Source of the DNA: Salinicola endophyticus
GTDB lineage: Bacteria; Pseudomonadota; Gammaproteobacteria; Pseudomonadales; Halomonadaceae
DNA length: 64,000 nucleotides
Reading direction: 5' to 3'
NCBI RefSeq assembly: GCF_040536835.1
Contig: NZ_CP159578.1
Span: forward strand, 3,658,001 to 3,722,000
In this document: in pieces, positions 1 through 64,000 of the stretch
Numbering within the stretch: position 1 is the stretch's first letter
How the letters are laid out: every line of letters starts with the position of its first letter
Made by a program: the position numbers and the translations under genes
Notes under the pieces: model-generated
What the model was told of the DNA's origin: nothing
The model's input: the letters and a program-made list of their open reading frames with translations, nothing else
The model's database searches: none

Positions 1-1
1 C

Positions 2-841
2 ACCGAGGTCACCGTCAAGCTGCTGCCCAAGCCGCAGGTGGCCAAGGTGCTGATGGCCAGCTTCGACGACGTCGAGCGTGCCGGCAAGGCGGTGGGTGAC
101 ATCATCGCCGCCGGCTGCATTCCCGGCGGCCTGGAGATGATGGACAACCTGGCGATTCGCGCCGCCGAGGACTTCGTCCACGCCGGCTATCCGGTCGAGG
201 CCGAGGCGATCCTGCTGTGCGAGCTCGACGGCGTCGAGGCCGATGTCCACGCCGACTGCGAGCGCGTGCGCGAGCTGCTCGAGCGCGCCGGGGCCAGCGA
301 GATCCGGCTCGCCCGTGACGACGCCGAGCGTCAGCTGTTCTGGGCCGGGCGCAAGGCGGCCTTCCCCGCCGTGGGGCGCATGTCGCCGGACTACTACTGC
401 ATGGATGGCACCATTCCCCGGCGCGAGCTGCCGCGGGTGCTCAAGGGCATCAACGAGCTCTCCGCGACCTACGGGCTGCGCGTCGCCAACGTCTTCCACG
501 CCGGCGACGGCAACCTGCATCCGCTGATCCTGTTCGACGCCAACCGCCCCGGCGAGCTGGAGACCGCCGAGACCATCGGCGCCAAGATTCTCGAACTCTG
601 CGTCGAGGTCGGCGGCACCATCACCGGCGAGCACGGCGTTGGACGCGAGAAGCTCAACCAGATGTGCACCCAGTTCGCCGCCGACGAGCTGACCCAGTTC
701 CATGCGGTCAAGTTCGCCTTCGACGAACATCGCCTGCTCAATCCGGGCAAGAACATTCCCACGCTGGCGCGCTGCGCCGAATTCGGCGCCATGCACGTGC
801 ACCACGGCGAGCTGCCCCACCCCGAGCTGCCCCGCTTCTAG
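2..841 (+). CDS. glcD: Glycolate oxidase subunit GlcD, C-terminal part (5' end outside window)
   Basis: FAD-linked subunit of membrane-associated glycolate oxidase, which converts glycolate to glyoxylate with GlcE and GlcF. The reading frame is already open at base 2 and runs about 280 codons to a TAG at 839-841, so roughly the N-terminal 40% including the PCMH FAD-binding domain lies off the left edge. What is visible is the FAD-oxidase C-terminal domain: the HAGDGNLHP motif and the GEHGVGREK motif near the C-terminus are both intact. glcE follows 77 bases downstream, glcF and glcG after that, so this is the first visible gene of a glcDEFG operon. The stop codon overlaps the CTAG end of a small repeat element (838-891). 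The family assignment is secure. Confidence 0.95.
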   Translation, partial: TEVTVKLLPKPQVAKVLMASFDDVERAGKAVGDIIAAGCIPGGLEMMDNLAIRAAEDFVHAGYPVEAEAILLCELDGVEADVHADCERVRELLERAGASEIRLARDDAERQLFWAGRKAAFPAVGRMSPDYYCMDGTIPRRELPRVLKGINELSATYGLRVANVFHAGDGNLHPLILFDANRPGELETAETIGAKILELCVEVGGTITGEHGVGREKLNQMCTQFAADELTQFHAVKFAFDEHRLLNPGKNIPTLARCAEFGAMHVHHGELPHPELPRF

Positions 842-891
842 GGTTTGTGCGAGAAGTCAGCGAGCGAAGGTAGTTTTCGTACAAAGTCTAG
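838..891. repeat. Internally deleted copy of CTAG-ended palindromic repeat (copy A)
   Basis: 54 bases between glcD and glcE, bounded by CTAG at both ends, whose two halves match the two ends of the longer copies at 19743-19889 and 23826-24002, in inverted orientation relative to them. The halves are fused at an AGG trinucleotide that occurs at both matching positions in copy C, so a deletion between AGG repeats would produce it. The ends form an imperfect inverted repeat. The first CTAG contains the glcD stop codon. Confidence 0.75.
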
Positions 892-918
892 CTAGTCGTT
901 CGAGTCAGGAGATGCGTG

Positions 919-2049
919 ATGCCACACCCCCAGGACCAGCGCCCCGAGTTCACCCCTGCGGATCAGGCCGGGCCTACCCTGGATAGCGGCCAGGACCTGA
1001 GCAACGCGCTCTGCGAGCAGGTGCGCCAAGCCCACCGCGAGCGCACACCGCTGGTGATCCAGGGCGGCGGTACCAAGGCCTTCTACGGCCGCCGGGTCGC
1101 TGCCGAGAGGCGCCTCGCGCTCGGCGAGCATCAGGGCATCGTCCACTACGATCCGGTCGAGCTGGTGGTCACGGTACGCGCCGGCACGCGCCTGGCCGAG
1201 CTCGAAAGCGCGCTCGCCGCCAGCGGCCAGCGGCTGCCGTTCGAGCCGCCGCACTTCGGCGATGCGGCCACCGTCGGCGGCATGGTCGCCTGCGGTCTCT
1301 CCGGGCCACGCCGCCCCTGGAGCGGAGCGGTGCGCGACTTCGTGCTCGGCACCCGGGTGATCACCCATGACGGCAAACTGCTGCGCTTCGGCGGCGAGGT
1401 GATGAAGAATGTCGCCGGCTACGATCTGTCGCGGCTGATGGTCGGCGCCCAGGGCACGCTGGGGGTACTCGCCGAGGTCTCTTTCAAGGTGCTGCCGCTG
1501 CCGCCGGCGAGCGCCTGCCTGCGTCTGGAGATGGACGAAGCGCGCGCGCTAGACCGTCTACGCGCCTGGGGCCGCGAGCCGCTGCCGTTGAGTGGCGCTG
1601 CCTTCGCCGAGGGCGTGCTGCATGTGCGTCTCGAAGGGGGCGAAGGCTCGGTGGCATCGACCCGCGAACGCCTGGGCGGCGACGCCGATGATGCCACCTT
1701 CTGGGAAGATCTGCGCGAGCAGCGCCTGGCCTTCTTCTCGCCGCAGGACCCACGGCCGCTGTGGCGGCTCTCGCTGCCGGCCCGCGCCCGGCGCCCGGCG
1801 CTGAGCGGCGACTGGCTGTGCGATTGGGCCGGTGCCCAGCAGTGGCTGCGCAGCGACGAGCCCGCACCGCACGTGCACGAGACCAGCATCGCCGCCGGCG
1901 GCCACGCCACGCGCTTCGGCCCCGCGCCCGACGGCGCCTCGCCGTTCTCGCCACTGCCCAAGGTGCTGGCGCGCTATCACCAGCAGCTCAAGACGCGTCT
2001 CGACCCGCACGCCATTTTCAATCCCGGCCGGCTCTACGCCGACTGGTAG
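919..2049 (+). CDS. glcE: Glycolate oxidase subunit GlcE (FAD-binding)
   Basis: Second FAD-binding subunit of glycolate oxidase. The protein (about 376 residues, near the usual length of GlcE) has a PCMH-type FAD-binding domain: the QGGGTKAFYG segment near residue 50, the VTVRAGTRLAEL stretch near 90, GDAATVGGMVACGLSGPRR near 120, and GEVMKNVAGYDLSRLMVGAQGTLG-type residues near 160-175. It ends with the family's FNPGRLY tail. An AGGAG ribosome site at 907-911 fits the ATG at 919; a GTG at 916 in the same frame is an alternative. glcF starts 8 bases after the stop, indicating translational linkage. Confidence 0.95.
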   Translation: MPHPQDQRPEFTPADQAGPTLDSGQDLSNALCEQVRQAHRERTPLVIQGGGTKAFYGRRVAAERRLALGEHQGIVHYDPVELVVTVRAGTRLAELESALAASGQRLPFEPPHFGDAATVGGMVACGLSGPRRPWSGAVRDFVLGTRVITHDGKLLRFGGEVMKNVAGYDLSRLMVGAQGTLGVLAEVSFKVLPLPPASACLRLEMDEARALDRLRAWGREPLPLSGAAFAEGVLHVRLEGGEGSVASTRERLGGDADDATFWEDLREQRLAFFSPQDPRPLWRLSLPARARRPALSGDWLCDWAGAQQWLRSDEPAPHVHETSIAAGGHATRFGPAPDGASPFSPLPKVLARYHQQLKTRLDPHAIFNPGRLYADW

Positions 2050-2057
2050 GAGCCACC

Positions 2058-3314
2058 ATGCAGACACAATTCACCGACGCCGCGCGCGAACGGCCCGCGA
2101 TCCGCGAAGCCGACCGCATCCTGCGCACCTGCGTGCACTGCGGCTTCTGCAACGCCACCTGCCCCACCTATCAGCTGCTCGGCGACGAGCGCGACGGCCC
2201 GCGCGGGCGCATCTACCTGATCAAGGAGCTGCTGGAGAGCGACGCCGGCGACGACCAGGTGACCCGCGAGACCCAGCTGCATCTCGACCGCTGCCTCACC
2301 TGCCGCAACTGCGAGACCACCTGCCCCTCCGGGGTCGAGTACCACAAGCTGCTCGACATCGGCCGCGCCGAGGTCGACCGCCGGGTCGGGCGCACCCCGC
2401 GTGAACGCGCGCTGCGTCTGGGATTGCGCAAGGCGCTGGCCGAGCCCAAGCGCTTCCAGGCCCTGCTGGCCCTGGGCCAGACCTTCCGTCCGCTGGCTCC
2501 AGCCGCGCTGCGCGACAAGATCCCACCGCGACCGGCACCGCGCCGGGCACGCCCCGCGCCCGAGCGTCACGCCCGCCAGATGCTGATCCTGGAAGGCTGC
2601 GTGCAGCCCGGCCTGGCACCCAACACCAACGACGCCACCGCGCGCGTGCTCGACCGCCTGGGTATCGGCGTGCGCGCGGCGCGCGACGCCGGCTGCTGCG
2701 GCGCGATCGATTTCCATCTCAACGCCCAGGACACGGGGCGGGCGCGCATGCGCGCCAATATCGACGCCTGGTGGCCGCTGATCGAAGACGGCGCCGAGGC
2801 GATCGTGCAGACCGCCAGCGGCTGCGGCGCCTTCGTCAAGGAGTATGGCGAGATGCTCGCCGACGACCCCGCCTATGCAGACAAGGCCCGCCGCGTCAGC
2901 GAGCTGGCCAAGGATCTGGTCGAGATCCTGCGCGAGGAGGATCTCGAAGCGCTGGCCGGGAGTACCACCGCCAACGACGCCCAGCGTCTCGCCTTCCACT
3001 GCCCGTGCACACTACAGCACGCGCAGAAGCTCGGCGGGGCGGTGGAAGGCGTGCTCACACGTCTCGGTTTCGATCTCGCGCCGGTACGCGATGCCCATCT
3101 CTGCTGCGGCTCGGCGGGCACCTACTCGATCACCCAGCCGGTGCTGTCGCGCCAGCTGCGCGACGCCAAGCTGGAGGCCCTGGAGGCCGGCCAGCCCGAC
3201 ACTATCGTCACCGCCAACATCGGCTGTCAGAGCCACCTCGATGGCGCCGGGCGCACCCCGGTGCGCCACTGGATCGAGCTGGTCGACGAGCGTCTGGCCG
3301 CGCCCCAGGCATGA
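2058..3314 (+). CDS. glcF: Glycolate oxidase iron-sulfur subunit GlcF
   Basis: Electron-transfer subunit of glycolate oxidase, about 418 residues. Two ferredoxin-type [4Fe-4S] motifs are visible: Cys25, 28, 31, 35 followed by Pro, and Cys79, 82, 85, 89 followed by Pro. The C-terminal half has two CCG domains, with GCCGAIDFH and CCGSAGTYS segments, typical of GlcF and heterodisulfide reductase-like proteins. The ATG at 2058 lies just after the glcE stop, downstream of a TAGGAG stretch; the frame is open further upstream but only as a shadow inside glcE. It probably passes electrons from the GlcD/GlcE flavins to the quinone pool. Confidence 0.96.
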   Translation: MQTQFTDAARERPAIREADRILRTCVHCGFCNATCPTYQLLGDERDGPRGRIYLIKELLESDAGDDQVTRETQLHLDRCLTCRNCETTCPSGVEYHKLLDIGRAEVDRRVGRTPRERALRLGLRKALAEPKRFQALLALGQTFRPLAPAALRDKIPPRPAPRRARPAPERHARQMLILEGCVQPGLAPNTNDATARVLDRLGIGVRAARDAGCCGAIDFHLNAQDTGRARMRANIDAWWPLIEDGAEAIVQTASGCGAFVKEYGEMLADDPAYADKARRVSELAKDLVEILREEDLEALAGSTTANDAQRLAFHCPCTLQHAQKLGGAVEGVLTRLGFDLAPVRDAHLCCGSAGTYSITQPVLSRQLRDAKLEALEAGQPDTIVTANIGCQSHLDGAGRTPVRHWIELVDERLAAPQA

Positions 3315-3354
3315 CTCACAATCCCCTGTTGTCAGTTTCCCCAGGAGCCACACC

Positions 3355-3756
3355 ATGAAGACCCAATCCGTACTCGAACTCGCCGACGTCAACGCCCTGC
3401 TGGACAGCGCCCAGCGTGAAGCCGAGGCCCAGGGCTGGGCGGTCACCATCGCCGTGGCCGACGCCGGCGGCCATCTGCTGGGCCTGCGCCGGCTCGACGG
3501 CGCCGCCCCCTTCAGCGCCGGCATCGCCAGCGAGAAGGCCCGCAATGCCGCCATCGGCCGCAAGGAGACTCAAGTCTTCGAAGAGATGATCAACAATGGC
3601 CGCACCGCCTTCGTCAGCGCGCCCATGCAGGCGCTGCTCGCAGGCGGCGTGCCGGTGATCGTCGACGGTGAGGTGATCGGCAGCGTGGGGATTTCCGGGG
3701 TCAAGCCGGAGCAGGACGTACAGGTGGCCAAGGCCGCGGTGAAAGCCATCGGCTAA
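3355..3756 (+). CDS. glcG: GlcG/HbpS-family protein
   Basis: A 133-residue protein of the GlcG/HbpS family (PF03928), regularly encoded next to glcDEF. The family has a compact heme/cobalamin-adduct-like fold, but its role in glycolate metabolism is not settled. Visible family signatures are the VADAGGHLLGLRRLDGA segment near residues 40-56, the SEKARNAA helix near 65, and the GGVPVIVDGEVIGSVGISG stretch near 100. The start ATG is preceded by CAGGAG and comes 40 bases after glcF. It is the last gene of the operon; rluF converges on it with a 9-base gap. Confidence 0.9.
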   Translation: MKTQSVLELADVNALLDSAQREAEAQGWAVTIAVADAGGHLLGLRRLDGAAPFSAGIASEKARNAAIGRKETQVFEEMINNGRTAFVSAPMQALLAGGVPVIVDGEVIGSVGISGVKPEQDVQVAKAAVKAIG

Positions 3757-3765
3757 GCGCCCGAC

Positions 3766-4848
3766 CTAGCGCTTCTTGCCGCGCGGGCCCTTGGCGTTGG
3801 GCGCCCCTGGCTTTCCGCCGCGCCCCTTGGCGGCGGGCTTGCCGCCGGGTTTGCCAGTGACGCTCGGCTTGCCTTTCCCTCCGGGTTTGCCCTTGGCACC
3901 AGGCTTGCCGGCGGCGCCGCTCTTCGGGCCGGAGCGGGCGTTGGCGCTGCCGCGCTTCTTGGCACTGGCCGCTCCGCCTCTGGCAGCATCACGGCCGGCA
4001 CGCTTGCCAGCGGAAGACGGCTTGCTGCCGGGAGCGGACTTGCCACCGGCGCGAGGCTTGCCGGTCGCCGGCTTCGCAGCGCTGCCGCTGCGCGCGCGCT
4101 TGGGCGTGCGCTCCGGCTCGGCTTCGCTGCCGGAGTCGCGGGTCAACGCGATGAGCGTATCGATCTCCTTTGGCGTGAGATCCCGCCAGTCACCCAGCGC
4201 CAGCCCCTTGAGCGAGATGTTCATGATCCGGGTACGGATCAACTGCGTGACCTCGTAGCCGAAGTACTCGCACATGCGGCGTATCTGGCGGTTGAGCCCC
4301 TGCACCAGCGTAATGGTGAAGACGAAGGTCGACTCGCGGCTGACCTGGCAGCGCTTGGTCACCTGACCGAGGATCGGCACCCCCTGCTGCATACCCGCGA
4401 TGAAGTCGTCGGTGATCGGCTTGTCGACCGTCACCCGATAGACTTTTTCATGCTGGTTGTGCGCGCGCAGGATCTTGTTGACCAGATCGCCGTCGTTGGT
4501 CAGCAGAATCAGCCCCTGGGAATCCTTGTCGAGCCGGCCGATCGGGAAGATGCGCGCGCCGTGTTTGACGAACTCGACGATGTTGTCCTTCTCGCTGGAC
4601 TCGGTGGTACTGACGATCCCCACTGGCTTGTTCAGCGCGATCAGTACCAGATCCTCCGCCTCCCGCGGCTCGATCTCCTGGCCGTTGACCTTGACCCGAT
4701 CACCCGCCACCACCTGGTCGCCGGTGGTCGCGCGGCGGCCGTTGATCCAGACGTTGCCCTGCTCCACGAAGCGATCGGCCTCACGGCGTGAGCACATGCC
4801 GCTCTCGCTGATGTACTTGTTGATCCGGGTCGATTGTCGTAGCGCCAT
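3766..4848 (-). CDS. rluF: 23S rRNA pseudouridine synthase RluF, with long Gly/Lys-rich tail
   Basis: Pseudouridine synthase of the RsuA/RluB/E/F family; E. coli RluF modifies U2604 of 23S rRNA. The N-terminal S4 RNA-binding domain starts at residue 9 ([17 protein letters not shown]) and the catalytic Asp lies in [10 protein letters not shown] near residue 105. Stretches such as [20 protein letters not shown] and [15 protein letters not shown] agree closely with E. coli RluF rather than RluB. From about residue 245 to 360 the protein is a low-complexity tail of Lys, Gly, Ala, Ser and Pro with many GKPG-like units, probably disordered and RNA-binding; it is considerably longer than the basic tail of E. 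coli RluF. Confidence 0.93.
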
Positions 4849-4866
4849 AAGGGGTCGTCCAGCCAG

Positions 4867-4887
4867 AAAAAAAGATGCCTCGGCATC
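4867..4887 (-). terminator. Rho-independent terminator just upstream of rluF
   Basis: On the minus strand a GATGCC stem, two-base loop and GGCATC are followed by seven T residues. It lies 110 bases after the IclR gene stop and only 18 bases before the rluF ATG, so it either ends the IclR transcript or acts as an attenuator in the rluF leader. A second GATGCC copy about 34 bases upstream could pair alternatively with the GGCATC arm. Confidence 0.7.
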
Positions 4888-4996
4888 GCTCGAGTAGCCA
4901 CCGGTGAAACGGCATCACCCGGTGACCGCGCCTAGTTTGACGCTTCAGTCGCGCCGATAAAACCGGCGTCAATTCGAGGTGTCCGCCCCGGCGGTA

Positions 4997-5662
4997 TCAG
5001 AGAGGAATGAGCCCGCGCGGCCAGTCGCGTGACAGACGCGCCGCGGCCTCGATCAGCAGTGGCGCGTGGTGGACCTCGATCCGCGCGTCGATCCGCGCAC
5101 TGGGCCCGGAGAGTGACAGCGCGCCTCTCAATTCACCCTCACCATCGTAGACAGCGATCGCCGCCGTCGACAGTCCGGCCTGACGTCCACCCTGGGAGAG
5201 CGCCAACTGCCCCGCCGGCAGCTCGCCACCCAGGGCCTGATCGATGGCCTCTTCCCCGATTGGCAGGCGCACGCCCTCGTCGAGGTGGTGGCGCAGTTCC
5301 AGGTGGCCGTTCTCGCGCAACCGACAGATCCTTGCCTCACCATCGCGTACGTGGAACGCCGCGGTCTCTTCGCTGGCATCACGCAGTGCCACCAGCACCG
5401 GCCGGACCAGACGCTCCAGCTGCGGCCCCTCCACTGCCAGCGGCGCCAGCGTCAGCACCGCCGGGCCGATCCGATAGACCCCGCGCTCGTCGCGCGCCAC
5501 ATAGCCGAAATGTTCGAGCGAGGCCATCAGCCGCAGGATGGTGCTCTTGTAGAAGCCGGTGGCATTGGCCAGTTCGGTCAACGTCAACTCGTGCCGATCT
5601 CGCGAGAACGCGCCAAGCAGCGTCAGGGCGCGCTCCACCGCCTCGACTCGTCGTTGTGCCAT
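4997..5662 (-). CDS. IclR-family transcriptional regulator
   Basis: A 221-residue IclR-type regulator: N-terminal winged helix-turn-helix at about residues 8-70 (LTLTELANATGFYKSTILRLM is the recognition region) and a GAF-like effector domain behind it containing RIGPAVLTL. The start at 5662 gives the normal MAQRRVEAVERALTLL beginning; the frame is open further upstream without homology. The effector domain is rather short for the family (usually about 250 residues in total). It is separated from the glc operon only by rluF, so it may control glycolate genes, but the sequence does not prove this. The divergent GST gene starts 158 bases away. Confidence 0.88.
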   Translation of the reverse strand: MAQRRVEAVERALTLLGAFSRDRHELTLTELANATGFYKSTILRLMASLEHFGYVARDERGVYRIGPAVLTLAPLAVEGPQLERLVRPVLVALRDASEETAAFHVRDGEARICRLRENGHLELRHHLDEGVRLPIGEEAIDQALGGELPAGQLALSQGGRQAGLSTAAIAVYDGEGELRGALSLSGPSARIDARIEVHHAPLLIEAAARLSRDWPRGLIPL

Positions 5663-5819
5663 GGAGACTCTCTTCACCGGAATGGACCATCGATCAGCGA
5701 CGAATGTTGCGTCAGACGAAACGCCATTGCAACGCGAAGCTTGGCATGTAGGCGCGCGACGCTTTCCCGCTCCCACCGGCTCAGCGCATACTCGTGGCGA
5801 CACAGCCCTGGAGGTGGAT

Positions 5820-6509
5820 ATGACGTATCGGCTCTTTATCGCCAACAAGAACTACTCATCCTGGTCGATGCGCCCCTGGGTGCTGCTGCACGCGCTGGAG
5901 ATCCCCTTCGAGGAGGTGATGACCCCGTTCGAAGGGGACGGCAAGCAGGCAGCCTTCGCCGAATTCTCACCCACCGCCAAGGTGCCCTGTCTGCATGATG
6001 GCGACAGCGCGGTGTGGGAGTCGCTGGCGATCATGGAGTACATCGCCGAAAGCCATCCAGCAGCCTGGCCGCAGGCGCGCGAGGCACGCGCCTGGGCCCG
6101 CTGCGCCAGTGCCGAGATGCATGCGGGCTTATTCGCGCTGCGCGATGAGTGCTCGATGAGCTGCGCCCTGCGCATCGAGCTGGGTGAACCCAGCGCCGCC
6201 CTCGCGCGGGATATTGCCCGCCTCGACACCCTGTGGCAGGAAGGCATCGCGCGCTTCGGCGGCCCCTGGCTGGCGGGTGCGCGCTTCACCGCAGTGGACG
6301 CGATGTTCGCCCCGATAGCAGTGCGCGTGCATGGCTACTGCATCTGCCTGGAGGGCGCGGCCCGCGACTACGCCGAGCGCCTGCTGGCGCACCCGGCGGT
6401 AGCGAGCTGGATCGAACAAGGTATCGCCGAGCCGTGGGTCGACGAGCCCCACGAGGCCGACTGCATCCGCGGACGTCGGGTACTCGCAGACCGCCGCCAG
6501 CCGGCCTAG
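5820..6509 (+). CDS. Glutathione S-transferase family protein
   Basis: A 229-residue cytosolic GST. The N-terminal thioredoxin-like domain begins TYRLFIANKNYSSWSMRPW, with the Ser-rich segment at residues 13-16 where the catalytic Ser/Tyr lies in this group, and contains the cis-Pro motif KVPCLHDG and the WESLAIMEYIAE glutathione gamma-glutamyl-binding segment. The helical C-terminal domain includes FTAVDAMFAPIAVR. The ATG at 5820 follows a GGAGGT ribosome site. The gene is monocistronic and divergent from the IclR gene. Its specific substrate cannot be deduced. Confidence 0.9.
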   Translation: MTYRLFIANKNYSSWSMRPWVLLHALEIPFEEVMTPFEGDGKQAAFAEFSPTAKVPCLHDGDSAVWESLAIMEYIAESHPAAWPQAREARAWARCASAEMHAGLFALRDECSMSCALRIELGEPSAALARDIARLDTLWQEGIARFGGPWLAGARFTAVDAMFAPIAVRVHGYCICLEGAARDYAERLLAHPAVASWIEQGIAEPWVDEPHEADCIRGRRVLADRRQPA

Positions 6510-6859
6510 CGTTTCGATGCATGGCCGTCTCGTTCGCTGTGATGGCCATGCTGACTGGCGCCTGCGCTCATGCGTCAGGCGCTGATCATCTCTGACTCAG
6601 CACTCCCCCCAGCCGCTCACTTCCTTCACGACCAGCCTCCTCGCTGCTCGCCATGGCTCGTGCCTCACGTCGCCTCGCCGCCCATTACCGCTCTTATCAC
6701 CCAAATCGATCTGTCGAGCTCTGAATGATGCGGTCGCCTTTCCGGCATGCCTCTGTGATGACTTTTCGACCTCTTCGGCTTGAGTCGCACACATTGTATG
6801 CTGTATACAATTTATTGACGCACACCGCATAACAAGCTCAATAACGTTCGAGGTGTCCC
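6510..6859. other. Intergenic region, 350 bases
   Basis: Between the GST and NhaC genes. It holds a weak stem-loop (6558-6582, GCGCCTG/CAGGCGC arms) and the 6793-6811 palindrome with a TTGACG box at 6815-6820. A 90-codon frame on the minus strand (6597-6869) has no recognisable features and I do not consider it a gene. Confidence 0.5.
6793..6811. promoter_or_regulatory. Probable GntR-family operator
   Basis: A 19-base palindrome with perfect 7-base arms ATTGTAT and ATACAAT around GCTGT; the right part contains the core TGTATACA. Palindromes with TATAC cores are typical targets of FCD-type GntR regulators, and one is encoded as the last gene of the downstream operon (9239-9904). It lies 49 bases upstream of the NhaC start, partly over the likely promoter, so repression of the operon including its own regulator is plausible. 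Confidence 0.55.
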
Positions 6860-8272
6860 ATGAGGCCACAATCTGCCCGTCGTCCGGGCCCGGTCGCGCT
6901 CTGCCTGATTCTCGCCAGCTTCGCCGCCATCATGTCGACGGTGCTGCTACTCAAGATGCCCGTCGCACTGGCGCTGTTCGCTGCCTGGTTTGCGATGTTC
7001 GCCATCGGCAAGGGCCTCGGCCACGCCTATGACTCGCTCCAGCAGGGTGCATTCGACGGTATTCGCAGCGGCCTCGAGGGGGTGATGATCATCATCACCG
7101 TCGGCGCGCTGATCGGTGCCTGGATCGCAGCTGGCATCGTTCCCAGCGTGATCTACTACGGTGTTGCCCTGATCGACCCGGCCTGGTTCCTGCCCGCCGC
7201 CTTCCTGATCTGCGCCGCAACCGGGCTGGTGACCGGCACCTCGTTCGGCGCCGTGGGCACCATCGGCATCGCCATGATGGGTATCGGGCACGGCTTCGAA
7301 CTGCCGCTACCGCTCGTCGCCGGCGCGGTGATTTCCGGCGCCTACGTGGGCGATAAGCTCTCGCCCCTCTCCGATACCACGGTACTCACCGCCTCGCTGT
7401 GCGAAGTGCCGTTGATCGAGCACGTGCGCTCGATGCTCTACACCGGCGTGCCCTGCGTCACGCTGACCACGCTCGGCTTCGCCCTGGCCGGGAATCACCT
7501 TTCCCGTAGCGGCTATGACATGCAGCAGGCGGACGCGGTCATGGCTCAGCTAGATGCGCACTTCATGCTCTCTCCCTGGTTGTTACTGCCGATACTCGCC
7601 ACGCTGGTGCTGCTGGCACTGCGCAAGCCCGCGCTGCCAGTGATCGCGATTGGCGCCGTGCTCGGCGTGCTCTGTGCCTGGCTGGCTCAGGGCGCCACGC
7701 CACTGCAGGCGGTGACCACGCTGTATGCCGGCAATCAGGGCGACTACGGCTCGGGCTATCTCGCCAGCATCCTCAATCGCGGCGGCATCGTCTCGATGCT
7801 ACCGGTGATCGCCATCGTCATTTTCGCACTGGGGCTGGGGGGTCTGATGGAGCGTATCGGCGTCCTCGATACCATCGCCACCGCGCTCACACGCATGGTC
7901 CACCGCAGCACTGGCCGGCTGACCCTGGCCACCATGGCATGTGGCTTTTTCGGCACGATCTTCGGCGGCGCCGCCTACGTGGCGATCTTCACCGCGGCCT
8001 CGATGACACGAAACATCTACGACCGGCTCGGGCTGCAGCGGGTGGTGCTGTCGCGCAACGTCGAGGCCGGCGGCACGCTCTCGACCCCAATGATTCCCTG
8101 GACCAGCGGCGCGGTGTTCATGGCCACCACTACCGGTGTTGCGACCACCGATTACCTGCCGTTCCTCTGGTACCACTGGCTGGTGATGGTGTTCTCGCTG
8201 CTCTATGGCTTCACCGGCTTCGCCATGTGGCAGCGGCCGCAGCCCGCCCCGGAAACAGAACCCGCCGCCTGA
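6860..8272 (+). CDS. NhaC-family Na+/H+ antiporter or related organic-substrate antiporter
   Basis: A 470-residue inner-membrane carrier with about 11-12 hydrophobic segments. Family signatures are GTSFGAVGTIGIAMMGIG, GAVISGAYVGDKLSPLSDTT (the most diagnostic NhaC motif), and GGLMERIGVLDTIA plus SRNVEAGGTLSTPMIPWTSGA in the C-terminal half. NhaC members include Na+/H+ antiporters and substrate-coupled relatives such as the malate/lactate antiporter MleN. The context (aminotransferase-like gene 24 bases downstream, then a GntR regulator) suggests a transported amino or organic acid rather than pure sodium homeostasis; that is inference. The ATG at 6860 gives a short basic N-terminus before the first membrane helix. 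Confidence 0.9.
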   Translation: MRPQSARRPGPVALCLILASFAAIMSTVLLLKMPVALALFAAWFAMFAIGKGLGHAYDSLQQGAFDGIRSGLEGVMIIITVGALIGAWIAAGIVPSVIYYGVALIDPAWFLPAAFLICAATGLVTGTSFGAVGTIGIAMMGIGHGFELPLPLVAGAVISGAYVGDKLSPLSDTTVLTASLCEVPLIEHVRSMLYTGVPCVTLTTLGFALAGNHLSRSGYDMQQADAVMAQLDAHFMLSPWLLLPILATLVLLALRKPALPVIAIGAVLGVLCAWLAQGATPLQAVTTLYAGNQGDYGSGYLASILNRGGIVSMLPVIAIVIFALGLGGLMERIGVLDTIATALTRMVHRSTGRLTLATMACGFFGTIFGGAAYVAIFTAASMTRNIYDRLGLQRVVLSRNVEAGGTLSTPMIPWTSGAVFMATTTGVATTDYLPFLWYHWLVMVFSLLYGFTGFAMWQRPQPAPETEPAA

Positions 8273-8296
8273 CCGTACAGCATGGAAGGAAACCGC

Positions 8297-9208
8297 ATGA
8301 CTCACACTACTGGCAGCTCGCAATCCTACGTGGCCGATACCCGCAACGAAGAGGTGATCGTCTATGTCGACGGCGAATTCAAACCCAAGCACCAGGCGAC
8401 GGTATCGATCTTCGACAGCGGCTTCGTCCTCGGCGACGGCGTCTGGGAAGGCATCCGACTGGTCGATGGCCGGCTGATCGCGCTCGACGAGCATCTGGAG
8501 CGGCTCTATCAAGGCGCCGCCTCTATCTCGCTGGATATCGGTGTCACCCGCGACGAGCTGGTCGACCTGATTCGGGAAACTCTGGACAAGAACAGCATGC
8601 ACGATGGCGTGCATATTCGGCTGATGGTGAGCCGCGGGCTCAAGAGTACTCCCAACCAGGACCCGCGTTTCCTGCGCGGCAAGGCCACCATCGTCATCGT
8701 CGCCGAGCACAAGGTGGTGGACAAGGCCACCAAGGCGCAGGGCCTGACGCTATTCACCTCGACCTTTCGCTGCAGCAGCCCCGACGTCTTCGATCTGCGG
8801 CTCAACTCCCATAGCCGGCTCAACTTCATTCAGGCACTGATTCAGGCGATCAATGCTGGCGCCAACGAAGCACTGATGCTCGACCCGCATGGCTTCGTCG
8901 CCAGCTGCAACTCGACCAACTTCTTCATCGTTCGCGACGGCGAGCTGTGGACTTCCACCGGGCGCTACAACTTCAATGGCATCACCCACAAGACGGTCAT
9001 GCGTCTGGCGCGGCAGGCGGGTATCGTGGTGCGCGAGCTGGACTTCACCCTGGCGCAGACTTACACCGCCGACGAGGCTTTCGTCACCGGCACGCTGGGT
9101 GGTCTGACACCGGTCTATCACATCGACGGACATGCTATCGTGAACCGCCGTGACGCCAGCCTGATGCAGCGTCTGACGGGTCTCTACGACGACTACCTCA
9201 AGGGCTGA
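8297..9208 (+). CDS. Class IV aminotransferase-fold protein lacking the expected PLP lysine
   Basis: A 303-residue protein of the branched-chain/D-amino-acid aminotransferase family (fold type IV). The N-terminal half has VSIFDSGFVLGDGVWEGIRL and HLERL; the C-terminal half has ANEALMLDPHGFVASCNSTNFFIV and NGITHKTVMRLA, which normally bind the PLP phosphate. The segment that should carry the Schiff-base lysine (DIKSLN-type in D-amino acid aminotransferases) reads DLRLNSHSRLNFIQA and has no lysine. The nearest lysines are KAQG, about 30 residues before it, and ITHK, well after. The start at 8297 follows GGAAGGA; an ATG at 8282 is in frame but lacks a site. It lies between the NhaC carrier and the GntR gene in one operon. 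The fold is certain; transaminase activity is doubtful. Confidence 0.85.
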   Translation: MTHTTGSSQSYVADTRNEEVIVYVDGEFKPKHQATVSIFDSGFVLGDGVWEGIRLVDGRLIALDEHLERLYQGAASISLDIGVTRDELVDLIRETLDKNSMHDGVHIRLMVSRGLKSTPNQDPRFLRGKATIVIVAEHKVVDKATKAQGLTLFTSTFRCSSPDVFDLRLNSHSRLNFIQALIQAINAGANEALMLDPHGFVASCNSTNFFIVRDGELWTSTGRYNFNGITHKTVMRLARQAGIVVRELDFTLAQTYTADEAFVTGTLGGLTPVYHIDGHAIVNRRDASLMQRLTGLYDDYLKG

Positions 9209-9238
9209 CGTCATAACTCACGCCACTTTGAGAAACGC

Positions 9239-9904
9239 ATGCTATCGACCGATATCGCGCAGATTCCGGCCCGCCAGACGCTCTGGGAGCAGACCGCCCA
9301 GCGCCTGCAGACACTGATCGCCAATGGCACCATCGCCCCCGGTACGCGGTTGACCGAGAATGCGCTGGCCCAGCAGCTCGGCGTCAGCCGCGCGCCGCTG
9401 CGCGAAGCCATCCGCCATCTGATGAATATCGGCCTGCTGATCAGCGAACCCTACAAGGGCGTACGCGTGCTCGAACTCACACCCGAGGGGCTGCATCAGC
9501 TCTATGAGTACCGTACCGGCCTGGAACAGATGGCGTTCACGAGCCTCTGGCCCAAGCGCACCGCGGCCAGTTTCGACGACCTAGAGCAGCGCCATGCGCG
9601 CCTGCTCGAGGCGATCGATGCCGGCGACGGTGCACAGGCGATCGACCGCGAGCTCGCGCTGCATCAATGGTGCTACGAGCTCAGCGGCAACCCTCTGCTG
9701 CTCGATGCCTGGTCGCGCATCAAACCGCACCTGCAGTGCTACTTCGTGCTGCACCAGCGCGCACACAACCGCCCCGGACCGGCCCGCCAATCGCACGACA
9801 GCTACCTGGAACACGCCAAGGGTGACTCGCTGGAGGCAACGCTCAGCTATATCGCCCGTCATATGCAGCAGGGCCTGGCGCAGGTGATTCAGACCCTGGA
9901 CTGA
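9239..9904 (+). CDS. GntR-family transcriptional regulator, FCD subfamily
   Basis: A 221-residue repressor-type protein. The N-terminal winged helix (about residues 12-78) contains IAPGTRLTENALAQQLGVSRAPLREAIRHL, shown here by its key LGVSRAPLREA recognition helix. The C-terminal FCD helical domain has the ELALHQWCYELSGNPLL and SHDSYLEHAKGD segments carrying candidate metal/ligand residues Asp, His and His. It begins 30 bases after the aminotransferase-like gene and ends by overlapping the convergent ygjV-like gene by 16 bases. It probably acts at the palindrome at 6793-6811 upstream of its own operon. Confidence 0.92.
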   Translation: MLSTDIAQIPARQTLWEQTAQRLQTLIANGTIAPGTRLTENALAQQLGVSRAPLREAIRHLMNIGLLISEPYKGVRVLELTPEGLHQLYEYRTGLEQMAFTSLWPKRTAASFDDLEQRHARLLEAIDAGDGAQAIDRELALHQWCYELSGNPLLLDAWSRIKPHLQCYFVLHQRAHNRPGPARQSHDSYLEHAKGDSLEATLSYIARHMQQGLAQVIQTLD

Positions 9905-10410
9905 TAGCACCAGCGCCGTAGCCGCCAGATCGTCACCAGGTTGGTCACCAGCGCCAGCAGTTCGGCGACGATGCCGCCGAGGGAGCCGATCAGCGCGTTG
10001 TTGATCAGCCATGCCAGCGCGGCTGCGGCCAGACACAGCCGCATGGGGATGCCACGCAGCATGAACATGCCCACGGTACCGAACAGCGTCGCCACCAGCG
10101 GCCACAGGTCCGCTGGACCGCGCGCTGCGGCCAGCGCCACCGCCAGGTTGAGCACCAGCATGCCGAGCATCACCCGCCAGTCGCCGCGATAGTGGCGCGC
10201 CAGCAGAATCCGCACGATCACCAACAGCGTGATACCCGCCGCCGTCCACTCGCCGAACAGCAGGAAATGCACGGCAAAGGCGACATTGGCGAAGATCAGG
10301 TGGAGCAGCAGCCGATCGTCCTGGCGGCTGGCAAAGGCCAGGATGATGAAACCCAGCGCGATCAGCCCGCCGAGCTGTGCGACCAGCGTGGTGGCATCGA
10401 GTGGCGGCAT
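9889..10410 (-). CDS. YgjV-family inner-membrane protein
   Basis: A 173-residue hydrophobic protein with about five or six membrane segments, including QLGGLIALGFIILAFASRQDD at the N-terminus, a second span containing FAVHFLLFGEWTAAGI, and ALAWLINNALIGSLGGIVAE near the end. Length and pattern match the YgjV family (PF10688) of bacterial inner-membrane proteins of unknown function. Transcribed alone on the minus strand; its 3' end overlaps the GntR gene. No function can be assigned. Confidence 0.75.
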   Translation of the reverse strand: MPPLDATTLVAQLGGLIALGFIILAFASRQDDRLLLHLIFANVAFAVHFLLFGEWTAAGITLLVIVRILLARHYRGDWRVMLGMLVLNLAVALAAARGPADLWPLVATLFGTVGMFMLRGIPMRLCLAAAALAWLINNALIGSLGGIVAELLALVTNLVTIWRLRRWCYQSRV

Positions 10411-10574
10411 GCGTCCCTCTCCCTGTGACGGCCGCGTTCCCCGGCCGATGCTAGATAGCCTGCTATACTTTTCCCCGGGTTGTCCGGCGCGCCGCCGGGC
10501 GCCGTTTCAGCGGCCACTGCCGGCAAGACGCCCCTCGCCGGCCAAGATCATTTACCCCGTACAGGAAGCCAGAC

Positions 10575-11288
10575 ATGCCCCAGACCCACATCAAGACCGA
10601 ATGGATCGAGATCACCGCCGAGGACGGCAAGACGTTCAAGGCTTATCAGGCGCTGCCACACAAGGGCAAGGGCCCCGGCATTCTGCTGATCCAGGAGATC
10701 TTCGGCGTCAACGGCCATATCCGCGGTGTCGCCGAGCAGTACGCCATGGATGGCTACAGTGTCATCGCGCCCGATGTCTTCTGGCGCGAAGCGCCAGGGG
10801 TCGAGCTGGGCTATGACGGTGACGACTGGAAAGCCGCCGTGGCGCACAAGCAGGCGCTGGACTACCCCACCGTGATCAGCGACCTGCGCGCCGCCACCCG
10901 GGCACTGCGTGCAAGCCCGGTGTGCGAAGGGCCGATCGCCTCGGTGGGCTACTGCATGGGCGGTGTGCTTTCCTACCTGTGTGCGCTGGATGCGGGCGTC
11001 GATGCCGCGGTGTGCTACTACGCCGGTGGCCTCACCGAGTATCTCGATCGCGCCGGCGAGCTCGCGGTACCGGCCCAGTTCCACTTCGGTGCCGAGGACG
11101 ATCATATCCCGCTCGATCATGTCGAACAGACCCGCGACGCGTTCGCCGCCAACCGCGAGGTCGAGGTGCATCTCTATGACGGCGCCGAGCACGGCTTCAA
11201 CTGCTGGTCGCGGGCGAGCTATCACCAGCAGGCCGCGGCGCTGGCCCATGGGCGCACTTTGACCTTTCTCGCTGGCCGCACAGCCTGA
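10575..11288 (+). CDS. Dienelactone hydrolase family protein
   Basis: A 237-residue alpha/beta hydrolase of the dienelactone hydrolase type (carboxymethylenebutenolidase in chlorocatechol degradation; many homologues are general esterases). The triad is visible: nucleophile Cys127 in GYCMGG, acid Asp175 or Asp176 in FGAEDDHIP, and His206 in AEHGFNC. Also typical is QEIFGVNGHIRGVAEQYA at residues 40-57. It stands alone; a TATACT -10-like box lies about 100 bases upstream (10461). With no aromatic-ring genes nearby, a role in chloroaromatic metabolism is unlikely. Confidence 0.92.
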   Translation: MPQTHIKTEWIEITAEDGKTFKAYQALPHKGKGPGILLIQEIFGVNGHIRGVAEQYAMDGYSVIAPDVFWREAPGVELGYDGDDWKAAVAHKQALDYPTVISDLRAATRALRASPVCEGPIASVGYCMGGVLSYLCALDAGVDAAVCYYAGGLTEYLDRAGELAVPAQFHFGAEDDHIPLDHVEQTRDAFAANREVEVHLYDGAEHGFNCWSRASYHQQAAALAHGRTLTFLAGRTA

Positions 11289-11442
11289 AGCGCGACCCCG
11301 CCACGCTAGGCCTTTGTCAGGCGCTTGCCGGGCGCGGCGACGCCGACTAGCTTCTGACCAGGATAGATACTGTCAGCCATAGACCCCTTTACTCGCTAAG
11401 GCGCGCCATCTCGGCAGGCGCCAACCCAGCCAGGAGGCACTC

Positions 11443-11691
11443 ATGGGCATCATCACGTGGATCATCTTCGGTCTGATCGCCGGCGCCATCGCCAAGCTGA
11501 TCATGCCGGGCAAGGATCCGGGCGGCTTCATCGTCACCATCATCCTCGGCATCCTGGGTGCGGTCGTGGGTGGCTGGATCGGCACCGCACTCGGCTTCGG
11601 CAGCGTCTCCGGCTTCAACCTCGGCAGCTTCGCGATCGCCGTCCTCGGCGCCATCGTGCTGTTGATCGTCTATCGCGTGGTGCGCAAATAG
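11443..11691 (+). CDS. GlsB/YeaQ/YmgE-family stress-response membrane protein
   Basis: An 82-residue protein with three hydrophobic spans and the glycine-rich signatures of the family: GLIAGAIAKLIMPG followed by GGFIVTIILGILGAVVGGW, and a last span FAIAVLGAIVLLIVYR. Members (PF04226) are small inner-membrane proteins, often induced by osmotic or envelope stress; the molecular role is unknown. The ATG at 11443 is preceded by CAGGAGG. A single-gene unit. Confidence 0.92.
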   Translation: MGIITWIIFGLIAGAIAKLIMPGKDPGGFIVTIILGILGAVVGGWIGTALGFGSVSGFNLGSFAIAVLGAIVLLIVYRVVRK

Positions 11692-11786
11692 CGCCAAACC
11701 CAGTCTCCCCTCATCGTCGCCGCGGGCATGGTGCCGGCGGCGGCCACTGCCGCCACGTCATCGCGTCCCCTCAGGAATCTTTCGCT

Positions 11787-12407
11787 ATGCCCAGCAACGC
11801 CCACTTCTACCAGCCCCGAGAGGGGCATGGCCTGCCGCACAATCCGTTCAAGGCGATCATCGGCCCGCGCCCGATCGGCTGGATCTCGTCACAGGACGCG
11901 TCGGGGCAGTTGAATCTGGCCCCTTACAGCTTCTTCAACGCCTTCGCCGATACCCCGCCGATCATCGGTTTCTCCAGTGCCGGCTACAAGGACAGCGTGC
12001 GCAACATCGAACGCACCGGCGAGTTCTGCTGGCAGCTGGCGACCCGCCCTCTGGCCGAAGCCATGAACCAGAGCGCGGCGTCGGTGGCCCCGGAGGTCGA
12101 CGAGTTCAGCCTGGCCGGGCTCACCCCGAGCGCCTCCCAGGTCGTCGCGGTGCCCCATGTGGGCGAAGCCCAGGTGGTTTTCGAGTGCCGTCTGAGCCAG
12201 ACGCTGCGGCTGCGCTCCGCCGCTGGGGAAGAGATCGACAACTGGCTGGTACTGGGCGAGGTGGTCGGGGTGCACATCGATCCTGCCCTGCTGGTCGATG
12301 GCATCTATCAGACCGCCGCCGCGCGCCCGATCCTGCGCGGCGGCGGTCCGGCGGACTACTTCGAGGCCGCCGAGGCGCAGCGTTTCCAGATGCGCCGACC
12401 GGGCTGA
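11787..12407 (+). CDS. Flavin reductase-like (FMN-binding split-barrel) protein
   Basis: A 206-residue protein of the flavin reductase/DIM6-NTAB family. Typical elements are PHNPFKAIIGPRPIGWISSQDASGQLNLAPYSFFNAF near residues 17-52 (shown by its GPRPIGWIS and NLAPYSFFN cores), SVRNIERTGEF, and HIDPALLVDG near the end. Members bind FMN and either reduce flavin or use it for a monooxygenase; no partner gene is adjacent. The frame is open upstream into the YeaQ gene region but the homology begins at the 11787 ATG. It converges on the diguanylate cyclase gene with a 7-base gap. Confidence 0.88.
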   Translation: MPSNAHFYQPREGHGLPHNPFKAIIGPRPIGWISSQDASGQLNLAPYSFFNAFADTPPIIGFSSAGYKDSVRNIERTGEFCWQLATRPLAEAMNQSAASVAPEVDEFSLAGLTPSASQVVAVPHVGEAQVVFECRLSQTLRLRSAAGEEIDNWLVLGEVVGVHIDPALLVDGIYQTAAARPILRGGGPADYFEAAEAQRFQMRRPG

Positions 12408-12414
12408 GCGCGGC

Positions 12415-14007
12415 TCAGCCGTTGCCGTCGGACGTGTGGAAGCGCCAGGTATTGCGCCCGGCGCGCTTGGCCGCGTACATCGCGCGGTCGGCGAGCAGCA
12501 GCGCCTGCTGCGGCTCCTCGGTATCCACCCCGAGCAGCGCCACCCCGATGCTGACCCCGATGGTGATCGCCACCCCCGACTCGAGCTCGATCGGGGTCTG
12601 CAGCCCCGCGACGAAGCGCGCCAGCAGCGCCTCGACCTCGTCGCGCTGCCCGCACCCTTCCAGCAGCAGCACGAACTCGTCACCGCCCAACCGCGCCACG
12701 TAGTCGCGTTGGCGCAGCAGCATCGCCAGCTCGCCGCCGACGTGGCGCAGTACACGGTCTCCGGCGTGGTGACCGTGGGTGTCGTTGATCTGCTTGAAGT
12801 GATCGAAGTCGAGCAGCACGAGGGCGTGGCAACGATCCGGGTAGAGCCGATGATGGCGCCCCATCACCGCCAGACGGCGATCGAAGCCACGCCGGTTGCC
12901 GAGCCCGGTCAGCGGGTCGGTCACCGCCAGCTGCTCGGCCGCGTCCGCGGCGCGCTTACGCGCGGTGACATCATGTGCGACCCCCTGCAAGCGCCCGGCC
13001 TCCAGCGGGTTGAGCACCAGATTGACCCAGCGCCGCGGCTCCTCGTCGCCCAGCGCCACCTCCCACTGCTGCCCACGGCCGCCGGCGACCACCGTGGCCG
13101 GGCTGGCGCCAAAGCTGCCCTCGGGGTCGACCAGGGTGGCGAAGTCGATCGGGTGACGGGTCAGGTCGCGCTTGGCGGGCAGCTTGAACAAACGCCGGAA
13201 GGCGGGGTTGGCGACGCGGATCGTGCCATCGTCGTCGACCTCGAAGATTCCCGTCTCGACATTGTCGAAGATCGCCCGGTAGCGGCGCTCCTCGACCTCG
13301 CGCTCGAGGCGCAGACAGCGCTCGGCGTCGAGGCTCTGGACCAGGTTATCGATCATGGCGTTGACGCTGTTCACCAACTGACCGATCTCGTCGTCGCGGT
13401 TACCCCGCGGCGCCTGCAGTTTCTGCCCGGTTTCCGCCTCCAGCGCTCGCAGCCGTTGCGACAACCCGGTGATCGGGCGGGTCACGTAGCGCACCACCAC
13501 CAGCACCACACAGAAGCCGATCCCCAGCAGCTGCAGCAGCAGCGCACCGCCGACAAAGCGCGAGGCCTGACCGACCAGACCATCGATATAGCGCTGGTCG
13601 GGATCGATGATCAGGCGGCACAGGGGTGTCTCGGGCTCGAACGGCGACGATATCTCGCGCGTGAACAGGGCATCGTTGGGGCTGTCGATCGGCCCGCCCC
13701 GACCGATCAGCAGTTTGCCGTCGAGGGATTCGATGCGTACTGCATGCACGATGTCGTTGCTCAGCAGGCCATCGGCCAGCTCCCGCGCCAGCTCCTCGCC
13801 GTTCAGGAAGCAGGCGATCTGTGCCGTGCGCTCGACCGTGGTCAGCAGGCCCTCGAGGCGCGCCTGCTGCTCCCGATGCACACTCTGGGCGCGAAAGTGC
13901 ACCGCCAGCAGCAGGAAGGCGACGCCCAGCAGGCCCACGATCAGCAAAATGATCGCCGTGGTGCGCAGCGCCAGGCGGGTTTGTAACAGCATCAGCAGTC
14001 GCGACAT
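12415..14007 (-). CDS. Membrane diguanylate cyclase (HAMP-PAS-GGDEF), c-di-GMP cassette 1
   Basis: A 530-residue inner-membrane sensor that should make c-di-GMP. Order: membrane helix at 15-36, periplasmic domain of about 115 residues (37-150) resembling the CHASE8-type sensor of YfiN, second helix at 151-174, HAMP at about 172-225, PAS at about 240-350, and GGDEF domain from 360. The active-site GGDEF is intact at 441-445 and an inhibitory site RQRD sits at 432-435, exactly five residues before it, so product inhibition is expected. It is the last gene of a three-gene unit: the PstS-like gene ends 3 bases before its start. The periplasmic domain could read the state of that protein (inference). 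Confidence 0.93.
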   Translation of the reverse strand: MSRLLMLLQTRLALRTTAIILLIVGLLGVAFLLLAVHFRAQSVHREQQARLEGLLTTVERTAQIACFLNGEELARELADGLLSNDIVHAVRIESLDGKLLIGRGGPIDSPNDALFTREISSPFEPETPLCRLIIDPDQRYIDGLVGQASRFVGGALLLQLLGIGFCVVLVVVRYVTRPITGLSQRLRALEAETGQKLQAPRGNRDDEIGQLVNSVNAMIDNLVQSLDAERCLRLEREVEERRYRAIFDNVETGIFEVDDDGTIRVANPAFRRLFKLPAKRDLTRHPIDFATLVDPEGSFGASPATVVAGGRGQQWEVALGDEEPRRWVNLVLNPLEAGRLQGVAHDVTARKRAADAAEQLAVTDPLTGLGNRRGFDRRLAVMGRHHRLYPDRCHALVLLDFDHFKQINDTHGHHAGDRVLRHVGGELAMLLRQRDYVARLGGDEFVLLLEGCGQRDEVEALLARFVAGLQTPIELESGVAITIGVSIGVALLGVDTEEPQQALLLADRAMYAAKRAGRNTWRFHTSDGNG

Positions 14008-14010
14008 CGC

Positions 14011-14433
14011 TCACTCGCTCAGTATCAGCACGACGTGCAGATCGTCACCCACCTCGCGGCTGTCGAGATAACCGACGGCGCTCGGATTGTGCGCCACCAG
14101 CTGGCGCATCTCGACGGCCGTCGTTACCTGCTGCGGCGGGGAGGCCTCGCCCGAGAAGACCAGGCGCGCCCAGTAGGCGTTGATCTCGGCCAGATTCTTG
14201 TTCACCAGCGCACGATAGAAACGCACCTTGAGCGGTGCCACGTCCAGCGGCAGCGCCGGATTGCCATTGGGCAGCTTGCGATAACGGCCCATGAAGATAT
14301 TGACCACCTCGCTGCGGGTGAGCTGACCGACGCCGCTGCCGGCCTCGACCACGATGGCGATATCCGCCTTCGCCGGAAGCGTCAGCGTCAGCGTCAGTAG
14401 CGCTATGAGAAGACAGGCGCGCACGCGAATCAT
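14011..14433 (-). CDS. Small PstS-like periplasmic substrate-binding protein, cassette 1
   Basis: A 140-residue exported protein: Sec signal peptide with hydrophobic core ACLLIALLTLTLTLPAKA (cleavage after AKA near residue 23), then a short PBP-like domain. It resembles the phosphate-binding PstS family (PF12849) in SEVVNIFMGRYRKLPNG near residue 42 and WARLVFSGEASPPQQVTTA near 88, but is about half the length of a true PstS. The homologue in cassette 2 (34559-34993) shares the W-x-R-x-VFSG, TA-x-x-M and P-x-x-(I/V)GY pattern. It sits between the barrel gene (10-base gap) and the cyclase gene (3-base gap). No phosphate permease genes are present, so a signalling rather than transport role is likely. 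Confidence 0.8.
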   Translation of the reverse strand: MIRVRACLLIALLTLTLTLPAKADIAIVVEAGSGVGQLTRSEVVNIFMGRYRKLPNGNPALPLDVAPLKVRFYRALVNKNLAEINAYWARLVFSGEASPPQQVTTAVEMRQLVAHNPSAVGYLDSREVGDDLHVVLILSE

Positions 14434-14443
14434 GCCCAGGTTC

Positions 14444-15604
14444 CTAGAAGATGAAGTCCAGCCCGAGACTGAAGATCGAGCTCCAACCGCCCTCCCAGTC
14501 GCTGTCGCCACGCCACAAGAAGCCAGGCCTGTGTGTATCGATACGATCGAGCTGCACCTTGAGTGCGATATCCCTGGCGACGTCGAAGCGCGTACCGAAG
14601 GTCCAGGTGCGCTGGTCGATATCGGTGACGTCGGGATGGGTGGAAGACGTGATGGCACGGGAGTGCGCGACATAGGGCGTCACCTGCCCCAACCGGTAAC
14701 CGACCGAGAGCAGCGCCGAATCGATCCGGCCGTGGTAGCGCGCGGTACGGCTACGGTTCCACATCGCCTGTACCTGCAGCGGGCCGCTGTCATACAGCGC
14801 CCCCAACGAGAACAGCCGCAGCCGCGAGAAGCCGAGCGCGCGTTCGACCTCGCGCTCGCCATCCAACCCGGGTATCTGAAGGCTGTCGATCTCGTTCACC
14901 AGCCCACCAGTGTAGTCCACGTCCGAGCGCACTTCGGTATAGCTGGTGCGCAGGCGCCAGGGGCCGTGCTCGTAGTCGAGGTGTCCGCCGTAGACGGCGT
15001 CGGCATCGAAGTCCGCGACCAGGTCATCGACCACGTGGATGCGGCTCTCGGAGCGCCCGGCGTAGAGCTTGAGCCGCACCAGGTCGCTGCCCAGCGGCTG
15101 CTTGAAGGTGATGTCGGCGCCGTCGATATGGGTCAACTGCAGCATGCCGAACTGATCCACCGGGGGTCTCGCCCAGGGGTAGGCGTAACCCACGTAGCGC
15201 GAATCGGCGAGCTGGAAAACATCCCAACCCAGACGCCCGGCGCGCAGCTGCAGCGCGGGGTCAGGGCGATAGCGCACGAACGCCCAGCTCAGCTCGGGGC
15301 GGTAATTGCCGCTGTCGTGGTAGCGGCTGATCCCCTGCACCACCAGGTCCCAACGCGGCTCGAAACGCCACTCGAGCTGCGCCCCTAGCAGGCTGTCGAC
15401 CCGCGCACTCCACCCCTCTCCGGCGCCCTTGGGCTGGCCGATGTCACGCAGGAACTCGGCATCGGAATTGTCGCTGTGAACCAGCCCCAGGGTGCCGAAA
15501 CCGCTCAGCGTGAGGCGGCCGTCGTCGCTTGCATGAAACGCCTGGGCCGCCAGACTCATGCTCATCAGCACCAGTCCCAGCCCTATCTGTCGCCATCGCT
15601 GCAT
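14444..15604 (-). CDS. Outer-membrane beta-barrel protein, cassette 1
   Basis: A 386-residue exported protein: signal peptide QIGLGLVLMSMSLAAQA with cleavage near residue 22, then a run of alternating amphipathic strands with many aromatic residues, ending in FSLGLDFIF; a terminal Phe is the outer-membrane insertion signal. The mature N-terminus LTLSGFGTLGLVHSDNSD resembles that of the cassette 2 barrel (FQVHGFMSQALILTDHND), so the two are probably homologous. No TonB box or plug domain is visible, so it looks like a porin-like or scaffold barrel of unknown ligand. It is the first gene of the operon with the PstS-like and cyclase genes. Confidence 0.82.
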   Translation of the reverse strand: MQRWRQIGLGLVLMSMSLAAQAFHASDDGRLTLSGFGTLGLVHSDNSDAEFLRDIGQPKGAGEGWSARVDSLLGAQLEWRFEPRWDLVVQGISRYHDSGNYRPELSWAFVRYRPDPALQLRAGRLGWDVFQLADSRYVGYAYPWARPPVDQFGMLQLTHIDGADITFKQPLGSDLVRLKLYAGRSESRIHVVDDLVADFDADAVYGGHLDYEHGPWRLRTSYTEVRSDVDYTGGLVNEIDSLQIPGLDGEREVERALGFSRLRLFSLGALYDSGPLQVQAMWNRSRTARYHGRIDSALLSVGYRLGQVTPYVAHSRAITSSTHPDVTDIDQRTWTFGTRFDVARDIALKVQLDRIDTHRPGFLWRGDSDWEGGWSSIFSLGLDFIF

Positions 15605-15863
15605 ACCGGGTCTCAGGGGTGGGCGGCGTGGCTGCCACGCGTCCCACCGCTCGAAGAAAAATTAGAATGTCTGCATTATTGTCGGCAGATGACAGCCTTT
15701 CTGAAGTCGGCAACCCGCCGAGGGCGCAGGCACGGGCCGGTTCTGCCCACCCAAGCGACGCCACTCGGCGGGGAACGCGACGTGTTAGACTTTGTCTCTA
15801 TAAGCCCATTTTTCACGCCAATGTGCGCCGACCGTTATTGGCCCGGATGGAGATAGCCGCTCA

Positions 15864-17426
15864 ATGTCTCTGGAAGAACTGCATCTCAACCTGCGTAACC
15901 TCGCCTGCGCGGATTATCCGCAGCTCAAGCGGCTGATGGACGCCGTCTACGACGACATCGGCGGTGCCTGGTCCCAGCACACCATCGACAAGCTGATCGA
16001 CGAGTTCCCCGATGGCCAGATCATCATCGAGGACGACGACAAGATCGTCGGCGTCGCGCTCACCGTGCGGGTCGATTACGACCGCTTCTCCAACCCGCAC
16101 AAGTACGACGAGCTGATCGGCCACCGCGAGATCATTCTCAACGAACCCGAGGGCGATGCGCTCTACGGTCTCGACGTGCTGATCGACCCCGCCTACCGTG
16201 GCTATCGCCTCGGCCGGCGCCTGTATGAAGCGCGCAAGGACCTGTGCCGCTCGATGAACCTGCGCGCGATCCTGGCGGGCGGGCGAATCCCCAACTATCA
16301 CCAGCACGCCGAGGAGATGTCGCCGGCGGAGTACATCGAGCGGGTCGCGCGCAAGGAGTTCTACGACCCCATCCTGTCGTTCCAGCTGGCCAACGACTTC
16401 CTGGTCAAACGGCTGTTGAAGAAGTATCTGCCCGAAGACGAGAAGTCGATGGGCTACGCCACCCTGCTGGAGTGGAACAACATCCTCTACGAACCGGCCA
16501 GCCTGGTGATCGACACCCGGCGCACCCAGATTCGGGTGGGCGCGGTGCAGTGGCAGATGCGCGAGTTCGACTCGGTCGAGTCGGTCCTCAAGCAGGTCGA
16601 GTTCTACGTCGACGCCATCTCCGACTATCAGAGCGACTTCGCGGTCTTTCCGGAACTGTTCAACACGCCATTGATGGGGCTGACCGACCAGACCGATCAG
16701 GTCGCGGCGATTCAGTTCCTGGCCGGCTTCACCGAGCGCTTCAAGAACGAGATCTCGCGCATGGCGGTCTCCTACAACATCAATATCGTTGCCGGCTCGA
16801 TGGTGGAGAAGGGCGAGGACGGCAAGCTCTACAACGTCGCTTACCTGTGCCACCGCGATGGCAGCGTCGACCGCCAGGCCAAGCTCCATATCACTCCTCA
16901 GGAGCGCCGTGACTGGGTGGTCGAGGGCGGCGACGAGCTGTGCGTGTTCGAGACCGATGCCGGCCGCGTGGGCATCCTGATCTGCTACGACGTGGAGTTC
17001 CCGGAGCTGCCGCGGCTGCTCGCCGAGCAGGACATGGACGTGCTGATCGTGCCGTTCTGGACCGACACCAAGAACAGCTATCTGCGCGTGCGCCACTGCG
17101 CTCAGGCCCGGGCGATCGAGAACGAGTGCTACGTGGTGGTGTGCGGTAGCGTCGGCAACGTGCCCTCGATCGAGAACCTGGACATCCAGTACGCCCAGTC
17201 GTCGGTGTTCTCGCCCTCCGACTTCGCCTTCCCTCACGATGCGGTGCTCTCCGAGACCACGCCCAACACCGAGATGGTGATGTTCTCGGATCTCGACCTG
17301 ACCAAGCTCAAGCTGGTCCGCAACGAGGGCGCGGTGACCAACCTCAAGGATCGCCGCCTGGACCTCTACGACCTGCGCCTGCGCGACTGGTCGTGGAAGT
17401 CCGGAGCGCGTCAGGAAGAGAGCTGA
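15864..17426 (+). CDS. Fused GNAT acetyltransferase / carbon-nitrogen hydrolase
   Basis: A 520-residue two-domain protein. Residues 1-215 form a GNAT domain, with the acetyl-CoA pyrophosphate loop in DPAYRGYRLGRRLYEARK (108-125). Residues 222-510 form a nitrilase-superfamily domain with the full Glu-Lys-Cys triad: Glu264 in FPELF, Lys340 in AKLHITPQE and Cys374 in ICYDVEFPE. Such fusions are known in proteobacteria, but the substrate is not established; an amide or omega-amidase-like reaction coupled to N-acetylation is possible. It is a single gene with an upstream AT-rich region (15780-15830); the MtfA gene follows 44 bases later. Confidence 0.92.
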   Translation: MSLEELHLNLRNLACADYPQLKRLMDAVYDDIGGAWSQHTIDKLIDEFPDGQIIIEDDDKIVGVALTVRVDYDRFSNPHKYDELIGHREIILNEPEGDALYGLDVLIDPAYRGYRLGRRLYEARKDLCRSMNLRAILAGGRIPNYHQHAEEMSPAEYIERVARKEFYDPILSFQLANDFLVKRLLKKYLPEDEKSMGYATLLEWNNILYEPASLVIDTRRTQIRVGAVQWQMREFDSVESVLKQVEFYVDAISDYQSDFAVFPELFNTPLMGLTDQTDQVAAIQFLAGFTERFKNEISRMAVSYNINIVAGSMVEKGEDGKLYNVAYLCHRDGSVDRQAKLHITPQERRDWVVEGGDELCVFETDAGRVGILICYDVEFPELPRLLAEQDMDVLIVPFWTDTKNSYLRVRHCAQARAIENECYVVVCGSVGNVPSIENLDIQYAQSSVFSPSDFAFPHDAVLSETTPNTEMVMFSDLDLTKLKLVRNEGAVTNLKDRRLDLYDLRLRDWSWKSGARQEES

Positions 17427-17470
17427 GGCATGCGGCGAGGCGAGCGTAACGCCACCACGGAGAGGCGCGC

Positions 17471-18268
17471 GTGAAGCGGCCGGGCTGGTGGCCCATTCGG
17501 CGTGGTGCTCCCGCGTTCGATGCGGCGTGCTGGCAGGCGGTACGCCAGGGCCTGCCGCTGCTCGCCGACCTCGACGACAGCGACGCCGCACGCCTGGGTG
17601 AGCGCGCCTGGCAGCAGCTGCACCGCTGGCAGTGGGCGGCGTCCGAGGAGGTCGAGTACGATCTCGCCGCCCAACTGGCGATCGCCGCCCAAGCCTGTCT
17701 GCTGACGCTGGCCTGGAGCGACGACGACGCCAGCGCCGCCTTCGCCAACGTGCACGATATCGTGCTGGTCGCCGACGCCTTCCACCGCCGGGTGGAGGAG
17801 CTGGACGACTTCGGCGTGATGCACGAGTACGAGGACGAGCGCGCCGGCGAGACCTCCTGGCGCGGCCCGGTGGTGCTGGCCTCCCCCGAGGTCGGCGCCA
17901 GCGGCGACTACTCCGGCTACAACGTGATCATCCACGAGTTCGCCCACAAGCTCGACCTGGGCAACTCCCACGATGTCGACGGCTTTCCGCCGCTGGCCGC
18001 CGCGAGCGAAGTCACCGCCCAGGAGTGGCATCGCATCTTCACCGCGGTGTGGGACGACCTGCAGGCGCACCTCGCCCGCGGCGAAGAGACACCGATCGAC
18101 GACTACGCCGCCACCCACCCCGGCGAGTGCTTCGCGGTCTGCTGCGAGCTCTTCTTCACCGCCCCGGATCAGCTGATCGAGGTCTATCCCGCGCTTTATG
18201 ACCTGTTGAAGCGCTACTTCGGGCAGGACGCCATGACGCGTTTCACACGTCCCCCGCCCTCCGCCTGA
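17471..18268 (+). CDS. mtfA: MtfA-family zinc metallopeptidase
   Basis: A 265-residue cytosolic peptidase of the MtfA (YeeI) family. The zinc motif HEFAH is at residues 155-159 (IIHEFAHKLD) and the third ligand Glu lies in GECFAVCCELFF near 220. Other signatures are VVLASPEVGASGDYSGYNV and YEDERAGETSWRGP. In E. coli MtfA binds the glucose-PTS repressor Mlc; no PTS genes are here, so its partner may differ. The start is a GTG at 17471, chosen because the family N-terminus begins there. Confidence 0.92.
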   Translation: MKRPGWWPIRRGAPAFDAACWQAVRQGLPLLADLDDSDAARLGERAWQQLHRWQWAASEEVEYDLAAQLAIAAQACLLTLAWSDDDASAAFANVHDIVLVADAFHRRVEELDDFGVMHEYEDERAGETSWRGPVVLASPEVGASGDYSGYNVIIHEFAHKLDLGNSHDVDGFPPLAAASEVTAQEWHRIFTAVWDDLQAHLARGEETPIDDYAATHPGECFAVCCELFFTAPDQLIEVYPALYDLLKRYFGQDAMTRFTRPPPSA

Positions 18269-18325
18269 GGCCGATTTCAAAATTCGAACGCAATAGCGTA
18301 AAAAACCGCCGGATGGAGGGTCAAG

Positions 18326-19240
18326 ATGTCGGCGCCATTCGCCAAGCCCAAAGACGCGGTGACGACACCGCTGAACGAGGGGCCTTGCGTGCCATTCACC
18401 CCGCTGTCCCAGGGGTATTCGATAGAGGCCACACCGAAGGCGATACTTGGAGACAGGGTCGAATGGGGTGCCGTCCCCGAGGAGACCCGCATTTTCATTC
18501 CCCAATTCCCGAAGAATACGCACGCAGAGATGCTGGCTTGCGCCAAGCGATTGCAGGGCATGGGATTCAAACCGGTACCCCATGTGACCGCCCGTAGGCT
18601 GGCCGACAAGCGTGAATTCGAGCGTTTGCTATCGAAACTGGTGGCAGAGACCGCTGTCGATGAGATCCTGCTGCTGGCCGGCGGCGACGACACGCCTCAC
18701 GGCCAGCTCGGCAACACGCTCGAGCTGCTGGAGTCGGGTATCATCGAGCGTGTCGGCATACGGCGTATCGGTGTGGCGGGGCACCCGGAGGGTCACCCCG
18801 AGGCGACGCAGGAAGCGCTCGACCGTGCCTTGGCGATCAAGAATGCCTTTTCGGTCGAGACCGGTATACCGCTCTACATCGTCACCCAGTTTTTCTTCGA
18901 TGCCGACCCTTTCATTGCCTGGGAGCGTCGTATTCGGGAGCAAGGCAATCGGTTGCCGATTCATGCCGGCCTGCACGGTCTGGCCAGTGGACCCAGCCTG
19001 CTCAAGCACGCCATGGCTTGCGGGGTCGGTTCCTCGGTCAAGGTGCTACACAGGAACATGACCGGATTGAGAGGATTGCTAGGCCTGAGCTGGCGAGGTC
19101 AGGATCCGGGCCGGATCGTCAAGGCACTGGCTGCCTCCAAGGAGCGCGATCCGGCCAGCAACCTGGCGGGCTTCCACTTTTATGCCCTGGGTGCGTTCGA
19201 TCTCACGGTGAAGTGGGCCAATCGTTTCGCGCAAACTTGA
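18326..19240 (+). CDS. Methylenetetrahydrofolate reductase-like protein
   Basis: A 304-residue protein of the MTHFR/MetF fold. It shows ETRIFIPQFPKNTHAEMLACAKRL and VPHVTARRL (beta/alpha-barrel residues where MetF has PHxTC-type residues), ILLLAGGDDTP in the FAD region, VGIRRIGVAGHPEGHPEA (the MetF VAGYPEGH motif) and YIVTQFFFDADPF (MetF TQxFFD). It is weakly similar overall to housekeeping MetF, which suggests a paralogue for another folate-linked route such as demethylation of methylated amines. No methionine synthase or demethylase genes are adjacent. Local composition is somewhat more AT-rich than its neighbours. A GGAGGG ribosome site precedes the ATG. Confidence 0.82.
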   Translation: MSAPFAKPKDAVTTPLNEGPCVPFTPLSQGYSIEATPKAILGDRVEWGAVPEETRIFIPQFPKNTHAEMLACAKRLQGMGFKPVPHVTARRLADKREFERLLSKLVAETAVDEILLLAGGDDTPHGQLGNTLELLESGIIERVGIRRIGVAGHPEGHPEATQEALDRALAIKNAFSVETGIPLYIVTQFFFDADPFIAWERRIREQGNRLPIHAGLHGLASGPSLLKHAMACGVGSSVKVLHRNMTGLRGLLGLSWRGQDPGRIVKALAASKERDPASNLAGFHFYALGAFDLTVKWANRFAQT

Positions 19241-19390
19241 GGATGACCGGGGTCATCGCCCAGTCGGCGTCGTCTCTCTATCAACGATCCGCCGGTAGCC
19301 AACGACCCACCGGTAGCCGGCCAGATACCGCGTGTCGGATAGCCCGCCCCCGCCCGACGGACAGCGTGTCGAATGGAATTGGGATCGCCT

Positions 19391-19738
19391 CTACACCGAT
19401 CTCGCTGCCATCGCGCGTTCAAACGCCTCCCGCCAAGCCCCGGCCTGTCGCGCCGGATCGACGGGGAACCGCCCCAGTTCCACGGCAAGATCGAAGAAGC
19501 CCTGCGCGGGCAGCCCTTCCCCGCGGCGGCTGACGACCAGCGCGGCGATAAAGGGCCGACCGTGCTCGGCGTCTTCACGCATCAGGGCTTCCAGCGCCTG
19601 GGCGACGCGCTGAATGGTGCGCGGCGGCTGCAAGCCCAACGCCTCGGCGAGCTGCTGATAGGTGATCGGCAGTGCCTCGCGGGGAACCGCCGCCAGGTGT
19701 TGGCGAATGCGCTGGGGGAGTGCGGGATCTTGGGTCAT
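19391..19738 (-). CDS. Small protein of unknown function
   Basis: A 115-residue soluble protein beginning MTQDPALPQRIRQHLAAVP. The segment LPITYQQLAEALGLQPPRTIQRVAQALEAL (about residues 22-51; core ITYQQLAEALGL) looks like a helix-turn-helix, so DNA binding is possible; the rest (RPFIAALVVSRRGEGLPAQGFFDLA) is compact and without a recognised motif. The frame is open upstream into repeat copy B, but that extension is repeat-encoded, and the start at 19738 lies only 5 bases from the element. Function not recognised. Confidence 0.55.
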   Translation of the reverse strand: MTQDPALPQRIRQHLAAVPREALPITYQQLAEALGLQPPRTIQRVAQALEALMREDAEHGRPFIAALVVSRRGEGLPAQGFFDLAVELGRFPVDPARQAGAWREAFERAMAARSV

Positions 19739-19742
19739 CGTC

Positions 19743-19889
19743 CCAGGCCCTTCACGAAAACTGGCTGCGCTCGGCAATACGGCGTTAAAAATCCACTCAA
19801 AATGCTCATTTACACCCCGTAAACTCCGCTTTCTCATAGATTTTTGCCTTGTCTTGACTTCGCTAGCCGACTTTTCGTAAAGCCCCTAG
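19743..19889. repeat. CTAG-ended palindromic repeat, copy B
   Basis: A 147-base element exactly filling the gap between two minus-strand genes. It shares with copy C (23826-24002) the blocks tcggcaatacggcgttaaaa (19771-19790) and aaatgctcatttacaccccg (19799-19818), and the gccttgtcttg-type right part. The ends form imperfect inverted repeats (CAGGCCCTTCACGAAAA against CTTTTCGTAAAGCCCCTAG). The right CTAG contains the stop codon of the YciI-like gene and the left end abuts the start of the 115-residue protein gene. Confidence 0.8.
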
Positions 19890-20182
19890 GTGTTGGGGTC
19901 GAACAGTTTGACTTCGCGAATGTCGACGTGCTCCCAGACACGGCCGGTCAGATAGGGCTCGGTCTCGAGCCAGGCGTCGAGCGCGGCGCGATCCTCGAAC
20001 TGAAAATGCGCGTTGGAGCCGATCATCTTGCCGTGCTCATCCAGAAATGCCCCGCCACTCAGGAATTTTCCCTGCCTGGAGAGCGCACGAATACCGTCCA
20101 GGTGCGCCTCGCGATTGGCCAGGCGACGCGCGAGGGCGTTTTCATCGGTGTAGTCGTGAGCCACGACGGCGTACTGTGTCAT
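19886..20182 (-). CDS. YciI-family protein
   Basis: A 98-residue protein of the YciI-like family (PF03795), with a dimeric alpha/beta ferredoxin-like fold. Recognisable are MTQYAVVAHDYTDENALARR, ANREAHLDGI with the conserved HL, GKFLSGGAFLDEHGKMIGS, and WLETEPYLTGRVWEHVDIREV with the conserved D/E-P-Y pattern. The start at 20182 follows AAGGAG. The stop codon TAG is formed by the CTAG end of repeat copy B. Biochemical role unknown; some members are dehydrochlorinase-like. Confidence 0.9.
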   Translation of the reverse strand: MTQYAVVAHDYTDENALARRLANREAHLDGIRALSRQGKFLSGGAFLDEHGKMIGSNAHFQFEDRAALDAWLETEPYLTGRVWEHVDIREVKLFDPNT

Positions 20183-20363
20183 GCCATGCTCTCCTTGTTG
20201 GTTCAATCGACCCGGTAGGCGTCGGCATCATGCGCCAAGCGCCTGGCGTGAACAAACGCACCGCCGAGAGACGATGGCCAGTCTGCCCGGTTCTGCCAAG
20301 CGCTAGCGCTCGGGTATGCTAGCCATTCAGCGATTGGCTCTGCCGTTACCCTATCGAGGCCCC

Positions 20364-21227
20364 ATGCGAAAGATTCTACTCGTCGACAACGGCTCCCTGC
20401 GCCCTGCTGCCACGCTCAATCTGCGCCGGCTCGCCGCAGCCCTGAGCCAGGTCAGTGGCGAGGCGGTCGAGGCCGCGTCGCTGCTGCACTCGTTCAAGAT
20501 CCCCCCCGAGCAGCTCGGCGGGCACAAGGCCGTCTCGCTGGGGCCGCTGGCCGAACGCCATGCCGCCGCGGGCGTGACCGAGCTGCTGATCCTGCCCTTC
20601 TTCTTCGGCCCCAGCCAGGCGCTGACCCGCTACCTGCCGGAGCGGCTGGCCGAGGTGCAGGCCAACTACCCCGGGCTGGCGGTGAAGGTCGCCCCGCCGC
20701 TGGTGGATACGCTGCTGGCGCCGGATTTGCGCCTGGCACGGCTCCTCGCCGACAACGTGCGCGAATGCATGACGGGCCAGTCCAAGCCCAGTGTCGTGCT
20801 GGTCGACCACGGCAGCCCGATCCCCGAGGTGACGGCGGTGCGCAACTACCTCAGCGGGCAACTGAGCGCGCTGCTGGCCGACGAGGTCGCGTGTGTGACG
20901 TTCGCCTCGATGGAGCGCCGCGAGGGCGACGCCTACCGCTTCAACGAGCCGCTGCTGGAAGACCTGCTGGCCTCGCCCGCGCTGGCCGAGGGTGACGTGA
21001 TCCTCGCGATGCTGTTTCTCTCCCCGGGCCGCCACGCCGGCGAAGGGGGCGACATCGACGAGATCTGCACCCAGGCGATGGCGCGCGCCCCCGGCCTGAA
21101 CGTGGTCACGACACGGCTGGTGGGCGAGAACGACGCCATCGTCGAGATTCTCGCGACTCGCCTGCAGCAGGCGCTCGCCGGCTCACCACTGCTGATGGCG
21201 CTCGCCCCGGCATCGCCGCCGGCGTGA
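20364..21227 (+). CDS. CbiX-like sirohydrochlorin chelatase-family protein (two-domain)
   Basis: A 287-residue protein with two repeated chelatase-type domains. The second half has the normal VLVDHGSPIPE metal-site segment with its His; the first half has LLVDNGSLRPAA, where Asn replaces that His. ELLILPFFFGPSQALTRYLPE and DVILAMLFLSPGRHAGEGGDI are the strand-helix motifs of CbiX/SirB that follow each site, the second with a His. Family members insert cobalt or ferrous iron into sirohydrochlorin. No cobalamin or siroheme genes are adjacent. The ATG at 20364 was chosen since homology starts there. Confidence 0.82.
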   Translation: MRKILLVDNGSLRPAATLNLRRLAAALSQVSGEAVEAASLLHSFKIPPEQLGGHKAVSLGPLAERHAAAGVTELLILPFFFGPSQALTRYLPERLAEVQANYPGLAVKVAPPLVDTLLAPDLRLARLLADNVRECMTGQSKPSVVLVDHGSPIPEVTAVRNYLSGQLSALLADEVACVTFASMERREGDAYRFNEPLLEDLLASPALAEGDVILAMLFLSPGRHAGEGGDIDEICTQAMARAPGLNVVTTRLVGENDAIVEILATRLQQALAGSPLLMALAPASPPA

Positions 21228-21303
21228 GCGACGCTCGACCCGACGCCTGGCCGAAGCGACCCTCAACCACGACCCTCTGCAACGACACCTCAAAGGCGCT
21301 TCC

Positions 21304-22320
21304 ATGATCGATTTACGCAGCGATACCGTGACCCGCCCCAGCGCCGAGATGCGCCGGGTGATGTTCGACGCCCCCCTGGGTGACGACGTCTGGGGCGACG
21401 ACCCCAGCGTCCATCAGCTGGAGCGCTACGCCGCCGACCAGACCGGCAAGGAGGCGGCGCTGTTCTTCCCCTCCGGCACCCAGAGCAATCTGGTCGCGCT
21501 GATGAGCCACTGCCAGCGTGGCGACGAATATCTCGTCGGTCAGCAGGCACACACCTATCGCTACGAGGGCGGCGGCGCGGCGGTACTGGGCAGCATTCAG
21601 CCGCAGCCGATCGACAACGCCGCCGACGGCAGCCTGCCGCTGGAGAAGATCGCCGCCGCGATCAAGCCGGTCGACCCGCACTTCGCCCGCACCCGACTGC
21701 TGGCGCTGGAGAACACCTTCCACGGCCAAGTGCTGGATGCCGACTACGTGCATCAGGCCACCGCGCTGGCGCGACGCCATGGCCTCGCCACTCATCTCGA
21801 CGGTGCGCGCGTGGGCAATGCCGTGATCGCCAGCGGCTCGACCCTGGAAGCGCTGTGCGCGCCCTTCGACAGCGTCTCGATCTGCTGCTCCAAAGGGCTT
21901 GGCGCGCCGGCCGGTTCGGTGCTGGTGGGTAGCCAGGCACTGATCGACCAGGCCCGGCGCTGGCGTAAGGTGGTGGGCGGCGGCATGCGCCAGGTGGGGC
22001 TGCTGGCGGCGGCCTGCGAGTATGCGCTGACGCATCATCTGCCGGCACTGGCCGCGGATCATGCCAAGGCCGAGCGTCTGGCGGCGGGGCTCGACGCCAT
22101 CGATGGCATCGAAGTGACCTCACAGTCGACCAATATGGTGTTCGTGCGCTTCACCCGCGGCGACGCCCTCGACCCCGAGCACCTGCACGCCTGGCTGAAA
22201 GCGCGCGATATCCTGGTCGGCGCGCTCTACGCACCGCGCTTCGTCACCCACCGCGATGTCTCCGAGGCGGATATCGATCAGGTAGTGGACGCCTTCACGC
22301 GCTACTTCGCCAGCCACTGA
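21304..22320 (+). CDS. ltaE: Low-specificity L-threonine aldolase
   Basis: A 338-residue PLP enzyme cleaving L-threonine and allo-threonine to glycine and acetaldehyde. It begins MIDLRSDTVTRPSAEMR, the standard LtaE N-terminus. The PLP lysine is in SICCSKGLGAPAGSVLVG near residue 200; also present are FPSGTQSNLVALMSHC, ENTFHGQVLD and HLDGARVGNA. Length matches the family. It is a single gene 76 bases after the CbiX-like gene. Its glycine product could link to the MTHFR-like enzyme at 18.3 kb, but there is no direct evidence for that. Confidence 0.95.
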   Translation: MIDLRSDTVTRPSAEMRRVMFDAPLGDDVWGDDPSVHQLERYAADQTGKEAALFFPSGTQSNLVALMSHCQRGDEYLVGQQAHTYRYEGGGAAVLGSIQPQPIDNAADGSLPLEKIAAAIKPVDPHFARTRLLALENTFHGQVLDADYVHQATALARRHGLATHLDGARVGNAVIASGSTLEALCAPFDSVSICCSKGLGAPAGSVLVGSQALIDQARRWRKVVGGGMRQVGLLAAACEYALTHHLPALAADHAKAERLAAGLDAIDGIEVTSQSTNMVFVRFTRGDALDPEHLHAWLKARDILVGALYAPRFVTHRDVSEADIDQVVDAFTRYFASH

Positions 22321-22394
22321 TCAGCCAACCACCGATCAGCCAGTCACCGACGCGGCCGGCTCGCAGCGTCGCCTGCCGCACGCCGGCAAGCGCC

Positions 22395-22859
22395 TCAATC
22401 GACCCGGGTGGAGGAGCCGGAAGAGGGACGTGTCGGCGTGGAGCGCGTGGTCGTGGTGGTCGTCGTGGTAGTCGAGCGAGTGGTGGTCGAGCTGGCGCCC
22501 GGCCCGCCATCGCCGCTCGGCGCATCGGGATCGCAGACCCGTCGCGCGGTGGAGATGGTAGTACCGCCGTCGCGGCCGTGGCAGATCGTGCCACCGGCCG
22601 AGTCGTCACGCACCGGCGGCGGATTGGGTGCGGTGTTGATGCCCGGCACCACCTGAATCTCCAGGCGCCGCGGCACGTAGTCTGCGCGCCCGTCGTGGTT
22701 GTTGTCGGGCAGATACACGCGCTTGCCGGTGTGCGGGTCGACCCCGGTGACACCCTGCGCCAACGCGACGCCGGCCGCGGGCAGCGCCGTCATCAGGGCC
22801 AGGCCGAGCGTCAGCGCCGCCTTGGCCAGCGGACGGCGGGATCGCGATATCTTGGACAT
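22395..22859 (-). CDS. Secreted protein with Thr/Ser-rich tail, unknown function
   Basis: A 154-residue exported protein. A basic N-terminus and hydrophobic core (LAKAALTLGLALMTALPAAG) form a signal peptide cleaved after ALA near residue 34. The mature part has GVDPHTGKRVYLPDNNHDGRADYVP, a segment resembling a calcium-binding or thrombospondin type 3-like DxNxDGxxD loop, and two Cys residues that could form a disulfide. The last 40 residues are a Thr/Ser-rich stretch including a run of nine Thr, probably disordered and possibly a site of modification. No homologous function recognised. Confidence 0.65.
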   Translation of the reverse strand: MSKISRSRRPLAKAALTLGLALMTALPAAGVALAQGVTGVDPHTGKRVYLPDNNHDGRADYVPRRLEIQVVPGINTAPNPPPVRDDSAGGTICHGRDGGTTISTARRVCDPDAPSGDGGPGASSTTTRSTTTTTTTTTRSTPTRPSSGSSTRVD

Positions 22860-22924
22860 GCTCCACCTCGAAGTTGGCGGGAAAGGTCTTCAGCATAGCC
22901 CACCTGGGCCGTGGCCGGCTCGGC

Positions 22925-23788
22925 TCAGTGGTCCGCCAGCAGCCAGTCCCACAGCGCCGCCGCCGGGGCGCGCAGCTGGCGACTGGCCGGGCGTACCAGC
23001 CAGAACGCTTCGTCGGTGGCCATGTCCAGGGCGAAGGGCGCCACCAGGTCGCGGCTCGCCTCGAGCAGGCGCCGATGCGAAAGCGCGATCCCGCCGCCGT
23101 ATCCGGCCAGCGCCAGGGTGGTCACGTGGGTATCGCAGATCATCGCCCGGCAGCGCTGCTCGAGCCCGGCGACACCTGCCAGGGCCAGCCAGCTCGGCCA
23201 GCCGGCGGCGAACCCCGCGGCGTGCAGCAGCGTCTCGCCGGCCAGGTCGGCGGGCTCGCCCAGGCGCTGCGCCAGCGCCGCGCTGCACACCGGCAGCAGG
23301 CGTTCTTCCCCCAGGCACTGCGCGGTGAGGTCGGGCCATTCGCCGTGGCCGTAGCGCAGCTCCATATCCACCCCTTCGGCACCGAAGTCATCCGCCCAGA
23401 TCGCGCTCACCAGGCGCAGGGTGACCTGCGGATGCGCCTGCTGGAAGCGCAGCAGGCGCGGCGCCAGCCAGGTCTGCTGCAGTGCCGGCGTGGCGCGCAG
23501 GGTGATCGGCGCATCGGGACTGGGACCGAACACCTCGGCGGTGCCTTCGGCCAGCCGCGCGAAGGCGTCCTGCACGCTGGGCAGCCAGGCGCGCCCGGCC
23601 GGCGTGAGCGCCAGGCTGCGCGGGTGGCGCACGAACAGCGGCTGCCCGACACGATCCTCGAGCAGCCGAATGCGCTGACTGATCGCCGACTGGGTGACCC
23701 CCAGCTCACGCCCCGCGGCGGTGAAGCTGAGCGTGCGCGCAGCCGCCTCGAACGCGTGTAGCCAGAGCACCGGGGGTAGCTGGGACAT
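22925..23788 (-). CDS. LysR-family regulator (GcvA-like)
   Basis: A 287-residue LysR regulator starting MSQLPPVLWLHAFEAAARTLS, with the HTH core FTAAGRELGVTQSAISQRI at residues 22-40, followed by the periplasmic-binding-like effector domain (PALQQTWLAPRLLRF). The start and the LRAFEAAAR-like opening are typical of the GcvA branch. The frame runs upstream into repeat copy C, but the ATG at 23788 is the family start. It is divergent from the gamma-butyrobetaine hydroxylase gene, with the repeat and 300 more bases between, and may control it; this is inference. Confidence 0.92.
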   Translation of the reverse strand: MSQLPPVLWLHAFEAAARTLSFTAAGRELGVTQSAISQRIRLLEDRVGQPLFVRHPRSLALTPAGRAWLPSVQDAFARLAEGTAEVFGPSPDAPITLRATPALQQTWLAPRLLRFQQAHPQVTLRLVSAIWADDFGAEGVDMELRYGHGEWPDLTAQCLGEERLLPVCSAALAQRLGEPADLAGETLLHAAGFAAGWPSWLALAGVAGLEQRCRAMICDTHVTTLALAGYGGGIALSHRRLLEASRDLVAPFALDMATDEAFWLVRPASRQLRAPAAALWDWLLADH

Positions 23789-23825
23789 AGTGACTCTCTG
23801 CGGGGTCTGTGGTCGAGAAGTGGCC

Positions 23826-24002
23826 CTAGGTTTTGTACGAAAACTACCTGCGCTCGGCAATACGGCGTTAAAAATCGGCTGGAGCGCCAGCCCGGTCAAA
23901 ATGCTCATTTACACCCCGTAAACTGGAGCGCCAGCCCGGTCCGTTTTCGCCAATTTTTGCCTTGTCTTGCCTTCGCTCGCTGACTTTTCGCGCAGAACCT
24001 AA
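23826..24002. repeat. CTAG-ended palindromic repeat, copy C (longest)
   Basis: A 177-base element with 17-base imperfect terminal inverted repeats (TAGGTTTTGTACGAAAA at the left, complement of TTTTCGCGCAGAACCTA at the right, 14 of 17 matching). It shares its central blocks with copy B. It carries an internal 19-base direct repeat (ctggagcgccagcccggtc at 23879-23897 and 23923-23941) not found in copy B. It lies 38 bases upstream of the LysR start and probably contributes the LysR leader. Confidence 0.8.
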
Positions 24003-24300
24003 GCGCCGACTGGCGGACGATGTCGGACACAGCCTACACGGTTTCCGAAATAAGCCCGGCATTAGCTCAGCTTGGCCTTAGCCGATAGATTAATCGTTTG
24101 TCACCCTTCGCCGCCATCCGCATTCTGTAACGATACCGCGAGACGCGAGGCGTCTACGCGCGTCTCCCCCTCGCCCAGCGGTTATCCGCTCATCTGTCAT
24201 TCGCCTGCTAGAGATGGCCTCGCCATCGGGAGTTCGAGTCTTGTCATCCGGTAATGCCTTCCACACCGCTTCTGCCCAGAGCGCCGACACGCGCATCGAG
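24003..24300. other. Leader region with tRNA-3'-half-like sequence
   Basis: 298 bases upstream of the gamma-butyrobetaine hydroxylase. Bases 24213-24250 contain a perfect GATGGC/GCCATC hairpin followed by GGGAGTTCGAGTC, resembling the variable arm and T-arm of a class II tRNA, but the acceptor stem and CCA do not complete. An in-frame ATG at 24214 would extend the hydroxylase by 29 residues. Confidence 0.35.
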
Positions 24301-25464
24301 ATGGCCGAGCTGCGCCGCTATCGCCAGGGCGAGGGCGCGCCCGACGTCGCGCTGGTGGAGGCCAGGCGGCAGTCACGGCGAGTGGTGCTGACCTGGGCCG
24401 ACGGCAGTCAAGGCGAGTTCCCCCAGCGCTGGCTGCGCGATCACTGCGCTTGCTCGGCGTGCCGCCACCCGCTGACCCGAGAGCGGCTCTACTCGCTGCT
24501 CGACGACCCGCTGTGGGCGCGTCTGGGCAACGACGATGCGGTGGCCGAGCTGGAGGTTGCCGCCGACTGCCTGAGCCTGATCTGGGCCGACGGCCATCGT
24601 TCGCGCTTCGATGCCGGCTGGCTGCATCAGCGCCGTCCCGGCCAAGCGCGGGACACCCTGCTGCCCCGCGCCGAGCCGTGGCAGCCCGGCTTCGCGCCGC
24701 GCCACGTGGCCTATGCCGACTTCGACGACAGCCAGGCCGGGCGCCGCCGCTGGATCGAGGCGCTGCTGCGCGACGGCCTGGTGCTGCTCGACGACGGCCC
24801 GCGCGAGCGGGAGACGGTCTCTCGCATCGCCGAACACATCGGTCCCCAGCGCGCCACCAACTTCGGCGCCCGCTTCGATGTGCGCTCGGTGCCCAATCCG
24901 AACAACGCGGCCTATACCGCGATCGGCCTGGAGCTGCACACCGATCTGCCCAACTGGCGTCAGCCGCCGGACATCCAGCTGCTCTACTGCCTGGAGAACG
25001 ACGCTGAAGGTGGCGAATCGAGTTTCACCGACGGCTTTGCCGCGGCGCGCGAGCTGCGTCAGCGTGACCCGCAGGCGTTTCGGGTGCTCAGCGAGACGCC
25101 GATCGACTTCCGTTTCCAGGACGAAGGTCACGATATCGCCGTGCGCCAGCCGGTCATCGACCTGGATGCCGCCGGTGAGCCGCGCGAAATCCGCTTCAAC
25201 AACTGGATTCGCGATACCCTGAGCCTGCCGCTGGCGCAGATCGACGCCTGGTACGATGCCTACCACGCTTTCTGGCAGCTCCTGCGCGAGCCGCAGCGCC
25301 GGGTCGAACTGAGCCTGGCGCCGGGGCAGATGGTGGCTTTCGACAACCGTCGCGTGCTGCACGGGCGTCACGCCTTCGACCCCAACACCGGCAAGCGCCA
25401 CCTGCAGGGCACTTATCTCGACCTCGACATGCTGCAGTCACATCTGCGCGTGCTGACACGCTGA
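24301..25464 (+). CDS. Gamma-butyrobetaine dioxygenase-family enzyme
   Basis: A 387-residue Fe(II)/2-oxoglutarate dioxygenase that converts gamma-butyrobetaine to carnitine in characterised members. The N-terminal DUF971-like zinc domain shows WLRDHCACSACRHP with Cys49, Cys51 and Cys54. The catalytic domain has His213-x-Asp215 (LELHTDLPN) and the second His354 in RRVLHGRHAF, with an Arg shortly after that could bind 2-oxoglutarate. The start at 24301 gives the family length; an upstream ATG at 24214 would add a non-conserved extension. A betaine/choline-type binding protein gene follows 47 bases later, consistent with quaternary-amine metabolism. Confidence 0.9.
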   Translation: MAELRRYRQGEGAPDVALVEARRQSRRVVLTWADGSQGEFPQRWLRDHCACSACRHPLTRERLYSLLDDPLWARLGNDDAVAELEVAADCLSLIWADGHRSRFDAGWLHQRRPGQARDTLLPRAEPWQPGFAPRHVAYADFDDSQAGRRRWIEALLRDGLVLLDDGPRERETVSRIAEHIGPQRATNFGARFDVRSVPNPNNAAYTAIGLELHTDLPNWRQPPDIQLLYCLENDAEGGESSFTDGFAAARELRQRDPQAFRVLSETPIDFRFQDEGHDIAVRQPVIDLDAAGEPREIRFNNWIRDTLSLPLAQIDAWYDAYHAFWQLLREPQRRVELSLAPGQMVAFDNRRVLHGRHAFDPNTGKRHLQGTYLDLDMLQSHLRVLTR

Positions 25465-25511
25465 GAGACCGCACCACCGCTAGCCCTTACCCGCTATCAA
25501 GGAGAATGACA

Positions 25512-26453
25512 ATGAGATATGCGACCACCCTGCCCGCCCTGCTGCTGAGCGCCGGCCTGAGTCTGAGCGCCATGCCGACGGCCCAGGCCGCGGACGACAG
25601 TATCGTCTTCGGCGCGCCCGCCTGGCCCGGTATCAGCGTCAAGACCGAGATCGCCAGCCAGTTGCTGAGCACGCTTGGCTATCATCCGAAGGCTCAGGAG
25701 ATCGGGCTGCAGGTCATCTACCAGGGTATGGACAGCGGTGACGTCGATGTCTTTCTGGGGGCCTGGCTGCCGGCCCAGCAGCCGATGCTGGCGCCGCTGG
25801 AGGAGAAGGGCAGCGTGCGCCGCCTGGCCACCAACGTGACCGGCGCGCAGATGACACTGGCGGTGCCCGAGTATGTCTACGAGAGCGGCATCACCTCGTT
25901 CGCCGACCTCGATGCCCATCGCGACGAATTCGGCGGCGAGATCTACGGTTTCGGTGCCGGCTCGGCGGCGAGCGAGATCCTACACAAGGCGATCGACGCC
26001 GACACCTGGGGGTTGGGTGACTGGACGCTGGTCGACACCAGCACGGTAGGCATGCTCAGCGCGGTCAAGAGCCACATCGACAACCACGAGCCGATCGTGT
26101 GGGTCGGCTGGAAGCCGCACTGGATGAACCTCGAGTTTCCCATGCACTACCTCAGCGACAGCAAGAATCTGTTCGGCAAGGGCAACGGCGCCAGCGACGT
26201 GCGCACGCTGATGGCCAGCAAATATGCCGACGCGCATCCCAACCTGGTGACCTTCTTCGATCAGTTCACCTTCTCCTCGGCCGAGCAGAGCTGGATGATC
26301 CAGCAGTACGGCCAGGTCGGGGAGTCACAGCAGGCGGTGGCCAAGGCGTGGATCACCGCGCATCCAGAAGAGGTACAGACGATGCTGAAGGGCGTCGAGA
26401 CCACCGCCGGCGAGCCCGCCTGGCCGGCGGTGAAGGCAGCGTTCTCGCTGTGA
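25512..26453 (+). CDS. Glycine betaine/choline/carnitine ABC transporter substrate-binding protein (ProX/ChoX-like)
   Basis: A 313-residue periplasmic binding protein. The signal peptide LLLSAGLSLSAMPTAQA ends near residue 26. The OpuAC domain shows IVFGAPAWPGISVKTEIASQ, the GDVDVFLGAWLPAQ segment, and WVGWKPHWMNLEF near residue 200; the Trp residues are candidates for the aromatic cage around a quaternary ammonium group, as in ChoX and ProX. The AAGGAG site at 25499-25504 fits ATG 25512 better than the in-frame ATG at 25506. Together with the upstream dioxygenase it suggests uptake of betaine, choline, carnitine or butyrobetaine. No permease or ATPase gene is adjacent. Confidence 0.92.
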   Translation: MRYATTLPALLLSAGLSLSAMPTAQAADDSIVFGAPAWPGISVKTEIASQLLSTLGYHPKAQEIGLQVIYQGMDSGDVDVFLGAWLPAQQPMLAPLEEKGSVRRLATNVTGAQMTLAVPEYVYESGITSFADLDAHRDEFGGEIYGFGAGSAASEILHKAIDADTWGLGDWTLVDTSTVGMLSAVKSHIDNHEPIVWVGWKPHWMNLEFPMHYLSDSKNLFGKGNGASDVRTLMASKYADAHPNLVTFFDQFTFSSAEQSWMIQQYGQVGESQQAVAKAWITAHPEEVQTMLKGVETTAGEPAWPAVKAAFSL

Positions 26454-26552
26454 TCCACGCTGGCTGAGGCCGCACCGGCCGGAGCGCCGAGCGCGCTCCG
26501 CCATCACGGCAAAAAAGCGTTACATTTTTTCGAGATTTTTTGGGGACACGCC

Positions 26553-26640
26553 GGGAACTATCCCTCACACGGGCACTCTGAGTCAGTGTTCCCTTGAATG
26601 ATCCCTTATTTGCCCACCATCCCCTGGTGGGCATTTTTTT
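26553..26640 (+). ncRNA. Possible structured 3'UTR or small RNA ending in a strong terminator
   Basis: Starting 100 bases after the binding-protein gene, GGGAAC (26553-26558) can pair with GTTCCC (26588-26593) enclosing an inner CACT/AGTG hairpin, followed by a perfect terminator at 26611-26640. This could be a processed 3'UTR-derived RNA or an independent sRNA; a promoter is not obvious. Confidence 0.3.
26611..26640 (+). terminator. Rho-independent terminator
   Basis: A perfect 9-base stem TGCCCACCA/TGGTGGGCA with a five-base TCCCC loop and seven T residues. It lies 158 bases after the ProX-like gene, between that gene and the convergent LysR gene. Confidence 0.92.
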
Positions 26641-26714
26641 GTCTGGCTTTTTTCCGGGCCACCCCCGGGCGCCGCACGGCAAGTCGCAGCATGCCGGTAC
26701 GCGTCGTACCCAAG

Positions 26715-27641
26715 CTAGGGTAGCGGCGGCACCCGCCCCGCCATCTCCGCCACCATGAACTCGGCGAAGCGTTTGACCCGCAGGCTCTCTCGCGCACGCG
26801 CGCTGTAAAGCAGGTGGAAGTCCGCGGCCACGCCGCGCCACTCGGGCAGCAGCTCGACCAACTCCCCGCGTGCGAGCAGCCCATGCACGTCCCACCAGGA
26901 GCGCAGCAGCACACCGTGGCCATCACGCGCCAGCCGGGTCATCGCCTCGCCGTCGTTGCTCGACAGCCGGCCGTGCACGCGCACCGTACGCTGCTCATGC
27001 GGGTCGGCCTTGGTCTCGAAGCGCCACAACGCATAGTCGGTATCGTTCTCGCGGATCACCAGGCAGTCGTGCTGGGCCAGATCTTCCGGTGTGCGCAGCG
27101 GTGGCCGGCTGGCCACATAGGCCGGGGCCGCACACAGGATGCGACGGTTGGCGAGCAGCCGCCGGGCAACCCAGCGTGCATCCGGCGGCTCACCCACTCG
27201 GATGTGGATATCCATGCCCTGGGCATCGAGCCCGCGGGGGAAGTTGCTCAGTTCCAGCTGCAGTGAGAGTTGGGGATGGCAGGCGGCGAAGCGCGACAGC
27301 AGCGGCGCCACATGGCGCCGGCCGAAGCCGAAGGTGGCATTGACGTGCAGTCGCCCGCTCAGCGCCGAGCCCTGCTCGCGCAGCGAATTCTCGAGCTCGC
27401 CGAGATCGTCGAGGATCAGCGCACCGCGCTGTAGATAGCGCTCCCCCTCCGGGGTGAGCGTCAGGCGCCGAGTGGTGCGGATCGCCAGCGCCACGCCCAG
27501 CCGCAGCTCCAACTGCTGCAGCCGCTTGCTGACCGCAGAGAGAGATACCCCCAGCTCGCGCGCCGCCCCGGTCAGGCTGCGCGCCCGGGCGATATGCTGG
27601 AAAAAGGCCAGATCGTCGAGCGCCGCCACGCCATTCTCCAC
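26715..27641 (-). CDS. LysR-family regulator (DmlR/TtdR-like)
   Basis: A 308-residue LysR regulator: HTH core LTGAARELGVSLSAVSKRLQ at residues 23-42, then the effector domain with RLHVNATFGFGRRHVAPLL and MDIHIRVGEPPDARWVARRL. It is divergent from the dehalogenase-like and dmlA genes, with 99 bases between. In E. coli the LysR regulator DmlR sits next to and activates dmlA, so a similar role here is likely but not proven. The start at 27641 (MENGVAALDDLAFFQHIA) fits the family. Confidence 0.92.
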   Translation of the reverse strand: MENGVAALDDLAFFQHIARARSLTGAARELGVSLSAVSKRLQQLELRLGVALAIRTTRRLTLTPEGERYLQRGALILDDLGELENSLREQGSALSGRLHVNATFGFGRRHVAPLLSRFAACHPQLSLQLELSNFPRGLDAQGMDIHIRVGEPPDARWVARRLLANRRILCAAPAYVASRPPLRTPEDLAQHDCLVIRENDTDYALWRFETKADPHEQRTVRVHGRLSSNDGEAMTRLARDGHGVLLRSWWDVHGLLARGELVELLPEWRGVAADFHLLYSARARESLRVKRFAEFMVAEMAGRVPPLP

Positions 27642-27740
27642 CTGTATTCAACAATGGATTGCATGATAGCCCGATTATCGCCATGGCGAGAGGGCCTACA
27701 CTGCAGGCGTCTCTGCAGACAGGCAGCGCGAGGAGAGAAC

Positions 27741-28622
27741 ATGTTCCCAGGATTCGAACACGCCACCATCGAAGTCGCCGCGAATGTCTCCATTACCGGC
27801 GTGATCGGCGGCTCGGGTCCGCCGCTCCTGCTGCTGCATGGCCATCCGCAGACCCACGTCATCTGGCATCGCCTGGCACCGGCGCTGGCCGAGCATTACA
27901 CCGTCGTCGCCACCGACCTGCGTGGCTACGGCGATGCCAGCAAGCCACCGGGCGAGCCGCAACACGCCAACTACAGCAAGCGCCGCATGGCCGCCGATCA
28001 GGTCGCGGTCATGGATAAGCTCGGCTTCGACAGCTTCTTTCTGTGCGGGCATGACCGCGGTGGCCGGGTCGCCCATCGTCTAGCGCTCGACCATCCCGAG
28101 CGGGTACGCAAGCTGATGGTGCTGGATATCGCACCGACCCTGGCGATGTACGAGGCGACCGATCTCACTTTCGCCACCGCCTACTGGCACTGGTTCTTCC
28201 TGATCCAGCCGGCGCCGCTGCCGGAGTCGTGGATCGAAGCCGCACCGGCTGAGTACGTCACCCGCATCATGGGCAGCCGCCACGCGGGGCTGGCGCCGTT
28301 CGACCCCGCCGCCATTGCCGAGTACCAACGCTGTCTCGCCCTGCCCGGCGCCGCCCACGGGCTGTGCGAGGACTATCGTGCCGCCCGCGGCATCGATCTC
28401 GAACACGACCGCGCCGACCGCACTGCCGGGCGCCACCTCACCCGCCCGCTACGGGTGCTGTGGGGTGCACACGGCGTGATCGAGCGCTGCTTCGACGCCT
28501 TGGCCGAATGGCGCGCGGTCTCCGTCGCCGAGGTCGACGGCGAGGCCCTGCCCTGCGGCCACTATCTACCCGAGGAGGCGCCCGCTGGCGTGCTCCGTCA
28601 TCTCATCGACTTCATGAGGTAA
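27741..28622 (+). CDS. Alpha/beta hydrolase, haloacetate (fluoroacetate) dehalogenase-like
   Basis: A 293-residue alpha/beta hydrolase with the layout of fluoroacetate dehalogenase: nucleophile Asp105 followed by Arg106 and Arg109 in GHDRGGRVAHR, the halide-site His150-Trp151 in AYWHWFFLIQPAPLPE, and a C-terminal His in LPCGHYLPEEAP. Oxyanion-hole segment LLLLHGHPQTHVIWH. These match the residues used for haloacetate hydrolysis (Asp110, Arg111, Arg114, His155, Trp156 and His280 in the Rhodopseudomonas enzyme). The natural substrate may still be another 2-substituted short acid. dmlA follows after 5 bases, so the two are cotranscribed. The ATG has a GAGGAGAG site. Confidence 0.88.
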   Translation: MFPGFEHATIEVAANVSITGVIGGSGPPLLLLHGHPQTHVIWHRLAPALAEHYTVVATDLRGYGDASKPPGEPQHANYSKRRMAADQVAVMDKLGFDSFFLCGHDRGGRVAHRLALDHPERVRKLMVLDIAPTLAMYEATDLTFATAYWHWFFLIQPAPLPESWIEAAPAEYVTRIMGSRHAGLAPFDPAAIAEYQRCLALPGAAHGLCEDYRAARGIDLEHDRADRTAGRHLTRPLRVLWGAHGVIERCFDALAEWRAVSVAEVDGEALPCGHYLPEEAPAGVLRHLIDFMR

Positions 28623-28627
28623 TCCCC

Positions 28628-29704
28628 ATGGCCAGCCAGACCCATCGCATCGCCGTCATCCCCGGCGACGGCATCGGTACAGAAGTGGTGCCTGAAGGCC
28701 TGCGCGTGCTCGAGGCCGCCGCCCGCCGCTTCGATATCGCGCTCGAGTTCGAGACGTTCGCATTCGGTAGCTGCGACTACTACCTCGAACACGGCCAGAT
28801 GCTGCCGGACGACTGGTTCGACACCCTGTCGCGGTTCGACGCCATCTTCTACGGCGCAGTGGGCTGGCCGGAGAAGGTACCCGACCATATCTCGCTGTGG
28901 GGCTCGCTGCTGCAGTTCCGGCGCCATTTCGACCAGTACATCAACCTGCGCCCCTGCCGGCTGATGCCGGGCATCAAGAGCCCGCTGGCGGACCGCCACC
29001 CCGGCGACATCGACTTCTACGTGGTGCGCGAGAACACCGAGGGCGAGTACTCGAGCATCGGCGGCAAGATCTTCGAGGGCACCGAGCGCGAGACGGTGAT
29101 GCAGGAGACGGTGATGACGCGTACCGGGGTGGACCGGGTGCTCAAGTACGCTTTCGAGCTGGCCCAGAGCCGCCCACGCAAGAAGCTGACCTCGGCGACC
29201 AAGTCCAACGGCATCTCGATCACCATGCCCTACTGGGACGAACGGGTGAAGGCGATGGCGTCGCACTACCCCGAAATCGGCGTGGATCAGTTTCATATCG
29301 ATATCCTGACCGCCAATTTCGTCCTGCACCCGGACTGGTTCGACGTCGTCGTCGCCAGCAACCTGTTCGGCGACATCCTCTCCGACCTCGGCCCGGCCTG
29401 TACCGGCACCATCGGCATTGCGCCCTCGGCCAACATCAATCCCGAGGGCAAGTTCCCCAGCCTGTTCGAGCCGGTCCACGGCAGCGCCCCGGATATCGCC
29501 GGCCAGGGCATTGCCAACCCGATCGGCCAGATCTGGTGCGGCGCGATGATGCTCGAGCATCTGGGGCACGATGCCGCCGGCGCCGCCATCGTCAGCGCCA
29601 TCGAACGCGTACTGGCCAGCGACGACCGCACGCTGCTCACCCCGGACATCAAGGGCCAGGGCACCACCGAAAGCCTGGGCCGGGCAATCGCCGAGGCACT
29701 CTGA
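28628..29704 (+). CDS. dmlA: D-malate / tartrate dehydrogenase (decarboxylating)
   Basis: A 358-residue NAD-dependent enzyme of the isocitrate/isopropylmalate dehydrogenase family. Signatures: HRIAVIPGDGIGTEVVPEG at the start, LRPCRLMPGIKSPL, VVRENTEGEYSSIGG (ENTEGEY is characteristic), the NAD-binding and substrate segment DVVVASNLFGDILSDLGPA, and FEPVHGSAPDIAGQGIANP. The tartrate/D-malate branch is favoured over LeuB by the REALLY-type ENTEGEYS segment and the gene context with a DmlR-like regulator. It probably oxidises D-malate to pyruvate; cotranscribed with the preceding dehalogenase-like hydrolase, which could generate 2-hydroxy acids. Confidence 0.92.
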   Translation: MASQTHRIAVIPGDGIGTEVVPEGLRVLEAAARRFDIALEFETFAFGSCDYYLEHGQMLPDDWFDTLSRFDAIFYGAVGWPEKVPDHISLWGSLLQFRRHFDQYINLRPCRLMPGIKSPLADRHPGDIDFYVVRENTEGEYSSIGGKIFEGTERETVMQETVMTRTGVDRVLKYAFELAQSRPRKKLTSATKSNGISITMPYWDERVKAMASHYPEIGVDQFHIDILTANFVLHPDWFDVVVASNLFGDILSDLGPACTGTIGIAPSANINPEGKFPSLFEPVHGSAPDIAGQGIANPIGQIWCGAMMLEHLGHDAAGAAIVSAIERVLASDDRTLLTPDIKGQGTTESLGRAIAEAL

Positions 29705-29770
29705 TCGCGACGCGACCGGCAAGCCCTGGAGTAGCCGTGCTACGCCGGGGCGCGCGGCGGTAGGGGCCAG

Positions 29771-30505
29771 TCAACTAGCGGTGCGAGTCAGACGATACTG
29801 CTGCTCCAGCTCGTGGTAGAGCGCCGCGTAGAGCGGCTGAAAGGTCTGGCTGAGTTCGCGCTCGGCACGTCGCTGGTCGATATAGAACGCCGCCCGCACA
29901 CCGAGCAGCTCGACGGTCGGGCTCACCTGGGCGAAACGCAGCCCGGCCCTGGCCAGCAGGCGCTGAAAGCGTGGCTCGATCATCGCTAGAACGTGAGGAC
30001 GGTCAAGCAGACCACTCAGGGCGGTAGCGCATAGGTTCAGACCAATACCGAGGGTCATGAACGTCTGACGACCGTGTTGTTGCAGCAGCTGCTTCTCCTG
30101 CGCCGATGCACTCCCACTCCCACCACCAGTGCGAAAATAGTAGGGAATGGCGACACGCGATATTTCGCAGAGGTGCGTCCTGGAGAGTGGAACGTCTCCC
30201 ATATCGATAGTGATGCCTAAATGCGAACAGTGCTCCTCGACGGGTAGAATGACCGCCTCGCCATCATCCCCAGTCGCCTTGACCACCCGCAAACATCCGA
30301 CGATTATCCCTGTTTCGCGATGCGCCACGAGACAGTGCAGGGCATTGTCATCGAATGCGTCCCTCTCGACGCGATCGTGCTGATCGATGCTGAAAAACCC
30401 GAGCTCTTCGCAAAACACCCGATGACGGAGCTGAAAGGCACACCGCTTGTCGTCTTCGGACAGTGCCAGTCTGAAGTGAAAAATCGTCAGCAATGCGTCC
30501 GTCAC
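29771..30505 (-). CDS. FeeM/PEP-CTERM-associated acyltransferase-like protein (N-acyl amino acid synthase type)
   Basis: A GNAT-fold acyltransferase of the group that includes N-acyl amino acid synthases and exosortase-associated acyltransferases, which use acyl-ACP. Seen: CAFQLRHRVFCEELGFF (core LRHRVFCEELGF), HCLVAHRETGIIVGCLRVVK, and LCEISRVAIPYYFRT, the conserved ExSRxAI motif, followed by ALLxxLGxxL-like helices. There is no ATG in a sensible place. I use a GTG at 30505 (244 residues, normal length); TTG codons at 30574 or near 30540 are alternatives, and the frame is open to 30679, overlapping the end of the GGDEF-EAL gene. It is the last gene of the cassette 2 operon. No exosortase is in the window. 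Confidence 0.72.
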   Translation of the reverse strand: MTDALLTIFHFRLALSEDDKRCAFQLRHRVFCEELGFFSIDQHDRVERDAFDDNALHCLVAHRETGIIVGCLRVVKATGDDGEAVILPVEEHCSHLGITIDMGDVPLSRTHLCEISRVAIPYYFRTGGGSGSASAQEKQLLQQHGRQTFMTLGIGLNLCATALSGLLDRPHVLAMIEPRFQRLLARAGLRFAQVSPTVELLGVRAAFYIDQRRAERELSQTFQPLYAALYHELEQQYRLTRTAS

Positions 30506-30533
30506 ACCAGCGATCGAGCGAGGCTGCGAGAGC

Positions 30534-33338
30534 TCATCCAAATCCTGCGTCGCGAGCAAGCATTGGTTTACCAAAATAAAACCCCTGAGCGTAGTCGATA
30601 TTATAATTAGCCAAGAAGGGTAGAATAGAAGATTTATCAACAAACTCGGCGACCGTTTTCTTGCCCAACCCCCGAGCAATATCGGCGATGGCTTTGACGA
30701 TCAGCCGACTCTCCTCGCTGTCCAACAGCGTGGTAATGAATGACCCATCTATCTTGATATAGTCCGACGGTAGCTGCCCCAGGTAGTAGAAACTGCTGAA
30801 GCCAACGCCAAAATCATCGAGTGCCACCTGGCAGCCCAAGCGTCTGATTTCTTCTAGCACACCTCTTGCCGAGGTAAAATCGGTCACAGCCGCCGTTTCG
30901 GTGACTTCTACCACCAAGCGGTGGGGCTTCACCTGCCACTTATCAAACTCTTCACGCAGGAAGGTTGTCAATGTCCGGTCATTGAGAGACTGCCCGGAGA
31001 GGTTGACAGCCAGATTGATGACTTCGTCTGATCGGCGTGACAGCAGTGCGATACCGTGGGAAAGCACCCATCTATCGATGGCAACGATCTGACCCGTGCG
31101 CTCGGCAACGGGGATGAAAGCGCCCGGCGATAAATAACCCCCATCTTCCTGGCGCATACGCAGCAGCGCTTCGTAATGCTGAATAGTGAGATCTTTCAAT
31201 CGAAAGATAGGCTGAACCAGCAATTCGAACTGGTCATGCAGCAGTGCATTGCGAATCCTTTCGATCCAAAAGACACGATTTTTCAAATCTTCACGCCCCT
31301 GCTGATCCGGCGTCAGCAAATGCCAGCGTTGGGTAGCGTCCTCTTTGGCGCGATACATCGCGTAGTCGGCATTGGCCATAAGCTCATCGGGACTGTCGCC
31401 GTTATCGGGATAGAGCGCAATACCGATACTGGCACTGGCGCGGTGGGTGCGACCGTCCACGTGCAGACTGCGATGCTCCAACTCCTCAGCAATCTGTTTG
31501 GCGCGTTCGATCGCTAGATCCGCAGAGGCGTGCTCCATGAGCACGGCAAACTCATCGCCTCCCAGGCGAGCCACGATGCTGCCTAGGTTGAGCTCTGCCA
31601 GCGTCGCTGCCACGGTCCGCAGCAGCCGGTCTCCGGAATGGTGGCCGCTTAGCTCGTTGACGTCCTTGAATCGATCGAGATCGAGATAGAGCACGGCACC
31701 GAAGTGACCCGTGACCACGGCGCGGCGCAATGCATCCTCGAAGAAACGTCGATTGTAGAGCTCTGTGAGCGGGTCGCGGTTGGCCAGCCAGGACAATTGA
31801 TTTTCAGCCGTTTTTCTCTCGGTGATATCGACGCCGACAGAGATGACCTCGGAGCCCCCTTCCTCCGTTCTCAACGGGGTGTGATACCAGACGATCGTTC
31901 GCTTGGTGCCATCGACAGCAACGAACGTACTTTCCTGCTGGCTGCCATGCGCGAATATCTCCTCCTCATCGAAGCGCTCGACCGCAAAGGTGGCCGGGAA
32001 ACTGCGTTGCTTGAGCGCCTGCTCATCCAATCCCGTCATCACCTGGCAGAATCGATTGACCAGCGTCATGCGGCCATCCCGGCGGTGCGTGACGACCAGC
32101 ACCTCTGCGGTATTCATGAGTCCACTGATGAAGTCACGCTCTCGGGCCAGTTCCCGTACTCGGGTCTCGAGTTCGCTCCCGCGTTTGCTGACCTCCTTTT
32201 CGAGACCTTCGAGTTGTATTTCGAGATCGATCGCCGTCTTCTCCAGTGTATCGATCTCGTCGACGAACAATGACCTGCGCGCCTGTCGCCCCTGACGCAT
32301 GACGTAGTACTGCCGATCGGCGAGCAGCGGGAGCTTGCGGCTGATCGCCCGCAACTGATCCATGCGATAGCGAAGGATCAAGTAAAGGATACATTCCGCC
32401 GCCAGCCAGCCCCCTAGAGAGATCAGCAGAATGGTGTTGGTGGTGCTAGCAATGCTCTCCATCTGCGTGGTCACGTCCGATACCAGCAGAAAACTTCCCC
32501 GCGTATCACTTCCACTATCAGTACCCGCGATGGGTATCGTCGACAGCTCATAGGTCCGGCCGTCCTGCGAGTAACTCAGAGATCTGCCCTCGATCGTCTC
32601 CCAAGCGTACTGTTGCGTGAGTGCCTTGATGAAGGGGAGCAGCTCGGCCTCATGGGTCAAGGCAGTGAGGAGGGCATCCCAGCGCGGTAGAAAACGCTTA
32701 CCACCTGCGCCGCCCTCCTGACGCACCAGCAGGGCGACCTCACTCCCAGAGCTCATCTGCACATAGCGCGTCACGTCGGCCAGCGAACGCGAGAGAACGA
32801 CCACCCCGGCATCTGTCCCCTCGGCCAGGACAGGCACCGCCTCGTACTGCTGGCACGATTGCCGGCATCTCAACCGATCGGCCGGCTCTTCACGGGCCAG
32901 AACGCCGCGCAGCCAGACACGATCGATGGGGGTAGGTGCTGCGGAACTCTCTCTACCGGTACTCGTGATCACGTTCAGGCTGCGGTCGTAGACGATGACC
33001 TCATCCACACCTGCATCCAACTGCAGTGTTGGCCACAGCGCACGGAGCGCAAGGCTGGCACGCTCTGTGTCTGCATGCAGCAGCGCGTTACCCAGGGGTT
33101 CGGAAGCAGCCACCAGACTCGCCATCTGCCGCATGGCATCCGCGGAGCGCTGAATATTGAAATGGACTTCCTGACGTTGACGATCGTAGAAATCGCGGCG
33201 GGCATCAGCGAACTGGTCCATCAACGCCCGATTGCTCACCCACACGATCAGAATCGTCAAACCTAAAAGCAGAAAGCTGGTGAGCAGCATGGCTCGCCAT
33301 TTCAGGTCCAGCTTGAAGGTACGCTCATGAGCACGCAT
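30534..33338 (-). CDS. Membrane PAS-GGDEF-EAL protein, c-di-GMP cassette 2
   Basis: A 934-residue inner-membrane protein: helix at about 16-36, a large periplasmic domain of about 260 residues (dCACHE-like length, with Cys-rich RCRQSCQQY), second helix near 300-320, coiled-coil, PAS at about 405-520, GGDEF about 530-690, and EAL about 700-930. GGDEF is intact but no RxxD inhibitory site precedes it. The EAL domain keeps EALL, EVTETAAV, DDFGVGFSS and KIDGSF, so it looks catalytically competent; the net activity is not predictable. The barrel gene ends 31 bases upstream. Its region is visibly more AT-rich than most of the window. Confidence 0.93.
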   Translation of the reverse strand: MRAHERTFKLDLKWRAMLLTSFLLLGLTILIVWVSNRALMDQFADARRDFYDRQRQEVHFNIQRSADAMRQMASLVAASEPLGNALLHADTERASLALRALWPTLQLDAGVDEVIVYDRSLNVITSTGRESSAAPTPIDRVWLRGVLAREEPADRLRCRQSCQQYEAVPVLAEGTDAGVVVLSRSLADVTRYVQMSSGSEVALLVRQEGGAGGKRFLPRWDALLTALTHEAELLPFIKALTQQYAWETIEGRSLSYSQDGRTYELSTIPIAGTDSGSDTRGSFLLVSDVTTQMESIASTTNTILLISLGGWLAAECILYLILRYRMDQLRAISRKLPLLADRQYYVMRQGRQARRSLFVDEIDTLEKTAIDLEIQLEGLEKEVSKRGSELETRVRELARERDFISGLMNTAEVLVVTHRRDGRMTLVNRFCQVMTGLDEQALKQRSFPATFAVERFDEEEIFAHGSQQESTFVAVDGTKRTIVWYHTPLRTEEGGSEVISVGVDITERKTAENQLSWLANRDPLTELYNRRFFEDALRRAVVTGHFGAVLYLDLDRFKDVNELSGHHSGDRLLRTVAATLAELNLGSIVARLGGDEFAVLMEHASADLAIERAKQIAEELEHRSLHVDGRTHRASASIGIALYPDNGDSPDELMANADYAMYRAKEDATQRWHLLTPDQQGREDLKNRVFWIERIRNALLHDQFELLVQPIFRLKDLTIQHYEALLRMRQEDGGYLSPGAFIPVAERTGQIVAIDRWVLSHGIALLSRRSDEVINLAVNLSGQSLNDRTLTTFLREEFDKWQVKPHRLVVEVTETAAVTDFTSARGVLEEIRRLGCQVALDDFGVGFSSFYYLGQLPSDYIKIDGSFITTLLDSEESRLIVKAIADIARGLGKKTVAEFVDKSSILPFLANYNIDYAQGFYFGKPMLARDAGFG

Positions 33339-33369
33339 TCAAACGCCTCTCAGAGTTTCGTCGATGACA

Positions 33370-34566
33370 TCAGAAAAAGTAAGAGACCTGAAACAGAAGC
33401 AAATTCCAGTACTTCTTCTGGCTCATGAGCTCCGCCCTATCCTGATAAGGCAGCCAGCCCGTACCCTCGATATGGTGAAGTTCCGTCGATACCATAAAAC
33501 GCCCATAGGGCTGCCACTGGATGCCGGTCGTCCAGTCCTTGGCATAACGCGTGAAGGCCGGCTGGCCTGATGTCCGAGCAAACTCCTTCCCTGAACGATC
33601 ATCGATATCGGTCACCAGGGAGTCGTACCGCAAGAGCCACTGCCAGTCACTACCCAGCCGTCGACTCAACTGCACGTACCAGCTCTCTCCCGTCACATCA
33701 TAGTTATAAGGAGACACGAATCCTTTTGTCTGAATGTTACGGATGGCGTATTCGGTCGTGAAAGACCAGTTCTCCAGATTGTACTGAAAAGAAAGAAGCC
33801 AAGGCTGAAAGGAAAAATCACCCAAACCGGGCCGCACACCGCGAGAGTCGAATTCCGCATTGACGTCAGCATAAGTCAATGCCAGCACGAATTCGCCGCC
33901 ACCATGTTCGTAACGCACCTGACCGATGTAGGACGTTCTACCCGAGAATTCGCCATAACTGTCCGCACCCAAGGCACTGACTTCGGATTGATCGTCGAGA
34001 CGAGGGCTACCCATACCGAACTGAAACCGGACGGAACCGTTATTCAGAAATGCCTCTGAGTAAAGCATGACGCCGTCCGCGGACAGCGCGGGCTGGCGAG
34101 TGCGATCGAAGTAAATGGACTGTGGCAGCAATATGCTGGGCCGTGTGGCGGCGACATCTCGCGTTTGATTGTAGAGTCCGAGAGGGTTCTTGAAACGACC
34201 GAGCTGAATGCCCGCATTGGCGTCGCTGTCGGTGAAGAACTGATAATCCAGCACCCCATAGTCGAGCTCAGGCTCGTTCAGTTGCTGCATGTCGCCTGCC
34301 TGACGCGCCAGCACCTGCGCTGCCACAAGCACATTACTGCGCGGCCGAAATGAGGCATTGAGCCCCAGCTCGGTGTACTCAAGACTGCCGGTATCGCGAC
34401 TGCTAGGACCGAAGAAGTCGTTGTGATCGGTCAAGATCAGCGCCTGGCTCATGAAGCCGTGAACCTGAAAAGTATCCGGCATCTCCATTGCCTGAGCCTG
34501 GACCGCCAGCGTCAAACCGAGCACGCTCAGCCAGCTCGGCGCTGCGCTTCGTAATACGTTATTCAA
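33370..34566 (-). CDS. Outer-membrane beta-barrel protein, cassette 2
   Basis: A 398-residue exported barrel: signal peptide SWLSVLGLTLAVQAQAM with cleavage near residue 27, then alternating strands and the terminal FQVSYFF, whose final Phe is the insertion signal. The mature start FQVHGFMSQALILTDHNDFF is like the cassette 1 barrel. Internal segments NAGIQLGRFKNPLGLYNQTRD and NWSFTTEYAIRN resemble porins of the phosphate-selective or short-chain type. The ATG at 34566 overlaps the end of the PstS-like gene by 8 bases, showing tight coupling. No TonB plug seen. Confidence 0.82.
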   Translation of the reverse strand: MNNVLRSAAPSWLSVLGLTLAVQAQAMEMPDTFQVHGFMSQALILTDHNDFFGPSSRDTGSLEYTELGLNASFRPRSNVLVAAQVLARQAGDMQQLNEPELDYGVLDYQFFTDSDANAGIQLGRFKNPLGLYNQTRDVAATRPSILLPQSIYFDRTRQPALSADGVMLYSEAFLNNGSVRFQFGMGSPRLDDQSEVSALGADSYGEFSGRTSYIGQVRYEHGGGEFVLALTYADVNAEFDSRGVRPGLGDFSFQPWLLSFQYNLENWSFTTEYAIRNIQTKGFVSPYNYDVTGESWYVQLSRRLGSDWQWLLRYDSLVTDIDDRSGKEFARTSGQPAFTRYAKDWTTGIQWQPYGRFMVSTELHHIEGTGWLPYQDRAELMSQKKYWNLLLFQVSYFF

Positions 34567-34993
34567 TGTCGAGCACCCGAACTTGATTCGTCAGTTCTGA
34601 ACGGTAGACGTAGCCGATACCGCCGGGCGTGGAGGCCACAGCCTTGAGCATCGCCGACGCCGTGGCGACTTCGTTCGGTGCCTGTCCGGTACCGGAAAAG
34701 ACGGCCCTGTCCCAGGCCAGGCGGAGTTGATGGGGATAGACGCCGAGAATCTTCTTGGCAAAGGCCTCGTGCAGCGGGTCGCCGTCCGGTAGCACGAAAA
34801 CATGCACTGCTTGGCCATCGGCCAGAGTTCTTTGACGCATGGCAAAGATCGCTCTGACGGTTTCCAGCGATAGAGAGCTCTGGATGACTGACGGATTGGC
34901 GATCAGGACCACCATAGGGTCGTCGCCACGGCTCTTGACGGTGAAGAGAAGCGCCGCTACGAGGCAGAGACAAGCGATCAGCGGTGGTCGCAT
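34559..34993 (-). CDS. Small PstS-like periplasmic substrate-binding protein, cassette 2
   Basis: A 144-residue exported protein with signal peptide PPLIACLCLVAALLFTVKS, then a short PBP-like domain: MVVLIANPSVIQSSLSLETV, IFAMRQRTLADGQAVHVFVL, and WDRAVFSGTGQAPNEVATAS near residue 95, ending GGIGYVYRSELTNQVRVLDIE. It is homologous by pattern to 14011-14433. It is the first gene here, ahead of the barrel gene, whereas in cassette 1 the barrel comes first. The start at 34993 was chosen because the signal peptide begins there; the longer frame upstream adds a non-exported extension. Confidence 0.78.
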   Translation of the reverse strand: MRPPLIACLCLVAALLFTVKSRGDDPMVVLIANPSVIQSSLSLETVRAIFAMRQRTLADGQAVHVFVLPDGDPLHEAFAKKILGVYPHQLRLAWDRAVFSGTGQAPNEVATASAMLKAVASTPGGIGYVYRSELTNQVRVLDIE

Positions 34994-35595
34994 GTCATGC
35001 GACTCCGCAGCTCGATCCCCTGGATGCTTATTGTTGGTCTGCTCATCACCAAGGACACGTTCGACTCCGAAATTGACCGCCGCACTGCCGCAATGCCGGT
35101 CTCCCATGCCACGCCTTGCGGAGACACTCCTTCGGCGCGACTTGGACTTCTAGGCCCTAAAATAACAGCTTGTATCATTTTTATCTCATCGATGATCCTG
35201 CCAAAGATAGTCACCTAAGCGTCAAGAGAAATGACACTGCCGCCCGCGGCAGCCAGCGCACCCTCAGGCGTGCTGGAGATAGGCAGAGAAAATGTAGATC
35301 GCCAGTGTGGCAAAGCGTCGCGCAGTACTGACCGTAGCGGCACGAATGCGCGGCATTCCTCTACTTGAGGCGGGTGCAACAGGCGCTGCAATATCACCGG
35401 CGATGGCACCTTGCGACGGCGGAACGGCGAGGCTGGCGACCAGGGCGTGCGGGTGTGCCGAGCATGGCCTAACCTAGAGACATGATGCAGCGCATCGACG
35501 CTGCGGGCCGCTACAGGCCCGGCGATGCGCGGTGGCGGCTTTGGCACCGCGACCCATCATGCTGCCCCCGGACGACCCCAAGGATGAGGAAGACC
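34994..35595. other. Intergenic region, 602 bases
   Basis: Between divergent cassette 2 and hemerythrin genes. An AT-rich stretch at about 35155-35215 is the likeliest promoter area for cassette 2. I see no convincing coding region: the frames present lack ribosome sites and look like shadows. Possibly degraded sequence. Confidence 0.45.
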
Positions 35596-36036
35596 ATGAC
35601 CATTTTCGAAGCCCTGCGTGAAAGTCACGACAAGCAGCGTCAGCTGCTGGAACTGTTGGTGAAGACCCATGGCGACAGCGAAGGCCGCGACGAGCTGTTC
35701 AAGCGCCTGCGTGCCGAGCTCGAGAATCACGCCGCCGCCGAGGAGCGGGCGCTGTATATCCCGATGATGGAGTACGACATGACGCAGGAGAAGGCGCGTC
35801 ATAGCGTCGCCGAGCATCACGAGATCGATGAGCTGATCGAGACGCTGGAAAGCACCGAATACGACTCCCCGGGTTGGCTGGCGAGCGCCAAGAAGCTGCA
35901 GCATCTAGTGACGCACCATCTGGAAGAGGAAGAGCAGGAAGTGTTCCAGCTCGCGGGCCGTGTGCTCGACGATGCCCACAAGACCTCGCTGGCCAAGACC
36001 TATCAGCAGGAGATGGAGGCGCGCCACGCCAGTTGA
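35596..36036 (+). CDS. Hemerythrin HHE-domain protein
   Basis: A 146-residue four-helix protein with the HHE iron-ligand pattern: SHDKQRQLLELL (His10), ELENHAAAEERALYIPM (His and Glu near 45-49), VAEHHEIDELIETL (His and Glu near 72-75), and THHLEEEEQEVF (His and Glu near 108-113). Such proteins bind a di-iron centre and function in oxygen, NO or iron handling. Cytosolic, no signal. Start ATG at 35596 within AGGAAGACCATG. Confidence 0.93.
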   Translation: MTIFEALRESHDKQRQLLELLVKTHGDSEGRDELFKRLRAELENHAAAEERALYIPMMEYDMTQEKARHSVAEHHEIDELIETLESTEYDSPGWLASAKKLQHLVTHHLEEEEQEVFQLAGRVLDDAHKTSLAKTYQQEMEARHAS

Positions 36037-36298
36037 GCCAGCCCCCCGGCAGGCGTCGCCGCCCTCCACACGGGCGCAGCGGCGCCGCTTTCGACCTCTC
36101 TTTATCTCCTCTTTGCCTTCCCCTCTCACCGGGCTTTTCGTACAAGACTCGCAGCGCGATTCGCCGCGGCCCCCGCCAGCGCCCTTGGTAGCGCCGAGGG
36201 TGGCGCTCGGTATTGCAACTTTGTCTCATTTGGGCAATCTATTAGGACTTGGCGAACTTCTGCCGCGCGAGCCGTGGTGACGCTGCCGCTCAACAAGG

Positions 36299-36889
36299 AT
36301 GGATCCTGTGCTGTTACCCTCGAGTCTGCCCCGTTATCCGCGCCTGACCTGGCTCGCCCCCTTCACGCTGCTGGCCGGCTGTACCGGCGTGCCGGAAGGG
36401 ACTCAGCCGGTCACCGATTTCCGCATCGACCACTATCTCGGCCAGTGGTACGAGATCGCCCGCCTCGATCACGGCTTCGAGTCGGGTCTCGAATGCGTCA
36501 CCGCCAACTACAGCCTGCGCGACGACGGCGACATTCGGGTCATCAACCGCGGCTACGACCCCAAGGAGCAGCGCTGGGAGAGCGCCGAGGGGCGTGCCAG
36601 CTTCGCCGGCGAGCCCGATGTCGGGCATCTCAAGGTCAGTTTCTTCGGCCCCTTCTATGCCGGTTACAGCGTGCTGGCGCTCGATCCGGACTACCAGCAT
36701 GCGCTGGTGGCGGGCCCCGATCGCGACTACCTGTGGATACTCTCGCGCCAACCGACCATGCCCGCGGCGACCTATTCGGCCTACCTCGACCGAGCCCAGG
36801 CGCTGGACTTTCCCGTCGACGAGTTGATCAGCGTCGAGCAAGACCCGGCACACTGTCCGCCCCAGCCCGATACCCCCTCGGCGGGCTGA
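36299..36889 (+). CDS. blc: Outer-membrane lipoprotein lipocalin (Blc-like)
   Basis: A 196-residue bacterial lipocalin. Signal peptide with lipobox FTLLAGC (Cys28 lipidated) predicts a lipoprotein; the residue after Cys is Thr, so outer-membrane sorting is expected. Lipocalin motifs: YLGQWYEIARLDHGFESGL near residues 47-65 (G-x-W), VTANYSLRDDGDIRVINRG, and YAGYSVLALDPDYQHALV with the second motif. E. coli Blc binds fatty acids or lysophospholipids and is stress-induced. An AAGGA site fits a GTG at 36308 as an alternative start to the 36299 ATG. Confidence 0.92.
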   Translation: MDPVLLPSSLPRYPRLTWLAPFTLLAGCTGVPEGTQPVTDFRIDHYLGQWYEIARLDHGFESGLECVTANYSLRDDGDIRVINRGYDPKEQRWESAEGRASFAGEPDVGHLKVSFFGPFYAGYSVLALDPDYQHALVAGPDRDYLWILSRQPTMPAATYSAYLDRAQALDFPVDELISVEQDPAHCPPQPDTPSAG

Positions 36890-36945
36890 CGCCCGCTCAA
36901 CCTGCACCCAGGCCCCGTGCTTTCGCCGTCAAGGAGCTTCGCCAT

Positions 36946-37974
36946 ATGGACATGAACCGTCGTCACTTTCTCGGCACCAGCGCTGCGTTCGCCGCCACCG
37001 CCGCGCTCTCGCCCACGACCTGGGCGCAGGACGCGGGCCCGACGCCCAGCCGCTATCCCGATCCCGCCTGGGAGGTGCTGGATGCACGCTTCGAGCCCTA
37101 CTATCTGTTCAACACCCCGCTTGAGCGGCACTGGTCCGATGGCCTGTGGCTGGAGGGGCCGGCGTGGAACGCGGTCGGGCGCTACGCGGTGTTCAGCGAT
37201 ATCCCGCGCGCCCGGCAGATGCGCTGGGACGAAGCCAGCGGGCGTGTCAGCGTGCTGCGCGAAGGGGTCGGCCATGCCAACGGCAACGCCTTCGACAACC
37301 ATGGGCGTCTGGTCGTCTGTGAACACTCGCCGGCGCGGGTGGTGCGTTACGAGTGGGACGGCAGCGTCCGCGTGCTCGCCAAAGCGTTCCAGGGCAAGCC
37401 CCTCAATGCCCCCAACGATCTGGTGATCCTGCCCAATGACGGCGTGATCTTCAGCGACCCCGGCTATGGCGCCCATGTCGATTACGAGGGCAGCAAACGC
37501 GCGCTGCAGCTGGCGCCGGCGATCTACTACGTCGACGACACGCTCGACGAGCCGCAGCGGCTCAGTGACGAGCTGGCCAAACCCAACGGCCTGGCGCTCT
37601 CCGCCGACGGCCGCTACCTCTACGCCAGCGACACCGCCCCCTCGCACTTCCCCGAGCTGCCCGCCTCGGTGTCGCGCTTCGCCCTGACCGAGCAGGGCCG
37701 TGCGCTGGGCGCGCGTGAGGTGATCGTCTCCAGCCACGACGAGACCTACGACGGCATCGCCCTGGATGTGGATGGCAATCTGTGGGCGAGCGTCTCCGGC
37801 GGCGAGGGGCGCGACGGCGTTTCCATCTTCGCCCCCGGGGGCGAGCGTATCGGCCGCATCCGCCTGCCGGAGGTGTGCGCCAACCTGTGCTTCGTCGGCG
37901 CCCAGCGCAACCGCCTGCTGATGACCGCCAGCCGCTCGATCTACACCCTTTATACCAACGCCCGCGGGGTTTGA
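36946..37974 (+). CDS. SMP-30/gluconolactonase-like protein, Tat-exported
   Basis: A 342-residue six-bladed beta-propeller of the SMP-30/gluconolaconase family. The N-terminus MNRRHFLGTSAAFAATAAL has a twin-arginine RRHFL motif, so it is exported folded. Characteristic residues: WLEGPAWNAVGRYAVFSDIP (Glu metal ligand), NGNAFDNHGRLVVCEHSPARV, LNAPNDLVILPNDGVIFSDPGYG (Asn and Asp ligands), and KPNGLALSADGRYLYASDT. It probably hydrolyses a sugar lactone in the periplasm. AAGGAG precedes ATG 36946. It follows the lipocalin gene after 56 bases. Confidence 0.9.
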   Translation: MDMNRRHFLGTSAAFAATAALSPTTWAQDAGPTPSRYPDPAWEVLDARFEPYYLFNTPLERHWSDGLWLEGPAWNAVGRYAVFSDIPRARQMRWDEASGRVSVLREGVGHANGNAFDNHGRLVVCEHSPARVVRYEWDGSVRVLAKAFQGKPLNAPNDLVILPNDGVIFSDPGYGAHVDYEGSKRALQLAPAIYYVDDTLDEPQRLSDELAKPNGLALSADGRYLYASDTAPSHFPELPASVSRFALTEQGRALGAREVIVSSHDETYDGIALDVDGNLWASVSGGEGRDGVSIFAPGGERIGRIRLPEVCANLCFVGAQRNRLLMTASRSIYTLYTNARGV

Positions 37975-38169
37975 GCCGGGACGTGGCGCGGGTGGGTATC
38001 GGTCAACCTGGCGGTCACGGCGCTTTCATGATGCGGCCGCGCTTTTTCAGTCTGTCGACGGCCGCGCTTGTCGCCGCCGGGCAAGCGGGTAATCTGAGTG
38101 CACACCCCGTCACACCGAGGCCACGAGTGATCGAACCCGGCATCCGTTCCCCGCACGCGCGAGACGCTC

Positions 38170-39159
38170 ATGTCCCTGCTCGATGACTGGCTGGCGCTGA
38201 CCCTCGACGGCGACACCGGCACCCATCAGGGCGAGCTCGCCGGCGGGCGCTACCGCACGCTCGCCCCAGGGGTGCTCGAGCTGACCCCGACCCGGTCCGC
38301 GCCGCAGGCGCGCAGCGTGGTGATCTCGGCGGGTATCCATGGCAACGAGACCGCGCCGATCGAGCTGGTGGGCGAGCTGCTCGCCGCGCTCGAGGCCGGG
38401 ACGGTGACGCTCGGCGCGCCGCTGCTGGTGATTCTGGGCAACCTGCCGGCGATTCGCGCTGGCACGCGCTTCGTCGAGACCAATCTCAACCGGCTGTTCC
38501 GGCGCGACCTGGCAACCGACGGCGACGAGCCCGAGCGTGCGCGCCAGCTCATGCAACTGGTCGACGACTTCTATGCTCGTCATCCGGCGCGTCCGCTGCA
38601 TCTCGATATGCACACCGCCATCCGTGACAGCCGCTACCCGCGTTTTGCCGTGGTGCCGTTCACCGAGCACCAGCCGACCTCGCACTGGTCGGCGCTGGCC
38701 GCCGCCGACATGCAGGCGGTGCTGCTGCAGCATCAGCACAGCTGGACCTTTTCGCACTATTCGCGCCACTATCACGCTGCCGAGGCCTATACCCTGGAGC
38801 TGGGCAAGGTGCGTCCGTTCGGCGCCAACGATCTCGCCGCGCTTGGCGGCATGCGCCGCTGGCTGGCGTGCCTGGCCGCGGGGCGGGCACCCGATGCGGG
38901 TAATGTCGAGGCGCTGCGCTTCTTCCAGGTCGCGGTGGAGCTGATGCGCGATCATCCCTCGTTCCGGCTCACCTTCGCCGAGGATGTCGCCAACTTCACC
39001 GAATTCGCCCCAAAAACGCGGCTCAGCGAAGATGACACCGGTGGCGGCTTCGTGGTCGGCCCCGAACCACTGGCGGTGGTCTTTCCCAACGCCCGGGTCG
39101 AACTCAACGCGCGGGCGGCACTGCTGGTACGGCCCTGTGCCGCCCCCGGCGACGGCTGA
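38170..39159 (+). CDS. astE: Succinylglutamate desuccinylase
   Basis: A 329-residue zinc enzyme of the AST arginine-degradation pathway that releases glutamate and succinate from N-succinylglutamate. Zinc ligands: His and Glu in SAGIHGNETAPIEL near residues 57-60, and His in LHLDMHTAIRDSRYP near 150. Also seen are GNLPAIRAGTRFVETNLNRLF and EAYTLELGKVRPFG (catalytic Glu). Length and full motif set match AstE. The other ast genes are not in the window. It stands alone, but the arginine/ornithine transport genes begin 400 bases downstream. Confidence 0.93.
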   Translation: MSLLDDWLALTLDGDTGTHQGELAGGRYRTLAPGVLELTPTRSAPQARSVVISAGIHGNETAPIELVGELLAALEAGTVTLGAPLLVILGNLPAIRAGTRFVETNLNRLFRRDLATDGDEPERARQLMQLVDDFYARHPARPLHLDMHTAIRDSRYPRFAVVPFTEHQPTSHWSALAAADMQAVLLQHQHSWTFSHYSRHYHAAEAYTLELGKVRPFGANDLAALGGMRRWLACLAAGRAPDAGNVEALRFFQVAVELMRDHPSFRLTFAEDVANFTEFAPKTRLSEDDTGGGFVVGPEPLAVVFPNARVELNARAALLVRPCAAPGDG

Positions 39160-39566
39160 AGCCCGGCGCCGCGCTGCCCAGCGGCGAGGCGTCATGCGAG
39201 CGCTGCTGGACGCGTGCCAACAACGGTCTCCGGCAACTCTCTTCAAGAACGATCTGCAAAAAACGATCTACAGCGACGACATCCAACAACGACAACGCCC
39301 GTGCAGGAGCACTCTGCCATGTCATATGCCTACCGCATTTCCCACCACCACAGGCCGGCCGGCACCGCCACCACCGCCACCACCGCCAGAGGTCTCTGGC
39401 ACCCGGCGCCGAAGCTGATAGAATCGCCGCATTTTTCCTAGCGCCCATTCCGGGATTTCGTTTCTCAGCCCGGCAGGGAGCAGCGCCGCTCACCCCGACT
39501 TTCGCGAGCCGGATACCCGAGCGCGCCGACGGTTCCTGCCAGCCAACTCATTCGGTGGACGACCAC
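39160..39566. other. Intergenic/leader region upstream of ABC transporter operon
   Basis: 407 bases containing a short leader ORF (39319-39441), a CACC/GCC microsatellite (about 39355-39390), a GCCAGAG/CTCTGGC hairpin near 39386-39401 and a TGATAGAAT extended -10-like element at 39416-39424. The transporter ATG follows about 140 bases later. Confidence 0.5.
39319..39441 (+). CDS. Possible leader peptide upstream of amino-acid ABC transporter operon
   Basis: A 40-codon ORF, MSYAYRISHHHRPAG at its start, with three consecutive His codons and a normal AGGAG site (39304-39308) 9-10 bases before the ATG. Then TATTATTA from the microsatellite and GLWHPAPKLIESPHFS. It lies ahead of an amino-acid transport operon, like attenuation leader peptides; but no clear downstream U-run terminator with antiterminator was found, so regulation is unproven. 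Confidence 0.4.
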   Translation: MSYAYRISHHHRPAGTATTATTARGLWHPAPKLIESPHFS

Positions 39567-40337
39567 ATGGCCACGACCCCCATCCCGCTCGAGGCGCGCG
39601 ACATCAAGAAGCGTTTCGGCTCCCACGAGGTGCTCAAGGGCCTCTCTCTCGAGGCTCACAAGGGCGATGTCATCACCCTGATCGGTGCCTCCGGCTCGGG
39701 CAAGAGCACCTTCCTGCGCTGCATGAACCTGCTCGAACAGCCCGACGAAGGCGAGCTGATCGTGCACAACGAGCCGATCCACTTCCGTGCCACCAAGCAC
39801 GGCCGCGAGCCCGCCGACTGGAAACAGGTCGAGCGCCTGCGCGCCAAGCTCTCGATGGTGTTCCAGAACTTCAACCTGTGGTCGCACATGACGCTGCTCG
39901 AGAATGTCATCGAAGCCCCGGTGCATGTGCTCAAGAAGCCACGCAAGCAGGCCATCGACGAAGCCCGGGCGCTGCTCGACCGGGTCGGCCTGCTGGAGCG
40001 CGCCGACTACTATCCGACCCAGATGTCGGGCGGCCAGCAGCAGCGCGGCGCGATCGCCCGGGCGCTGGCGATGGACCCGGAAGTGATGCTGTTCGACGAG
40101 CCCACCTCGGCGCTCGACCCCGAGCTGGTGGGCGACGTGCTCAAGGTCATGCGCGGGCTCGCCGACGAGGGCCGCACCATGATTCTGGTGACCCACGAGA
40201 TCGCCTTCGCCCGCGATGTCTCGAGCCAGGTGATCTACCTGCACCAGGGCGTGATCGAAGAGTCAGGCACGCCGGCCGAGGTCCTCGACAACCCGCGCTC
40301 CGAGCGCCTGCGCCAGTTCCTGGCGCCCAAGCACTGA
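39567..40337 (+). CDS. aotP: Arginine/ornithine ABC transporter ATP-binding protein
   Basis: A 256-residue ATPase of the HisP/GlnQ family. Walker A GASGSGKSTFLRC near residue 41, Q-loop VFQNFNLWSHMTLLENV near 96, signature MSGGQQQRGAIARAL near 162, Walker B VMLFDEPTSALDPELVGDV and switch His in THEIAFARDV. The extra insert PIHFRATKHGREPADWKQVER is shared by HisP and AotP. Start ATG 39567 (GTG 39555 is an in-frame alternative). The permease gene follows after 10 bases. Assignment to arginine/ornithine rests on the AotO-like gene downstream. Confidence 0.9.
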   Translation: MATTPIPLEARDIKKRFGSHEVLKGLSLEAHKGDVITLIGASGSGKSTFLRCMNLLEQPDEGELIVHNEPIHFRATKHGREPADWKQVERLRAKLSMVFQNFNLWSHMTLLENVIEAPVHVLKKPRKQAIDEARALLDRVGLLERADYYPTQMSGGQQQRGAIARALAMDPEVMLFDEPTSALDPELVGDVLKVMRGLADEGRTMILVTHEIAFARDVSSQVIYLHQGVIEESGTPAEVLDNPRSERLRQFLAPKH

Positions 40338-40347
40338 GGCGGCCATC

Positions 40348-41064
40348 ATGATCGACCTGCAAGGCTACGGCCCGCGGCTGCTGGAAGGCGCCATGGTCAC
40401 GCTCGAACTGGCGCTGTTGTCGCTGGTGCTGGCGGTGATCCTGGGCCTGCTCACGGCCAGCGCCAAGCTCTCGCGCAATCGCGCCATCCACGCCATCGGC
40501 ACCCTCTACACCACGCTGATCCGCGGCGTGCCGGATCTGGTGCTGATGATGCTGCTGTTCTACGGCGGCCAGATCGGCATCAACATGCTCACCGATCAGC
40601 TCTACGACGCTTTCGATGTCGATATCTTCATCAACGTCGATGCCTTCGTCGCCGGTGTCATCACCATCGGCCTGATCTTCGGGGCCTACATGGGCGAGAC
40701 CTTCCGGGGTGCCTTCCAGTCGGTCGAGGAAGGCCAGATGGAGGCCGCCCGCGCCTACGGCATGAGCCCGTGGCTGGCGTTTCGCCGCGTGCGCTTCCCG
40801 CTGATGATGCGCCATGCGCTGCCGGGAATCGGCAACAACTGGATGGTGCTGCTGAAGACCACCGCGCTGGTCTCGATCATCGGCCTGACCGACATGGTGC
40901 GGGTCGCCGCCGAGGCGACCAAGGCGACCCATGAGCCGTTCTTGTTCATGCTGCCGGTGGCGGGGATCTACCTGCTCATCGCTTCGCTCTCGGAGTGGGG
41001 CTTCGCCAAGCTCAGCAAGCGCTACAGCACCGGTTTCGGGGAGGCCAGCGAATGGACCAACTGA
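40348..41064 (+). CDS. aotQ: Arginine/ornithine-type ABC permease (AotQ/HisQ-like)
   Basis: A 238-residue inner-membrane permease with five predicted helices. The amino-acid-permease EAA-type loop is seen as GQMEAARAYGMSPWLAFRRVRFP near residues 130-152, and TTLIRGVPDLVLMMLLFYGGQIG is the typical first-half segment of HisQ/AotQ. The length of 238 and GIGNNWMVLLKTTALVSIIGL match HisQ. The aotM ATG overlaps its 3' end by 13 bases, so the two permeases are translationally coupled and form a heterodimer. Confidence 0.9.
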   Translation: MIDLQGYGPRLLEGAMVTLELALLSLVLAVILGLLTASAKLSRNRAIHAIGTLYTTLIRGVPDLVLMMLLFYGGQIGINMLTDQLYDAFDVDIFINVDAFVAGVITIGLIFGAYMGETFRGAFQSVEEGQMEAARAYGMSPWLAFRRVRFPLMMRHALPGIGNNWMVLLKTTALVSIIGLTDMVRVAAEATKATHEPFLFMLPVAGIYLLIASLSEWGFAKLSKRYSTGFGEASEWTN

Positions 41065-41783
41065 ACGCCTGGTTCACCCAACTGCTCGCGGGCAACGCGA
41101 TCTTCACCGCCAATACCCTGGGCTTCTACTGGAACGGTCTGGTCACCACGGTGCAGCTGGTGTTCCTGTGTCTGCTGCTGGGCATCGTGCTGGCGGTACC
41201 GCTGGCGATCGGCCGCGGCTCCAAGCGGTGGTGGATCAAATGGCCGATCTACGCCTACACCTACGTCTTCCGCGGCACCCCGCTGCTGATCCAGCTCTAC
41301 CTGGTCTACTACGGCGTGGTGTTCTTCAATGGCATCCAGGACACCATCTTCTGGGAGGTGTTCAAGGATGCCTTCTACCCGGCGCTGATCGCGTTCACGC
41401 TGAACACCGCGGCCTACACCACCGAGATCTTTCGTGGCGCGATCAAGAACACCGCCAAGGGCGAGATCGAGGCGGCACGTGCCTACGGCATGTCCAAGGG
41501 CCTGATGATGCGTCGTATCATCCTGCCCAGCGCCTTCCGCCGTGCGCTGCCCGCCTACGGCAACGAGGTGATCTTCATGCTCCACGCCAGCGCCGTGGCC
41601 AGCGTGGTGACGATCATGGACCTGACCGGGGCGGCCTACTACGTCTACGCACGCTTCTATGCCCCCTTCCCGGCCTTCATCTTCGTCGCCCTGATCTATC
41701 TGTGCCTGACCTTCAGTATCATGTTCGTCTTCCGCCGGCTGGAAAAACGCCTGCTGGCCCACCTGCGACCGCGCGGCGCCTGA
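41052..41783 (+). CDS. aotM: Arginine/ornithine-type ABC permease (AotM/HisM-like)
   Basis: A 243-residue permease with about five helices; typical HisM/AotM segments TYVFRGTPLLIQLYLVYYG, EIFRGAIKNTAKGEIEAARAYGMSKGLMM (EAA loop) and ALPAYGNEVIFMLHASAVAS. It pairs with the preceding AotQ-like protein. The start at 41052 overlaps aotQ. The binding-protein gene follows 71 bases later. Confidence 0.9.
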   Translation: MDQLNAWFTQLLAGNAIFTANTLGFYWNGLVTTVQLVFLCLLLGIVLAVPLAIGRGSKRWWIKWPIYAYTYVFRGTPLLIQLYLVYYGVVFFNGIQDTIFWEVFKDAFYPALIAFTLNTAAYTTEIFRGAIKNTAKGEIEAARAYGMSKGLMMRRIILPSAFRRALPAYGNEVIFMLHASAVASVVTIMDLTGAAYYVYARFYAPFPAFIFVALIYLCLTFSIMFVFRRLEKRLLAHLRPRGA

Positions 41784-41854
41784 GCGCGGTGGCAGCCAGG
41801 ATGGCCCTCGAGACCACAATAACGACACCTGCGATCACAGCGAGAACCGACACC

Positions 41855-42676
41855 ATGACAAACTGGATCACCAAGACCCTGATCACCGCCACCCTGCTCG
41901 CCGCGCCGCTGGCAGCCGCGCCGGTGCTGGCCGACGACACCCAGACCGTGCGTCTCGGCATCGACGTGCCCTACGAGCCGTTCGTGATGCGTAGCGCCGA
42001 CGGCCAGCTCGAAGGCTTCGAGATCGATCTCGGCAACGAACTGTGCAAGCGCGCCAAGCTCGACTGCACCTGGGTCGAACAACCCTGGGACGGCATCATT
42101 CCCGGCCTGCTGGCACGCAAGTACGACGCCATCCTGTCGTCGATGGCGATCACCCCGGAGCGCGAGCGCCAAGTACTGTTCTCGCTGCCCTACTACAACA
42201 CGCCCAGCGTGTGGATCACCGCGCGTGACCGCGATATCGACATCGCCGACAAAGCCTCGCTCAAGGGCCTCTCGGTGGGCGTGCAGCGCGGCACCATCCG
42301 CGATGTCTACGTCACTCAGGAGTATGGCGACGTGCTCGACATCCAGCGCTACGGCTCGTCCCAGGACGTGGTCAATGACCTCAAGGCCGGGCGTCTCGAC
42401 CTGACCTTCGAAGACTTCCCGATCGCCGTCGATGCCATCGATTTCCGTGGCGACAACAGCCCCTACAAGCAGGTGGGTCCGAGCATCAAGACGCCCACCT
42501 CGATCTTCGGCAAGGGCGCCGCGATGGCCTTCCGCAAGCGAGACAAGGCGCTAGCGGCGAAGTTCGACCAGGCGATCTGCGCGGTCTACGCCGACGGCAC
42601 CTTCGACAAGCTGATGCACCAGTACTTCGACTACGACCTGTCCGTGCGCCCCAGCCAGCAGGATTGCGCCCAGTAA
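41855..42676 (+). CDS. aotJ: Basic amino-acid binding protein (AotJ/HisJ-like)
   Basis: A 273-residue periplasmic protein. Signal peptide ITATLLAAPLAAAPVLA, cleavage near residue 26. The solute-binding family 3 domain shows VRLGIDVPYEPFVMRSADGQ, GFEIDLGNELCKRAKLDCTWVEQPWDGIIPGLLARKYDAI with the Cys-Cys pair typical of HisJ/ArgT, and VGVQRGTIRDVYVTQEY. A Trp-rich W-D segment and Arg/Asp ligands fit lysine/arginine/ornithine binding. Ends with Cys-containing QQDCAQ. It is in the operon with the permeases; a second binding protein is encoded at 44056. Confidence 0.92.
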   Translation: MTNWITKTLITATLLAAPLAAAPVLADDTQTVRLGIDVPYEPFVMRSADGQLEGFEIDLGNELCKRAKLDCTWVEQPWDGIIPGLLARKYDAILSSMAITPERERQVLFSLPYYNTPSVWITARDRDIDIADKASLKGLSVGVQRGTIRDVYVTQEYGDVLDIQRYGSSQDVVNDLKAGRLDLTFEDFPIAVDAIDFRGDNSPYKQVGPSIKTPTSIFGKGAAMAFRKRDKALAAKFDQAICAVYADGTFDKLMHQYFDYDLSVRPSQQDCAQ

Positions 42677-42752
42677 GCGCCCCCCGATGCACCGGCGCGC
42701 CGCCCTCCCTGGCGGTGCGCCGCTCGCTGCCACTTCGCGCCGAGGACTCCCC

Positions 42753-43871
42753 GTGGAACACCGCAGACACCCCCTGATCGGCCCGGTTCCGGGCACCGAG
42801 CGCGCGCTCGACAGCTTTCACTTCGGCCCCGCCGACGCCGAGCGCCACGTCTACGTGCAGGGTTCGCTGCATGCCGACGAGCTGCCGGGCATGATGGTCG
42901 CCTGGACGCTCAAGCAGCGCCTGGCCGAACTCGAACGCGACGGCCGCCTCGCCTGCCGGGTGAGCGTCGTGCCGGTGGCCAACCCGATCGGACTCGACCA
43001 GCAGCTGATGGATACCGCGCTGGGTCGCTACGACTTCGAGACGCTCAAGAACTTCAACCGCCACTACGTCGATGTGGTCGACCAGGTGTCCGACGGCCTC
43101 GAGGCCGAGCTCAGCGACGATATCGCCGCCAACCGGCGCCTGATCCGGGCGCGCTTCAGCGCCGCCCTGGCGGCACGGGAGGCGACGACCAGCCTCGAGT
43201 CGCTGCGCCTGACGCTGCAACGCCTGGCCTGCGAGGCCGACTTCGTGCTCGATCTGCACTGCGACTTCAATGCGGTCGAGCACCTCTACACCACGCCGGC
43301 GGCGTGGCCGGTGTTCGAACCCTTCGCGCGCTACTTCGGCGCCAAGGCGAGCATGCTCGCCACCGACTCCGGCGGGCAGTCGTTCGACGAGTGCTTCACC
43401 CTGGTGTGGGAAGCGCTGCGCCAGCGCTTCGGCGAGCGCTTCCCGATCGATTACGGCACCCAGTCGGTCACTGTAGAGCTGCGCGGGCAGCAGGACGTCT
43501 CCCACGAGCTGGCGGCCCACGACAGCCAGGCGATCATCGACTGGCTGACCCACCTTGGTCTGGTCGTGGGCGAGGCGCCGCCGCTACCGGGGCTGGCCTA
43601 CCCGGCCACCGAACTGGCGGCGATGGATTTCCTGCACGCGCCGATCGGCGGCCTGGTGGTGTTCCATCTGGCACCCGGCGTCGAGGTGGAGGCGGGGCAG
43701 CTGATCGCCGAGATCATCGATCCGATCAGCGATCGTATCGAAGCGATCCGCGCGCCCCAGCGCGGCATGTTCTATGCTCGAACCCAGCGCCGTATGGCCA
43801 CTGCCGGGATGATCGTGGCCGATATCGCCGGCCACCAGAGCCATCGCAGCGGCTATCTGCTGGCGCCGTGA
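42753..43871 (+). CDS. aotO: AotO-like deacylase (succinylglutamate desuccinylase/aspartoacylase family)
   Basis: A 372-residue protein. Zinc-peptidase-like motifs: His and Glu in YVQGSLHADELPGMMVAW near residues 35-40, NPIGLDQQLMDTALGRYD, and His in DFVLDLHCDFNAVEHLYT near 165; the C-terminal part has a lipoyl-like barrel (PIGGLVVFHLAPGVEVEAGQLIAEIIDP, core LVVFHLAPGVEVEAG). In P. aeruginosa the aotJQMOP operon carries a similar protein, AotO, of unclear function. The start is probably the GTG at 42753 behind GAGG, 76 bases after aotJ; the longer frame from 42687 lacks a site. It may hydrolyse an acylated amino acid. Confidence 0.8.
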   Translation: MEHRRHPLIGPVPGTERALDSFHFGPADAERHVYVQGSLHADELPGMMVAWTLKQRLAELERDGRLACRVSVVPVANPIGLDQQLMDTALGRYDFETLKNFNRHYVDVVDQVSDGLEAELSDDIAANRRLIRARFSAALAAREATTSLESLRLTLQRLACEADFVLDLHCDFNAVEHLYTTPAAWPVFEPFARYFGAKASMLATDSGGQSFDECFTLVWEALRQRFGERFPIDYGTQSVTVELRGQQDVSHELAAHDSQAIIDWLTHLGLVVGEAPPLPGLAYPATELAAMDFLHAPIGGLVVFHLAPGVEVEAGQLIAEIIDPISDRIEAIRAPQRGMFYARTQRRMATAGMIVADIAGHQSHRSGYLLAP

Positions 43872-44055
43872 GGCCGCTGACGCTGGTCGGATCGCCGGGG
43901 GCTGATATTCAAGCGTCGGCGCATTGGTTATGCTGCCAGCGTCAGGCCCGTATCACCGACGCGGCATCGCTCACGAGGCCGCCGACGTCGGGACGCCCTC
44001 GCTGACCAGGCGACAACTGAACAACAACACCCGTACCACAAGAGAGACGCGATTC

Positions 44056-44826
44056 ATGAAAAAACTGCTGACCACCACGCTGCTCGGCGCCGCGCTGATC
44101 GCCGGCGCGGCCCACGCCCAGGACAAGGAGCATCTGCGCATCGGCGTCGATGTGCCCTATGAGCCGATGGAGTACCGCACCGCCGACGGCGAGCTGACCG
44201 GCTTCGACATCGATCTCGGCAACGCCATGTGCAAGCAGATCAAGGCCGACTGCGAGTGGGTGGTGCAAGCATGGGATGGCATCATTCCGGGCCTGCTGGC
44301 ACGTAAGTACGACGCCATCATGTCGTCGATGACGATCAACGACGAGCGCCGTGCCACCGTGCTCTTCTCCGCCCCGTACATCAAGCCGCCCTCCGCCTGG
44401 TTCGTACCGGCCGGCAGCAGCATCGAGACGATCTATCCCCAGTCGCTCAAGGGCAAGACCATCGGCGTCCAGCGCGGCACCCTGCAGGACAACTACGTCA
44501 CCGACATGTACGGCGACGTGGCCAAGATCAGCCGTTACACCACCGCTGACGACCTGGTACTGGATATGGATGCGGGTCGCGTCGATATCGCCTTCCTCGA
44601 CTTCCCGGTGGGCAAGTCGACCCTGCTCGACAGCAAGGAAGGCAACTACAAGACAATCGGCGGCATGATCACCGAGCCGGAGAAGTACTTCGGCGAGGGC
44701 TTCGGTATCGCCTTCCGCCCGCGCGACAAAAAACTCGCCGAGCGCTTCAACGAGGCCCTGGCCACGCTGAAGCAGGACGGCACCTACGACAAGATCTACG
44801 ACAAGTACTTCAAGACCGGCGAGTGA
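44056..44826 (+). CDS. Second basic amino-acid binding protein
   Basis: A 256-residue family 3 solute-binding protein paralogous to 41855-42676. Signal peptide LTTTLLGAALIAGAAHA. It shares LRIGVDVPYEPMEYRTADGELTGFDIDLGNAMCKQIKADCEWVVQAWDGIIPGLLARKYDAI (same Cys pair and W-D-G-I-I-P segment), YIKPPSAWFVPAGSS and VGVQRGTLQDNYVTDMYGD. The two proteins probably share the AotPQM transporter with different amino-acid preferences. The 184-base gap from aotO may hold its own promoter. A strong double hairpin follows. Confidence 0.92.
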   Translation: MKKLLTTTLLGAALIAGAAHAQDKEHLRIGVDVPYEPMEYRTADGELTGFDIDLGNAMCKQIKADCEWVVQAWDGIIPGLLARKYDAIMSSMTINDERRATVLFSAPYIKPPSAWFVPAGSSIETIYPQSLKGKTIGVQRGTLQDNYVTDMYGDVAKISRYTTADDLVLDMDAGRVDIAFLDFPVGKSTLLDSKEGNYKTIGGMITEPEKYFGEGFGIAFRPRDKKLAERFNEALATLKQDGTYDKIYDKYFKTGE

Positions 44827-44838
44827 TCGCTGTCACCG

Positions 44839-44869
44839 CTACGGCATCGGCCCCCGGCCGATGCCGTAG
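44839..44869 (+). terminator. Long stem-loop upstream of terminator
   Basis: A perfect 14-base stem CTACGGCATCGGCC / GGCCGATGCCGTAG with a CCC loop immediately after the binding-protein stop. It has no T-run itself but is followed 10 bases later by a conventional terminator; it may protect the 3' end. Confidence 0.6.
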
Positions 44870-44879
44870 TGGCAAGAAA

Positions 44880-44906
44880 AAAGCCCCGATCCTGGATCGG
44901 GGCTTT
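44880..44906. terminator. Bidirectional rho-independent terminator
   Basis: Near-perfect palindrome AAAGCCCCGATCC T GGATCGGGGCTTT flanked by A- and T-rich runs on the two sides, between the binding-protein gene and the convergent amidotransferase gene. It serves both directions. Confidence 0.9.
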
Positions 44907-44955
44907 GTCTTTGTATCGCGCTTCAGGCGCTACCGGAACACGCTGCCGGCGGCGC

Positions 44956-45678
44956 TCACTGGGCCGCCCCGGCCTGACGCCAGAACGCGAGCATCCAGTG
45001 CGCCATGGTCTCGCTGTCGACCTCGTCGGCCAGCGATGCCTGCCCTTCACGTACCCTATCCGCCGGCATGCGGTCGCCGCGCAGATTCATCAGATCCGCC
45101 GAGTACGCCTTGGTGAATTCCGGGTGGCCCTGAATGCCGAGGAAGCACTCGCCGATCTGGATCAGATAGAACGGGCAGAAGTCGCTCGCTGCCAGCACCC
45201 GGGTCTCGGCCGGCAGTCGGGCAACCTGATCCTGGTGGCTGACCAGCAGATTGAGCGCCTCCCGCGGCGGGGTCATCCACGGTGCCTGGCCGGTGATGCG
45301 GTTGTACGACACCCCCACGCCCCAGCCACGCGGGCTACGCTCGACCTCGCCGCCGAGCGCCTTGGCGATCAACTGATGGCCGAAGCAGACACCGATCAGC
45401 GGCCGGCGCTGCGCCCACAGCAGACGCACGAATTCGCACAGCCGTTCGATCCAGGCGTCACCATCGTTGACGCCGTACTTGGACCCCGTGATCAACCAGG
45501 CATCGATCTCGGCGATATCCGCCTGGGTGGGAATCTCGCCATCGAGACAGCGCCAGGTGTGCCACTCGAGCCCGGGTTCCTGCGAGCCGAGCAGGCGGGC
45601 GAACTGCTCGGGATAGTTGCGATGCGTCTCGCGTAGCGGCTCGGCGACATCGTCGCATTGCAGGATGCCAATGCGCAT
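44956..45678 (-). CDS. Class I glutamine amidotransferase-like protein
   Basis: A 240-residue protein. Triad residues: Cys98 in LIGVCFGHQLIAKALGG, His in LGIQGHPEFTKAYS near 186 with Glu two residues on. The opening MRIGILQCDDVAEPLRET and DAWLITGSKYGVNDGDAW resemble the GMP-synthase-like family (YfeJ and relatives) rather than GuaA. A stand-alone glutaminase domain of uncertain acceptor. It converges with the binding-protein gene over the terminators. Confidence 0.9.
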   Translation of the reverse strand: MRIGILQCDDVAEPLRETHRNYPEQFARLLGSQEPGLEWHTWRCLDGEIPTQADIAEIDAWLITGSKYGVNDGDAWIERLCEFVRLLWAQRRPLIGVCFGHQLIAKALGGEVERSPRGWGVGVSYNRITGQAPWMTPPREALNLLVSHQDQVARLPAETRVLAASDFCPFYLIQIGECFLGIQGHPEFTKAYSADLMNLRGDRMPADRVREGQASLADEVDSETMAHWMLAFWRQAGAAQ

Positions 45679-46114
45679 GGAGCTCTCCTCTTCTCGTGCT
45701 CTGACCTTGGTGATCTGAACTCAGTATTCTGCTGAACCTGACGGTGACCTCGATCTTCCGGCGACGTCGCGCTTACGTCTGCTGACAGCGTCGGTCAGCG
45801 GCCCCAGTCACGCACCGCAGCCCAGGCCACCCAGCCATCCGACGCGCAGCAGACAGGGGCTGAGGGCAGACGTCTGGCGAGCCGTCATTGTCCCACAACG
45901 GCGGCGACAATCCCTCTCAACCGCTACGTTGAGCTTCAATTGTTTACCGTTCTCGTGTGGAGCCCACCAGTGGCGATCTTTATCCTCAGACGTGAGCATG
46001 CGAGTCCCCTGTGAGACGGCCAGCGGCCACTGCTGCAACGTCGCCAGGGGCTCGATCGAAGAACGACGACTTGCCCAGTGAGAGGCGAGCGTGACTCAGT
46101 CAGCAGGGTGACGT
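45679..46114. other. Intergenic region, 436 bases
   Basis: Upstream of the amidotransferase (minus) and of a small membrane protein (plus), so promoters in both directions are expected. A 76-codon frame at 45808-46038 on the minus strand has no recognisable sequence; I do not call it. Nothing else supported. Confidence 0.4.
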
Positions 46115-46612
46115 ATGGCGCCATGGTTCGATCATCTGCAGGAAGCGGCCGCACTGTGTGTGGGTCTCTATGCCCTGCTGCTGCTCTGCCGCGGTAATGC
46201 CTTTCCGCCGGCCGCGGTGCCCGCCGCGCTCATGCTGGCGGTGGCGATCAAGTCTCCGCTGCTCACGCCCACCCTCAGTCTGAGCCTGGGCCTGATGCTG
46301 CTGCTGGCAGTCAACGTGATGCTACGCCCGGGAGTGATGCCCGCCTGGCTGGCGAGTTCGCTGCCCTCCCCCGGTGCCGGCGCCGAGGCGGCGGTGCAGG
46401 TTACCGCGCATCCGGTGCGCGGCACGCTGCAGGTGTTCTATCACTCGCGCTGGTTCGAAGCGATCCTGATCGACCCCGCCAATCCGCCGCTGCGTGAAGG
46501 CGAGACGGTCTATCTGATTCGCCACGACAACCGCCAAGCGTGGGTCAGCCGGGTGCGCAGCCACACCCCGCCGGACACGTCGAGCCGTCGTTGGCACTGG
46601 CGTACCGAGTAA
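46115..46612 (+). CDS. Small membrane protein with soluble C-terminal domain, unknown
   Basis: A 165-residue protein with about three hydrophobic segments in the first 80 residues (AAALCVGLYALLLLC, AVPAALMLAVAIKSPLL, LSLGLMLLLAVNVML), then a soluble domain with VTAHPVRGTLQVFYHSRWFEAILID and REGETVYLIRHDNRQAWV (core GETVYLIRHDNRQAWV), reminiscent of NfeD-type OB domains. No partner gene is adjacent. Function not recognised. Confidence 0.6.
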   Translation: MAPWFDHLQEAAALCVGLYALLLLCRGNAFPPAAVPAALMLAVAIKSPLLTPTLSLSLGLMLLLAVNVMLRPGVMPAWLASSLPSPGAGAEAAVQVTAHPVRGTLQVFYHSRWFEAILIDPANPPLREGETVYLIRHDNRQAWVSRVRSHTPPDTSSRRWHWRTE

Positions 46613-46633
46613 ATACGCGCTCAGAATCCCGTC

Positions 46634-47698
46634 TCAGGTCGGCCGCGCAAAACGCGCCACCAGGCGCGCCATCCCCGGCCCCACCAGCACCACCGTGAAC
46701 AGACGCAGCGTCTGCAGTGCCACCACCAGACCGACATCGGCGTGGGTATCGATGGCGATGATGGTCATCGAGTCGAGCCCACCCGGGCTGGTCGCCAGAT
46801 AGGCACTGATGAAGGTGGTATGCATCAGCAGCGTCACCAGCCACGCCGAGAGCGCACACAGCGCGATCAGTACCAGCGAGGCCAGCACCATCTTGCTCAG
46901 CGCGCGGGCAATGGTATGCAGCGTGGCACGGTCGAAACGCAGCCCCACATAGGCACCGATCACACCGTAGGCCAGTTCCAGCAGCGGCTGCGGCAGGGTC
47001 AGGGTCACCACCCCGCCGAGATGCAGCAGCGTGCCCAGCGCCACCGGCCCCAGCAGCGCCCCGGCCGGCAGGCGGCGATGACACAGCCACACGCCGGCCA
47101 CGACCACCGCCAGGGTCGCCAGCAGGTCGAGCCAGGCGCGGGCCGAGGCCGGCAGTGGCGCAGCGTGACCGGCGCTGGTGTCGGTCACCCCCAGGTAGTG
47201 GCTGACCAGCGCGCCGAGCAGCACCACGCAGACCACCCGCACATACTGCATCGCGGCCACGATCCGCGGGTCGGCATCGCTCTCCTCGGCCATCGCGACC
47301 ATGGCCGCGGCGGCCCCGGGGGTGGTGCCCCAGGCCGCGGTCGTACCCGGCAGGCCGCCATGCCGCACCAGCGCGATGCCCACCACCAGACTCAGCAACA
47401 GGGTGATCGCCGTGGCCAGCAGCATCACCGGCCAGGCGTCCAGAATCTGGCGCAACACCGCCAGTGTCAGGGTCTGGGCGATCAGCACGCCAACCACCCC
47501 CTGGCTCAGCTTGAAGGCGCTGCGCGGCAGCGCGAGACCGCCCACCGTGACTCCATAGACAATGGCGACCGCCATCGGGCCGATGAATCCGCCGGCCGGC
47601 ATATGCACCAGTGCCAGCAGCCAGCTGGATACGCCACAGGCCAGCACCAGCAGGAGCCAGCGCCAGGTATTGTGAAGAGAGGGAGAGGGTCTAGGCAC
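46634..47698 (-). CDS. AbrB-family membrane protein
   Basis: A 354-residue integral membrane protein with about nine or ten helices and the internal duplication of the AbrB/ammonia monooxygenase-like family (PF05145). Signatures: MPAGGFIGPMAVAIVYGVT, GTTAAWGTTPGAAAAMVAMAEES with the conserved PGA-(A/G)-A-M element, LPAGALLGPVALGTLLHLGG, and the second-copy SPGGLDSMTIIAIDT. The transport function of these proteins is not known. It is monocistronic on the minus strand. Confidence 0.87.
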   Translation of the reverse strand: MPRPSPSLHNTWRWLLLVLACGVSSWLLALVHMPAGGFIGPMAVAIVYGVTVGGLALPRSAFKLSQGVVGVLIAQTLTLAVLRQILDAWPVMLLATAITLLLSLVVGIALVRHGGLPGTTAAWGTTPGAAAAMVAMAEESDADPRIVAAMQYVRVVCVVLLGALVSHYLGVTDTSAGHAAPLPASARAWLDLLATLAVVVAGVWLCHRRLPAGALLGPVALGTLLHLGGVVTLTLPQPLLELAYGVIGAYVGLRFDRATLHTIARALSKMVLASLVLIALCALSAWLVTLLMHTTFISAYLATSPGGLDSMTIIAIDTHADVGLVVALQTLRLFTVVLVGPGMARLVARFARPT

Positions 47699-48064
47699 GT
47701 GGAGGGAGGCCGAATTCCGTAAAAGACTAGGAAAAGCTGAACAGCGGGCTACTCGACCGAATCGCGACGTTGCGCGGTGCTCGAAGATTCGCCTAACCCC
47801 GAGTTATGTCTCATCTTCTGCACGCCGTGCGCCTTGCGCTTCATGTCGCTCGCCAAGCTATTCAGCCCTTCCAGAATTCTATCAGGCATCACTAATAGCG
47901 TCAGTGTTTGTCGACAATCTTTCGAGACGGCGCGGAGCGCCGTTTGTTCAGCACGAGCTCGACGCCGGCCCGCGCCCCAGGGTCCATACTCTCGAGGCGT
48001 CGTCTTGCACCGATCCTTGCCGGCACCCGCCAGCCGGCCACCGCGTTCGTTTCAGGAGAGCCCC
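47699..48064. other. Intergenic region, 366 bases, relatively AT-rich
   Basis: Upstream of both divergent genes. It contains a terminator-like hairpin on the plus strand (47927-47948: ACGGCGC, GGA loop, GCGCCGT, TTTGTT) about 115 bases before the downstream start, which could end a short leader RNA. No coding region recognised. Confidence 0.4.
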
Positions 48065-49387
48065 ATGCCGCCATCCGTGACCCTTCACTTGTCCCCGAAC
48101 ATGGCCCCAAACATGGCCCCAAACATGGCCAGTAGGCTGGCCCCATGCTGGGCCCCGCACTTGGTAAGAACCACAGCGCCTCGCCTGGCCTCACGCATCG
48201 CTGGCGTCGCCCTGCTCGCGCTGGGCGGCGACGCCCTGGCCCAGGCGCCGGTGCCCACCGGCCCACCCAACGCCCCGGAGCAGCGCCCCGCCTTCGCTGC
48301 GCAGACCCGCGCCCCGGCACTGCCGGCGAGCGCGCCGCTGCGCATCGAGCGTGTGGCCGAGAGGCTGGAGTACCCCTGGGGCCTGGCCTTTGTCGACAAC
48401 GACACCGCCCTGATCACCGAGCGACCGGGTCGACTGCGCCGGGTCGATCTGCGTAGCGGCAGCGTCTCCGCGCCGATCGGCGGGCTACCCGAGATCGACG
48501 CCCGCGGCCAGGGTGGCTTGCTCGATATCACCCTCGACCCGGAGTTCGCGCGCAATCGCCGGCTCTATCTGAGCTACGCTGAACCGCGCGAGGGTGGCAA
48601 GAACGGCACCGCCGTCGCCCGTGCCACCCTCGCCGCCGGGAGCCAGCAGCTCGACGATCTGACGGTGATCTTCCGCCAGACGCCGGCCTGGGCGTCGACC
48701 AAGCACTTCGGCTCGCGGCTGGTCTGGGACACCCAGGGCCACCTCTACGTCACCCTCGGTGAACGCTCGCTGCCCGCACCGCGCCAGCTGGCGCAGGACC
48801 CGCACACGCATCTGGGCAAGGTGGTGCGTATTCACCCCGACGGCAGCATTCCCGAGGACAACCCGTTCGCCGCGGGTCAGGCGGGGGCACCGGCGGTATG
48901 GTCCTACGGCCATCGCAACATTCAGGGCGCGGCGCTGCACCCCGACAGCGGCAAGCTGTGGACCATCGAACATGGCCCCCGCGGCGGTGACGAACTCAAC
49001 GTGCCGCTGGCCGGGCGCAACTACGGCTGGCCGGTGATCACCTACGGTGAGGATTACAGCGGCGCGCCGATCGGCGAAGGCGTAACCACCAGGGAGGGAA
49101 TGGAGCAACCGATCTACTACTGGGACCCGGTGATCGCCCCGGGCGACATGACCTTCTATCAGGGCTCACGCTTCCCCGACTGGCACGGCAACCTGATCAT
49201 CGCCTCGCTCTCCCCCGGCGGCCTGGTGCGGCTGACGCTGGATGGCGAACGGGTGAGCGGCGAAGCGCGCCTGGCAACGGGGCTGGGACGGGTGCGCGAT
49301 GTGGATGCCGGGCCGGACGGCGCGCTGTGGGCGTTGACCGATGCCCGCGACGGCGCCCTGGTGCGGCTGCTGCCCGGTACGCCGTGA
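48065..49387 (+). CDS. PQQ-dependent sugar (aldose) dehydrogenase, secreted
   Basis: A 440-residue beta-propeller of the soluble glucose/sorbosone dehydrogenase (YliI/Asd) family, oxidising aldoses with PQQ in the periplasm. Motifs: RVAERLEYPWGLAFVDND, ALITERPGRLRRVDLRSG, GLLDITLDPEFARNRRLYLSYA, WAS-TKHFGSRLVWDTQGHLYVTLGER with the catalytic His, GHRNIQGAALHPDSGKLWTIEHGPRGGDELN, and YGWPVITYGEDYSG. The N-terminus is unusual: MPPSVTLHLSP followed by a repeated NMAP unit before a late signal peptide (ALLALGGDALAQ). AGGAG precedes ATG 48065. Confidence 0.9.
   Translation: MPPSVTLHLSPNMAPNMAPNMASRLAPCWAPHLVRTTAPRLASRIAGVALLALGGDALAQAPVPTGPPNAPEQRPAFAAQTRAPALPASAPLRIERVAERLEYPWGLAFVDNDTALITERPGRLRRVDLRSGSVSAPIGGLPEIDARGQGGLLDITLDPEFARNRRLYLSYAEPREGGKNGTAVARATLAAGSQQLDDLTVIFRQTPAWASTKHFGSRLVWDTQGHLYVTLGERSLPAPRQLAQDPHTHLGKVVRIHPDGSIPEDNPFAAGQAGAPAVWSYGHRNIQGAALHPDSGKLWTIEHGPRGGDELNVPLAGRNYGWPVITYGEDYSGAPIGEGVTTREGMEQPIYYWDPVIAPGDMTFYQGSRFPDWHGNLIIASLSPGGLVRLTLDGERVSGEARLATGLGRVRDVDAGPDGALWALTDARDGALVRLLPGTP
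48098..48130 (+). repeat. 12-base tandem repeat in coding sequence
   Basis: Two full and one partial copy of aacatggcccca at the 5' end of the PQQ-dehydrogenase gene, encoding NMAP-NMAP-NMA. The unit is a multiple of three, so slippage would not shift the frame. It also repeats ATG codons that could serve as alternative starts. Confidence 0.85.
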
Positions 49388-49403
49388 CTTTGCCGAGCGC
49401 GTC

Positions 49404-49931
49404 TTACAGCGGTAGATGGATGATCGCCGAACGCAGCCCGGCGGGGGTGACCCACAGCTTGCCCAGGGTCAGCGGCAGGCGAAAGCGCCGCCGCCCCGCT
49501 GCGCCCGGATTGAACAGCAGCTGGCGCCGGCCGTCGACATCGCGCCAGGTCTGGCGCGGCTTGTGCGAGTGGGCGTGGAGGATCGCCGCACAGGCCAGCC
49601 GCTCGTCGCAGTCGGCGATATCGTGCACCAGCTGCAACGACTGGCCGTTGACGATCAGCTCGAGGTGGGTGGGTAGCGCCGCGCAGGGGCCCTCGCGGTC
49701 GATGTTGCCGCGCACCGCATAGAGCGGGCCGCGAGCGGCTAGCTGCGTCAGAATCTCGGGGTCGCCGACGTCGCCGAGGTGAATCAACTGCGGGCAGTCG
49801 GCGAGCAGCGCCAGCGCCTCATCGCGCAGCAGGCCGTGGGTGTCGGCGATCACCCCGAGCGGCGCCGCGCTGTCGATACGCAGCGTGCGCCTCTCGTGCA
49901 GCCGTTCATCACCGCTGTGGGTGTCGTTCAT
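49404..49931 (-). CDS. YfcE-type metallophosphoesterase
   Basis: A 175-residue calcineurin-like phosphodiesterase of the MJ0936/YfcE type. Metal-binding motifs are in order: LGVIADTHGLLRDEALAL (DTH), LIHLGDVGDPEIL (GDxxD), YAVRGNIDREG (GNxD), VHDIADCDE where most homologues have GH, and AILHAHSHKPRQT (HSH). The ATG at 49931 gives an extra 25-residue N-terminus; a start near residue 26 is possible. It converges with the PQQ-dehydrogenase gene. Confidence 0.87.
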   Translation of the reverse strand: MNDTHSGDERLHERRTLRIDSAAPLGVIADTHGLLRDEALALLADCPQLIHLGDVGDPEILTQLAARGPLYAVRGNIDREGPCAALPTHLELIVNGQSLQLVHDIADCDERLACAAILHAHSHKPRQTWRDVDGRRQLLFNPGAAGRRRFRLPLTLGKLWVTPAGLRSAIIHLPL

Positions 49932-50003
49932 GGCGCGCTCCTAGCCACTCTCGAACGTCGCCATGTCTTCACACGACGCTCACGGCATCAGCCCCCAATG
50001 GAT

Positions 50004-50029
50004 AAAGCAAAACGGCCCCGAAGGGCCGT
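50004..50029 (-). terminator. Rho-independent terminator
   Basis: On the minus strand ACGGCCC, loop TTCG, GGGCCGT then TTTTGCTTT, 23 bases after the secreted-protein gene at 50052-50507. Confidence 0.85.
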
Positions 50030-50051
50030 CGCGCAATGACATGGCAGCGTC

Positions 50052-50507
50052 TCAGGCACCGCCCGGGTTGGACTTGACCGTGGATGAGGTCTCGACGCTG
50101 TCGAACGTCACCTTGCCACCGGCGTCGACCTGGCAGGTGAGGTTGTACTTGGTATTGCCTGGCCCCAGCAGATCGACCAGCAGCTCGAAGGTATCGCCAC
50201 TGTCGAGCTCGTCGGCGGTATAGTCCCAGGCGTTGGTGTCGTAGATCGCCTTGCCCTCGATCTCGCGGTTCTCGCCGCTGTCGAGCGCCAGTGCCAGGCA
50301 CTGCTTGGCGATCTCGGGCGCCCCCTCTTCCAGCACCCGGGTCTCCTTGGGGTGGTGTGGCTGGCTGGCTCCCGGCTCTTGGGCCATCGCCCCGGCGCTC
50401 GCCAGACACAGCGACACCCCGACGCCAATGGCCATGGTGCTCACCACGTTCATCGCACTTCTTACTTTCACCGCACGGCTTACGCTCATCGCCCCTCTCC
50501 CGGTCAT
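50052..50507 (-). CDS. Secreted protein of unknown function
   Basis: A 151-residue exported protein. Signal peptide around NVVSTMAIGVGVSLCLASAGAMA, cleaved near residue 42, then a small domain with PEIAKQCLALALDSGENREIEG, AWDYTADELDSGDTFELLVDLLGPGNTKYNLTCQVDAGGKVTF; two Cys may form a disulfide. Several Met codons could start it; the ATG at 50507 has an AAGGAG site at ideal spacing, while ATG 50489 has a GGGAGAGGGG one. Function not recognised. Confidence 0.65.
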   Translation of the reverse strand: MTGRGAMSVSRAVKVRSAMNVVSTMAIGVGVSLCLASAGAMAQEPGASQPHHPKETRVLEEGAPEIAKQCLALALDSGENREIEGKAIYDTNAWDYTADELDSGDTFELLVDLLGPGNTKYNLTCQVDAGGKVTFDSVETSSTVKSNPGGA

Positions 50508-50598
50508 GCCACCTCTCCTTGTCATCACATCAGGCTCGGTCGAGCCATGGACGCTTGCAGTATAGAAGAGCCCGGGACGCCGCGCGCTGGCCGCAGCT

Positions 50599-51780
50599 TC
50601 AGCCCCACAGCCGCCGGGTGGCGATCGCCGCCCCTTCGCTCAGTGCCGCGAGCTTGGCCCAGGCCACGTCCTGGGCGACGAACTCGTAGCTGGCGAAGGT
50701 GCCGAAGCCGCAGTCGGTGCCTGCCACCACGCGTTCGCGATCGCCTACCGCAGCGACCGAGGCGCAGATACGGTTGGCCACCACTTCGGGGTGTTCGAGA
50801 TAGTTGGTGGTGACGTCGATCACCCCCGGCATCAGCAGCATATGATCGGGTAGCGGGTGGGTCTTGAACGAGACCGTCTCATGCTCGTGCCGCGGGTTGC
50901 CCAGCGGGATACTGAGCGCCCCCACCTTGGCCCGGTAGAGGATCGGCAGCAGCTCGGCCACCGGCACGTCGTCCTGGTGCGGACCCTGCCAATTGCCCCA
51001 GCAGACGTGCAGGCGCACCTTGTCCGCCGGGATGTTCTCCAGCGCCAGATTGATCGCCTCGACGTGCAGCTCGACGCGCTCGAGGAAAGTCCCCAGGTCG
51101 GCATCGCCGAACAGGATCACGCGCTCCATGGCCAGATCTGGGGCGTCCAGCTGCAGCACATGGCCGGCGGCCACGATCGCCTCGTACTCCTGCTTCAGTT
51201 CACGGGCAACGGCGAGCACATAGTCGCGGTCGGTGGGGTAGTCAGGGTTGTCCTGGGCGCGGAGCATGGTGGTGGTGACCACGCCGGGGGAAGCCGCGGT
51301 CATGAAGGTCTCCCGCGGTGCCGGGCGCCCCGCCAGCGCGGCCTCGAACGAGGCCAATTCCGCCTTGACCCCGGCCAGGGTCGGATCGTAGCGCACCGCC
51401 TGCTGCGCCAGCGGCGTGTTCCACACCTTGGCCAGATCCTCGGAGACGCCGATCTGGCGCGCCATGTGTTCGGCATAGCCGGGGAATTTCTGGATATCCA
51501 GCGTGGGCTTGCGCCGCCCCTCGCCGCCGAAGCCGCTCATGCGCTCGCTGACATAGGTCGAGAACCCCACCCGCGGCGCCTCGCCGTTGTTGATGCTGTC
51601 GAGCCCGGCATCGAGCTGGGCGCCGATCACGCCATCCAGACAGCGCGCGACCTCGGCCTCGAACGCCGCGCTGTCCACCGGCTTGCCCTGCTCACGCAGG
51701 ACCAGCATGCGCGACAGCGCCGGGGTGCGCGGCAGACTGCCGGTGTGGGTGGTGATAATGCGGTCGCGGCTGGTCTGCAT
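50599..51780 (-). CDS. MetE-like C-terminal domain protein (cobalamin-independent methionine synthase II family)
   Basis: A 393-residue protein corresponding to only the C-terminal barrel of MetE, like the stand-alone 'methionine synthase II' and epoxyalkane:CoM transferase group. Features: RIITTHTGSLPRTPALSRML, INNGEAPRVGFSTYV, LQLDAPDLAMERV, zinc ligands His and Cys in RLHVCWGNWQGPHQDD, and Cys in AGTDCGFGTFASYEFV near 355, plus PEVVANRICA. It lacks the N-terminal half that binds folate in full MetE, so the methyl donor or substrate probably differs. No met genes are next to it. Confidence 0.87.
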   Translation of the reverse strand: MQTSRDRIITTHTGSLPRTPALSRMLVLREQGKPVDSAAFEAEVARCLDGVIGAQLDAGLDSINNGEAPRVGFSTYVSERMSGFGGEGRRKPTLDIQKFPGYAEHMARQIGVSEDLAKVWNTPLAQQAVRYDPTLAGVKAELASFEAALAGRPAPRETFMTAASPGVVTTTMLRAQDNPDYPTDRDYVLAVARELKQEYEAIVAAGHVLQLDAPDLAMERVILFGDADLGTFLERVELHVEAINLALENIPADKVRLHVCWGNWQGPHQDDVPVAELLPILYRAKVGALSIPLGNPRHEHETVSFKTHPLPDHMLLMPGVIDVTTNYLEHPEVVANRICASVAAVGDRERVVAGTDCGFGTFASYEFVAQDVAWAKLAALSEGAAIATRRLWG

Positions 51781-51870
51781 GGGGTCCCCTCAACGCTGTC
51801 ATGGTGATGAATCAGTCGCCAAGGATACCCAAGCCGCGCCGCGGAAACTGGCGTACACACGTGAAAATTC

Positions 51871-51909
51871 CGCGCCTCCAGCATGAGCCCGGCTAATGCT
51901 GGAGGCGCG
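51871..51909 (-). terminator. Stem-loop terminator downstream of ilvD
   Basis: A perfect 14-base stem CGCGCCTCCAGCAT / ATGCTGGAGGCGCG around an 11-base loop, followed on the minus strand by GAATTTTC. It lies 75 bases after the ilvD stop and before the MetE-like gene. Confidence 0.75.
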
Positions 51910-51983
51910 AACCGCTGGAGCGCGCGGCCGGTCGCCCCGCTCATCCAGCCTTTCAGTCGCCCTGCGCCTCAGTCGTCGAGAAC

Positions 51984-53696
51984 TCAGTCATCGAGAACGT
52001 CGGGCAGATCGGTCACCGCACCACGTGAAGCCGAGCTGACGGTCTTGGCGTACTTGGCCAGGGCGCCGCGGGCATAGCGTGGCGTCGGCCGCCGCCACGC
52101 CTCGCGTCGGCGCTCGAGCTCGGCGTCGTCGACGTGCAGGGTCATGACGTCGTTCTCGGCGTCGATGGTGATCTCGTCGCCATCCTCGACCAGGCCGATC
52201 GGCCCACCGACGAACGCTTCCGGGGTGATATGGCCGACCACGAAGCCGTGGCTGCCGCCGGAGAAGCGCCCGTCGGTGATCAGCGCCACCTGATCGCCCA
52301 GGCCACGGCCCATGATCGCCGAGGTGGGAGTGAGCATCTCGCGCATGCCCGGCCCGCCCTTGGGCCCTTCGTAGCGGATGACGACGACATCGCCGGCGAC
52401 CACCGTCAGGTCGTTGATGCGCGCCTGCGCCTCCTCTTCCGAGTCGAATACCCGCGCGCGGCCGGTGAAGCGGGTGCCCTCCTTGCCACTGATCTTGGCC
52501 ACCGCACCTTCCGGGGCGAGGTTGCCGTAGAGAATGCGCAGGTGGCTGGACGCCTTCACCGGCGCATCCAGCGGCTTGATGATCTGCTGATCGAGCGGAT
52601 AGGGCGCGACCTCGGCGAGGTTCTCCGCCAGCGTTCTGCCGGTGACGGTGACGCAGTCGCCGTGCAGCAGGCCGGCCTCGAGCAGGGTCTTCATCAGCGG
52701 CTGGATACCGCCGATCGCCACCAGCTCGCTCATCATGTAGTGGCCGCTGGGGCGCAGGTCGGCCAGCACCGGCACGCGCTTGCCGATCGCGGTGAAGTCA
52801 TCCAGCGTCAGCTCGACCCCGATGGTGTTGGCGATCGCCAGCAGGTGCAGCACCGCGTTGGTGGAGCCGCCGAGGGCGATGACCACGATGATGGCGTTCT
52901 CGAACGCCTGGCGGGTCATGATGTCCGACGGCTTCAGACCCAGCGCCAGCAGATTGAGCACCGCCTCACCGGCGGCGTGGCTGTCGTCGCGCTTGGTCTG
53001 CGATACCGCCTCCTGGGCCGAGGAGTTGGGCAGACTCATGCCCAGCGCCTCGATCGCCGAGGCCATGGTGTTGGCGGTGTACATGCCGCCGCAGGAGCCC
53101 GGCCCGGGGATCGCCGTCTCCTCGATCTGCTTGACCTCGATCAGCGACTTGTTGCCCTGGGAGTAGGCGCCCATCGCCTCGAACACCGAGACGATATCGG
53201 TGTGCCCGGCGCCGGGCTGGATGGTGCCACCGTAGACGAAGATACCCGGGCGATCGAGGCGCGCCAGACCGATCATGCAGCCCGGCATGTTCTTGTCACA
53301 GCCGCCGATCGCGACCACGCCGTCGAAGCCCTCGCAGCCGGCCACCGCCTCGATGGAGTCGGCGATGATCTCGCGCGAGACCATCGAGTACTTCATGCCC
53401 TCGGTGCCGTTGGCGATGCCGTCACTGATGGTGATGGTGTTGAACACCACGCCCTTGCCGCCGGCGGCGTCGGCGCCGGCGCTGGCCGCGTCGGCGAGCA
53501 CGTCGATATGGCTGTTGCACGGCGTGACCCGGCTCCAGGTCGAGGCGACCCCGATCTGCGGCTTCTTGAAGTCTTCGTCGTTGAAACCGACGGCGCGCAG
53601 CATGGCGCGGCTGGCGGCCTTGCCGGGGCCATCGACCACCTTGGCCGAATGGCGCCGCCGCGGGTCGTTCTCGTGGGTGGCATCGTGCTCGCTCAT
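51984..53696 (-). CDS. ilvD: Dihydroxy-acid dehydratase
   Basis: A 570-residue Fe-S dehydratase of branched-chain amino-acid biosynthesis, converting 2,3-dihydroxyisovalerate and 2,3-dihydroxy-3-methylvalerate to the 2-keto acids. Cluster ligands are visible in [29 protein letters not shown] and [16 protein letters not shown]. Other signatures: [25 protein letters not shown] and [20 protein letters not shown] near the C-terminus. At 570 residues it belongs to the shorter [2Fe-2S]-type group. Encoded alone, 200 bases upstream of the LysR gene on the other strand. Confidence 0.97.
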
Positions 53697-53896
53697 CGGG
53701 CGCTCCTCTCTGGTGATGCTGAGTCTTGTGGTCCTGGCGTGTGATTGGCGTGCGGTCGCGGCATCGTGTTACACGGACGCGCCTGGCTGGCGTCCGTGAC
53801 CGATGGAACCGGCGGAGATCGCTTGGCGGCCCCCTGTCCGTGCCATACTGGCGCGGCGCTCTCGCTCCATCCTCTCTCACTTCGCGGCGGCTCGTC

Positions 53897-54796
53897 ATGT
53901 TCGACTTCAAGGAAATCGAAGCCTTCGTCTGGATCGTGCGCCTCGGCTCGTTCCGATTGGCTGCCCAGCACCTGCATCTGACCCAGCCCTCGATCTCCGA
54001 TCGGGTCGCGCGGCTGGAGGAGATCGTCGGTGGCGCGCTGCTCGACCGCGCCCAGCGTCCGATCCAGCCGACCCTGAAGGGGCGGCAGTTCTATCGCCAC
54101 GCCGAGCTGCTGCTGGAGACGCGTCAGGAGGCGATGGCGATGCTCGAGGCCAGCAACCCGTTCCAGGGGGTGCTGCGTCTCGGCGTGGTGGAAACGATCG
54201 CCCACAGCTGGCTGCCGGCGTTCATTGCCGAGCTCGCCAATCGCTTTCCCGACATGACGCTGCAGCTCGAGGTGGATGGCACGCCGGGGCTCGCCAGCCG
54301 ACTGCTCAATCGCCAGGTCGACATGGCCTTCACGCTGGGTCCGGTGGACGCCAAGGACATTCTCAGCCGGCCGCTGTGCCACTATGCCACGGGCCTGATC
54401 GCCACGCCGCAGCTGGGCTTCTCGCCCCAGACCTTCACCCTGGAAGCGCTGGCGCGAACCGGAACACCGTTGATCACCTTCGCCAGTGACAGCCGCCCCT
54501 ATCGCGCGCTGCAGTCGCTGCTCCACCAGGAGCGCCTCGAGCGGATCAAGCTGCACTGCTCCGGCTCGGTCTGGACCATCGTACGCCTGGCGCTGGATGG
54601 CATCGGCGTCGGTGCCATCCCGCCGCGCATCGTCGAGCAGGAGATCGCCCGCGGTGAGCTCATCACGCTGCCCTGTGATCTGCCTCGGCTCGACTTCGCG
54701 GCCTCCTGGCCGCAGCACATCGACAAGGCGCTGGCCGATGGCGTCATCGATCTGGCGATCGAGCTCGGTCAACGAGACCAGCGCGAGCATGCCTGA
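53897..54796 (+). CDS. LysR-family regulator
   Basis: A 299-residue LysR regulator, MFDFKEIEAFVWIVRLGSFRLAA with HTH core HLHLTQPSISDRVARLEEIV near residues 25-44, then the effector domain (GVLRLGVVETIAHSWLPAFIAELANRFPDM). It precedes the DUF1445/TRAP/amidase operon on the same strand by 229 bases and is divergent from ilvD, so it probably controls that operon. Two 18-base direct repeats (54855-54872, 54883-54900) lie between. Confidence 0.92.
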   Translation: MFDFKEIEAFVWIVRLGSFRLAAQHLHLTQPSISDRVARLEEIVGGALLDRAQRPIQPTLKGRQFYRHAELLLETRQEAMAMLEASNPFQGVLRLGVVETIAHSWLPAFIAELANRFPDMTLQLEVDGTPGLASRLLNRQVDMAFTLGPVDAKDILSRPLCHYATGLIATPQLGFSPQTFTLEALARTGTPLITFASDSRPYRALQSLLHQERLERIKLHCSGSVWTIVRLALDGIGVGAIPPRIVEQEIARGELITLPCDLPRLDFAASWPQHIDKALADGVIDLAIELGQRDQREHA

Positions 54797-54854
54797 CGCT
54801 GCCATGGCGTCGCCGATGGGTCGCGTGGCGGAAGGCGTTGGCGATGTGCCTGAC

Positions 54855-54900
54855 ATTGAAGGGTTTTGTCGAGAGGGCCGAGATTGAAAGGTTTTGCCGA
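54855..54900 (+). promoter_or_regulatory. Direct repeats upstream of DUF1445-TRAP-amidase operon
   Basis: Two 18-base copies, attgaagggttttgtcga and attgaaaggttttgccga, 16 of 18 identical and 28 bases apart start to start, ahead of the operon and behind the LysR gene. A regulator-binding role is a guess. Confidence 0.35.
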
Positions 54901-55025
54901 TGAAAGGGAATCATAAAAATCGATTGGATTGATACGCCGTGAACCCATAGCGTTGGATTGCATAAAGGTGGCGTTCGGCCCTGGCGGTCGTAGCGGCCAC
55001 GACAATGACAATCAGGATCGACGAC

Positions 55026-55820
55026 ATGACCTCTCTCGACGCCACCGTCTCTCCGGCCGAGGCACGTAACGCCATCCGTCGCGGCGACTGGCCCACCACC
55101 ACCACCGGTATCGCCAACGGCTACGCCCAGGCCAATCTGGTCATTCTGCCCGAGCGCTACGCCGCCGATTTCCTGCGCTTCTGCCTGGCCAATCGCGCCG
55201 CCTGTCCGGTACTCGACGTCAGCCAACCGGGTAGCATTCACCCGCAGGTATTGGGTGAAGCGATCGACCTGCGCACCGACGTGCCACGCTACCGCGTCTA
55301 TGAAGAGGGCGAACTGGTCGACGAACCGGCCGATCTCGTCTCCCGCTGGCGCGACGACCTGGTCACCTTCTCGCTCGGCTGCTCGTTCTCGTTCGAGGAG
55401 TCGTTGATCGCCGAGGGCGTACCGGTTCGCCACATGGCCGCTCGCACCATCGTGCCGATGTACCGCACCAGCCTTCCGCTGATCCCCGCCGGCCCGTTCC
55501 ACGGCAGCTACGTCGTGTCGATGCGCGCCATGTCGCCGGCCGATGCCATCCGCGCCATCCAGATCACCACCGACATGCCCAGCGTTCACGGCGCGCCCCT
55601 GCACCTGGCGCGACCGGAGCTGATCGGCATCGACGATATCCAAAAGCCGGACTTCGGCGATGCCCCGGTGATGGAAGCCGGCGACATCCCGGTGTTCTGG
55701 GCCTGCGGGGTGACGCCGCAGATCGCACTGATGAATGCGAAGCTGCCCTTCGCCATGGCCCACGCCCCGGGCCACATGCTGATCACCGACATTCCCAACC
55801 ATCGCTTGAAGTACCGCTGA
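55026..55820 (+). CDS. DUF1445 putative hydro-lyase (D-glutamate cyclase-like)
   Basis: A 264-residue protein of PF07286 (YcsI; related to mammalian D-glutamate cyclase C-terminal domain). Visible: ARNAIRRGDWPTTTTGIANGYAQANLVILPE at the N-terminus (core GIANGYAQANLVILP), CPVLDVSQPGSIHP, TFSLGCSFSFEESLIAEG, NVPMYRTS-like VPMYRTSLPLIPAGPFHG, and CGVTPQIALMNAKLPFAMAHAPGHMLITDIPN. D-glutamate cyclase turns D-glutamate into 5-oxo-D-proline. AGGA precedes the ATG at 55026. Next to TRAP transporter, DUF2848 and amidase genes, which points to uptake and breakdown of an amide or lactam. Confidence 0.9.
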   Translation: MTSLDATVSPAEARNAIRRGDWPTTTTGIANGYAQANLVILPERYAADFLRFCLANRAACPVLDVSQPGSIHPQVLGEAIDLRTDVPRYRVYEEGELVDEPADLVSRWRDDLVTFSLGCSFSFEESLIAEGVPVRHMAARTIVPMYRTSLPLIPAGPFHGSYVVSMRAMSPADAIRAIQITTDMPSVHGAPLHLARPELIGIDDIQKPDFGDAPVMEAGDIPVFWACGVTPQIALMNAKLPFAMAHAPGHMLITDIPNHRLKYR

Positions 55821-55896
55821 CGACATCGCGCGACAAGCGCGTCCGTCAGGCGATGACCCACCCTCGTACAACAAACTCAATACGCGAGAGAGTCCC

Positions 55897-56943
55897 ATGA
55901 AAAAGATGCTGCTCGGCCTCACCATGACCGCTATGGCCGCCGGTCTCGCCCAACCGGCAAGTGCGGAAACCAGCCTCAATGTCGTCGGTACCTGGAGCGC
56001 GGTCTCGCTCCACAAGAACTTCGAGAAACCGTTCTGGACCGAGACGCTGCCCGAGGCGAGCGACGGCCAGATTCAGGTCCAGATGACGACCTTCGATCAG
56101 ATGGGTATCTCCGGTGGCGATGTCTTCACCTATCTGAAGAACGGCCTGTTCAATGTCGGCATGACCTTCTCCGACTACGTCGGCGGCGAGGCGCCGGCAC
56201 TCGAAGGGCTCGACCTGCCGATGATGACCACCGACCCCGCGAAGGCCCGCGAGGTCAGCGAGGCGTTCATGCCGATCGCCGAACGGGCGATGCAGTCTCA
56301 CTACCAGGCGCACGTGCTGGCGATCGCGCCCAACACGCCGCAGGTGGTGTTCTGCAACACGCCGATCAAGAGCCTCGGCGACCTGCAGGGCAAGAAGGTC
56401 CGCGCCAGCGGTCGCACCACGGCTGAGTTCCTCTCCGCGCTCGGCGCCCAGAGCACGGTCATGGCGTTCAACGAGGTGCCAGGGGCGCTGGAGCGCGGAG
56501 TGATCGACTGCGCCGTCACCGGCTCGCTCTCCGGCTACAACTCCGGCTGGCAGGATGTGGCGGACTATCTGCTGCCCCTGCCGGTGGGCGGCTGGGACAC
56601 CGTCATTACCGCCATCAGCGATGCCACCTGGCAGTCGCTGGATGACGCCACCCGCCAGCTGATCGAGCGTGAGATCGCCACCGGCTTCATCGATCCGGTG
56701 TGGAACAATCTGCCCAAGGACGAGCAGCAGGGCATCGCCTGTCTGACCGGCAATGGCGAGTGCGAACACGGCAAGCCGGGCGACATGACCCTGGTCGCGG
56801 TGACCGATGCCGACCGTGAGCGCGCCCATCAGGCGCTGGTCAGTGCAGTCCTGCCGAGCTGGGCCGCGCGGATCGATGACGAAACGATCTCGCTGTGGAA
56901 CGCGAACGTCGCGCCGCTCGTCGCGCTCCCCATCGTCAAGTAA
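55897..56943 (+). CDS. TRAP transporter substrate-binding protein (DctP family)
   Basis: A 348-residue periplasmic receptor with signal peptide LGLTMTAMAAGLAQPASA. DctP-type segments: WSAVSLHKNFEKPFWTETLPEASDGQIQVQMTTFDQMGISGGDVFTYLKNGLFNVGMT, then SLGDLQGKKVRASGRTTAEFLSALGA with the conserved Arg near residue 170 that binds a substrate carboxylate, and GVIDCAVTGSLSGYN. It ends with a Cys-containing GNGECEHGKPGD loop. Partner of the DctQ and DctM genes that follow. Substrate unknown. Confidence 0.92.
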   Translation: MKKMLLGLTMTAMAAGLAQPASAETSLNVVGTWSAVSLHKNFEKPFWTETLPEASDGQIQVQMTTFDQMGISGGDVFTYLKNGLFNVGMTFSDYVGGEAPALEGLDLPMMTTDPAKAREVSEAFMPIAERAMQSHYQAHVLAIAPNTPQVVFCNTPIKSLGDLQGKKVRASGRTTAEFLSALGAQSTVMAFNEVPGALERGVIDCAVTGSLSGYNSGWQDVADYLLPLPVGGWDTVITAISDATWQSLDDATRQLIEREIATGFIDPVWNNLPKDEQQGIACLTGNGECEHGKPGDMTLVAVTDADRERAHQALVSAVLPSWAARIDDETISLWNANVAPLVALPIVK

Positions 56944-57015
56944 ACGGGTCGCAGGGCCGGGCACGCCGGTGCCCTGCCCCAGACACCCGTTCTCAGCCGC
57001 CGGCAGGTATTCAAT

Positions 57016-57654
57016 ATGCTCGCTCTCGTCTCTCTGGTCGACGCCCTCGTGGGCGCCGTCCGCCTCGTCTCGCGCTGGGCCGCACGGCTCATCGGCCTGC
57101 TGCTGCTGGCCGTCGTGGTGATGGTCATCCTGGAAGTGGTCGGCCGCAAACTGTTGGGTCGCTCCTTCGAAGGCGTCCAGGAGACTGCCGGTTATGTCCT
57201 CGCCGTTCTCTCGGCCTGGGGGCTCTCGCACACGCTGGTCGAACGTGCCCATATCCGTATCGATGTCGGCTACTCGAAGCTGCCCAGCGCCGCCCGTACG
57301 GTGCTTGATCTGCTCTCGATACTCGCCGTCAATCTGGTCGGCTGGATGATCGTCATCCACGCCTGGCCGGTATTCTCGGGGTCACTCTCCAACCACACCA
57401 CCGCCAATACGCCGCTGTCGACACCGCTATGGATACCGCAGCTGGTCTGGGTCTTGGGCTACACCTGGTTTGCCGTGTCGGCGGCGGTGCTGGCGATTCG
57501 CGCCCTGCTGGCCGCGGTCGGCGGCGATCGTGACACGATCGGCACGCTGATCGGCATGGGCCACGATGCCGACCAGCTCGAGGCCGAGTCACTCGAAACC
57601 GCCCCACCCGCGACCCGCGCGCGCGACAATACCGCGACAGGAGGGAAATCCTGA
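57016..57654 (+). CDS. TRAP transporter small permease (DctQ family)
   Basis: A 212-residue membrane protein with four helices in the first 160 residues. Signatures: LIGLLLLAVVVMVILEVVGRKLLGRSFEGVQETAGYVLAVLSAWGLSHTLVERAHIRIDV (core EVVGRKLLGRSFEGV), then TPLSTPLWIPQLVWVLGYTWFAVSA. A hydrophilic tail follows. The stop TGA overlaps the dctM ATG by one base (TGATG), so the permeases are coupled. Confidence 0.92.
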   Translation: MLALVSLVDALVGAVRLVSRWAARLIGLLLLAVVVMVILEVVGRKLLGRSFEGVQETAGYVLAVLSAWGLSHTLVERAHIRIDVGYSKLPSAARTVLDLLSILAVNLVGWMIVIHAWPVFSGSLSNHTTANTPLSTPLWIPQLVWVLGYTWFAVSAAVLAIRALLAAVGGDRDTIGTLIGMGHDADQLEAESLETAPPATRARDNTATGGKS

Positions 57655-58934
57655 TGCTCGCCTATCTCTCCATCGGGATTCTGGCACTGCTGCTGACCGG
57701 TATTCCGGTCGCCATCGTGCTGTTCCTGCTCGCCTTCGGCGTCGATCAGTTCTTCTCGTTCTTCCCGCTGATGCGGGCACTCGGCCAGAATCTGTGGTCG
57801 GCGGCGGACTCCTTTCTGCTCATCGCGATTCCGCTGTTCGTGCTGATGGGCGAAATCATCGTGCGTGCGGGGATCGCCGAGCGCGCCTATCGCGCCATGG
57901 ATCACTGGCTCTCCTGGCTGCCCGGCGGCCTGCTGCATGCCAACGTCATGACCTCGATGCTGTTCTCCGCCACCTCGGGGTCCTCCGTGGCCACCGCGGC
58001 GACGATCTCCACCGTGGCGCTACCACAGGGCGACAAGCTCGGCTATCACCCGCGGCTCTTCTGCGGCAGCATCGCCGCCGGCGGCACGCTGGGCATCCTG
58101 ATTCCGCCGTCGATCAACCTGATCGTCTATGGCTTCCTCACCGAGACCTCGATCCCCAAGCTGTTCGTGGCCGGGCTGCTGCCGGGGCTCCTGCTGACCG
58201 GCCTGTTCATGCTGCCGGCGATCCTGTTCTGCACCTTCAAGCCCTCGCTAGGGGGGCCACGCAGTCACTCGAGCTGGTCGGAGCGGTTGCGTCACCTGAA
58301 GTTCCTGCTGCCGCTGCTGGTCCTGTTCATCGCCATCGTCGGCTCGATCTACACCGGCTGGGCGACACCCACCGAAGCCGCCGCCATCGGCGTGGTGGTG
58401 GCGCTGATACTCGCCGCATTCAACCGACGCCTGGACTGGCGCATGCTGACCGCCGCACTCGACAACACCGTGCGCACTACCTCGATGATTCTGTTCATCA
58501 TGCTGGCGGCGTCGTTTCTCAACTTCGCGCTCGCCTCGGCCGGCCTCTCCCAACAGCTGACGCAGCTGCTGACGCAACTGGACCTGTCGCCGATGGCGCT
58601 GCTGCTCTGCGTGCTGGCACTGCTGGTGGTGCTCGGTTTCTTCATCGAGACGCTCTCGATGATGGTGATCACGCTGCCGATCATCGCCCCCCTGCTGTTC
58701 GCCGCGGGCTTCGACAAGGTGTGGTTCGGCGTGGTGATGATCCTGTTCGTCGAGATGGCGCTGATCACCCCGCCGGTCGGTCTCAACCTCTACATCGTGC
58801 AGGCAGCCCGGCGCGGCAAGCCGTTCTCCGATGTGATCATCGGCACGCTGCCGTTCATCGCCGCCATGGTGGTGATGGCCGTGCTGCTGATCCTGTTCCC
58901 CGGCATCGCCCTGTGGCTGCCGAACTCGCTCTGA
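57654..58934 (+). CDS. TRAP transporter large permease (DctM family)
   Basis: A 426-residue membrane protein with about 12 helices. Conserved segments: LLIAIPLFVLMGEIIVRAGIAERAYRAMDHWLSWLPGGLLHANVMTSMLFSATSGSSVATAATISTVAL (core SATSGSSVATAATIS), GSIAAGGTLGILIPPSINLIVYG, GWATPTEAAAIGVVVAL and LITPPVGLNLYIVQ. It forms the sodium-coupled transport unit with the DctQ and DctP proteins. Confidence 0.94.
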   Translation: MLAYLSIGILALLLTGIPVAIVLFLLAFGVDQFFSFFPLMRALGQNLWSAADSFLLIAIPLFVLMGEIIVRAGIAERAYRAMDHWLSWLPGGLLHANVMTSMLFSATSGSSVATAATISTVALPQGDKLGYHPRLFCGSIAAGGTLGILIPPSINLIVYGFLTETSIPKLFVAGLLPGLLLTGLFMLPAILFCTFKPSLGGPRSHSSWSERLRHLKFLLPLLVLFIAIVGSIYTGWATPTEAAAIGVVVALILAAFNRRLDWRMLTAALDNTVRTTSMILFIMLAASFLNFALASAGLSQQLTQLLTQLDLSPMALLLCVLALLVVLGFFIETLSMMVITLPIIAPLLFAAGFDKVWFGVVMILFVEMALITPPVGLNLYIVQAARRGKPFSDVIIGTLPFIAAMVVMAVLLILFPGIALWLPNSL

Positions 58935-59037
58935 TCCGCCGCGTCGTCGAGGCGCCGCGTTATCGCTACGTCGTGCCATCGATGACCCGCGGCAGCCGAT
59001 GCCGATCTTCGCGCCAAAGACAACTCAGGAACCGCTC

Positions 59038-59721
59038 ATGCTGACTTTCGATACCCCTGAAGGCACGCTCAACGTCACGCCACGGCGGCTGGCGATCGCC
59101 GGCTGGGCAGGCCGCGATCAAGCGGGCGTGCGACATCATATCGACGAGCTGGCCGCCATCGGCGTCAAACCGCCCTCCAGCGTGCCGCTTTTCTACCGCG
59201 CCAGTGCACAACTGCTGACCCAGGCGGAGCACGTCGAGATGCTCGGCGGTGACGGCTCCGGCGAGGCCGAGGTCTGTCTGGTCAGCGACAGTGATGGCCG
59301 GCTGTGGGTGACGCTCGCCTCCGACCACACCGACCGTAAACTCGAGGCGGTCGGTGTCGCCGAGTCCAAGCAGCTCTGCGCCAAGCCGGTCGCCCGACAG
59401 GCCTGGCCGCTGACAGCCGTTCGCGCACATTGGGATGCGCTGGCGCTGGCCAGCGAGATCGAAGAGAACGGTCAGGTCGTCACCTATCAGCAGGGCACGC
59501 TGGCCGAGCTGCTGGATATCGAGACGCTGCTGGCCAAGCTGCCCGCCGCACTCAAGCAGGGCGAGTCGCTGGCCCCCGACACGCTGCTGCTGTGCGGCAC
59601 GGTACCGACCATCGGCGGTATCCGGCCCAGCCCACGCTTCTCGATGACGCTCACCGACCCCGTGCTGAATCGTCGCCTGAGCCACCGCTACGCCGTCATC
59701 GAGCTCGAGGTCGCGCAATGA
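59038..59721 (+). CDS. DUF2848 family protein
   Basis: A 227-residue protein of the DUF2848 family: LAIAGWAGRDQAGVRHHIDELAAIGVKPPSSVPLFYR near the start (core HHIDELAAIGV), EVCLVSDSDGRLWVTLASDHTDRKLEAVGVAESKQLCAKPVA, and LLLCGTVPTIGGIRPSPRFSMTLTDPVLNRRLSHRY. These share residue patterns with the fumarylacetoacetate hydrolase fold, including Glu and Asp candidates, so an acylpyruvase-like or isomerase role is possible. The amidase start overlaps its stop (ATGA). Function unknown. Confidence 0.85.
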   Translation: MLTFDTPEGTLNVTPRRLAIAGWAGRDQAGVRHHIDELAAIGVKPPSSVPLFYRASAQLLTQAEHVEMLGGDGSGEAEVCLVSDSDGRLWVTLASDHTDRKLEAVGVAESKQLCAKPVARQAWPLTAVRAHWDALALASEIEENGQVVTYQQGTLAELLDIETLLAKLPAALKQGESLAPDTLLLCGTVPTIGGIRPSPRFSMTLTDPVLNRRLSHRYAVIELEVAQ

Positions 59722-61094
59722 GCTCAATCAAGCCCCCACAAGGTGGCGCACGCGCATTCTGGGAGCGCCCTGCCGGCCAACGCCGGCTACGCGACTGGCA
59801 GGCCGCCATCGACGGCGGTGACTTCACCCCCACCCAGGCGCTGGAGGCACTGATCGAGCGAGCCCGGGCACGCGCCGAGGTCACCGCCACAGCCTATATC
59901 GAGTTCGATACCGACACGCTGCATGATCGGCTGGCGCAGGTCGACCCCACTCAACCCCTGGCGGGCTTGCCGGTCAGCATCAAGGATCTGTTCGACGTCC
60001 GTGGCGAGGTGACCCGAGCCGCCTCTCGCGTGCTGGGAGGCAATCCGCCCGCCAGCCACGATGCGCCGGCGGTCCAGCGTCTGCGCCGTGCCGGGGCGCT
60101 GCTGACCGGGCGTACCAACATGAGCGAGTTCGCATTCTCGGGGCTCGGTCTCAATCGACACTACGGCACGCCGCCCAATCCGTTCGATGGCGAACGCATC
60201 ACCGGCGGTTCGACCTCAGGTGGCGCGGCCTCGGTTGCCTTCGGTCTCGCCGCCGCCACGCTGGGCAGCGATACCGGCGGTTCGCTCAGAATTCCTGCGG
60301 CGTTCTGCGGCCTGACCGGCTTCAAGCCGAGCCAGGCCAGCGTACCCGGTGAAGGAGCCTATCCGCTGGCACCGAGCCTCGACTGCGTGGGCCCGATCGC
60401 GCCCAGCGTGGCGTGCTGTGCCAGCCTCTGGTCGATCCTCGCCGAGCGGCCACTGCCGGCGCTGGACACGACGCCGCGACCGCTGCGGCTGGCGGTGGCC
60501 GCAGGCGACCTGCTGAGCGAACTGGACGACGCCGTGGGTGACGGTTTCGAGGCCGCGATCGCGGTACTCAAGGCCCAGGGATGCCACATCGAGCGACTGC
60601 CGTTCACGGCGATCGACGCGGCGCTGGCCATCAACCAGCAGGGCGGCCTGGTGGTACCGGAAGCGGCCGCGCTGCACCGCGAGCAGCTCGCCCGCGCCGA
60701 AGCCGACTACGACCCCTTGATCGCCGAACGCCTGCAGGGCGGCCGGGACATCAGCGCCGCGGACTACCTGCAGCGCCTGTGGCCAAGAGCGGGCTGGCAG
60801 CAGCGCTTTGAACAGGAGATGGCCGGCTTCGATGCGGTGCTGCTGCCCACCGTCGCCACGCTGCCCCCGAGACGGGCCGCGCTCGAGGACGATGCCGCCG
60901 CCTTCCAGCGCGCCAACCGGCTGGCGCTGCGCAATACCAGCGTCTTCAACTATCTCGACGCGGCCTCGATCTCGCTGCCCTACATCGCCACCGGCGCCGA
61001 GCTGCCCATCGGGCTGATGCTATCGCGCCCCCAGGGCGACGATACCATGCTGTTGCAGCATGCCTGCGTGGTGGAGAGGATGCTGAGGAGATAG
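59718..61094 (+). CDS. Amidase signature enzyme
   Basis: A 458-residue serine amidase. The Ser-cisSer-Lys triad is visible: Lys in PVSIKDLFDV near residue 88, cis-Ser in GGSTSGGAASVAFG near 163, and nucleophile Ser in GSDTGGSLRIPAAFCGLTGFKP near 187. The remaining parts match amidases of the GatA/AtzF-like group but no GatC-type partners exist here, so it is a metabolic amidase. ATG 59718 overlaps the DUF2848 stop by 4 bases. Last gene of the operon. It probably releases ammonia or an amine from the imported amide. Confidence 0.93.
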   Translation: MSSIKPPQGGARAFWERPAGQRRLRDWQAAIDGGDFTPTQALEALIERARARAEVTATAYIEFDTDTLHDRLAQVDPTQPLAGLPVSIKDLFDVRGEVTRAASRVLGGNPPASHDAPAVQRLRRAGALLTGRTNMSEFAFSGLGLNRHYGTPPNPFDGERITGGSTSGGAASVAFGLAAATLGSDTGGSLRIPAAFCGLTGFKPSQASVPGEGAYPLAPSLDCVGPIAPSVACCASLWSILAERPLPALDTTPRPLRLAVAAGDLLSELDDAVGDGFEAAIAVLKAQGCHIERLPFTAIDAALAINQQGGLVVPEAAALHREQLARAEADYDPLIAERLQGGRDISAADYLQRLWPRAGWQQRFEQEMAGFDAVLLPTVATLPPRRAALEDDAAAFQRANRLALRNTSVFNYLDAASISLPYIATGAELPIGLMLSRPQGDDTMLLQHACVVERMLRR

Positions 61095-61251
61095 CGCGAA
61101 GGTGGCTCGGCAAGCGTGACCTGCTCTCGCGGTCAGAATCCTCCCTATATTTCCCTCATGGACCCGTTGCACTTCCCGGCGCCTCTTGTAAAGGTGCCGG
61201 CAGAGCCAATGCCCTCGAGCGGCGGCATGACGGGCGCTGCCCCAGACGCAC

Positions 61252-61278
61252 ACGGCGGGGCTCGATGAGCCCCGCCGT
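61252..61278. terminator. Stem-loop between convergent amidase and galE
   Basis: A perfect 11-base stem ACGGCGGGGCT / AGCCCCGCCGT with a CGATG loop. It lacks T-runs on either side, so its termination efficiency is uncertain, but it is the only strong structure between the convergent genes. Confidence 0.55.
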
Positions 61279-61334
61279 ACGGATCGGATACGCTGGCCTG
61301 ACAGATCAGAATCGATGGTCGAGGTCAGCCAGCG

Positions 61335-62318
61335 CTATCCCTGCGCCCTGTCGGTTTCGAAGCGCCAGGCATGGGCCACCATCTCATCCAGCGAGTAGTG
61401 AGGCCGCCATCCCAGCGCACGTTCGACCTTTGTCACGTCGGCGACGAGATACGCCGGATCGCCAGGGCGACGGTCGGCAGTCTTGACGGCGACATCACAC
61501 CCGGTCACGCGCCTGACCGATTCGATGACCTGCAGGACACTGTAACCAACGCCACTTCCCAGGTTGAAGACATCGCCCGGTTCTCCTCGCAACAGCGCCT
61601 CCAGACCCAGGCGATGCGCGCGACACAGGTCGTCGACATGGATGAAGTCCCGGACGCAGGAGCCATCCTGCGTCAGGTAGTCGCTACCGAACAGCGTGAA
61701 GTCAGCGCGGCGGCCGGAAGCGGCCTGGAGCAGCAGCGGAATTAGGTGCGTCTCGGGATCGTGGCGTTCGCCCAATCGCCCCTCGGGATCGGCACCCGCC
61801 GCATTGAAATAGCGAAAGATCATCGGCCTCAGCGCATAGCTGTGGGCATAGTCGCGAAGGATCTGCTCGATGAAGCGCTTCGACCACCCATAAGGGTTGA
61901 TCGGCGAGGTACCGCTAGACTCGCCGATGGCACTTTCGTGGGCGTCCCCGTATACCGCCGCCGTCGACGAGAACACGAACGTATCCACGCCGTGGCAGCG
62001 CATCTCTGCCAGCAGCGCAAGGGTCTTGGCCACATTGTTCTGATAGTAGGCCTCGGGCTGCGTGACGGAGGCACCGACTTCGCTCAAGGCCGCGAAATGC
62101 ATCACGGCATCGAAGGCCTTGGACCGAAAGAGACGCCCTAGCGTCTCTCTATCTCCGAGGTCAGCGACGACCAGCTCGGCATTGACGACGGCATCGGCAT
62201 GTCCTGTGGATAGATTATCCAGAACGGTCACCCGATATCCCGATCGATACAGATGCTCGACCATGTGCGAACCGATATAACCAGCGCCGCCCACGACCAG
62301 AATCTCACCTTTGGACAT
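61335..62318 (-). CDS. galE: UDP-glucose 4-epimerase
   Basis: A 327-residue NAD-dependent SDR enzyme interconverting UDP-glucose and UDP-galactose. Nucleotide-binding GGAGYIGSHM at residues 10-19, catalytic Ser and Tyr-Lys in VFSSTAAVYG and NPYGWSKRFIEQIL, then FRYFNAAGADPEGRLGERHDPETHLIPLLLQA and TQDGSCVRDFIHVDDL, all diagnostic for GalE. The start at 62318 (MSKGEILVVGG) was preferred to the longer frame. It is 93 bases downstream of a LuxO-like regulator on the same strand. It supplies UDP-sugars for exopolysaccharide or LPS. Confidence 0.95.
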   Translation of the reverse strand: MSKGEILVVGGAGYIGSHMVEHLYRSGYRVTVLDNLSTGHADAVVNAELVVADLGDRETLGRLFRSKAFDAVMHFAALSEVGASVTQPEAYYQNNVAKTLALLAEMRCHGVDTFVFSSTAAVYGDAHESAIGESSGTSPINPYGWSKRFIEQILRDYAHSYALRPMIFRYFNAAGADPEGRLGERHDPETHLIPLLLQAASGRRADFTLFGSDYLTQDGSCVRDFIHVDDLCRAHRLGLEALLRGEPGDVFNLGSGVGYSVLQVIESVRRVTGCDVAVKTADRRPGDPAYLVADVTKVERALGWRPHYSLDEMVAHAWRFETDRAQG

Positions 62319-62411
62319 TGACACCCCAAGCCTCGATAAAACCAGCAACGTCTTTATGTCAGCGTCTATCGATGCGCTGCACGCCAACCCCGACCAACGA
62401 CGCAAAGCAAA

Positions 62412-63854
62412 CTAAGACGAGGTTCCGGTCAAAGACCATTTCTCCAGCTTGCGGTAGATCGTAGAGGGGCTGACGGCGAGATCACGCGCCGCACCGGGCA
62501 CACTGCCGCCATTGTTGGCGATGGCCTTTTCGATCGCCATCTTTTCGATCTGCTCGAGCGTCAGCCCCTGAAAGGCGAGTCCGGACGGGGCTGCATCAGC
62601 GCCAGCATCGGGGGCGTGTTGCGGCTGTGTCGGCTCACTGCCTCCAGACTCGGCACGCATGGCCGGTGCCGCCGCGGCCGTCCCCAGATGTGCCAGAGAG
62701 AGCTGGTTACCGGCGCTCATCACCACGGCGCGGCGAATCTCGTTTTGCAGCTCGCGGACATTGCCCGGCCAGTGGTATCGATGCAGCGTTTGCTGCGTCT
62801 CATCGTCGAGCGCCTCGAACGTCTTGCCCTCTTCGGTGGAAAAACGCGTCATGAACGCCTGAGCCAGCAGCACCACATCATCCCCCCGTTGCCGCAACGG
62901 AGGCAGATCGATAGGCAGCACAGAGAGACGATAGAAGAGATCCTCGCGGAAACGCCCCTCGCTCATCTCGACCAAGGGGTCGCGGTTGGTGGCACAGATC
63001 ACGCGCACATCCACCGGCACGGTTCGGTTGCTACCGACGGGCTGCACCATGCCGGTCTGCAGAAAGCGCAATAGCTTGACCTGCAGTTTCAGCTCCATCT
63101 CGCAGATTTCATCCAGAAACAGCGTACCGCCACTGGCCTCTCTGGCAGCCCCGGTGCGATTCTCCAGCGCGCCGGTAAAGGCGCCTTTGACGTGGCCAAA
63201 GAGCTCGGACTCGAGAAGGTTTTCGGGTATGGCGCCACAGTTGATTGCGACGAAACGCCCCGACCGCCGCTGACTGAGCTCGTGGATGGCCTCGGCCGCC
63301 ACCTCCTTGCCGGTCCCGCTTTCGCCGGTGATGAATACGGTGGCTTTGGAGTTGGCGACGTTCTCGATCGCGCGATAGACGACCTGCATGACGTCGGAGC
63401 CGCCAATGAAGCCCTGAAACTGTTCACGCCGTTGAAGACTGCGCGCCACCTGCACTTCCTGCTCGAGACGCAGCCGCTCGCCGGCGCGTTTCACGGTGGT
63501 CGTCAAGCGCTCGACCGAGACCGGCTTGACCAGGAAGTCGTAGGCTCCCAGACGCATGGCCTGGATGGCCCGATTGATGGAGCCGTCCGCAGTAATGACG
63601 ACAACGCTGGCATGCTTGGTCAACTCGGGGGCATCCGCCAGAAAATCCAGGCCATCGACATCCGGCAGTTTCAGGTCGAGCAGGATGACATCGAATGCCT
63701 GCCGCTCGCGCTTTCCGGCCTCGATATAATAGCGGGCTTTCTCTCCACTATCGGCGATTTCGACCTGGCACCCGGCGGCCTCCAGCTGACTGGCATAGGT
63801 GAGCGCAAGAGACACGATGTCTTCGACGATCAACACCCGAGTGCTTTCCGTCAT
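62412..63854 (-). CDS. LuxO-like sigma-54-dependent response regulator
   Basis: A 480-residue three-domain activator: receiver domain (1-120) with phospho-acceptor Asp60 in VILLDLKLPDVDG and Lys in FLVKPVSVERL, AAA+ domain with Walker A GESGTGKEVAAE, GAFTGALENR (sigma-54 contact loop) and Walker B GGTLFLDEI, then a C-terminal HTH ending PSTIYRKLEKW. The receiver sequence resembles LuxO, which controls quorum sensing and exopolysaccharide in Vibrio. Its start at 63854 lacks a strong ribosome site. Upstream DNA is cut by the window edge. It may regulate the neighbouring galE or surface polysaccharide. Confidence 0.9.
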   Translation of the reverse strand: MTESTRVLIVEDIVSLALTYASQLEAAGCQVEIADSGEKARYYIEAGKRERQAFDVILLDLKLPDVDGLDFLADAPELTKHASVVVITADGSINRAIQAMRLGAYDFLVKPVSVERLTTTVKRAGERLRLEQEVQVARSLQRREQFQGFIGGSDVMQVVYRAIENVANSKATVFITGESGTGKEVAAEAIHELSQRRSGRFVAINCGAIPENLLESELFGHVKGAFTGALENRTGAAREASGGTLFLDEICEMELKLQVKLLRFLQTGMVQPVGSNRTVPVDVRVICATNRDPLVEMSEGRFREDLFYRLSVLPIDLPPLRQRGDDVVLLAQAFMTRFSTEEGKTFEALDDETQQTLHRYHWPGNVRELQNEIRRAVVMSAGNQLSLAHLGTAAAAPAMRAESGGSEPTQPQHAPDAGADAAPSGLAFQGLTLEQIEKMAIEKAIANNGGSVPGAARDLAVSPSTIYRKLEKWSLTGTSS

Positions 63855-64000
63855 AGAGGATAGATACCTTTTCTGGGCCGAATAATGAAGCACGCCTGCG
63901 TGTCGGTGCTGCCGGACTTCCAAGAGACGTCGCTCTGTTCACTATAGAATGAGATGCACTGCGCTACCAGACCGTAAGCGATATGGGCGAACCCCCGCCC

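What the first reader, a model, noticed from the sequence alone, without database searches (positions are those of the whole stretch)
12415..34993. Two copies of a three-gene envelope-to-c-di-GMP module
Cassette 1 (15604 to 12415, minus strand) is barrel, PstS-like protein, HAMP-PAS-GGDEF cyclase. Cassette 2 (34993 to 30534, minus strand) is PstS-like protein, barrel, PAS-GGDEF-EAL protein. In both, the barrel is about 390 residues with a terminal Phe, and the periplasmic protein about 140 residues with a W-x-R-x-VFSG core. The PstS-like proteins are half-size and no phosphate permease is present, so transport is unlikely. Gaps are 10 and 3 bases in cassette 1 and an 8-base overlap plus 31-base gap in cassette 2. 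The arrangement parallels YfiB-YfiR-YfiN (outer membrane, periplasm, cyclase) but the components are different families. I infer a signalling relay from outer membrane to c-di-GMP.
Basis: partly seen in the sequence, partly recalled or inferred. Interest (0 to 1): 0.85.

Follow-up and report, generated by a model that had tools for sequence, protein, structure and literature searches.

The report
Porin plus half-PstS sensory module
Many Gram-negative bacteria pair an outer-membrane porin-like barrel with half of a phosphate-binding protein and often place the pair beside a membrane signalling protein, here enzymes of the c-di-GMP messenger, which looks like a little-described way of passing signals from the outer membrane to the cell interior.

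Summary
The two cassettes are two old lineages of one module, not recent copies (periplasmic proteins 33% identical, different gene order, unrelated sensor domains). The periplasmic protein is lobe 2 of PstS without its phosphate motif; the cassette 2 barrel has a porin fold. In 100 fetched regions around relatives, 94 have a barrel within 300 bp and 66 a transducer within 1.9 kb: c-di-GMP enzymes 37, chemoreceptors 17, histidine kinases 16. So the core is barrel plus half-PstS, and the output is interchangeable. Three periplasmic sensor-domain families go with it; searched in genomes, hits outside the training rows lie near a half-PstS in 17 of 32 cases (about 0.1% by chance) and 8 clearly do not. 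Natural fusions put the half-PstS on a membrane anchor with a long linker. The logic resembles YfiBNR with a non-homologous adaptor. Contact, ligand and direction of signalling are inferred. A third of pairs show no transducer nearby, and one lies beside phoBR and pst genes. Cassette 2 also carries an acyltransferase related to autoinducer synthases.

The parts
14444..15604 (-). Cassette 1 barrel, 386 aa, Porin_4-like
   Evidence: ORF; Pfam Porin_4 E 5.1e-9; C-terminal Phe
14011..14433 (-). Cassette 1 half-PstS, 140 aa, W-x-R-x-VFSG core
   Evidence: 502 relatives at E<=1e-3
12415..14007 (-). Cassette 1 diguanylate cyclase: periplasmic sensor - HAMP - PAS - GGDEF, 530 aa
   Evidence: GGDEF motif intact by eye
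13498..13905 (-). Periplasmic sensor region 'sens1' of the cassette 1 cyclase (possibly a distant CHASE8 relative)
   Evidence: iterated HMM; profile A3; hhalign to CHASE8 86% over 61 columns
34559..34993 (-). Cassette 2 half-PstS (lobe 2 only), 144 aa
33370..34566 (-). Cassette 2 barrel, 398 aa, porin fold, read as 16 strands
   Evidence: AF2 pLDDT 88; Foldseek Omp32/VhChiP/DcaP, lower OprO/OprP; no Pfam family at E<=1
30534..33338 (-). Cassette 2 dCache_3 - PAS - GGDEF - EAL protein, 934 aa
32460..33230 (-). dCache_3-like periplasmic sensor region with conserved Cys-x3-Cys (profile A4)
   Evidence: C...C in 27 of 27 rows
29771..30532 (-). Cassette 2 fourth gene: TIGR03694 acyltransferase with an autoinducer-synthase-like stretch; start codon not settled
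   Evidence: NCBIfam 152.5 bits over cut-off 111.95; Pfam Autoind_synth E 1.1e-8

Best explanation
The outer-membrane barrel and the half-PstS form a two-protein receptor/adaptor unit that is plugged into whichever inner-membrane transducer lies beside it. Shown: the pair is conserved together; its neighbours are enriched in GGDEF/EAL proteins, MCPs and histidine kinases; single sensor-domain families near the pair carry different outputs; the half-PstS lacks lobe 1 and the phosphate motif. Inferred: the barrel changes state (solute in the pore, or a state of the outer membrane); the half-PstS contacts the periplasmic face of the barrel and reports this by binding or leaving the periplasmic sensor domain, much as YfiR moves between YfiB and YfiN. 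In this genome cassette 1 would tune c-di-GMP synthesis (GGDEF motif intact) and cassette 2 synthesis and breakdown (GGDEF and EAL motifs intact by eye).
For: Barrel within 300 bp in 94 of 100 regions, transducer within 1.9 kb in 66 of 100; transducers in 67 of 395 near versus 20 of 892 far gene slots, Fisher 3e-20. Sensor domains searched in 370 genomes, hits outside the rows used to build each profile: dCache 5 of 12, sens1 2 of 5, LBD-C 10 of 15 lie near a half-PstS (searches set, flanks), against about 0.1% by chance. One sensor family with several outputs: sens1 on GGDEF, GGDEF-EAL and HK; LBD-C on MCP, GGDEF and HK, all 27 ORFs found in the fetched loci within 1.5 kb of a half-PstS. Fusions: J-domain-TM-linker-half-PstS next to a barrel (L070-L072), TM-linker-half-PstS (L074), half-PstS plus TonB_C (P0294). 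R..[GS]SGT in 0 of 66 rows, W-x-[RKQ] core in 66 of 66. Named plasmid records: Massilia and Ideonella barrel-halfPstS-MCP, Caballeronia hypothetical-halfPstS-EAL, P. aeruginosa MCP-porin-halfPstS.
Against: No physical contact was tested. 34 of 100 pairs have no detected transducer within 1.9 kb, and named Pseudoalteromonas and Alteromonas plasmids carry the pair alone. The raw reverse counts (27 of 34, 10 of 13, 30 of 35) are inflated because most hits are the training rows themselves; outside them 8 of 32 clearly lack the half-PstS (L158, L159, L161-L164, L171, L175), 3 have a barrel but no half-PstS seen (L160 and L166 cut by contig ends, L172 not), 4 are at contig ends. Some Pfam-scanned neighbours are unrelated proteins (FeoB, an ABC exporter, DUF349), and one HK neighbour is PilS-like (L125). 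L074 lies beside phoB, phoR, pstS, a pstC-like gene and pstB, so a phosphate link is not excluded.
Confidence: 0.52

Rival explanations
1. Ordinary solute sensing: the barrel is a substrate-selective pore and the half-PstS (perhaps as a dimer that rebuilds a clamshell) binds that solute and presents it to the sensor domain, as NspS does for MbaA or PstS for CtpL.
Against: Lobe 1 is absent and R..[GS]SGT is absent from 66 of 66 rows (3 rows have a looser [SG][SG][GS]T), so PstS-type phosphate binding is not expected; dimerisation was not tested.
Confidence: 0.26
2. The half-PstS is an assembly or gating partner of the barrel; transducers are merely co-regulated neighbours.
For: 34 of 100 pairs have no detected transducer; L107 has tandem pairs without one.
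Against: Transducers are about nine-fold enriched next to the pair (odds ratio 8.9), and sensor families lead back to it in 17 of 32 out-of-sample hits.
Confidence: 0.15
3. Chance or hitch-hiking gene neighbours.
For: Operon neighbours are often unrelated in general; several neighbours here are.
Against: Barrel 106/395 near versus 7/892 far; the half-PstS was found in 90 of 273 genera sampled; fusions.
Confidence: 0.02

Closest known systems
YfiBNR (TpbB/DgcN) system
   Same: Outer-membrane protein, soluble periplasmic protein and a periplasmic-sensor HAMP-GGDEF cyclase encoded together; YfiN homologues with GGDEF-EAL, HPT and kinase outputs are reported (PMC3375315, abstract and passages). 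The cassette 1 sensor is possibly a distant CHASE8 relative.
   Different: The YfiR family (PF13689) is not found in this genome and the periplasmic protein has a PstS lobe fold; YfiB is a PAL-domain lipoprotein, here a porin-type barrel; MCP and J-domain partners occur here.
NspS-MbaA
   Same: Periplasmic binding-protein relative working with a membrane c-di-GMP protein (abstract starts in listing).
   Different: NspS is a full-length PotD-type protein and MbaA a GGDEF-EAL protein (recalled); signal is a polyamine; no porin partner known to me.
PstS-CtpL phosphate chemotaxis
   Same: A PstS protein binds a chemoreceptor's periplasmic domain 1:1 (PMC4926252, passages).
   Different: Full-length, phosphate-binding PstS of the transporter; here one lobe, no phosphate motif, encoded with a barrel.
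PstS / PBP_like_2 (PF12849)
   Different: Half the length; cassette 2 copy below the Pfam cut-off (17.7 versus 27 bits), cassette 1 copy no hit; ligand motif lost.
PEP-CTERM/exosortase acyltransferase TIGR03694 (fourth gene)
   Same: Over the curated cut-off.
   Different: No exosortase (TIGR02602) match in this genome; encoded beside the sensory module.

Membership tests
YfiBNR | YfiR-family (PF13689) periplasmic subunit | tested here: not met
   No PF13689 match in the own genome; control rings in E. coli; the subunit's model matches PstS lobe 2
YfiBNR | YfiB: outer-membrane PAL-domain lipoprotein | tested here: not met
   Outer-membrane partners are porin-type barrels (Porin_4; porin fold)
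YfiBNR | YfiN: CHASE8-HAMP-GGDEF cyclase | tested here: inconclusive
   HAMP and GGDEF met in cassette 1; no CHASE8 match in own genome at E<=1e-3; 3 of 14 sens1 members hit CHASE8, best E 0.0035; hhalign 86% over 61 columns
PstSCAB phosphate transport | Two-lobe phosphate-binding protein with R..GSGT motif | tested here: not met
   Lobe 2 only; R..[GS]SGT in 0 of 66 rows
PstSCAB phosphate transport | PstC/PstA/PstB encoded alongside | tested here: not met
   Not in either cassette; pst-like operon elsewhere. Among relatives L074 is an exception
PBP + GGDEF-EAL receptor (NspS-MbaA type) | Binding protein physically controls the GGDEF-EAL protein | not testable with these tools
16-strand porin superfamily | 16-strand barrel with C-terminal Phe | tested here: met
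   Cassette 2 model: 17 strand elements, two short neighbours read as one; Foldseek to Omp32 etc.; 133 of 141 paired barrels end in Phe versus 3.6% of 1800 control ORFs. Cassette 1 barrel only by Pfam Porin_4, not modelled
TIGR03694 acyltransferase | Score over curated cut-off | tested here: met
   152.5 versus 111.95 bits
TIGR03694 acyltransferase | Genome carries an exosortase | tested here: not met
   TIGR02602 no match in own genome

The most novel reading that the evidence does not exclude
A general, so far unnamed class of trans-envelope receptor: a porin-fold barrel gathers the signal and a single PBP lobe is a mobile adaptor that plugs into at least three periplasmic sensor-domain families and at least three outputs (c-di-GMP enzymes, chemoreceptors, histidine kinases). 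In the cassette 2 lineage the LuxI-related acyltransferase next door makes an acylated signal that the same barrel-adaptor-GGDEF/EAL unit perceives: a self-contained cell-cell signalling system feeding c-di-GMP.
Probability: 0.37. Interest if true: 0.88.

Novelty: new variant of a known kind. Interest (0 to 1): 0.72.

Why it matters
The input to most GGDEF/EAL proteins, chemoreceptors and kinases is unknown. This proposes one shared input unit for many of them: proteins now annotated as 'porin', 'hypothetical protein' or 'phosphate ABC transporter substrate-binding protein' would be sensory subunits. It makes a testable claim about how outer-membrane events reach cytoplasmic second messengers and would be a second, non-homologous solution to the YfiBNR problem.

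Tried and rejected
Phosphate transport or PstS-type phosphate sensing by the half-PstS: rejected as the default because lobe 1 and the R..GSGT motif are missing; the L074 locus keeps a phosphate link open for that case.

Recent duplication of one cassette: rejected; low identity and different order, no profile match between the two sensor domains.

One common sensor domain for all transducers: not supported by profile comparison (sens1 against LBD-C 0.4%, sens1 against dCache 0.3%); a remote CHASE8-like relation of both sens1 (86%) and dCache (74%) is possible.

Reverse searches as first counted (27 of 34, 10 of 13, 30 of 35) were found circular on checking: 22, 8 and 20 of these hits are rows of the profiles themselves, which came from loci chosen for the half-PstS. 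A first genome-level test (30 of 32) suffers from the same fault; outside the training genomes it is 8 of 10 against 106 of 370, p 0.001.

Literature: seven searches aimed at such a module gave no paper describing a PstS-like half protein with a porin and a transducer; two of them listed one paper each, not opened, unrelated by title and abstract start. Three searches were for precedents. The library holds only open-licence papers, so this is weak evidence of absence.

Foldseek/VIA-align lists for the half-PstS showed PstS, DING, LysR-type and ModA-type domains; no YfiR-type entry was in the rows shown, which excludes nothing.

A screen for pst genes by phmmer with own-genome sequences missed the PstS of L074 that NCBIfam later found, so it is incomplete; it also showed a PstB-like ORF 5.8 kb from the pair in L084. 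A Pfam scan of eight more neighbour genes failed on bad coordinates and was not repeated, so the neighbours of the 34 pairs without a transducer are only partly identified.
Full report
WHAT IS THERE. The window lies in a 4.32 Mb single-contig genome; the nearest named relatives found are Salinicola species. All six genes lie where the finding puts them, with the stated gaps of 10, 3 and 31 bases and an 8-base overlap. Cassette 1 is barrel, half-PstS, cyclase (HAMP-PAS-GGDEF); cassette 2 is half-PstS, barrel, dCache_3-PAS-GGDEF-EAL. By eye the GGDEF motifs and, in cassette 2, the EAL catalytic motifs (recalled) are intact. A fourth gene follows cassette 2: an acyltransferase over the TIGR03694 cut-off (152.5 versus 111.95 bits) that also hits Pfam Autoind_synth at 1.1e-8. 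The genome has no exosortase match.

TWO LINEAGES, NOT TWO COPIES. The half-PstS proteins are 33% identical (E 1e-13) and the profile finds only these two in the genome; the barrels are marginally alike (22%, E 0.002); gene order and sensor domains differ. Cassette 2 is kept with its acyltransferase in Salinicola, Kushneria, Phytohalomonas and Halomonas cupida loci, without it in Pseudomaricurvus; a Nitrospira-labelled MAG contig (L027) has two half-PstS-barrel pairs, two acyltransferases and one dCache-GGDEF-EAL gene in a row. In the family sample 84 of 151 genomes have the half-PstS.

THE BARREL. The cassette 2 model (pLDDT 88) shows 17 strand elements; I read two short neighbours (205-209, 212-221) as one strand, hence 16. 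The best Foldseek matches are Omp32, VhChiP, DcaP, OmpT and, lower, OprO/OprP. Of 141 complete barrels next to a half-PstS in the loci, near relatives included, 133 end in Phe, against 3.6% of 1800 unlabelled ORFs.

SPREAD. A 32-row profile found the half-PstS in 106 of 370 genomes of the class at E<=1e-3; 16 of these have best E weaker than 1e-12 and may be distant or full-length PstS. In the phylum sample 58 of 299 match, ten of them only at E weaker than 1e-7.

NEIGHBOURHOODS. I fetched 100 regions (L030-L129), chosen by hand from the capped list of about 160 rows, with preference for long ORFs, so fusions are over-represented. All 100 contain the half-PstS; 94 have a barrel within 300 bp (in L032 and L034 it lies one gene further, in L098 a cut barrel lies two genes on; L075, L120, L125 lack it); 66 have a transducer within 1.9 kb: GGDEF/EAL 37, MCP 17, HK 16, some with two kinds. 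Per gene slot, distance 1-2 against distance 4-10: barrel 106/395 versus 7/892, any transducer 67/395 versus 20/892 (Fisher 3e-20), GGDEF/EAL 34/395 versus 11/892, MCP 19/395 versus 2/892, HK 14/395 versus 7/892 (95 of the 100 regions, five being mis-called there). Detection used home-made HMMs. Pfam scans of 16 non-fused neighbours gave MCP in 5 (L082, L087, L102, L110, L120), HK in 4 (L066, L113, L114, and the PilS-like L125), a J-domain in 1 (L106), unrelated families in 3 (DUF349 in L035, an ABC exporter in L105, FeoB in L069) and nothing in 3 (L040, L063, L093); L069 and L105 have an MCP on the other side. Named records: Massilia and Ideonella barrel-halfPstS-MCP-GGDEF, Caballeronia hypothetical-halfPstS-EAL-cyclase, two Pseudomonas aeruginosa megaplasmids MCP-porin-halfPstS. 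Against: Pseudoalteromonas and Alteromonas plasmids carry the pair without a transducer beside it, and 34 of 100 regions have none detected; of these L070-L073 are fusions and L038, L040, L054, L081 are cut by contig ends.

SENSOR DOMAINS. Three periplasmic families go with the pair. (1) sens1 of cassette 1, no Pfam hit for the window copy; 13 further ORFs in the fetched loci, each beside a half-PstS, on GGDEF, GGDEF-EAL and HK proteins (L141 by coordinates). (2) The dCache_3 region of cassette 2, with Cys-x3-Cys in 27 of 27 rows. (3) LBD-C, grown from an MCP: 27 ORFs, all within 1.5 kb of a half-PstS although the regions reach up to 10 kb, on MCP, GGDEF (L077, L099, L143) and HK (L114) proteins. 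All these loci had been fetched for their half-PstS, so I also searched the same 370 genomes from the sensor side. Raw counts near a half-PstS are 27 of 34 (dCache, E<1e-15), 10 of 13 (sens1, E<1e-20) and 30 of 35 (LBD-C, E<1e-30), but 22, 8 and 20 of the hits are rows of the profiles themselves. Outside those rows: dCache 5 of 12 near a half-PstS, 2 with a barrel cut by the contig end (L160, L166), 1 at a contig end (L165), 4 with neither (L161-L164, though the genomes of L161 and L163 have an orphan pair, L091 and L118); sens1 2 of 5 near, 1 at a contig end (L156), 2 not (L158, L159); LBD-C 10 of 15 near, 1 with a barrel only (L172), 2 at contig ends (L173, L174), 2 with neither (L171, L175). 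In all 17 of 32 near, 8 clearly not, where about 0.1% would be expected by chance. At genome level, dCache genomes outside the training set have a half-PstS in 8 of 10 against 106 of 370 (p 0.001). sens1 shows no relation to LBD-C or dCache in profile comparison but matches CHASE8, the YfiN sensor family (recalled), at 86% over 61 columns.

OUTPUT SWAPPING. On a quick tree of 136 half-PstS domains the output class (c-di-GMP, MCP, HK, fusion; nearest transducer within two genes) changes at least 18 times among 87 rows with an output, against a minimum of 35 in 200 label shuffles: outputs are inherited but repeatedly exchanged.

FUSIONS. L070-L072 encode a protein with a J-domain (Pfam tested in L070 only), a transmembrane segment near residues 205-227 (own hydropathy script), a linker of roughly 220-230 residues, then the half-PstS; the barrel is the next gene. 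L073 is similar without a clear transmembrane segment. L074 has an N-terminal transmembrane segment, about 290 residues of linker and the half-PstS. G589 has three more long forms, with no barrel called beside them. One metagenomic protein (P0294) joins a half-PstS to TonB_C. An inner-membrane anchor with a long linker and a terminal half-PstS is TonB-like geometry and suggests that the half-PstS reaches the outer membrane.

HOW IT MOST LIKELY WORKS. Barrel plus half-PstS is the input unit. I infer that the half-PstS contacts the barrel on one side and the sensor domain on the other, and that a change in the barrel shifts this balance and so switches the transducer. YfiBNR is the nearest worked-out case: YfiR represses YfiN through its periplasmic PAS domain and is sequestered by YfiB, and the core is found with other outputs (PMC3375315, passages). 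A PstS binding a chemoreceptor domain is also known (PMC4926252, passages). Shown here: association, fold, loss of the phosphate motif, sensor families enriched at the pair, fusions. Not shown: contact, ligand, sign of the effect.

MEMBERSHIP AND NOVELTY. It works like YfiBNR but fails two defining features (YfiR family, YfiB type). It is not a Pst component. Seven aimed searches of the open-licence library found no description. I rate it a new variant of a known kind: the relay idea is known, the parts and the breadth of outputs are not, as far as I could see.

THE ACYLTRANSFERASE. Of 32 ORFs matching the cassette 2 acyltransferase in the fetched loci, 31 lie within 700 bp of a half-PstS or dCache gene; the other (L030) is 1.0 kb from the dCache ORF, whose gene is split there. 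About two thirds come from loci fetched with the cassette 2 protein. Its hits to solved acyl-homoserine-lactone synthases are partial and weak (best E 0.0033). A signal-maker beside its receiver is an open, testable reading, not a result.

AFTER CHECKING. The circularity of the reverse searches made me lower the best explanation from 0.55 to 0.52, the novel case from 0.40 to 0.37 and interest from 0.74 to 0.72.

Noticed in passing
window 29771-30532: Fourth gene of cassette 2 is a TIGR03694 acyltransferase with an autoinducer-synthase-like stretch, in a genome without a detected exosortase.
   Followed up: partly
L074:1566-12392: Barrel and TM-linker-half-PstS directly upstream of phoB, phoR, full-length pstS, a pstC-like gene and pstB: the one locus seen that ties the pair to the Pho regulon.
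   Followed up: partly
L027:3937-12175: Nitrospira-labelled MAG contig with two tandem acyltransferase-halfPstS-barrel sets before one dCache-GGDEF-EAL gene.
   Followed up: no
L070-L073, L106: J-domain proteins fused to the half-PstS, or (L106) encoded just upstream of the barrel: a possible further output of unknown kind (Pfam J-domain hit tested and found in L070 and L106; none in L073).
   Followed up: partly
P0294: Single metagenomic protein joining a half-PstS to a TonB C-terminal domain.
   Followed up: no
L107 (G008): G008 has nine profile matches to the half-PstS; in L107 several lie in tandem with barrels and no transducer is called near.
   Followed up: no
L131:5908-12312: Alteromonas plasmid with the half-PstS-barrel pair next to a type IV CRISPR (csf) operon.
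   Followed up: no
dCache regions, alignment A4: Cys-x3-Cys conserved in 27 of 27 dCache sensor domains of the cassette 2 type; disulphide or metal site possible.
   Followed up: no
L156 end: The contig end upstream of a sens1 gene translates into what looks like sequencing-adapter peptide (recalled pattern), so that locus cannot be judged.
   Followed up: no
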